From the IMG/VR virus record IMGVR_UViG_3300000116_000240, positions 1 to 21,620 of that record: DNA of 21,620 bases; one strand, 5' to 3'. Below, piece after piece: positions 1 to 21,620 of the stretch; position 1 is the stretch's first letter, and every line of letters begins with the position of its first letter. The position numbers were made by a program, and so were the translations under genes. The stretch comes from a virus. The notes below the pieces were generated by a model. It did no database searches and was not told the origin of the DNA. It saw nothing but the letters and a program-made list of their open reading frames with translations.

Positions 1-474
1 GTCTGAATACATTTCATAAAAGTTTAATGTCATAACATTTGCAACACCCCTAAATGATTCCATCCCTTGTGAATCTTCAACCAATCCATGTGTAAAATAA
101 AAATTATTTGAACTATCATCACTTGGTAATAGATGTATATTGTCGTAAAACTCTTCACTAAATCCACCAGATTTTCGAACAAGTGTTGCATTTGTGATTT
201 GTGGTGTGACAATGGTTTGATAAATCTGTGACAAATCAAATGTTGCAAAACTATTTCCAAGTGTTTGATAGGAAACTTGTTGTGTGAAAGAAATTGTTTT
301 TAAAGAACCAGAACCAGAATTCGTGTTGTAAGTTAGTTCAAGTAAAAACCTATATTTGTATTTTCCAGATGCTTGTGGATATACTGGTGTGGTTGTGTTT
401 AAATATACAACATTTGTTCCAGTGCTGATGTTGAAATTGTCATCATTCATTGTGACCGTTAAGTTGTTCGCCAT
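1..474 (-). CDS. Virion/tail-associated protein, 3' end cut by window edge
   Basis: An uninterrupted reading frame starts with ATG at 474 and is still open at position 1, giving 158 codons. It begins MANNLTVTMNDDNFNIS and continues with a Thr/Ser/Asn-rich, beta-strand-like sequence (KYKYRFLLELTY, FDLSQIYQTIVTP). There is no signal peptide or membrane segment. The start lies one base after the TAA stop of the gp10-like gene, so the two are almost certainly co-transcribed. Position after tail-terminator-like and gp10-like genes, and the beta-rich composition, suggest a tail or fibre component that opens with a strand-rich domain. I do not recognise a specific family, and the missing C-terminus prevents a better call. 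Confidence 0.75.
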   Translation of the reverse strand, partial: MANNLTVTMNDDNFNISTGTNVVYLNTTTPVYPQASGKYKYRFLLELTYNTNSGSGSLKTISFTQQVSYQTLGNSFATFDLSQIYQTIVTPQITNATLVRKSGGFSEEFYDNIHLLPSDDSSNNFYFTHGLVEDSQGMESFRGVANVMTLNFYEMYSD

Positions 475-475
475 C

Positions 476-1057
476 TTAGTTCAATTTAATTTCTTTTATA
501 ATTTTTTGAATGAATCCGTTTGCCATTGCAACACCTACATCACCACCATTTTCTGTGACAACTCTGTCAATTGCATCTTTGAAATAATTTCTTGCCGACA
601 AACCTTTTGTTGCAATACTTCTTCCAAGAAGAAATGCAAGTTGTTTTTTTGCTGATTCAGTATTCTTTGAAAATTGTCCAGTTCCTAAATCACGAAGTCT
701 GATTGGTTTGCTTTGTATCCATCCAGCCATCACACCTTGTGGAAGATTCTTTGATTTGAATCTAAATGGTGAATTCTTTGCTGATGGTTTTGTACTTTCT
801 GAACCCTTGACACCTTGTTCCATAAATGGTGCATAATCAACTGAAGATGTAAATTCAACATCAAATCCACTTGCAAATTGACCACCACTGGATCGCTTTT
901 GTTTAATACGATAACCAAGTGAAGAAGACAATGCACCAGTGTTGTTTGTCACTCTTTTCTTGCCATCAATCATTTTGGATGCACCAAGATTGATTCTTGC
1001 AAGTTTCACAACCCTTGAACCAAACTTCTGAAGTTCTTGTTTAGTAGTTGGAATCAT
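476..1057 (-). CDS. HK97 gp10-like head-tail/tail completion protein
   Basis: This 193-residue protein resembles the HK97 gp10 family, small proteins of the head-tail interface or tail completion. The visible signature is in the first half: a Thr-Gly-Ala-Leu-Ser-Ser-Ser-Leu-Gly segment around residues 40-48, a strand reading VEFTSSVDYAPFMEQG around residues 67-82, and a basic C-terminal half with an alpha-helical tail. The strand-then-YA-x-(F/Y)-x-E-x-G pattern is characteristic of the family. The start overlaps the stop of the upstream tail-terminator/lectin gene by four bases (ATGA type). Lying next to a tail-terminator-like domain fits the usual connector/neck gene cluster. The fold assignment is from sequence pattern only. 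Confidence 0.75.
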   Translation of the reverse strand: MIPTTKQELQKFGSRVVKLARINLGASKMIDGKKRVTNNTGALSSSLGYRIKQKRSSGGQFASGFDVEFTSSVDYAPFMEQGVKGSESTKPSAKNSPFRFKSKNLPQGVMAGWIQSKPIRLRDLGTGQFSKNTESAKKQLAFLLGRSIATKGLSARNYFKDAIDRVVTENGGDVGVAMANGFIQKIIKEIKLN

Positions 1058-2271
1058 CTATTGTTTAGCCAAATTAATGTGTTTGAAATGTCTTTGTCTG
1101 TCATCAGTTCATTTGTGTAAATATATTCTTGAAAATAGAAGTCAGATGTTTTTGATGGTGATGGATGTCCAATTCCAAATTCAGCATTGTCAAGTTCAAA
1201 TCCACTATTTATTTCAACATTATCATTTGCACCAGAACCATAATACAATTTTAGTTTTGATTGATTGAAGTCATATCTTAGACAAAAGGTGAATGATTCT
1301 TGTCTTCTGTGTTCGTTTGAATAATCATTTCCATTTGTTGGACATATTGCAAATGGTGTTTGTGCATCTGGTGAACCACTTGGTGTGAACAAAGTCAATT
1401 TACCATCTTCAAACACTTCAATAAAAAATCCATCATTTTCATTTAAAAAGTTTCCAAAATAACAAATTGTATTTCCAAAGTCTTCAAATGAAAACCTTCC
1501 AAAGTCTTTAATTCTTATAAAGAATGTTGCAAATCCTTCTGATATTACTGGATGATTTAAACTGATAGGTGTTGATTGTGATTGGTCAAAAAAGTGAATT
1601 GCGTTTTTTTGTGGATTCCAAGTCACGTTTGAATTGCTTGTGTTCATAGTCAATGTGTCATCACCACTTATTGTGTCAACTACTGGTTCAAGTGAAAACA
1701 ACTTATTGTTTGTGAAAGTTGCTTTGTCATGAATCTGTTCCCTTGAAAACCATGCAATTTCTGATGGTACTGAATTTGGCAACACATAACTTTTTGCATA
1801 TTGTTTCTCTGGATTGAAGTATGGAATCAAACAAGCTGATGCTTCATTTGGTGTGATGACATTGAATGATGTTGTCCATCCAGAACAATTGTCTGGTTCT
1901 GTGTCAATGAACGGTTGACATATGACTGGCAATTCCATTGAAATCAAAGTGTCTTGATTGATGAAGTATTTACCATCTGTTATTTCTTTGCATATATCTT
2001 GAAGAATCATCAAGGCATCAGACAAGCAATTTGCTTCATTTCGCATCTTGTTAGATTCAACATTGTATCTGTCAAATACAATTACATCAAAACCATACAC
2101 AAGAACTTGGTCATCAATTGATGTTCCAGTTGGTGTAATATGTAAGGCTGGATATTCTGTGAATTTATCCTTGTCAAAAAAGTTGACTTCACCATAAGTG
2201 AAAGATTCAATTTGCTGGTGTTGTGATGCAATAGAATCAAAGTATTGTATAATTGCTTTGTATGTAATCAT
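1054..2271 (-). CDS. Tail-terminator-like protein fused to a LamG/concanavalin-type lectin domain
   Basis: The 405-residue protein has two visually distinct parts. Residues 1-145 read like a tail terminator/gpU-type minor tail protein: an N-terminal helix (YKAIIQYFDSIASQHQQI), then short strands containing YPALHITP and a VYGFDVIVFDRYN strand, then a helix with regularly spaced leucines. Residues about 165-405 are beta-rich and resemble a LamG/concanavalin A-like jelly roll, with repeated aromatic strands (FFIEVFEDGKLTLF, ESFTFCLRYDF, KLKLYYGSG) and a terminal DFYFQEYIYTNELMTD-type strand followed by a short helix. Such lectin-like modules often bind glycans or decorate virions. The start overlaps the upstream chaperone stop by four bases. 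Simple tail terminators are usually only about 130-160 residues, so the C-terminal domain is an addition. The terminator call is moderate; the lectin call is somewhat stronger. Confidence 0.65.
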   Translation of the reverse strand: MITYKAIIQYFDSIASQHQQIESFTYGEVNFFDKDKFTEYPALHITPTGTSIDDQVLVYGFDVIVFDRYNVESNKMRNEANCLSDALMILQDICKEITDGKYFINQDTLISMELPVICQPFIDTEPDNCSGWTTSFNVITPNEASACLIPYFNPEKQYAKSYVLPNSVPSEIAWFSREQIHDKATFTNNKLFSLEPVVDTISGDDTLTMNTSNSNVTWNPQKNAIHFFDQSQSTPISLNHPVISEGFATFFIRIKDFGRFSFEDFGNTICYFGNFLNENDGFFIEVFEDGKLTLFTPSGSPDAQTPFAICPTNGNDYSNEHRRQESFTFCLRYDFNQSKLKLYYGSGANDNVEINSGFELDNAEFGIGHPSPSKTSDFYFQEYIYTNELMTDKDISNTLIWLNNR

Positions 2272-2513
2272 CTTCTTTTATTTTGCTTTTGTCTTGCTTC
2301 TTTTTCACGTTCAATCTGTTTGTCTGCATCAAGTGAAAGTTTTGTCAAACACATCATCAATGACAACTTTGTGATTTTATTTATCTTTAATACATCACCA
2401 CCAGACAATCCATCAATCACACTGAACCAACCATAGTTTGATGCTACAGATTTTTTGCCTTTTGATTTGAAGACTGATGGAAATTGTTCAACAACTCTTT
2501 TCCTAAACTCCAA
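2268..2513 (-). CDS. Tail assembly chaperone, frameshift-encoded C-terminal part (gpT-like)
   Basis: This 80-81-codon frame has no ATG at its 5' end; its first plausible start is TTG at 2513, inside a run of T. It reads EFRKRVVEQFPSVFKSKG and ends in a highly charged helix rich in Arg, Lys and Glu. It overlaps the 3' end of the upstream gene in the -1 frame, and the overlap begins exactly at nine T residues (2520-2512). I interpret it as the second half of a G-GT type tail assembly chaperone, made by -1 ribosomal frameshifting; the fusion would be about 249 residues. The stop overlaps the ATG of the next gene by four bases. A homopolymer sequencing error that split one gene is the main alternative. 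Confidence 0.7.
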   Translation of the reverse strand: MEFRKRVVEQFPSVFKSKGKKSVASNYGWFSVIDGLSGGDVLKINKITKLSLMMCLTKLSLDADKQIEREKEARQKQNKRR

Positions 2514-3016
2514 AAAAAAACTGCAATTGCATTTCCAATGTTGATTGATAACTTTTCAAAGTGCAATGAATTTTCAGAATGAACATCAAAGTCATATGGT
2601 TCAATGTCATATCTGTTTCCTTGTTCTTTGACAATTGGTCTGTAAAGAACTGACATCATCTTTGCAATGTTGTTTTCTTTTGCATAAGTTTCAACATCTA
2701 CAAATTCACCCATTGTCATTTCATCAAGGTTTGGATGGAATCCGAAAATGACACCATTGATGTCAATCTTGTTTATTATATCCTTATTGACTGGTTTGCT
2801 TATTAGCTTTTGCAGACTGCTTTGAATCTTCTTCAAATCCTTCAACTTCATTACTTCAACCACTTGTCCAGGTATGTTGCAAAGTGAAGATATTGTTTTC
2901 ACAACAAGTTCTTTTTCTTGGTCAACATCCTTGACTGAATCAATGTAATTCACATACTTTCTGATTGATACATCTGACCAATCAGTTGGAATTGCTATTT
3001 TTAAAGTCTTCTTCAT
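2444..3016 (-). CDS. Tail assembly chaperone, zero-frame product (gpG-like)
   Basis: This 190-residue acidic, helical protein is soluble and has no membrane segment. A central stretch reads INGVIFGFHPNLDEMTMGEF followed by VDVETYA and MMSVLYRPIV (residues about 86-129). I associate this combination with tail assembly chaperones of Bacteroidota phages, but I rely mainly on context. The gene follows the terminase genes, and at codons 167-168 it enters a T9 run from which a second frame continues for 81 codons. After the run the zero frame goes on for 22 codons (WSLGKELLNNF and so on) before stopping at 2444. In lambda, gpG and gpGT have the same organisation and help assemble the tail around the tape measure protein. 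Confidence 0.7.
   Translation of the reverse strand: MKKTLKIAIPTDWSDVSIRKYVNYIDSVKDVDQEKELVVKTISSLCNIPGQVVEVMKLKDLKKIQSSLQKLISKPVNKDIINKIDINGVIFGFHPNLDEMTMGEFVDVETYAKENNIAKMMSVLYRPIVKEQGNRYDIEPYDFDVHSENSLHFEKLSINIGNAIAVFFWSLGKELLNNFHQSSNQKAKNL
2512..2520 (-). other. T9 slippery site for -1 frameshifting
   Basis: On the coding strand the sequence is GCA GTT TTT TTT TGG in the zero frame, so a heptamer T_TTT_TTT fits the canonical X_XXY_YYZ slippery pattern. Re-reading one base (2513) gives TTT TTG GAG and leads into the 81-codon frame without a stop. The position near the 3' end of the first chaperone frame matches the classic tail-chaperone frameshift. I did not identify a convincing downstream stimulatory stem-loop by eye. 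Confidence 0.65.
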
Positions 3017-3052
3017 TTGTAAGTTTAAAGTTGTTTTTCTTTTATTTTCCTT

Positions 3053-4369
3053 TCAAAAAGCATAAATGCCATAATTACCTTTGACTTCATACCACATTCG
3101 CATCATCAATGCATCTGCATAATCTGGTGACCTTCCAAGAAGTGCTTTGATTGTATCCTTTGGAATGATTGAAAGTTTCTGTGTGTCCTTGTCAAGTTTA
3201 TCTCTTTTGATGATTTCAAGTTCTTCAATGATGGTTTGTTTGTGTCTTGTGTCTTTAATTCCTATTTTACCAGCATTGACCATTTCTGCTAATTTGAAAT
3301 AGCATTGTGTTTTTAAGTTCTGAAAGTTTTCAGATTTCAATGCCTTCGATCCGTTCACAAAACCTTTGCATCCAGACAACACATCTTTGACACCACCACC
3401 AACACCATCTTCATCAACAATGATGTGTGACCTTTGGACACCATTTTGCAGTGCCATTGTTTTAATTGCTTCAATTGTATCTGTGACTGATGACTTTGCA
3501 AATGAAACAATCTGTTCAGCATTCAATCCATTCCATAAAACAAGAACGGTCTTATCTGCACCAAATCTGGCAACATCACAAGTGATATGCTTGACACCAC
3601 CTTCAATTGTGTTTGTGAACATATCATGTATTGAATCATAGTCAAACAACAATGCGTCATCTTCGTTGTATTCCCAATCACCAAGAAGAAGTCTTTGTCT
3701 TGATACCTTGTCAAGTTTTTCAAGTTGCTTGATGTAGTGTTCAGATATTGCAGAATTGTCAGTCACAAGTGATTGAATGAACTTTCTGTGGCCAGGCAAC
3801 CTTTGTTCCTTTGATGGTTTATAAAATTCAGAATACAACCAAGTCTTTGTTGGATTGCAAGTCATTAAAGTTTTTGGAATCAAGTCAAACTTGTCCAGCT
3901 TGAAACGTATTCTTGAATTTAAGATGTTGATTGCTTTTTGACTTACTTCAGCACATTCATCAACAAATGCATCTGTGATTTCTAAACCACCAAGTGAAGT
4001 GAAGTCTGGATCACTTGGGTATAAAAACAAATCTTTCAGATATATAATTGAGCCATTGAAAAATGTGATTGTTGAATCTTGTGCATTGTATGTGAAGTCT
4101 TCATTTGGACTTAGACCACAGAAGTCTTGTGCAACTTCAAAGAATGTGTTCAGTGTTGTTGCTTTAAGGTTTTTCAATTTAGACCTTCCAATCACACTTC
4201 TTGTTCCTGGATATTGAAGTCTTCTGTGTATTTGCCAAAGACAACCAGTGAATGTTTTTGAACCACCTGCACCACCACCAAACAAAACTTCTGTTGTGGT
4301 TTTATCTTCAAGGTGATTGAAGCATTCAATTTGTTTTGGAAACAATTCTATATCAATTGTTTTTGGCAT
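3053..4369 (-). CDS. terL: Terminase large subunit (ATPase and nuclease)
   Basis: The 438-residue protein is the DNA packaging motor subunit; it hydrolyses ATP to drive genome translocation through the portal and cuts the concatemer. The N-terminal ATPase shows a Walker A motif GGAGGSKT (residues 32-39), a Walker B ending in the catalytic acid TDAFVDE (132-138) and a coupling motif TCNPT (170-174). The C-terminal RNase H-like nuclease has its three acidic clusters at CDVARFG (D265), VDEDGVGGG (319-327) and SPDYADA (414-420). Length and motif order are complete. The start overlaps the small terminase gene by 17 bases. The portal gene is not next to it but more than 10 kb upstream, which is unusual. 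Confidence 0.97.
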   Translation of the reverse strand: MPKTIDIELFPKQIECFNHLEDKTTTEVLFGGGAGGSKTFTGCLWQIHRRLQYPGTRSVIGRSKLKNLKATTLNTFFEVAQDFCGLSPNEDFTYNAQDSTITFFNGSIIYLKDLFLYPSDPDFTSLGGLEITDAFVDECAEVSQKAINILNSRIRFKLDKFDLIPKTLMTCNPTKTWLYSEFYKPSKEQRLPGHRKFIQSLVTDNSAISEHYIKQLEKLDKVSRQRLLLGDWEYNEDDALLFDYDSIHDMFTNTIEGGVKHITCDVARFGADKTVLVLWNGLNAEQIVSFAKSSVTDTIEAIKTMALQNGVQRSHIIVDEDGVGGGVKDVLSGCKGFVNGSKALKSENFQNLKTQCYFKLAEMVNAGKIGIKDTRHKQTIIEELEIIKRDKLDKDTQKLSIIPKDTIKALLGRSPDYADALMMRMWYEVKGNYGIYAF

Positions 4370-4640
4370 CTAATGGTTTAAGATTTATCACAATAGATTT
4401 GTCAGTCACTTCAGCTTTGACATCTGTTCTTGATAATTTAGGAACAATAAATTCAGACATCTTCAGAATGATTTCCAATGCTCTTGCTGGTTCTTCAATT
4501 GCAGTTTCTGTCAACCACAACTGAAACTTGTCTTGGTTGTTTTCAATAAGCAATTGGAAAGCATCTCTGATTTCTTGTGTTGTCTTGTTTGGAATACCTT
4601 TTCTACTTCCAGCAAGTTTGTTCCCTTTTTCAAACGGCAT
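4353..4640 (-). CDS. terS: Terminase small subunit-like protein
   Basis: This 95-residue protein begins MPFEKGNKLAGSRKG, followed by PNKTTQEIRDAFQLLIENN, a start typical of small terminase subunits in Bacteroidota and other phages. The basic GSRKG-PNK stretch followed by an alpha helix is consistent with the DNA-recognition helix that finds the packaging site. The remaining part is helical (LWLTETAIEEPARALEIILKM), suitable for ring oligomerisation. The gene lies directly before the large subunit and overlaps it by 17 bases. The start at 4640 directly abuts the stop of the preceding gene (4641). Confidence 0.85.
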   Translation of the reverse strand: MPFEKGNKLAGSRKGIPNKTTQEIRDAFQLLIENNQDKFQLWLTETAIEEPARALEIILKMSEFIVPKLSRTDVKAEVTDKSIVINLKPLDAKNN

Positions 4641-4910
4641 CTATTCTATGTCTTTTTGTGTGTCTTTGTCACTATCTGGTCTGATTTCTTCTGGAATAAT
4701 ATCAGCCATTGTCACTGATGTTTTTCCTTCATCCAACTTAGTCATCAAAGTTTGTGCAGTTTGAAGTGATTTGTCAAGTGCATATCCACGCATTAAACCT
4801 TTGACATATGATGCCACTGCTATCTGTCCAGGGAAAGTGTTTTCAGCCATTGTCATGAAATCAATCTGACCATTTTCAAGTCTTGGATATTCTTGTTCTG
4901 ATTCTGTCAT
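4641..4910 (-). CDS. Small protein of unknown function before the terminase genes
   Basis: I place the start at the ATG at 4910 (MTESEQEYPRLENG), giving 89 residues. A longer frame opens at 4955, but its extra 15 residues (MVIKSNTNNYLK and so on) lie entirely inside the HNH gene and look like out-of-frame sequence. The protein is acidic and helical, with GQIAVASYVKGLMRGYALDK and a short acidic C-terminus. No catalytic or metal-binding motif is visible. It overlaps the HNH gene by 35 bases and abuts the small terminase gene, so a packaging-related or terminase-associated role is possible, but this is only context. Confidence 0.7.
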   Translation of the reverse strand: MTESEQEYPRLENGQIDFMTMAENTFPGQIAVASYVKGLMRGYALDKSLQTAQTLMTKLDEGKTSVTMADIIPEEIRPDSDKDTQKDIE

Positions 4911-5142
4911 TGTGTTTGTCTTTAAGTAATTGTTTGTATTGCTTTTTATCACCATAGTGAATGTGGCATTTTCTACAAAGTGCCATCAAATTTTCAATGT
5001 TGTCTTTCAGTTTCGATCCACCAGATTGTCTTGCTTCTATGTGATGTATGTCCACTGCTTTTTTTCCACACATTTCACAAGGTATGAATTCACCAAATTG
5101 TGCATCAAAGAAATTGACATATACCTTTGTGTGATTTTTCAT
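4876..5142 (-). CDS. HNH endonuclease-like protein
   Basis: The 88-residue protein contains a complete compact HNH fold. Two CxxC pairs (C22/C25 and C56/C59) should hold a structural zinc. The catalytic segment DIHHIEARQSGG places His33-His34, Asn51 lies in IENLMALC, and CRKCHIHYG supplies the last His (60 or 62). HNH proteins encoded beside terminase genes stimulate the nicking or cutting activity of terminase in HK97-like phages, and this location, two genes upstream of terS, fits that role. A free-standing homing-type nuclease is the alternative. The start overlaps the upstream gene by four bases. Confidence 0.9.
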   Translation of the reverse strand: MKNHTKVYVNFFDAQFGEFIPCEMCGKKAVDIHHIEARQSGGSKLKDNIENLMALCRKCHIHYGDKKQYKQLLKDKHNDRIRTRISKT

Positions 5143-5501
5143 TCAAGTTTGTCTTTAAGATTTTCAATCAAACGGTTCATGTATCTTAAATAGAAGATGT
5201 CAAATTCAATGTCTTTCTGCTTGTGTTGTTTCCAATAAACATAAAGAACTGCACGAAGTCTTTGTGATGGTGTTTTTCCATCTGTCTTTTCATTCTCTAA
5301 TTTAAAGCCATCTAAAGCATCAAGTTCATCTTGTGATATATTATCACTTGAAAGATACATCAAGCATTCAGTCTTTCTTAAATCAAATAATTTGACTGAT
5401 GATTGTGTGTTCAGTTCATATGTACCCATGACAATCTTGACCGATCCATCATGCCTTGTTGCTATTGTTTCAACACTTACTGGAAGAACTAATTGTGGCA
5501 T
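5139..5501 (-). CDS. Conserved phage protein of unknown function
   Basis: This 120-residue protein begins with a strand-rich segment (TIATRHDGSVKIVMGTYEL), continues with a charged middle and ends with helices (PSQRLRAVLYVYWKQHKQ and YLRYMNRLIENLKDKL). The combination of TRxDGSxKIxxGTxEL and RLRAVLYVxWKQ is a pattern I have seen in uncharacterised phage proteins located near terminase genes, so I consider it a real conserved family, but I know no function for it. No Cys/His metal site, signal peptide or membrane segment is visible. It overlaps the HNH gene by four bases. Confidence 0.8.
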   Translation of the reverse strand: MPQLVLPVSVETIATRHDGSVKIVMGTYELNTQSSVKLFDLRKTECLMYLSSDNISQDELDALDGFKLENEKTDGKTPSQRLRAVLYVYWKQHKQKDIEFDIFYLRYMNRLIENLKDKLE

Positions 5502-5504
5502 CTT

Positions 5505-5912
5505 TTATTTTTCATATTGTTCAACGATTTCTTTCATTTCATTCAATGCTGATTTTAAGCAAGGAACACAATTGCTTGTCTTGGTATTTCCACCAATGTA
5601 TTTTCTTTGCATATTGTAAAGAACTTCTTTTTGGTTTGGATTGATGGTTTGTTTAACTTCTTCAAGCAAATTTTTAATTGCAAGATAATCATTTTCAGTG
5701 ACTTGAAGAAATTCCCACTTATTAAATGGACATTTACTGAATGAAAGTTTTGTCTTTGCATCCATAAAACAACCACAAGTTCTTTTCTTACCTACTTTTG
5801 TACCAACTACTGGTGTGCCACAAGTTCTTGATTTCTTTCTGAAGTGTCTGCAAGATTCACAAATTGCAATTCTTTTTGATGCAAGTTCTTTGTCTGCTTT
5901 AAATGGAATCAT
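5505..5912 (-). CDS. Cysteine-rich, probably zinc-binding protein of unknown function
   Basis: The 135-residue protein has a Cys-rich N-terminal half: CESCRHF (C18, C21), CGTP (C31), a TCGC pair and SKCPFNKW. Together these could coordinate one or two zinc ions. The C-terminal half is helical and includes a further CVPC pair (NCVPCLKSALNEMKEIVEQY). Similar small proteins with CxxC and a closing CPxxKW motif occur in phages of Bacteroidota, without assigned function. The gene overlaps the sigma-factor gene by four bases, so it is translationally coupled to it. A nucleic-acid-binding or transcription-associated role is possible but unproven. Confidence 0.75.
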   Translation of the reverse strand: MIPFKADKELASKRIAICESCRHFRKKSRTCGTPVVGTKVGKKRTCGCFMDAKTKLSFSKCPFNKWEFLQVTENDYLAIKNLLEEVKQTINPNQKEVLYNMQRKYIGGNTKTSNCVPCLKSALNEMKEIVEQYEK

Positions 5913-6442
5913 ATCAAATCTTTTATGTTCTTTTTTACTTTGTCAATAGTGTATTGAATAGACTTGAAAGTGATTCCAGTTTCTTCAGATAATCTTCTAA
6001 TTGAAAGACCAGTTTCATAATAAAGTTGAAACAACTTTCTGTCATATTCATCAAATGTGTTTAGGCAATCATCAATCTTTTTGTTCATCTTTTCAATGTG
6101 ATGCAATTGCCCTTGTTCATCATCTGCATTTTTGTTGGCCAGGTGTTCAAGAAATGATTCATCACTTTCAATCTTCTTTCTTTTGTATTGAACCATCTTC
6201 TTGTTGAATTGTGATTTGTTTGAATAAAATTTCACCATCATAATCTTGCAAACATAGGTTTTGATTTTTCCAGAATCTATGATGATAAGAAGTTTGTGTT
6301 GGTTCATTGTCATCAATTGAACAAATGTTTCTTGGACTAAATCTTCAGACAAGTCTTTGTCTTTTGTTTTGTTAATTGCAAAACCAAGATAATAGTTGAA
6401 GTCTTTGTATATCCATTCAATTGGATGCCAGTTGTTTTTCAT
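5909..6442 (-). CDS. ECF-like sigma-70 family factor
   Basis: This 177-residue protein resembles group 4 sigma factors. Region 2 is visible at residues about 10-45, with LGFAINKTKDKDLSEDLVQETF matching the ED-LVQETF core that contacts RNA polymerase and melts the promoter. A variable, charged linker follows. Region 4 occupies residues about 120-177, where FDEYDRKLFQLYYETGLSIRR leads into the helix-turn-helix LSEETGITFKSIQYTI that would read the -35 element. The gene sits between the replication genes and the packaging genes, where a phage-encoded factor could switch the host polymerase to late genes. Its target promoters are not identifiable by eye. It overlaps both neighbours by four bases. 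Confidence 0.8.
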   Translation of the reverse strand: MKNNWHPIEWIYKDFNYYLGFAINKTKDKDLSEDLVQETFVQLMTMNQHKLLIIIDSGKIKTYVCKIMMVKFYSNKSQFNKKMVQYKRKKIESDESFLEHLANKNADDEQGQLHHIEKMNKKIDDCLNTFDEYDRKLFQLYYETGLSIRRLSEETGITFKSIQYTIDKVKKNIKDLI

Positions 6443-6837
6443 TCTTTTATTGTGTAGTTGACATCAGCTTGTGGAATAGTGCAAGACAAATACCATTCAA
6501 TTCTTTCAATTGTTTCATCTAAACCAGTACAAACAACTGCTAAATAACCATTCGCATTTAAAATTCCAATCACTTTCTTTTGGTTTTCTGATGGATAATT
6601 TCCTTTGACTTTCAATTCAATTGCAAGACCACTGATGTATTCACCTTCAACAATTCTTGGTGAATAGACAAACAAATCTGGAAAACCAGCTTGATAACCT
6701 TTTGCTTTATATGACCGATGTCTTGCAGATGCAATATACACACCACCAAGTGAACCGTTCACAAATACATCTTTATGTTGCATTTTCATATATCTGACAA
6801 CTGCTTTTTGAAGTTGTTCTTCTTTTTGTTTTCTCAT
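6439..6837 (-). CDS. VRR-NUC domain nuclease
   Basis: The 132-residue protein is a single small nuclease domain of the VRR-NUC type, part of the PD-(D/E)XK superfamily and related to Holliday-junction resolvases. Key elements are the N-terminal helix with Glu (EEQLQKAVVRYMK), GFPDLFVYSP with the catalytic Asp at about residue 54, and LAIELKVKGN with the Glu-x-Lys pair at 74 and 76, followed by PSENQ with the conserved Gln at 86. In phages such nucleases usually process recombination or replication intermediates before packaging. Co-location with SSB and the replication initiator supports this. It overlaps both neighbours by four bases. Confidence 0.88.
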   Translation of the reverse strand: MRKQKEEQLQKAVVRYMKMQHKDVFVNGSLGGVYIASARHRSYKAKGYQAGFPDLFVYSPRIVEGEYISGLAIELKVKGNYPSENQKKVIGILNANGYLAVVCTGLDETIERIEWYLSCTIPQADVNYTIKE

Positions 6838-7052
6838 ATGAATTCACCATTTAATTTTCCACCAGAAGTTCTTGGTCTGATATATGCTTTTGGTTTGTAT
6901 GGTTTTACATTGAAGTTGTATCCAAACATTAATTCATATGCAGATTGATATACTAAATTATTGTTTTTACAATATTCAATATGCTTTTCTTCTTCAGCAG
7001 ATAAATATCTTCTGTAAGTTTTGTGATATTGTTTGACTTCATCTTTGTTCAT
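6834..7052 (-). CDS. Small basic protein of unknown function
   Basis: A 72-residue protein with a charged helical N-terminus (KDEVKQYHKTYRRYLSAEEE), a central CKNNN-LVYQSAYELMFG segment and a Pro/Lys/Arg-rich tail (KPYKPKAYIRPRT). The composition suggests nucleic-acid binding, but there is no recognisable motif. It overlaps both neighbours by four bases in the replication block, which supports its being a translated gene. Confidence 0.7.
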   Translation of the reverse strand: MNKDEVKQYHKTYRRYLSAEEEKHIEYCKNNNLVYQSAYELMFGYNFNVKPYKPKAYIRPRTSGGKLNGEFI

Positions 7053-7555
7053 TTTAAAAAGTCTTTAAGTCTTTGAACTGAACTTCTTTCACCAAGTGCT
7101 GACCATTCTGAATCTTGTCTTGATTTTTGTTTTTCTCTTTCTGTAATCACCAAACCAGTTCTTGTGATGTCATACCTGGTCAACCATTCCAAAATCATTC
7201 CACCATCTATTCTGTCAAAGATTTTTTCATTCATCTTTGCAAGTTTCAAACACATTCCGATGTCATAATAGTTGAAGTGTCTGAATTGCTGACAAATGAT
7301 GTATGCAGTTTCTTCCAATTGTGGTCTGTCCATTTTACTTTTGCAATTATAAAAGTCTTGAAATTTTATAAGCATCAACATCAGAATGTCAATTGTTTTT
7401 TCTTCTTCAAGTTTCATTGACTTGTATATTGATTGTGGTTTGTCAACCAGTGCAATCTTCACAATGTCATTCATGTTCATTTTCAACACTTGTTTGTTGA
7501 ATTCAGAATGGATCGGTGTTGTGATTTTATTGTCTATATTTTGCAAGGATGTCAT
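7049..7555 (-). CDS. Replication-block protein of unknown function
   Basis: This 168-residue helical protein contains a central segment DRPQLEETAYIICQQFRHFN followed by YYDIGMCLKLAKMNEKIFDR and DGGMILEWLTRYDITR. I recognise this ETAxxIxxxFRxxNxxDIxxxLKxAKxGxxxxDRxDxxxIxxWLxxYxxxR arrangement from uncharacterised proteins in Bacteroidota mobile elements, but no activity is known to me. The first 29 bases overlap the 3' end of the replication initiator gene, and the gene sits with replication functions. A helicase-loader or replication accessory role is conceivable from position only. The start used here is 7555; an internal Met at residue 26 (MNMNDIVKIAL) would give a shorter protein without the overlap. 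Confidence 0.7.
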   Translation of the reverse strand: MTSLQNIDNKITTPIHSEFNKQVLKMNMNDIVKIALVDKPQSIYKSMKLEEEKTIDILMLMLIKFQDFYNCKSKMDRPQLEETAYIICQQFRHFNYYDIGMCLKLAKMNEKIFDRIDGGMILEWLTRYDITRTGLVITEREKQKSRQDSEWSALGERSSVQRLKDFLK

Positions 7556-8297
7556 CAGCTATGTTGTTTGATGGTTTGTTTTCTTTTAATTGTTGAATAA
7601 TGTTCACCAAGTTAGAATTAATTTGTGACAATTTTACTTGCTTCTGAAGAAATGGTTCAAGATTCTTCCAATTCTTAAATATGTATTTTAAAGCATTCAA
7701 AATATTTTCTTGACTATCATCACCCTTTTGTTTGCAAAGTGTTTTTAAATAGCTTAAAATAGTCTTCATTGCTTTTCCTTGTACTGCATCAATCTTTGCT
7801 GGTGCATCAAAATTCGACAAACAAAATTTGTGATAAATGTCTATTGACATTTTATAAATGGTTTTAGTATCTGTGTTTATAGTATCTGTGTTTGTAGTAT
7901 ATGGTATAGGTTTGTCATTCTGCACAATTGCATTTGTGTTTTTAGACAAATCCATTTGTGTGTTTTCACAATTCCATTTGTCAGAATCAACAAATCTTTG
8001 TGAATCTACAATTGCAAACCATTTTGTTCTGTCATATTTTGCAGAATTAAAATTGTCTTGAAGTATAAAATTCTTGTCAGTTAGTGATTTTAATATTCTT
8101 CTGATTTGACTTTTGGTGAAATAAGGAAACAATTCATCAAAGGCAGACACTGAATTGTATGTCCAGAATCTGTCTTTGTGAAAGTGCTTATTGTTTGCTT
8201 TGTTTTTTTTGATCCAGAAGATAAAATGTTTCATCATTATTGATTCTTCAAGACCAATTTCACTTGCAAGATTTATGTCAAATGAATGTTCCATCAA
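7527..8297 (-). CDS. Winged-helix replication initiation protein (DnaD/replisome organiser type)
   Basis: The 256-residue protein has an N-terminal winged-helix domain typical of phage replication initiators: LASEIGLEESIMMKHFIFWI, then a YNSVSAFDELFPYFTKSQIR segment continuing into RILKSLTDKNFI, and finally a YDRTKWFAI strand. A low-complexity linker follows (residues about 125-147, PYTTNTDTINTDT), encoded by a short tandem repeat. The C-terminal domain, residues about 150-256, is helical and contains GKAMKTILSYLKTLC and ALKYIFKNWKNLEPFLQKQ, resembling replisome-organiser C-termini. The protein probably binds the phage origin and recruits the replication machinery. The neighbouring SSB and nuclease support this. 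Two consecutive Met codons form the start and overlap the upstream stop by four bases. Confidence 0.8.
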   Translation of the reverse strand: MMEHSFDINLASEIGLEESIMMKHFIFWIKKNKANNKHFHKDRFWTYNSVSAFDELFPYFTKSQIRRILKSLTDKNFILQDNFNSAKYDRTKWFAIVDSQRFVDSDKWNCENTQMDLSKNTNAIVQNDKPIPYTTNTDTINTDTKTIYKMSIDIYHKFCLSNFDAPAKIDAVQGKAMKTILSYLKTLCKQKGDDSQENILNALKYIFKNWKNLEPFLQKQVKLSQINSNLVNIIQQLKENKPSNNIADDILAKYRQ

Positions 8298-8500
8298 GAT
8301 GTGATTGCTTTGAAGATGGTAAGTTCTGAAATATTTTTCAGTCTTGCAATCTTCTTAATTTGTGTAAACATCTTGTCATTGTTCTTCAAATAGGAATCAA
8401 GTGTCTTTCTTGTGATACCAAGTTCCTTTGACATATTTGACTTTGTTTCAAACAAGTCAATGAACAATTGTTCTGCTTTATTTTCTGGTGTCCAAATCAT
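8294..8500 (-). CDS. Small helix-turn-helix DNA-binding protein
   Basis: A 68-residue protein that is essentially one helical DNA-binding domain. The segment NMSKELGITRKTLDSYLKN (residues about 22-40) has the alanine/glycine spacing and the turn of a helix-turn-helix, flanked by helices LFIDLFETK and FTQIKKIARLKNISELTIF. The size suits a Cro-like or accessory regulator of the early region. It lies between ssb and the replication initiator. I see no operator pairs nearby, so the target is unknown. Confidence 0.72.
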   Translation of the reverse strand: MIWTPENKAEQLFIDLFETKSNMSKELGITRKTLDSYLKNNDKMFTQIKKIARLKNISELTIFKAITS

Positions 8501-8502
8501 AT

Positions 8503-8964
8503 TTAAAATGGTAAGTCATCAGATTTTGATGGTTGTTGTTTCTTCACTGAAGTGTATCCATCATCAATTGGTTGTCCAGCATTGTCATCCATAACCCAAG
8601 AAACAACTTTGTCAGCTAATTCAAACACTGAATTCAAATCAGTCTTTTTGTTTGCAATACACAAATCAACTGCAACTTTCAATGATGACTGCTTGACAAT
8701 CATCTTTTGTCTTTCTGGATTCTCTGACTTATTAAAACCACCACCAAATGATTGTGTGAAGACTGGTTTTATTTTTGGATAATTGCCATCAGTGAATGTG
8801 TATTCAGCTTCTTGACCAATCACAAACTTTGTTTGGTCTTTTGACTTTGAAGAATATTCACCAGTGTCATCACCAATGGTCACTTCAAACTTGTACATTG
8901 TTCCAAACTTACCATCCCACGTTCCAGTTGGTTGTACGTTTTTTACTATTCCTTTTTTTTGCAT
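8503..8964 (-). CDS. ssb: Single-stranded DNA-binding protein
   Basis: The 153-residue protein has an OB-fold-like N-terminal domain of alternating strands (KGIVKNVQPTGTWDGKFGTM, YKFEVTIGDDTGEY, QTKFVIGQEAEYTF) and a flexible, Lys/Gln-rich C-terminus ending in DDLPF. That acidic, Phe-terminated tip is the feature by which SSB proteins recruit partner enzymes (compare the DDDIPF tip of E. coli SSB). The sequence is not close to cellular SSB, so this is probably a phage-specific type. Its position beside the replication initiator supports the role: covering single-stranded DNA during replication and recombination. Confidence 0.78.
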   Translation of the reverse strand: MQKKGIVKNVQPTGTWDGKFGTMYKFEVTIGDDTGEYSSKSKDQTKFVIGQEAEYTFTDGNYPKIKPVFTQSFGGGFNKSENPERQKMIVKQSSLKVAVDLCIANKKTDLNSVFELADKVVSWVMDDNAGQPIDDGYTSVKKQQPSKSDDLPF

Positions 8965-8975
8965 TGTGTCTTTTT

Positions 8976-9191
8976 TTAAATGTTTCTATTTTTGTTTGCT
9001 GGTCTTCCAAGTTTCACCCATTGTTCAACCGTTCCACCATTGTAAAGTGTGATTTTTCCATCAATCCATTTCTGTCTTTCATCTTGCCATTCTTGATGTT
9101 CAGCATTTAGTTGATTTGAAAGTTGTTGTTCATGTGCATGAACATTTCCATCAAAATGTCTTTGAAGAAATTGATTAAATAATCTTGACAT
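8976..9191 (-). CDS. Small protein of unknown function
   Basis: A 71-residue protein, basic at both ends, reading MSRLFNQFLQRHFDGNVHAH at the start and GGTVEQWVKLGRPANKNRNI at the end. The middle is a charged helix. It is the first gene after a short gap that carries a promoter-like box (9219-9226) and an AACTAAAAA-type leader, so it may be expressed from its own start together with ssb. I do not recognise a family. Confidence 0.65.
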   Translation of the reverse strand: MSRLFNQFLQRHFDGNVHAHEQQLSNQLNAEHQEWQDERQKWIDGKITLYNGGTVEQWVKLGRPANKNRNI

Positions 9192-9218
9192 AATTAGTTT
9201 TTTTAGTTAGTGATTGCG

Positions 9219-9226
9219 TAAAGATA
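9219..9226 (-). promoter_or_regulatory. Candidate Bacteroidota-type -7 box
   Basis: The coding strand reads TATCTTTA, seven of eight positions of the Bacteroidota -7 consensus TAnnTTTG, 27 bases before the start codon at 9191. The leader between them contains AACTAAAAA, as at other gene starts in this region. No clear TTG element is visible at the usual upstream distance, so the call is weak. Confidence 0.33.
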
Positions 9227-9236
9227 GTATAATTTT

Positions 9237-9488
9237 TTATATAGTGTTTGAAATTTCATCAATCTTTTGCATTCCAGTTTCAAGAACAATTGATGTTGAA
9301 TGACCATAAGATTTTTTTAGATCCATTATTCCAAACACTTTTCTTTTTGTGTCTGTAATAATTTTCTTATCTCTTTGTTGTATTTCGTATTCAAGCATTG
9401 TCAAAATGTGAGCATCTGAAAAATCACTTGACTTTATTTCTGCAATCATCCATTGCATTCTGCTTATGAATTGTTTTCTTGTTTCCAT
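9237..9488 (-). CDS. Small helical protein of unknown function
   Basis: An 83-residue, mainly helical, charged protein (RKQFISRMQWMIAEIKS, ILTMLEYEIQQRDKK). The first 25 bases overlap the 3' end of the previous gene in another frame. No motif identifies it. The downstream gap of about 45 bases separates it from the 71-residue gene and holds a possible promoter. Confidence 0.65.
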   Translation of the reverse strand: METRKQFISRMQWMIAEIKSSDFSDAHILTMLEYEIQQRDKKIITDTKRKVFGIMDLKKSYGHSTSIVLETGMQKIDEISNTI

Positions 9489-9736
9489 TCTTCTTGTATT
9501 GAATCAATTGTTTCTTGGTCTTTTTTTGATAGTCTGTAATACAACCACTCTGGAATCTCAAATTCAAATTTTGTTGACCAGTATTGACCATCTTTTTGAA
9601 TTTCTATTTCTTTAATTTTTACCATTGACTTAGGCAAGAACATCATGTGGTTTGCATATTTTGAAAATCTAATTGCAAATGACTTGTCTGTTGAACAATT
9701 CATGATGTATTGTGATTTATTAGTTGTTAAAATCAT
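9464..9736 (-). CDS. Small protein of unknown function
   Basis: A 90-residue protein with a mixed strand/helix sequence, including FAIRFSKYANHMMFLPKSMV, WSTKFEFEIPEWLYYRLSKK and an acidic helical end. The middle (MVKIKEIEIQKDGQYWSTKF) looks like a small beta sheet. The start overlaps the upstream stop by four bases. I recognise no family; its location is in the early regulatory block. Confidence 0.65.
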   Translation of the reverse strand: MILTTNKSQYIMNCSTDKSFAIRFSKYANHMMFLPKSMVKIKEIEIQKDGQYWSTKFEFEIPEWLYYRLSKKDQETIDSIQEEWKQENNS

Positions 9737-10077
9737 AAATGTTTTTTTAGCTGATTAATGACTTGAAGTTGTGAATCTATTCTTTGACTAATTGATTTTA
9801 TTGTGTCAAGAAGTTCTTTCTTGTTACCTGGATAATAATATCCTTTTGAACTTGAACAAATTGGTTCACCTTGATTCCTTAAATGATTGATGATTTTTCG
9901 CAGTCTAACACCATTTAGTTTGTGTTTGGTGTGCATGGTGTATGCAGAACAAATAGTTGTTCCAGACTTCGCATTTGACTTTCCAATGTACTTCTTCAAT
10001 CCATTCTTGACTGATTGAGCAATCTGCAATTCTTCATCAGAAAGATTGTGTGTGTTGTCTTCAAAGTTTTTAAGCAT
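9733..10077 (-). CDS. Helix-turn-helix-like protein, probable early regulator
   Basis: This 114-residue protein has a winged-helix-like middle: SAYTMHTKHKLNGVRLRKII, then NHLRNQGEPICSSSKGYYYP, which reads as a recognition helix followed by a beta-wing with a Ser-Ser-Lys-Gly-Tyr turn. Before it is an acidic helix (NLSDEELQIAQSVKNGLKKY) and after it a C-terminal coiled helix (DTIKSISQRIDSQLQVINQL) that could dimerise. The layout suggests DNA binding and regulation or replication control. It overlaps the methyltransferase stop by eight bases. Confidence 0.68.
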   Translation of the reverse strand: MLKNFEDNTHNLSDEELQIAQSVKNGLKKYIGKSNAKSGTTICSAYTMHTKHKLNGVRLRKIINHLRNQGEPICSSSKGYYYPGNKKELLDTIKSISQRIDSQLQVINQLKKHL

Positions 10078-11311
10078 TGTATATGTTTTTAAGTATTGAT
10101 TGGATCACTGGAACTGAAATTGTGTTTCCCATCTGTTTGTAAAGTTGTGTATCTGATTGAACTTCTTGACAAATATTGTGTTCTTCATCTGTAAAACCTT
10201 GCAGTCTGAAACATTCCAAAGGTGTCAACCTTCTTATTTTTTTATCATATTCAACTGCTTGTGAATTTTTTGAATCAAGACAATAGGATTTGCCATCTGA
10301 TTTTGAAAGGTGTCCAGAACCACCAGCATTTTTGTTCTTCTGAACTGATGGTCTGTTTGTGCTTCTTGTATGTGTTGAATGTACCTTGATAAAATTTGCA
10401 CCTTTATAAACACCACAAGCATGGCCAGGTGACTGAAGTGTTGATGCTATTTCTGGATTTACATTTGATGACTGCAAATTTTTAGTGTTTTCAATTATTG
10501 ATTTTATTGCCTTATTTGACAAATAGTATTTTTTATCAATTTCAATAAAGTTGTTATTAGTTGAAATCTTGTTGCATCTTGCAGTCAAACAATCTACAAA
10601 TTCACTTTCAGAATTTAATGGTTTGAATTTATTAAATTTTTGATTTTCTTGTAAATAATTGTAAGCAATATTTGACAATATATATTTTGAATTTGGATTG
10701 TCTTGAAGTATATCTTTCAATGTAATTGTCAACGGTTCACCAACTGGAAATGAAAATTGTCTTGCTTCTTTAAAACCGACAATAAATATTCTTTCTCTAT
10801 TCTGTGGCAATCCAAAGTCTTTTGTATTTAATACTTTGTAATGTATATGATACCCAAGACCATCAATGTCAGTCAGAAACATTTGGTCATTTACTGAACC
10901 ACCAGTTCCAGATAGTTTGTCTTTTATGATTTGAAATGTTCTTCCATTATCATGATTGATAAGACCTTTGACATTCTCTAATATGAAACACTTTGGTTGA
11001 TTGATCCTGATAAATTCAGACAAGGTGTAAAACAATGTTCCGTTTGTTGGACATTCAAAACCTTTTCTTTTTCCAGCTATTGAAAATGACTGACATGGAA
11101 AACCAGCAACATACAAATCAAGTTGTGGAAAGTCTGTTGGTCTTGTTGTGATGTCTTCAAACATCTGTTGTGGTTTGTGTAATGCTTCATATGAAGTTCT
11201 TGCATACTTGTCAATGTCACAAGCAAACAAGACTTGATGTTCAATACCAAGTCTTTTCAATGCAGTTTCTGGTGAACCAACACCACTGAAGTCTGTTCCT
11301 ATTTTTAACAT
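10070..11311 (-). CDS. Orphan C5-cytosine DNA methyltransferase
   Basis: The enzyme transfers methyl groups from SAM to cytosine C5 in specific sequences. Counting from the 429-codon frame, motifs are complete: motif I GTDFSGVGSPETALKRLG (residues 21-38), motif IV AGFPCQSFSIAGKRKG with catalytic Cys89, motif VI ENVKGL (128-133), motif VIII QNRERIFIVGF (186-196), motif IX RRLTPLECFRLQGF (376-389) and motif X QMGNTISVPV (409-418). I choose the ATG at 11311 (MLKIGTDFSG), 16 codons inside the longest frame, because an upstream gene ends exactly there in an ATGTTAA overlap; the longest frame opens at 11359. The variable region between motifs VIII and IX is about 180 residues, roughly twice that of M.HhaI and closer to multi-specific phage enzymes. 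No partner endonuclease is adjacent, so the role is probably protecting phage DNA. Confidence 0.95.
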   Translation of the reverse strand: MLKIGTDFSGVGSPETALKRLGIEHQVLFACDIDKYARTSYEALHKPQQMFEDITTRPTDFPQLDLYVAGFPCQSFSIAGKRKGFECPTNGTLFYTLSEFIRINQPKCFILENVKGLINHDNGRTFQIIKDKLSGTGGSVNDQMFLTDIDGLGYHIHYKVLNTKDFGLPQNRERIFIVGFKEARQFSFPVGEPLTITLKDILQDNPNSKYILSNIAYNYLQENQKFNKFKPLNSESEFVDCLTARCNKISTNNNFIEIDKKYYLSNKAIKSIIENTKNLQSSNVNPEIASTLQSPGHACGVYKGANFIKVHSTHTRSTNRPSVQKNKNAGGSGHLSKSDGKSYCLDSKNSQAVEYDKKIRRLTPLECFRLQGFTDEEHNICQEVQSDTQLYKQMGNTISVPVIQSILKNIYNA

Positions 11312-11472
11312 AGCTGACAAAGTGTTTTCATCCAAAACTTTCTTTTTTTCAATGCACACATTGAAATATTAATATTGTAATGTATTGACAAATATCTTTG
11401 AACAACATTCAAAGACTTGTTTCTTTTGTGTGCATATTTCATCACTTGTCTAATCAATGACTTTTTAAACAT
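11305..11472 (-). CDS. Small basic protein before the methyltransferase
   Basis: This 55-codon frame reads MFKKSLIRQVMKYAHKRNKS and continues with LNVVQRYLSIHYNINIS, ending in a Cys-rich tail. It fits exactly between its neighbours: its ATG overlaps the TAA of the preceding gene (AATGTTTAA) and its TAA overlaps the chosen ATG of the methyltransferase (ATGTTAA). The protein is highly basic, and the middle could form a helix-turn-helix, so nucleic-acid binding or control of the methyltransferase is conceivable, but no family is recognised. Confidence 0.6.
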   Translation of the reverse strand: MFKKSLIRQVMKYAHKRNKSLNVVQRYLSIHYNINISMCALKKRKFWMKTLCQLC

Positions 11473-11722
11473 TTTGTAAATGATTTAATTGTTCAACATT
11501 TATTTTTGTTATTTTCAAACACATATTGACAACCCTTTTTTGCCATCTTATATTTGCAAGTCTGGTGATTTCAACTTCATGATTTAGTTTTGCACAACCA
11601 AACAATGAAATCATAAATGGTTCATTTGCACGTTTTCTTGCATTTTTCCACCTTTCAGCAGAATGCCATTTTGCATTTGAAAGGTCTTGCAAGTCTTCAA
11701 TTAATAAATCCAATTCATTCAT
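11465..11722 (-). CDS. Small protein of unknown function
   Basis: An 85-residue helical protein starting MNELDLLIEDLQDLSNAKWH, with an internal basic stretch (AERWKNARKRANEPF) and EVEITRLANIRWQKRVV near the end. The alternation of acidic and basic helices suggests oligomerisation. Its start region, TATAACAACTAAAAA followed by ATGAATGAATT, is nearly identical to that of the gene before it, so the two may share a translation signal or a duplicated start. I do not recognise a family. Confidence 0.65.
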   Translation of the reverse strand: MNELDLLIEDLQDLSNAKWHSAERWKNARKRANEPFMISLFGCAKLNHEVEITRLANIRWQKRVVNMCLKITKINVEQLNHLQNV

Positions 11723-11734
11723 AATCTTTATTTT

Positions 11735-11836
11735 TTAGTTGTTATAAGTATCTTGAACCCATTCTTGTTCATTTGAACCTAATTGGTCATAGTCCATTCC
11801 AAATTCCATATTTGCAATTTTGTCTAATTCATTCAT
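11735..11836 (-). CDS. Very small acidic protein
   Basis: A 33-residue frame, MNELDKIANMEFGMDYDQLG followed by SNEQEWVQDTYNN, sits between the hairpin at 11859-11875 and the 85-residue gene. It has the same A-rich leader and the same first four residues (MNEL) as that gene. It is acidic and could be a peptide inhibitor or a leader, but nothing beyond the clean frame and the leader supports its translation. Confidence 0.5.
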   Translation of the reverse strand: MNELDKIANMEFGMDYDQLGSNEQEWVQDTYNN

Positions 11837-11858
11837 GTTTTTAGTTGTTATAGGTTAA

Positions 11859-11875
11859 AGGAGCATTACGCTCCT
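11859..11875. terminator. Hairpin after the 53-codon gene, terminator-like on both strands
   Basis: AGGAGC and GCTCCT form a perfect six-base-pair stem with a five-base loop, starting six bases beyond the stop codon of the 53-codon gene. On the plus strand the stem is followed by six T; on the minus strand, where the genes lie, it is followed by TTTAACC, a short T run. It could stop transcription of the cassette or stabilise its mRNA end. Confidence 0.5.
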
Positions 11876-11880
11876 ATTTT

Positions 11881-12042
11881 TTATTCAGTTAGTAAAAGTA
11901 CCTCACAATAATAATCACGAATTTTAGCTATTCGTTTTATTTCTTTTAGTTTAGTTTGTGCCTCTTTAAGAGTTTCGCAAACCTCTCTTACTCTATATTG
12001 AGGAATAGCATTTTTTCCGTTGTTTTCAATTAAGTAGTACAT
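11881..12042 (-). CDS. Small protein of unknown function in a cassette of distinct composition
   Basis: A 53-residue frame starting MYYLIENNGKNAIPQYRVRE, then a charged helix (CETLKEAQTKLKEIKRIAK) and a strand (RDYYCEVLLLTE). The strand-helix-strand layout suggests a small compact domain. The gene is set off from both sides: an AT-rich gap with a promoter-like box upstream and a hairpin immediately downstream. Its codons look unlike those of its neighbours: three of seven Glu are GAG, Leu is CTA, TTA or CTT, and CpG is relatively frequent (four in 162 bases). This suggests a later acquisition. I do not recognise the family. Confidence 0.65.
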   Translation of the reverse strand: MYYLIENNGKNAIPQYRVREVCETLKEAQTKLKEIKRIAKIRDYYCEVLLLTE

Positions 12043-12173
12043 AATAGTAGTTGTTTTTTTAGTTATTAATTTGTTTGATGTTGTAAATGTACAAAGATTA
12101 TTTGATTGTGCAAATAATTACACAATAAACTTCACAATGATTTTCAACAATGAATTGTTAAATCTTTAATATA
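12043..12173. other. AT-rich intergenic region, the longest non-coding gap in the window
   Basis: About 130 bases lie between the stop of the 48-codon gene and the start of the 53-codon gene. The region is very AT-rich and contains several CACAAT/ATTGTG-like words and the promoter-like box at 12092-12099. I see no open frame of note, no tRNA and no iteron array. It separates the lysis/phosphoesterase block from the early block, the natural place for an early promoter. Confidence 0.6.
12092..12099 (-). promoter_or_regulatory. Candidate Bacteroidota-type -7 box for the early block
   Basis: The coding strand reads AATCTTTG, seven of eight matches to TATCTTTG and conserving TTTG of the TAnnTTTG consensus. 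It lies 49 bases before the start codon at 12042, in the largest intergenic gap. A TTG occurs upstream but with a longer spacing than usual, so the call is weak. Confidence 0.33.
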
Positions 12174-12320
12174 CTATGATTTACTGAAGATAAATATATT
12201 TATTCTAATGAATAGAATATACAATTGTACTTCCAAGTATGGATGGTATTCATCTGGATCGAAATGTCTAATTCCAAACAACAACCCTTTGACAAAATCA
12301 ATGTTCATTCCTATGTTCAT
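12174..12320 (-). CDS. Small conserved phage protein with hydrophobic C-terminus
   Basis: The 48-residue frame begins MNIGMNIDFVKGLLFGIRHF and continues DPDEYHPYLEVQLYILFIRINIFIF. Small proteins with the pattern GLLFGIRHFxPDExxPYxEVQxYxxF seem familiar from Bacteroidota phages, but their function is unknown to me. The C-terminal 20 residues are hydrophobic enough for membrane association. The ATG overlaps the TGA of the phosphoesterase by four bases (ATGA), strong support for translation. Confidence 0.68.
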   Translation of the reverse strand: MNIGMNIDFVKGLLFGIRHFDPDEYHPYLEVQLYILFIRINIFIFSKS

Positions 12321-13525
12321 AGATTAAAGAATTGATGACAAACCATTCCTTCTGATTTATGCCAGATGAATGATTCAGCAGATTGAACATTCTGAACATA
12401 TCCTTTCAAATTGTGCCAGGCATCTGTTCCACTTAATGAACGCATGAATCGAATCACACAACCTTTCTGTTCATCTATTGTTTGGAACTTAATCTGTTTC
12501 TTGTGATGAAAGTGTCCAATGTGCCATTCATGAAACTTTGTGTCTGACCACAATTCTTTCTTTTCTGATGCCATAAGCAAAGGCAAGTCAGCAATCTTTT
12601 CATTGTTTCCATGTGTCAAACCAATCAAGTTCTGACCATACTTGAAATACTTTCTTGGTGTTGCATCATTGTTGATTGTGACATTCTTGTTGTTTCTGAA
12701 CCATGCTTGAAGTGAATCACCAAGATAGTATGACCGTTCAAAGTCATGATTTCCTTGCACAACTACAACTTCAACATCAGCAACTTGCATCAGCTTTTCA
12801 ATACCTTCAACAATCAACCTTCTTCCGTTTCTGAATGTCTTCATCCAACGCAAATCTTCATCTTGTGGTGTGTTGTTGCTTGTGGTGTTTTCTTTTCTGT
12901 CTGAATTGAAGAAGTCATTTCCAACTGGAAACAATATTTTGTCAATGCTGAATGGTTTTGATTTGTGTATTAAGTCATCAATTGCTAAATGAAATCTTTC
13001 TGATGCAATCTTTGTGTCATAGTCTTCACCAGTTTCACCATTCCAGCAAAGTTTTCCAAAGTGCAAATCAAAGATGTTTACTTCAAGCAAGTGACTTCCA
13101 TCTTTGTGTGTTCTTTTTATTGCTTTAGGTGAATGATTGACAAAGTCTTGATGTAGTTCATCAATTATTCTTTTGCGTTTCTCTATGGACTTATTTCGCA
13201 AAAGTTGTGCTTTGACCTGGAACAATTCTTCAGTCACCATTCGACCATCAATTTGTGCTGAAACTTCCCATTTGTTTATGTTGTACTTTTCGACAAAGAA
13301 TTTTGTCAAATCTACTTTGGCAACATCAAGAAGTTGTTCAAGTGTTTTGATTCTTGCACTTGATTTTGAAGTGACATTTAGATTCTTTTTGTCTTGTGAA
13401 GTTTCAATTTTATCTGACTGCAACATCAACTTCATAAGATGCAATTGTTCATCTTCTGAAAGTCTTCTGAATTCTTTGATGTATGGTCTTATAAATTCAG
13501 ACCATCTTGGTCTGTAAGGCTTCAT
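12317..13525 (-). CDS. Calcineurin-like metallophosphoesterase
   Basis: The 402-residue protein carries the full set of metal ligands of the calcineurin-like phosphoesterase fold: DLHFGK (D153, H155), GNDFFNSD (202-209), GNHDFE (258-263), THGNNE (304-309) and HIGHFHHKK (335-343). About 140 N-terminal residues precede the domain and include a charged helix and a possible helix-turn-helix (WEVSAQIDGRMVTEELFQVK). The enzyme should hydrolyse a phosphodiester, such as nucleic acid or a nucleotide, using two metal ions. It is encoded downstream of the lysis genes, with which it is translationally coupled (ATGA overlap). Its substrate and purpose in the phage are unknown. It is too long and too divergent to call SbcD or Mre11. 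Confidence 0.88.
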   Translation of the reverse strand: MKPYRPRWSEFIRPYIKEFRRLSEDEQLHLMKLMLQSDKIETSQDKKNLNVTSKSSARIKTLEQLLDVAKVDLTKFFVEKYNINKWEVSAQIDGRMVTEELFQVKAQLLRNKSIEKRKRIIDELHQDFVNHSPKAIKRTHKDGSHLLEVNIFDLHFGKLCWNGETGEDYDTKIASERFHLAIDDLIHKSKPFSIDKILFPVGNDFFNSDRKENTTSNNTPQDEDLRWMKTFRNGRRLIVEGIEKLMQVADVEVVVVQGNHDFERSYYLGDSLQAWFRNNKNVTINNDATPRKYFKYGQNLIGLTHGNNEKIADLPLLMASEKKELWSDTKFHEWHIGHFHHKKQIKFQTIDEQKGCVIRFMRSLSGTDAWHNLKGYVQNVQSAESFIWHKSEGMVCHQFFNL

Positions 13526-13749
13526 TTACAATGACATGATTTGTTTTCAAAAAATGAAAGACATAGTGGTGCAACTGCAACAAGTGTCATTGCAACCACC
13601 ATCCAGGACAATGGATTTGTTTGCAAATAGTTTGCTATTATTCCAACCAATACACCACTGATTGTTCTTTTTGCTGACCATTTTTTGTTCTTATCTTTCA
13701 ATAAGTCTGGCAATATTGTCAATGCTTCTTTTAAAATTGTGCTTTTCAT
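13522..13749 (-). CDS. Holin-like small membrane protein
   Basis: The 75-residue protein has a charged N-terminal helix (ILKEALTILPDLLKDKNKKW) followed by two hydrophobic segments, residues about 29-43 (TISGVLVGIIANYLQ) and 46-67 (PLSWMVVAMTLVAVAPLCLS), and a short tail ending in CHCK. Two membrane spans, small size and a place directly after the endolysin gene fit a class II holin that would permeabilise the inner membrane. There is no experimental-style proof in the sequence, and other small membrane proteins would look the same. Confidence 0.65.
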   Translation of the reverse strand: MKSTILKEALTILPDLLKDKNKKWSAKRTISGVLVGIIANYLQTNPLSWMVVAMTLVAVAPLCLSFFENKSCHCK

Positions 13750-13758
13750 AGTTTGTTT

Positions 13759-14118
13759 TTAATATAAGAACATTACTTCTTGTGGCAATGTCATGTCACA
13801 ATCAGCATGAATGAAAGTTTTTGCAATTCCTATTCTTGTAAAACCAGCACTCATCAAACCATTTACAATTTGAAGTCTTTGAAATGATGATTTGCAAGAT
13901 ATATCAATTGCATTTCCACGCAAATGTGAAGAATTTGGTTTTCCATTTACTTCTTGATTTTTAGCTTCTGACCTCCATGAAGATGTGATTTTGAACGGAA
14001 CATCTGCAATTTCTCTGGCATCATCAATCATCTTTAAAAGTTCTGGATTCATTTTGTTGAAGCAATTGACACCATCACAAGTAAATTCTTCTTTTATAAA
14101 ATACTTTAAATCAGCCAT
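13759..14118 (-). CDS. M15-family peptidoglycan peptidase, probable endolysin
   Basis: A compact 119-residue catalytic domain of the peptidase M15 (VanY/DUF882-like) type. The core zinc-binding segment NSSHLRGNAIDI places His65 and Asp72, and FIHADCD supplies His104. The preceding ITSSWRSEAKN stretch is the usual substrate-cleft motif. Two cysteines near the N-terminus (C14, C19) are a common family feature. There is no signal peptide, so export would depend on a holin. The enzyme probably cuts peptide cross-links in the host cell wall at lysis. The ATG at 14118 overlaps the stop of the small membrane protein gene, so the two are coupled. Confidence 0.88.
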   Translation of the reverse strand: MADLKYFIKEEFTCDGVNCFNKMNPELLKMIDDAREIADVPFKITSSWRSEAKNQEVNGKPNSSHLRGNAIDISCKSSFQRLQIVNGLMSAGFTRIGIAKTFIHADCDMTLPQEVMFLY

Positions 14119-14266
14119 TCTTAGACAATATTTTTTGTATGTTGTAAACTAACACTGAACACAAGACAAGTATTGTCAGAACACCTTCAATGTCCATAAG
14201 TGAAAGTGATATTGCACCCAAGTTGATGGAATTAAAACCAGCTAAATCATTTAGTGTTTCTTTCAT
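14111..14266 (-). CDS. Small single-span membrane protein in the lysis cassette
   Basis: This 51-residue frame reads MKETLNDLAGFNSINLGAIS and then LSLMDIEGVLTILVLCSVLV, ending in a basic QKILSKNG tail. One hydrophobic segment, residues about 28-44, should span the membrane, with a positive C-terminus. The stop TGA lies inside the first codons of the endolysin gene (AATGGCTGA), a tight translational coupling. A holin partner, antiholin or spanin-like role is possible; position and membrane span are the only evidence. Confidence 0.65.
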   Translation of the reverse strand: MKETLNDLAGFNSINLGAISLSLMDIEGVLTILVLCSVLVYNIQKILSKNG

Positions 14267-14354
14267 TTCGTTTTTTCAAATATACATCTAACAATTGCTT
14301 GTTGATTTTTTTCTTTTCTTGATTGCTTTTGCAACCTTTTTTTCTTCCAGCCAT
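14247..14354 (-). CDS. Very small basic protein
   Basis: A 35-residue frame, MAGRKKGCKSNQEKKKINKQ followed by LLDVYLKKRNERNTK. Its ATG shares the final A of the connector gene stop codon (TAATG), and its 3' end overlaps the start of the small membrane protein by 20 bases. The protein is strongly basic (mostly Lys and Arg) and could bind nucleic acid. The neat fit between neighbours supports translation; the function is unknown. Confidence 0.55.
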   Translation of the reverse strand: MAGRKKGCKSNQEKKKINKQLLDVYLKKRNERNTK

Positions 14355-14917
14355 TACTTGCAACAATTCCAATTTGCAAGTTTGTTGTTTCCTCTATTTG
14401 CACCAGATATTGTCAAACCTGCTTCAGCATATGTTTGTGTGTCTGGATACATATCTGCACCACTATTTGAATTGTATTCTGGAAATGATGAAGTGTTGTT
14501 TGTCAAGTATTCAATCAACCGTTCAGTGTAGAATTGTGCATTGCTTCTTTCAATGTCAACCAATCTTAAAACTTCAGCTTGTGAAAGTGCAGTGATGTTG
14601 TCCACGTTTCTTGAACCAATAGTTCCGTTCAGAATTTTACCTTGTAAATAAGGATAAAAGTTGACAAGTGTCCATTTCAATGTTGCCATTTGAACATAGT
14701 CTTGCAATAATGTTTCATACACACCAGTGATTGTTCCAGCAGTGATGTCAGTTTTTAGTTTGTTGAACAAGTCAGTTCCAAGAATCGGTTGTATCTGTGA
14801 ATCTTGTGCTTGTATAATTGAAGGTAACAAATCTTTTTCATCAACCGATCCATCAAGGTGTGAATACGCTTTGATATAAGTTGCATCAATATAAATTACT
14901 TGTGAAGGTAGTGCCAT
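14354..14917 (-). CDS. Head-tail connector, gp6-like (DUF6712-like)
   Basis: The 187-residue protein is helical and resembles the gp6-like adaptor proteins that attach beneath the portal and close the filled head. The diagnostic region is DGSVDEKDLLPSIIQAQDSQ followed by IQPILGTDLFNKLK (residues about 22-55), then LLQDYVQMATLKWTL and NTSSFPEYN. I associate this sequence with the DUF6712 family of Bacteroidota phages. The gene follows the portal directly, as expected for a connector. The C-terminal 35 residues are Asn/Gly-rich and probably flexible. Confidence 0.7.
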   Translation of the reverse strand: MALPSQVIYIDATYIKAYSHLDGSVDEKDLLPSIIQAQDSQIQPILGTDLFNKLKTDITAGTITGVYETLLQDYVQMATLKWTLVNFYPYLQGKILNGTIGSRNVDNITALSQAEVLRLVDIERSNAQFYTERLIEYLTNNTSSFPEYNSNSGADMYPDTQTYAEAGLTISGANRGNNKLANWNCCK

Positions 14918-14928
14918 GTTTTTTGTAT

Positions 14929-16995
14929 TTAGTCTTTCATAAATGGTGGATTCACTTTTGCATGGTTTGGCATATCATAAGGTGCAATTGATTCTGTTCC
15001 TTTCTGCTTTATGAATGGATTGTTTCCAACTCTTTGTTCATTCTTTAAACCATCACTTGGTAAGAACCGACCACTGACTTGTTTTCTGAAATATATTCTT
15101 CTAAGCCAACCATGTCTGCAATAACAACCACCTTTGAATTCAAATATATCATATGTTGATTGTCCTTTTTCAGCAAATGCACCATTGATTCCATCAGATG
15201 ACAATTCGTTTATGTCTTCAAGTGTCCATTCAAGACCTTGCCTTGACCATGACATCATCTGGTCACAAAACTTTCTTGATTTATTTCCAGCTTTGTTTGG
15301 TGTGTTGCTTGTCTTTTGATAAGCATATCTAACTTTGTAAAGACCAACATCAAGTGAAGATTTTGCATCTGCATCAGCCATTGATTTTGTTGGCATTTTG
15401 TTTGCAAATTTGTGCAGTTCTTCTTTTGATTTTATTTTGTCTTCAGTCAACAATTGCCATTCATCATCATTGTTTTTTTCTGCAAGAACTTCAAGTTTAG
15501 ACAAGAAGAATTCTGCTTGGTCATCACTTAAATGTGGTCTTTCATCTTTTTTTTTTGATGACATTGTTTCAAGTAATTGTTCACCACTTGAACTGAAGAA
15601 ACCTTTTGCAACATCTTCTGGAAGTTGTAAGAATTGAACTAAGAACACAACTGCTTGTTCTGGTGTCAAAATACCTTCTTGAACTTTTGCAACAATATCA
15701 ATTGCAGAACTAATTTGTGCACCATTGTATGATGCATCAACTTTTTCAACTTCTGTTTCTTCAACCATTCCACCAACTTCATCAGAAATTGTTGCATCTG
15801 CATTTGGAATGACATCAACTGCAACTTCTTCATTGATTGTTTCTGCTTCTGTATCTGCAAATTCAGTTTGAAACAAATCAAATGGTTCAAAGAATAACTG
15901 AAGATTGATTCCAGATTCAGCCATCAACAATTTTAACGCATCAATTATCACATCTCTGAATGGATTGACAACCGTTTGTTCAAATAGTGCTGATGCAGTC
16001 TGAAGTTCTTCAGCATTATTTCCAAGACCACCACCATCAATATTGACACCAAACAATCTTGGTGAAACAACTCTGTTTCCAACCATTATTTTGTTGGTGA
16101 TTTCTGTTGATAGGAATTGGAATTGCTTGTCTGCATCTGACAATGGAACTGCTTGAATGTCTGGTGTTGTATCTCTGCCATCTGAGAAAGTACAAAGAAA
16201 TTTTCCAGCATTCCTTGAACCAGAAAGTTCTGCTTCAATTGTTCTTTTTATGTCTTCACGTTTTTCCCTTGCTGGAATACCATTTGCAAAGTTTATGATG
16301 AATGATGGTGCAAGACCATTTTCGATTTGTGATAAATGAAATTGTGCAACATTCACATCAAGTTCAACATAATTCCATGCACCGATCCAGTCTGGTTTTG
16401 GATAATAGTATGAACCAACTGAATTCATTTTTACACAAAGAACTTGGTTTGGATAAGTTGCTTTTTCATGTGGATTGAATGCACGAAGTTCAGTGTATTT
16501 TGCCCTTGAACCAGCAGTCCAATCATGTGAATGATAGTAGGTGTCAACCTGGCCATCTTCATCAACGTGACCACTTCTCATTGTTTCATATGGAAGAACT
16601 TCCATTTCAACAATCTGTGTTCTATCAACTGAATATGAAACTGAAATATAAAAACCACCATGAAGTTTCAAATCCATACACATCAATTGTATGTCATTTT
16701 TTCCAATCTTGTGGTTTATCAGTTTATTAAATTGAACCCATTCTTCTGGATGTTCTTCTTTGTTGTCTGCATCAATACCACCACCATAAATCCATGCTGA
16801 AATTGAATTCACCAATGCGTTCTGTGTTGCAGAATTTTGATACAATCTGATTGTGTGTTGTGGAAACAAATTGTCCAATCCGTACCAAATAAAGTCAGAA
16901 CCCCTTTTGACAACTTCTTGTGAATCTGTCATTGAGTAACTTGCACCCATTGAACTGAACATATATTCTGTACTTGGTTTAGTCTTTTTAGCCAT
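14929..16995 (-). CDS. Portal protein with long C-terminal extension
   Basis: A 688-residue portal protein, the dodecameric channel through which DNA enters and leaves the capsid. Residues about 30-370 show portal features: WYGLDNLFPQHTIRLYQNS, an APSFIINFANGIPAREKRED segment, and NRVVSPRLFGV followed by a long helix (EQTVVNPFRDVIIDALKLLM). Residues 380-420 are an acidic linker. A small domain follows at about 423-465 (NGAQISSAIDIVAKVQEGIL), and then a C-terminal domain, 548-688, contains SRKFCDQM (C577) and FKGGCYCRHGWLRR (C624, C626, H628), which may bind metal and recalls the end of Mu gpF/SPP1 gp7-like head morphogenesis proteins. Typical portals are 400-550 residues, so this looks like a portal fused to a morphogenesis module. 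The start overlaps the upstream gene by eight bases. Confidence 0.88.
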   Translation of the reverse strand: MAKKTKPSTEYMFSSMGASYSMTDSQEVVKRGSDFIWYGLDNLFPQHTIRLYQNSATQNALVNSISAWIYGGGIDADNKEEHPEEWVQFNKLINHKIGKNDIQLMCMDLKLHGGFYISVSYSVDRTQIVEMEVLPYETMRSGHVDEDGQVDTYYHSHDWTAGSRAKYTELRAFNPHEKATYPNQVLCVKMNSVGSYYYPKPDWIGAWNYVELDVNVAQFHLSQIENGLAPSFIINFANGIPAREKREDIKRTIEAELSGSRNAGKFLCTFSDGRDTTPDIQAVPLSDADKQFQFLSTEITNKIMVGNRVVSPRLFGVNIDGGGLGNNAEELQTASALFEQTVVNPFRDVIIDALKLLMAESGINLQLFFEPFDLFQTEFADTEAETINEEVAVDVIPNADATISDEVGGMVEETEVEKVDASYNGAQISSAIDIVAKVQEGILTPEQAVVFLVQFLQLPEDVAKGFFSSSGEQLLETMSSKKKDERPHLSDDQAEFFLSKLEVLAEKNNDDEWQLLTEDKIKSKEELHKFANKMPTKSMADADAKSSLDVGLYKVRYAYQKTSNTPNKAGNKSRKFCDQMMSWSRQGLEWTLEDINELSSDGINGAFAEKGQSTYDIFEFKGGCYCRHGWLRRIYFRKQVSGRFLPSDGLKNEQRVGNNPFIKQKGTESIAPYDMPNHAKVNPPFMKD

Positions 16996-17491
16996 TGTAA
17001 GAAATTGAATTTGGAATGATTAATGGTTCAACACCACTTTGTGAATTTTGGAAATAGTCATTCACAAAATTATCATTGTGGACAAGTGCCATTCCATTTG
17101 TCACCATACCAATAATTGATGAATCATTTTTTGTAGTTGCACCAGAATCACCAAAATATACTTCATAGTCAAACAAACCAGTTGTGTCAATATTTATGTG
17201 ACCACTTCCAACATAGTCATCAAGATACAAACTGAATTGTTTGCTTCTTGGATAATTATCAACATAGTTTGAATTTGACAACAATTCTTGAAAGTATTCT
17301 TTTTGTGTTGCTTGTTCAATTAAAACAATATAGTAAGTTGTTCCAGTATAGTCAGTGTTGAAGTTTGGTGTGTATTGTCTTGTCAATGCACTTTGTGACT
17401 TAGAATTTGAAATGGTGTTTGCAAATACCCTTGAATATACATCCAAAGAAATCACATTCTCAAAACCATTTGAACTTCTAAGATGGATCAT
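16988..17491 (-). CDS. Structural-block protein of unknown function
   Basis: The 167-residue protein is beta-rich and polar, with repeated aromatic strands (YTGTTYYIVLIEQATQKEYF, KQFSLYLDDYVGSGHIN, GLFDYEVYFGD) and an Asn/Ser-rich C-terminus (PLIIPNSISYNG). It overlaps the portal gene by eight bases and the upstream 55-codon gene by 14, so it belongs to the same operon. A neck, tail or decoration protein is plausible from place and composition, but no family is recognised. Confidence 0.7.
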   Translation of the reverse strand: MIHLRSSNGFENVISLDVYSRVFANTISNSKSQSALTRQYTPNFNTDYTGTTYYIVLIEQATQKEYFQELLSNSNYVDNYPRSKQFSLYLDDYVGSGHINIDTTGLFDYEVYFGDSGATTKNDSSIIGMVTNGMALVHNDNFVNDYFQNSQSGVEPLIIPNSISYNG

Positions 17492-17645
17492 CAGACTTTT
17501 TCTTTTTTGGTTTTACTTCTTCAAGGTATTGTGGAAATTCAGCCATCAACCTTTTCATCACTTTTTCATCAACCACTTCATTCAAGTATATCTTTGAACG
17601 ACCTTGATAAATTACACTTCCGATAAATTCTTTTTTTATTTTCAT
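17478..17645 (-). CDS. Small basic protein between tail tube-like and portal-side genes
   Basis: I start this gene at the ATG at 17645 (MKIKKEFIGSVIYQGRSKIY), giving 55 residues; a longer frame opens at 17687 but its extra residues run through the terminator hairpin. The protein continues LNEVVDEKVMKRLMAEFPQY and ends in a KKKK-rich, then acidic tail. This resembles small head-closure or decoration-associated proteins in phages, though I cannot assign a family. The gene lies directly downstream of a strong terminator, so it may depend on read-through or on the weak promoter-like box (17650-17657). Confidence 0.68.
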   Translation of the reverse strand: MKIKKEFIGSVIYQGRSKIYLNEVVDEKVMKRLMAEFPQYLEEVKPKKKKSDDPS

Positions 17646-17649
17646 AGTA

Positions 17650-17657
17650 TAAAGATA
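17650..17657 (-). promoter_or_regulatory. Promoter-like TATCTTTA box after the terminator
   Basis: The same eight bases, TATCTTTA, occur here as at 9219-9226, immediately after the terminator tail. The box is only four bases from the ATG at 17645, so a transcript would be almost leaderless for that gene, but it could serve the downstream portal genes. No TTG element is visible. Weak call. Confidence 0.22.
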
Positions 17658-17658
17658 T

Positions 17659-17691
17659 AAAAAAAAGGATGATGGAAAACCCACCACCCTT
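17659..17691 (-). terminator. Rho-independent terminator after the putative tail tube gene
   Basis: On the coding strand an 11-base-pair stem, AAGGGTGGTGG against TCATCATCCTT-like pairing with two G-U pairs, encloses a five-base loop and is followed by about eight T (17666-17659). This is the clearest intrinsic terminator in the window. It lies 26 bases after the stop of the 17717-18292 gene and would limit transcription into the portal genes. Confidence 0.8.
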
Positions 17692-17716
17692 TATTCACTA
17701 ACAACTAAAAACTAAT

Positions 17717-18292
17717 TTACTCTTGTGGTGTTGTGTATTGACTTGATGACAATGTTATATTTGAACTGAATGCAGTAAATGGATTTGCAGTGCTTAGATT
17801 GTATGCTGGAAATGGTTCAGAACCAATCATCTGAAGTATGTATCCAACATAGTCTGAATAAGCTACATCACCACCATGTGCATATGAACCACCAGTCACA
17901 TCAATTCCATTGTCAACACCAAGAAGGTAATACACTCCATTGTTGTCTAATACAATGCATTGAAATATTCCTTCAACAACATTTTGCATTCTTGCCCAAC
18001 TTTCTTCTGAATCATGTGAAAGGTGGATGTCAAGTGCTTGTTCATAGTTAACTGCACCACCACCACCAGTTGTGATTGTTTGATTGAAAGAACTTGTTTG
18101 TCTATCCAAGTCAAACTGATAGAAATCTAATGCACTTGCAGTTGTCAATCCACTAACTATTCCAGAATCTGCATCAGCAGTCACAGAAGTGATTTTGTTT
18201 GCAGAATACCAATTTGCAAGAAAGATTTGTTTGATACCACCAACTTGTCCCTGGCAAAAATATCCTCGACCTTTATCGATTAAACATGACAT
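17717..18292 (-). CDS. Putative major tail tube or abundant virion protein
   Basis: The 191-residue protein begins MSCLIDKGRGYFCQGQVGGI and is beta-rich. It contains FYQFDLDRQTSSFNQTITTG, EQALDIHLSHDSEESWARMQ and CIVLDNNGVYYLLGVDNG, then AYSDYVGYILQMIGSEPFPA. The alternation of strands and a mid-protein helix near the VVEGIFQCIVLD segment resembles tail tube proteins, and a similar MxCLxxKGRxxxCxxxVGGI start is familiar to me from proteins beside capsid genes in Bacteroidota phages. It lies between two hairpins directly after the capsid gene, as suits a highly made structural protein. I have no motif that proves the tube role; another virion protein is possible. Confidence 0.5.
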   Translation of the reverse strand: MSCLIDKGRGYFCQGQVGGIKQIFLANWYSANKITSVTADADSGIVSGLTTASALDFYQFDLDRQTSSFNQTITTGGGGAVNYEQALDIHLSHDSEESWARMQNVVEGIFQCIVLDNNGVYYLLGVDNGIDVTGGSYAHGGDVAYSDYVGYILQMIGSEPFPAYNLSTANPFTAFSSNITLSSSQYTTPQE

Positions 18293-18319
18293 ATTTTATA
18301 TTTTAAGAATTAAAGAATT

Positions 18320-18345
18320 GAAGATGGTCACTAAAGACCACCTTC
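18320..18345 (-). terminator. Hairpin after the major capsid gene, possible partial terminator
   Basis: On the coding strand GAAGGTGGTC and GACCATCTTC form a ten-base-pair stem with one G-U pair and a six-base loop. The tail is AATTCTTTAATTCTT, AT-rich but not a clean T run, so termination may be partial. It starts 12 bases after the capsid stop codon and 27 bases before the next start codon, and could also be an mRNA processing or stabilising element. Confidence 0.5.
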
Positions 18346-18357
18346 TTATTCATGTTT

Positions 18358-19272
18358 TTATACGAACCAAACAACATCAGCAACAACACCAATTTGTGTT
18401 CCGATTCCGTATCGCATTGTTACACGATAGTTGTCTGAACCATCTAATGGCGTCATGTCAATTGCTTGTGCTAATGAATCAGAATCAGCAGTTCCGATTC
18501 CAACAAATAAGTTGTTTTTGTTTCCAACCATTGCTTCACCAGATGCTACACCTGGACAAGACACCAACTTGTATCCAACAAAGTTTGTTTGTCCACCATT
18601 CGCTGCTGCAAGATTGTATCCAGCACCAGTTTGACCAACTGCAAGATTGTATGCAGAAATTGTCACTGGATTCACATATATGTTTGTGTTTTCAAAATCA
18701 CCAACAATTCCTTGTGGCATTGCTGAAATGATTTCTTGTAAACCAGCAATTACCGTTGCTTGGTCATCTATTGCATTTGTTAGTGTAGTCGCACCAGCAG
18801 TGTTTCCACTTGCTTTTTTAAAACCATCAAATGCAGCATAACCAGATGTAGTTGCACCACCCATCCAAATGTTGTGTTCAATATCAGCTTGAACGAACTT
18901 TGCAACATATAAAAGTATTGCATCAGCATAGTCATCTGGCACACCAGAATTGATTGAATATGCATCACCTTGCCACCAAGAATTGAAATTCTTTTTACAA
19001 AGTTGTAAGTTCACCATCAAATCTGTGATGTCAAGAACTCTTTCATCTAAGTCAGTTGTTGCAGTTGTGTCAAAGTCACATGCACCAGCCTTGATTAAAG
19101 CTGCTGAACCAGTTCCGAAAGACATTACTGGAAGAACTGCTTTGTATCTCACACCATCAATCAGTGTTATATTACCACCATGTAAAGATGGTGCAGAAAC
19201 TACTGCTGCATGGATGTATGGAAGTGCTAATTCACCAGCATAACTTGGTGTATTTAATACGGGATTTGCCAT
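18358..19272 (-). CDS. Major capsid protein, HK97 fold
   Basis: A 304-residue protein with the composition of a major capsid protein: Ala/Gly-rich, few cysteines and no signal peptide. Features include an N-terminal arm (NTPSYAGELALPYIHAAVVS), a central spine-like helix region (DAILLYVAKFVQADIEHNIW), and an A-domain-like C-terminal part with NIYVNPVTISAYNLAVGQTG and a terminal strand TQIGVVADVVWFV. It follows a protease and a scaffold-like gene, the standard order for capsid assembly, and is closely followed by a hairpin, as for strongly expressed genes. The fold is inferred from context and sequence character. Confidence 0.85.
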   Translation of the reverse strand: MANPVLNTPSYAGELALPYIHAAVVSAPSLHGGNITLIDGVRYKAVLPVMSFGTGSAALIKAGACDFDTTATTDLDERVLDITDLMVNLQLCKKNFNSWWQGDAYSINSGVPDDYADAILLYVAKFVQADIEHNIWMGGATTSGYAAFDGFKKASGNTAGATTLTNAIDDQATVIAGLQEIISAMPQGIVGDFENTNIYVNPVTISAYNLAVGQTGAGYNLAAANGGQTNFVGYKLVSCPGVASGEAMVGNKNNLFVGIGTADSDSLAQAIDMTPLDGSDNYRVTMRYGIGTQIGVVADVVWFV

Positions 19273-19273
19273 T

Positions 19274-19867
19274 TTACTTGTTTTTTACTTTATTAAAGAT
19301 TGCGAAAATTCTTTCATCTTGTGAAAGATTGGTTTTCACTTCAGTCTTTTTGCTTGACTTCGGTGTTGATTTAAAAGTTTTTGATGCAGACAACTTTTTA
19401 ACTTTTTCAAGTTCTGTGTTGTGTGATTCAATTAATTCAGCAACCTTCAATTCAATTGCTTCAGTAATCATTTTTCCAAGTTCAAAACCATCTTCTTTTG
19501 TCATGTAGTTTGACAAATCAATTTCTGATTTTTCTTCTTGAATTTCTTCTTGAACTTCTTCTTTGTCAGAAGACAAATCTTCTTCAACTGCATCTTCTGA
19601 TGCTTCTGGTGAACGAAGTGTTGTGATTTCTCCATCAACTACTTCAATCACTGCACCATCTTGCAGTTCATAAGTTCCAGATGGAAGTGCCATTCTTTCA
19701 TCATCTTCACCAACAACAAACACCATTGATCCTTCTTCAAATCTGTCAGAATCAGTTTTTATTGTAGTTCCATCGACAAGAAATGCTTCAGCCATCATGC
19801 TTGTTTCTTCAGATAGTTCTTCTGTCATTCCAAGAAGACCTTTCATTTTGTTGTAAATGTTTTCCAT
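19274..19867 (-). CDS. Scaffold-like/capsid assembly protein
   Basis: I start at the ATG at 19867 (MENIYNKMKGLLGMTEELSE), 197 residues; a frame opening nine codons earlier adds only a basic stretch. The protein is very acidic, with a small strand-rich part (FLVDGTTIKTDSD, SGTYELQDGAVIEVVDGEI) at about residues 30-85 and a long Glu-rich coiled helix after it (EEDLSSDKEEVQEEIQEEKS). The C-terminus is Lys-rich and helical and ends DERIFAIFNKVKNK, a typical capsid-binding tail of scaffolding proteins. It lies between the protease and the capsid genes. The role, guiding procapsid assembly before removal by the protease, is inferred from place and composition. Confidence 0.72.
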   Translation of the reverse strand: MENIYNKMKGLLGMTEELSEETSMMAEAFLVDGTTIKTDSDRFEEGSMVFVVGEDDERMALPSGTYELQDGAVIEVVDGEITTLRSPEASEDAVEEDLSSDKEEVQEEIQEEKSEIDLSNYMTKEDGFELGKMITEAIELKVAELIESHNTELEKVKKLSASKTFKSTPKSSKKTEVKTNLSQDERIFAIFNKVKNK

Positions 19868-19905
19868 TTTTTGTTTTTTGAATAGTATTTCCAATAGTTA
19901 AAAGA

Positions 19906-20703
19906 TTATTTCTTCTTTTTTTCCTTTCGCTTTTTCTTGTATCCTTTTTTTAAGATTGCTTTTGCTTTTGGAATAACTGAAGAAGCAATTGTTCTGTTCT
20001 TAATTGCACCACAAATCTTCTTTGCAGTTTCTTCATCACCATATTCAGCCATTTGGTCTGCAATACATTTATCCCAAGGATAGTCGGCCAGGTAAGTTGC
20101 TTCTTCTTTTTGAATCAAATCTTTAATCATTGCAAGTTTTGTTTCATCTTCTGACAATGATTGTTCTGACATTTCTTGCATCTTATCTGTGAAGAATCCT
20201 TCAATACTAAATCCAAGAATTTCACCTTCTTTGACCTTGTTCCAGATTTCATCATTGTCAACACGCATTGTCACAAACCATGTTCCAACTGGACAATGTT
20301 CGAAACCGTACTTGACTGACTTGTCAATTGCAAACTCTTTCACCCATGATTCAACAACACACAAACCTTCAACTTCTGATTCATGTTCAAGTGTTGCAGA
20401 TTGCAAGTGATTTCTTTTCATGTAAAGTTCAGAACACTTCTTAATTGTGTCTTTGGAAAAATAAACATAATAGTCAGAACCATCATCTGCAAGTCTGAAA
20501 ATCTGTTTGTTTGGAATCAAAGCTGGTGCAATAAGAAGTCTTTTGTCTTCATCTACTTTTGCAAATTTTAGTTCTTTTTCTTGCTTGTTTAGTGCAACCC
20601 AATATTCTTCAATTGCAGGATCTTCAACAAGACTGATTGCAAATACACCATCTTGGTCTTCTTTGTCTTCTTCTGAAATAATTAATTCAACTATTTTTGT
20701 CAT
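19906..20703 (-). CDS. XkdF-like prohead serine protease
   Basis: The 265-residue protein resembles the XkdF family of phage head maturation proteases, which cleave scaffold and capsid during maturation. Visible features are ATLEHESEVEGLCVVESWV with candidate catalytic His107, CPVGTWFVTMRVDND, and ILGFSIEGFF with candidate catalytic Ser166, in the family's order. A separate C-terminal module, about residues 205-238, reads YPWDKCIADQMAEYG then ETAKKICGAIK, a small Cys-containing helical motif found at the ends of several phage head proteins. The end is a Lys/Arg-rich tail. Its position directly before scaffold and capsid supports the role. Confidence 0.85.
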   Translation of the reverse strand: MTKIVELIISEEDKEDQDGVFAISLVEDPAIEEYWVALNKQEKELKFAKVDEDKRLLIAPALIPNKQIFRLADDGSDYYVYFSKDTIKKCSELYMKRNHLQSATLEHESEVEGLCVVESWVKEFAIDKSVKYGFEHCPVGTWFVTMRVDNDEIWNKVKEGEILGFSIEGFFTDKMQEMSEQSLSEDETKLAMIKDLIQKEEATYLADYPWDKCIADQMAEYGDEETAKKICGAIKNRTIASSVIPKAKAILKKGYKKKRKEKKKK

Positions 20704-20714
20704 TTTTTTAGGAT

Positions 20715-21620
20715 TTAAAGTGTTGATTTTTGTTGTATCATTGTGTTTATTTGTTGTGAATCTGTGACTTGTTGTTCAACCACATACGCTTGTATTGGTG
20801 CATCTTGTGTGAATGCAGTGTTGAATTGTTCTGTGATTGATGGAAGACCAGACAAATCAACAAGTGATTCCATATCTGTTGACTGACCACCTTGTCCACC
20901 ACCACTTGGAATTGATGCACTACTTGGTGCTTGAACATTTGCTGGTTTTTCTGTTTTAACTGACAATATTTCTTTTACGTTTTTGATACCAGTTGCCAAA
21001 GTTAAACCAGCAGTCACAAATGAAAATGGTGGTGGTGATGATGCCAATGCCATGTTCACTGCTTTGTATGTGTCAATTGTAGCTGATGCAACACCAGATA
21101 CTTTTGCCATTGCTGAACCTTCAGCAAATAGATTTCCAGCCATGTTGATTGAATTCTGCAAGATGTCAAGTTGTTGCATCTTGTATTTCTTTTCAATTTC
21201 AACTTGTTGCTTTGCAAATTCTTCTTGTATTGCAGTTGTGTCTTGTCCAGACTTAGTTGCTAAATCAATCTTTTGTTTATACCACTGGTCAAGTTCTGTC
21301 AGTTCAATTTCTCTTTCTGTCTTGCCTATTGTGGCAAGTTCCATCACTGCATCTTTTTGTTCTTGAATCAACCCTTGTTCATTTGTCAGTTGTTCAGATT
21401 TTTGACCAGCAATCCTTTCTTCTATGTCAATCTGTTCAAGAAGTGCTTGTTGATATGCAGTTTGAAGTTCAACTGATTTTTCATTTGTGTCAAGTTCAAG
21501 TTTTGCAATTCTGACCTTTTCATCTGCAATTGCTTTTTCTTTTGCAGTTTGGTCTTCAAGTATTCTTCCAAGTTCTTCGTTTGCTTCAATTCTGTCTTGT
21601 ATTGACCTGGACACATCATC
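20715..21620 (-). CDS. Tail tape measure protein, C-terminal part; 5' end outside window
   Basis: The frame is open at the right edge and supplies 301 residues. The first 170 are a long coiled coil (EANEELGRILEDQTAKEKAI, ERIAGQKSEQLTNEQGL), followed by a small-residue hydrophobic segment (YKAVNMALASSPPPFSFVTA, GLTLATGIKNVKEIL) typical of the C-terminal part of tape measure proteins in Bacteroidota phages. A Ser/Gly/Gln-rich linker and a short helical end follow. The protein sets tail length and takes part in DNA delivery. It is unusual that the prohead protease gene follows it directly. Confidence 0.82.
   Translation of the reverse strand, partial: DDVSRSIQDRIEANEELGRILEDQTAKEKAIADEKVRIAKLELDTNEKSVELQTAYQQALLEQIDIEERIAGQKSEQLTNEQGLIQEQKDAVMELATIGKTEREIELTELDQWYKQKIDLATKSGQDTTAIQEEFAKQQVEIEKKYKMQQLDILQNSINMAGNLFAEGSAMAKVSGVASATIDTYKAVNMALASSPPPFSFVTAGLTLATGIKNVKEILSVKTEKPANVQAPSSASIPSGGGQGGQSTDMESLVDLSGLPSITEQFNTAFTQDAPIQAYVVEQQVTDSQQINTMIQQKSTL

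Follow-up and report, generated by a model that had tools for sequence, protein, structure and literature searches.

Avoidance of GATC with an exact exemption for GGATC in a phage genome, and a methyltransferase module that may account for it

Introduction

Systems of the AlwI and BinI type recognise GGATC, being Type IIS systems that cut it, and to our knowledge no characterised C5 enzyme has GGATC as its target. Tandem recognition domains are known from the C5 enzymes of Bacillus phages, as treated in the part of a review concerned with them (PMC8936443), which also describes M.BatI, a prophage C5-methyltransferase that hemi-methylates GCSGC. GATC is under-represented in 46 of 46 phages whose hosts encode a matching nuclease, according to the portion of PMC6286503 that deals with this site, and the lactococcal phage Phi93 has a Dam-type methyltransferase that protects GATC from a DpnII-type nuclease (PMC4190342). 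Avoiding a site and encoding a methyltransferase are generally presented as two alternative ways for a phage to withstand restriction; in the virus described here they seem to be complementary, and exactly so.

By the window we mean the whole stretch of DNA analysed, 21,620 nucleotides from the 23,260-base record of an uncultivated marine virus. Its phage genes include those for terminase and portal, and as the terminase shares about 50% identity with the one of Flavobacterium phage 11b and 48% with the one of Cellulophaga phage phi10:1, the host of this virus likely belongs to the Flavobacteriia.

Results

GATC sites in the window

An exact count gave 16 GATC in the window, all of the form GGATCD or HGATCC and none GGATCC or HGATCD (Table 1), just as a sequence-only reading of the same stretch had described; the sites that it listed were the right ones, some of them placed a few bases off. 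The full record holds 17 GATC, and all 17 lie in GGATC context. GATC had also been claimed to be rarer than expected, and the estimates bear this out: a second-order Markov model predicts 82 occurrences in the window, and synonymous-codon shuffling of the coding DNA (1000 shuffles that kept proteins and codon counts) predicts 55.1 +/- 5.6. The same shuffles yielded 36.8 HGATCD on average and never fewer than 22, against none observed, and 17.8 sites of the GGATC type against 16 observed, so that the latter are not depleted. Selection against GATC that tolerates GGATC, as had been proposed, thus passed the codon-aware shuffle named beforehand as its possible refutation, similar counts being far from reproduced. 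Given the 39.5% rate of G context in relatives with normal GATC (state C below), the probability of finding 16 of 16 sites in that context is about 4e-7. GATC in the window thus shows the under-representation against a codon-preserving null that is one mark of restriction-site avoidance in phages, and GGATC is exactly exempted.

The genome is low in GC and strongly biased in its codons. In the set of open reading frames used here, Asp-Gln pairs are written 11 times with GAC and never with GAT, and Asp-Pro pairs three times with GAT and never with GAC; the rules had been recognised correctly from the sequence, with slightly different counts (13 and four). Arg-Ser pairs with a TCN serine use AGG four times, CGG twice, CGT three times and CGA once, which differs slightly from the earlier AGG and CGG tally and makes its statement that CGA is never used a little inexact.

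Table 1. Coordinates in the window of the predicted methyltransferase, its parts and the GATC sites
Feature	Position	Strand	Basis
C5-cytosine DNA methyltransferase (predicted), 413 aa from ATG at 11311	10070..11311	-	PF00145, 232.9 bits
Catalytic GFPCQS motif	11087..11104	-	sequence coordinates
Module T1 (NQKFNKFKPLNSESEFVDCLTARCNKISTNNNFIEI)	10538..10645	-	enzyme alignment
Module T2 (AIKSIIENTKNLQ...KGANFI), possible GGCC module	10388..10516	-	enzyme alignment, genome statistics
Module T3 (KVHSTHTRSTNRPSVQKNKNAGGSGHLSKSDGKSYCLDSKNSQAVE), proposed GGATC recognition	10250..10387	-	only variable block in all GGATC-only carriers; predictive across phages
Conserved motif IX region (RRLTPLECFRLQGF), closes variable part	10193..10234	-	enzyme alignment
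GATC as GGATCG	891..894	.	exact count
GATC as CGATCC	3348..3351	.	exact count
GATC as GGATCA	4009..4012	.	exact count
GATC as CGATCC	5015..5018	.	exact count
GATC as CGATCC	5443..5446	.	exact count
GATC as GGATCG	7511..7514	.	exact count
GATC as TGATCC	8211..8214	.	exact count
GATC as AGATCC	9320..9323	.	exact count
GATC as GGATCA	10103..10106	.	exact count
GATC as TGATCC	11003..11006	.	exact count
GATC as GGATCG	12257..12260	.	exact count
GATC as CGATCC	14847..14850	.	exact count
GATC as CGATCC	16384..16387	.	exact count
GATC as GGATCA	17486..17489	.	exact count
GATC as TGATCC	19728..19731	.	exact count
GATC as GGATCT	20619..20622	.	exact count

Three states of GATC among close relatives

We compared the window with 35 viral contigs whose terminases are about 80% identical or more, all of them metagenome contigs, and found three states. 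GATC is confined to GGATC in state A, to which the window and the majority of its nearest relatives belong; state B (G009, G016, G027, G028 and G031) has zero GATC against 41-93 expected per record; and state C (G012, G013, G015, G019-G021, G023-G025, G029, G034 and G035) has about as much GATC as expected, with 39.5% of the sites in G context. One further contig, G017, is intermediate. The states are written into codon choice, Asp-Gln pairs being 86 GAC to 7 GAT in state A, all GAC in B and 114 GAT to 5 GAC in C, and Asp-Pro pairs 71 GAT to 6 GAC in A, all GAC in B and 75 GAT to 5 GAC in C. At least eight changes of state are needed on the terminase tree, and at least five for state A, by well-supported branches.

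Pooled over state A, HGATCD stands at 1% of the shuffle expectation. GGATC is not wholly free in this state either: its density is 0.71 per kb in the pooled records against 1.81 per kb in state C, and measured against the shuffle expectation TGGATC has an observed-to-expected ratio of 1.03 and the other three NGGATC have ratios of 0.11-0.23. TGGATC was considered as the exempt motif and dropped; as base composition accounts for part of the preference for T, we kept GGATC as the motif, with a pooled preference for T before it. State A also tolerates CCWGG, which is avoided in states B and C except in G034. This tolerance is probably due to another module or to a difference in hosts, because the phage of locus L086, whose enzyme has the module T3 alone (see below), avoids CCWGG; a host difference is in consequence a possible confounder when state A is compared with B and C.

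The methyltransferase gene and the GATC state

The only C5-methyltransferase gene of the record is predicted from a PF00145 match that scores 232.9 bits (cut-off 22) and covers profile positions 7-323 of 324. Its product has the GFPCQS motif with the catalytic PCQ, QNRERIFIVGF and RRLTPLECFRLQGF, so that motifs VIII and IX are both represented. The list of open reading frames begins this gene at an upstream GTG at 11359. Its neighbours are small genes with no assigned function; at a distance of a few kb there are an HNH gene (4876-5142) and a VRR-NUC gene (6439-6837). A search of the record for genes with the adenine-class motifs DPPY, NPPY or SPPY found none beyond an NPPF inside the portal gene, the C5 enzyme being the only methyltransferase. 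In carriers, the same two small genes flank the methyltransferase gene, with overlapping starts and stops and no scar.

The C5-methyltransferase family was searched for in all close-relative records for the comparison of state versus METHYLTRANSFERASE. Seven carriers were found, namely the window (G000), L284, G011, G018, G022, G030 and G033/L083, where L284 is a longer copy of L200 that joins G010 by an identical overlap of 123 bases. All seven are in state A with zero HGATCD and no exceptions, and a relative with the same methyltransferase and free GATC, which would have spoken against the sequence-only reading, was looked for in the clade and not found. The nine records in which the locus is covered and the gene is missing comprise two in state A (G008 and G026), two in B (G027 and G031) and five in C (G013, G019, G020, G024 and G034). 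Carrying the enzyme is thus associated with state A (Fisher p=0.003, and 0.02 once near-copies are merged). The cleanest contrast is given by L284/L200, whose DNA is about 87% identical over 8-10 kb to that of G034, where GATC is normal, and about 86-88% identical to that of G031, which has no GATC; it differs from G034 by a clean insertion of the methyltransferase, so that the enzyme is present or absent and three states are seen.

G008 and G026 are the main loose end, and they need the extra assumption of a recent loss of the gene. Both are complete records in state A. The former has only a PF01555 enzyme and no C5-methyltransferase, and at its one exception the two copies of its terminal overlap disagree, the other copy reading GACC; in the latter no methyltransferase was found. 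A leftover pattern after recent loss is plausible for G026, since it has three HGATCD exceptions and falls together with three carriers in the terminase tree; the start of its downstream gene (ATGATAATAAAC) also resembles that of the methyltransferase (ATGATAAAAG).

Exchangeable modules between the conserved parts of the enzyme

Aligned enzymes have the catalytic part and motif IX in common, and the blocks between them vary. Block order is T1-T2-T3 in the window, Ta-T3-Tb in G011, T1-Ta-T3 in L200, another block followed by T2, T3 and Tb in G018, and T3 only in L086. The five blocks T1, T2, T3, Ta and Tb therefore recur in varied combinations and numbers, which is the behaviour of exchangeable modules in multi-specific enzymes. 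T3 (HSTHTRS…NAGGxGHLSKSDG…YCLD) is the one variable module that the window shares with all of L080-L084, L200 and L086, and it is absent from the same-frame enzymes of L085 and L087-L093, whose phages do not show the pattern; the residual GATC of the L087-L093 phages had no obvious common context. The genome of L086 is unrelated to that of the window (about 630 alignable bases), its enzyme has T3 alone, and 19 of its 19 GATC are GGATC.

Genome statistics suggest a link of T2 to GGCC, and a comparison of T1, Ta and Tb with CCWGG, GGCC and GCNGC across phages gave nothing significant. Searches with the short T3 module in named phages and the PDB returned no usable match, and a longer T3 query recovered only weakly related enzymes, no characterised relative of T3 being found among them. 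An AlphaFold prediction for the L086 enzyme, based on six sequences, had a poor pLDDT of 35.5 and was kept out of the evidence.

Module sequence, GATC state and flanking bases in other phages

Searching for the module as well as for the catalytic part produced about 150 further loci. GATC was found only as GGATC in the phages of L217 (8/8), L223 (15/15), L233 (20/20), L264 (8/8), L278 (9/9), L292 (13/13), L293 (11/11), L296 (19/19), L301 (13/13), L302 (11/11), L304 (13/13), L314 (12/12), L315 (14/14), L317 (12/12), L318 (7/7) and L338 (9/9), several of which are mutually related. Their modules include three of a type RSENRPS, six GRTS, four LHPRCGD and two LGGRKGD, and phages with other modules of the superfamily, such as HNTMPRSS and HSLYPRSSK, are depleted in GATC with no exemption for GGATC. 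Single-linkage clustering merged nearly all modules and was uninformative, for which reason we used average linkage and nearest-neighbour tests. When the nearest module was sought on another genome (one sharing <1.5 kb, in about 60 phages), in 53 of 62 cases it came from a phage whose state agreed, a figure reached by 0 of 1000 shuffles. At the level of the T3 superfamily the figures were 19/62 against 5/43 (p=0.03), most members lacking the pattern. The association is hence modest to weak for the superfamily and strong for the module sequence. It has exceptions: the modules of L338 and L228 are very similar and their states differ, and GATC is found only as GGATC both in L303 (10/10), whose enzyme has no T3, and in L307 (5/5), where the module is deleted.

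The bases tolerated beside GGATC also vary with the module variant. GGATCG accounts for 23 of 23 sites in L217 and L223 (9-10% G in the reference), AGGATC for 27 of 30 in the related pair L247 and L262 (about 40% in the reference) and YGGATCR for 20 of 20 in L233; a pyrimidine precedes GGATC at all 43 sites of L217, L223 and L233, and the clade of the window mostly has T in this place. Flanks that follow the module variant are predicted neither by a quirk of the nuclease nor by a host methylase.

Discussion

We propose that T3 directs methylation of GGATC and so blocks a host nuclease that cuts GATC, all other GATC having been purged, and we give this reading a probability of roughly 0.7. The phage would be exposed to such a nuclease; its C5-methyltransferase would bear several exchangeable target-recognition modules, with T3 steering the enzyme to GGATC, where the methylated base would most likely be the cytosine inside GATC on the GGATC strand. 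Each GGATC/GATCC would then be a hemi-protected GATC that the nuclease spares, and the remaining GATC, which could not be protected, would have been eliminated by selection, for the most part by way of synonymous codons. A host system that cuts GATC and a phage methyltransferase that guards GGATC were what the sequence had suggested at first sight; the carriers, all with zero HGATCD, lend support to this, and the present comparison adds a single module within the enzyme as the likely determinant.

Protection might instead be supplied by the host, if cells infected by state-A phages combined a GATC nuclease with a GGATC methyltransferase of their own and the phage enzyme served other targets. 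G008 and G026, with the pattern and no phage C5 gene, would fit, as would the distinct CCWGG tolerance of state A, which differing hosts could cause. However, every one of the 7/7 phage C5 carriers is in state A, the module predicts state and flanks across unlike genomes, the single-module enzyme of L086 included, and when the genome collection was scanned the narrow module had no match and the wider set was found in a single bacterial contig (the MAG contig L282, not GGATC-only). We consider host protection unlikely.

A nuclease that recognises GATC only in the absence of a flank forming GGATC would make methylation unnecessary and would yield an exact exemption, also in G008, in G026 and in the module-less L303. 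We know of no nuclease that cuts GATC but spares GGATC, and such a property is hard to reconcile with the state-B relatives, whose DNA matches that of a state-A phage at about 86-88% identity and which have purged GGATC too, or with a spared context that shifts with the methyltransferase module (GGATCG only, or mostly AGGATC); this reading appears quite improbable. Little can be said for another phage gene protecting GGATC in state A, such as the small PF01555 adenine/N4 methyltransferase of the state-A records G001, G003 and G008, which is missing in the window and in most C5 carriers and was rejected as the cause because its close homologues elsewhere accompany every GATC state. Finally, that codon usage, composition or a mutation bias such as deamination of methylated cytosine produced the pattern with no selection for protection is scarcely credible even in a low-GC genome with strong codon bias, since codon-preserving shuffles never come near it, GATC is normal in close relatives whose composition is the same, and the exempt sites, not the others, are the ones that would become scarce if methylated GGATC were deaminated.

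Returning to module-directed protection, we extend it to phages in general only tentatively, at slightly less than even odds: a small exchangeable module would direct methylation to one flanking context, selection would purge the others, protection against one nuclease being shared between these two means, and a library of such modules, in at least five sequence groups, would exist. With a library of modules differing in the flanks they tolerate, the contexts of residual sites could be read as the specificity of the phage methyltransferase, which offers a reading of targets from sequence alone for uncharacterised phage C5-methyltransferase modules. The sister phages show other solutions, namely zero GATC or unrestricted GATC. 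Our results also raise the testable point that a single methylated strand may be enough to protect GATC in nature.

A search of the open-paper literature found no report combining a module-directed GGATC exemption with site avoidance. The closest architecture is that of the Bacillus SP-beta-type phages (SPR, phi3T, rho11 and H2), whose enzymes likewise combine a shared catalytic part with tandem modules placed between motifs VIII and IX, the SPR methyltransferase being about 32% identical to that of the window. In the sections of PMC8936443 on these enzymes their sites are fully methylated, unlike the asymmetric GGATC that is proposed here, which takes in no more than a part of the GATC sites. 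M.BatI resembles the proposed enzyme in being an orphan phage C5 enzyme that gives hemi-methylated sites (predicted ones in our case) and differs in its target, its short single recognition domain and, as far as the account in PMC8936443 extends, the lack of a reported link to genome-wide avoidance. The avoidance described in the relevant portion of PMC6286503 concerns the whole site, whereas in the window it is exact outside one flank context and the exemption tracks a methyltransferase module. The Dam-type enzyme of Phi93 acts on adenine in all GATC; that of the window belongs to the C5 class and would guard GGATC only.

Palindromic sites other than GATC

Site counts were set against expectation for the window and for all clade records. 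In nearly all phages with GATC only as GGATC (state A) CCWGG was not avoided, the window record holding 16 sites (8.4 expected), whereas in the phages lacking GATC (state B) and in those with GATC near expectation (state C) it was close to zero in all but G034 (in G020, for example, 0 observed and 19.2 expected). G034 was the sole state-C phage also tolerating CCWGG, and it held nine GCSGC sites where 1.3 were expected. CTAG was missing throughout the clade save for one site in G017, a record with an intermediate GATC state, and GGWCC was almost missing in all three states. CCGG was missing in most clade records and over-represented in G019 (34 observed, 17 expected), G020, G021, G023 and G025. 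CATG was absent from G026 (L111, L112), a state-A record without the methyltransferase, against 106 sites expected, its nearest relatives having about half the expected number.

Tolerance of GGCC was found mainly in members carrying module T2 in their C5-cytosine methyltransferase, and the contig L085, whose enzyme has a T2-like module, showed 14 GGCC sites (13.7 expected). T2 may be a GGCC module.

Accessory genes

The HNH nuclease of the window is probably of the usual packaging-associated type. In the relatives, the ATPase-GNAT fusion of G034 is a possible base modifier. The small PF01555 methyltransferase varies in location within the clade and has near-constant ends and strongly divergent middle parts, taken as swapped recognition regions; in G002 it is truncated, a deletion having fused it to the next gene. 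The PAPS-reductase-like gene, present in some members, adjoins a sigma-factor-like gene.

Coordinates of the module and genes discussed
Feature	Location	Length	Match or remark
Module T2	window 10388-10516 (-)		
HNH nuclease	window 4876-5142	88 aa	PF01844; near terminase genes
ABC-type ATPase and GNAT domain fusion	L115:5832-6968 (G034)	379 aa	phrog_11143 (function unknown)
Small methyltransferase	L097:11873-12508; L102:1915-2535; L009:4508-5128; L063:382-990		PF01555
PAPS-reductase-like protein	L114:6783-7649 and relatives	289 aa	phrog_424

Contexts of GATC

In the window record G followed nine of the 17 GGATC sites, against a reference of 2%; unlike it, the other phages carrying the C5-cytosine methyltransferase had G there in two of about 20 sites. 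GGATCC was missing from the state-C records (G012-G035) despite their free GATC, with 0 observed and about 27 expected from GGATC x GATCC / GATC, codon shuffles giving a lower expectation of 0.5-2 per genome. This absence suggests a separate pressure of the BamHI type.
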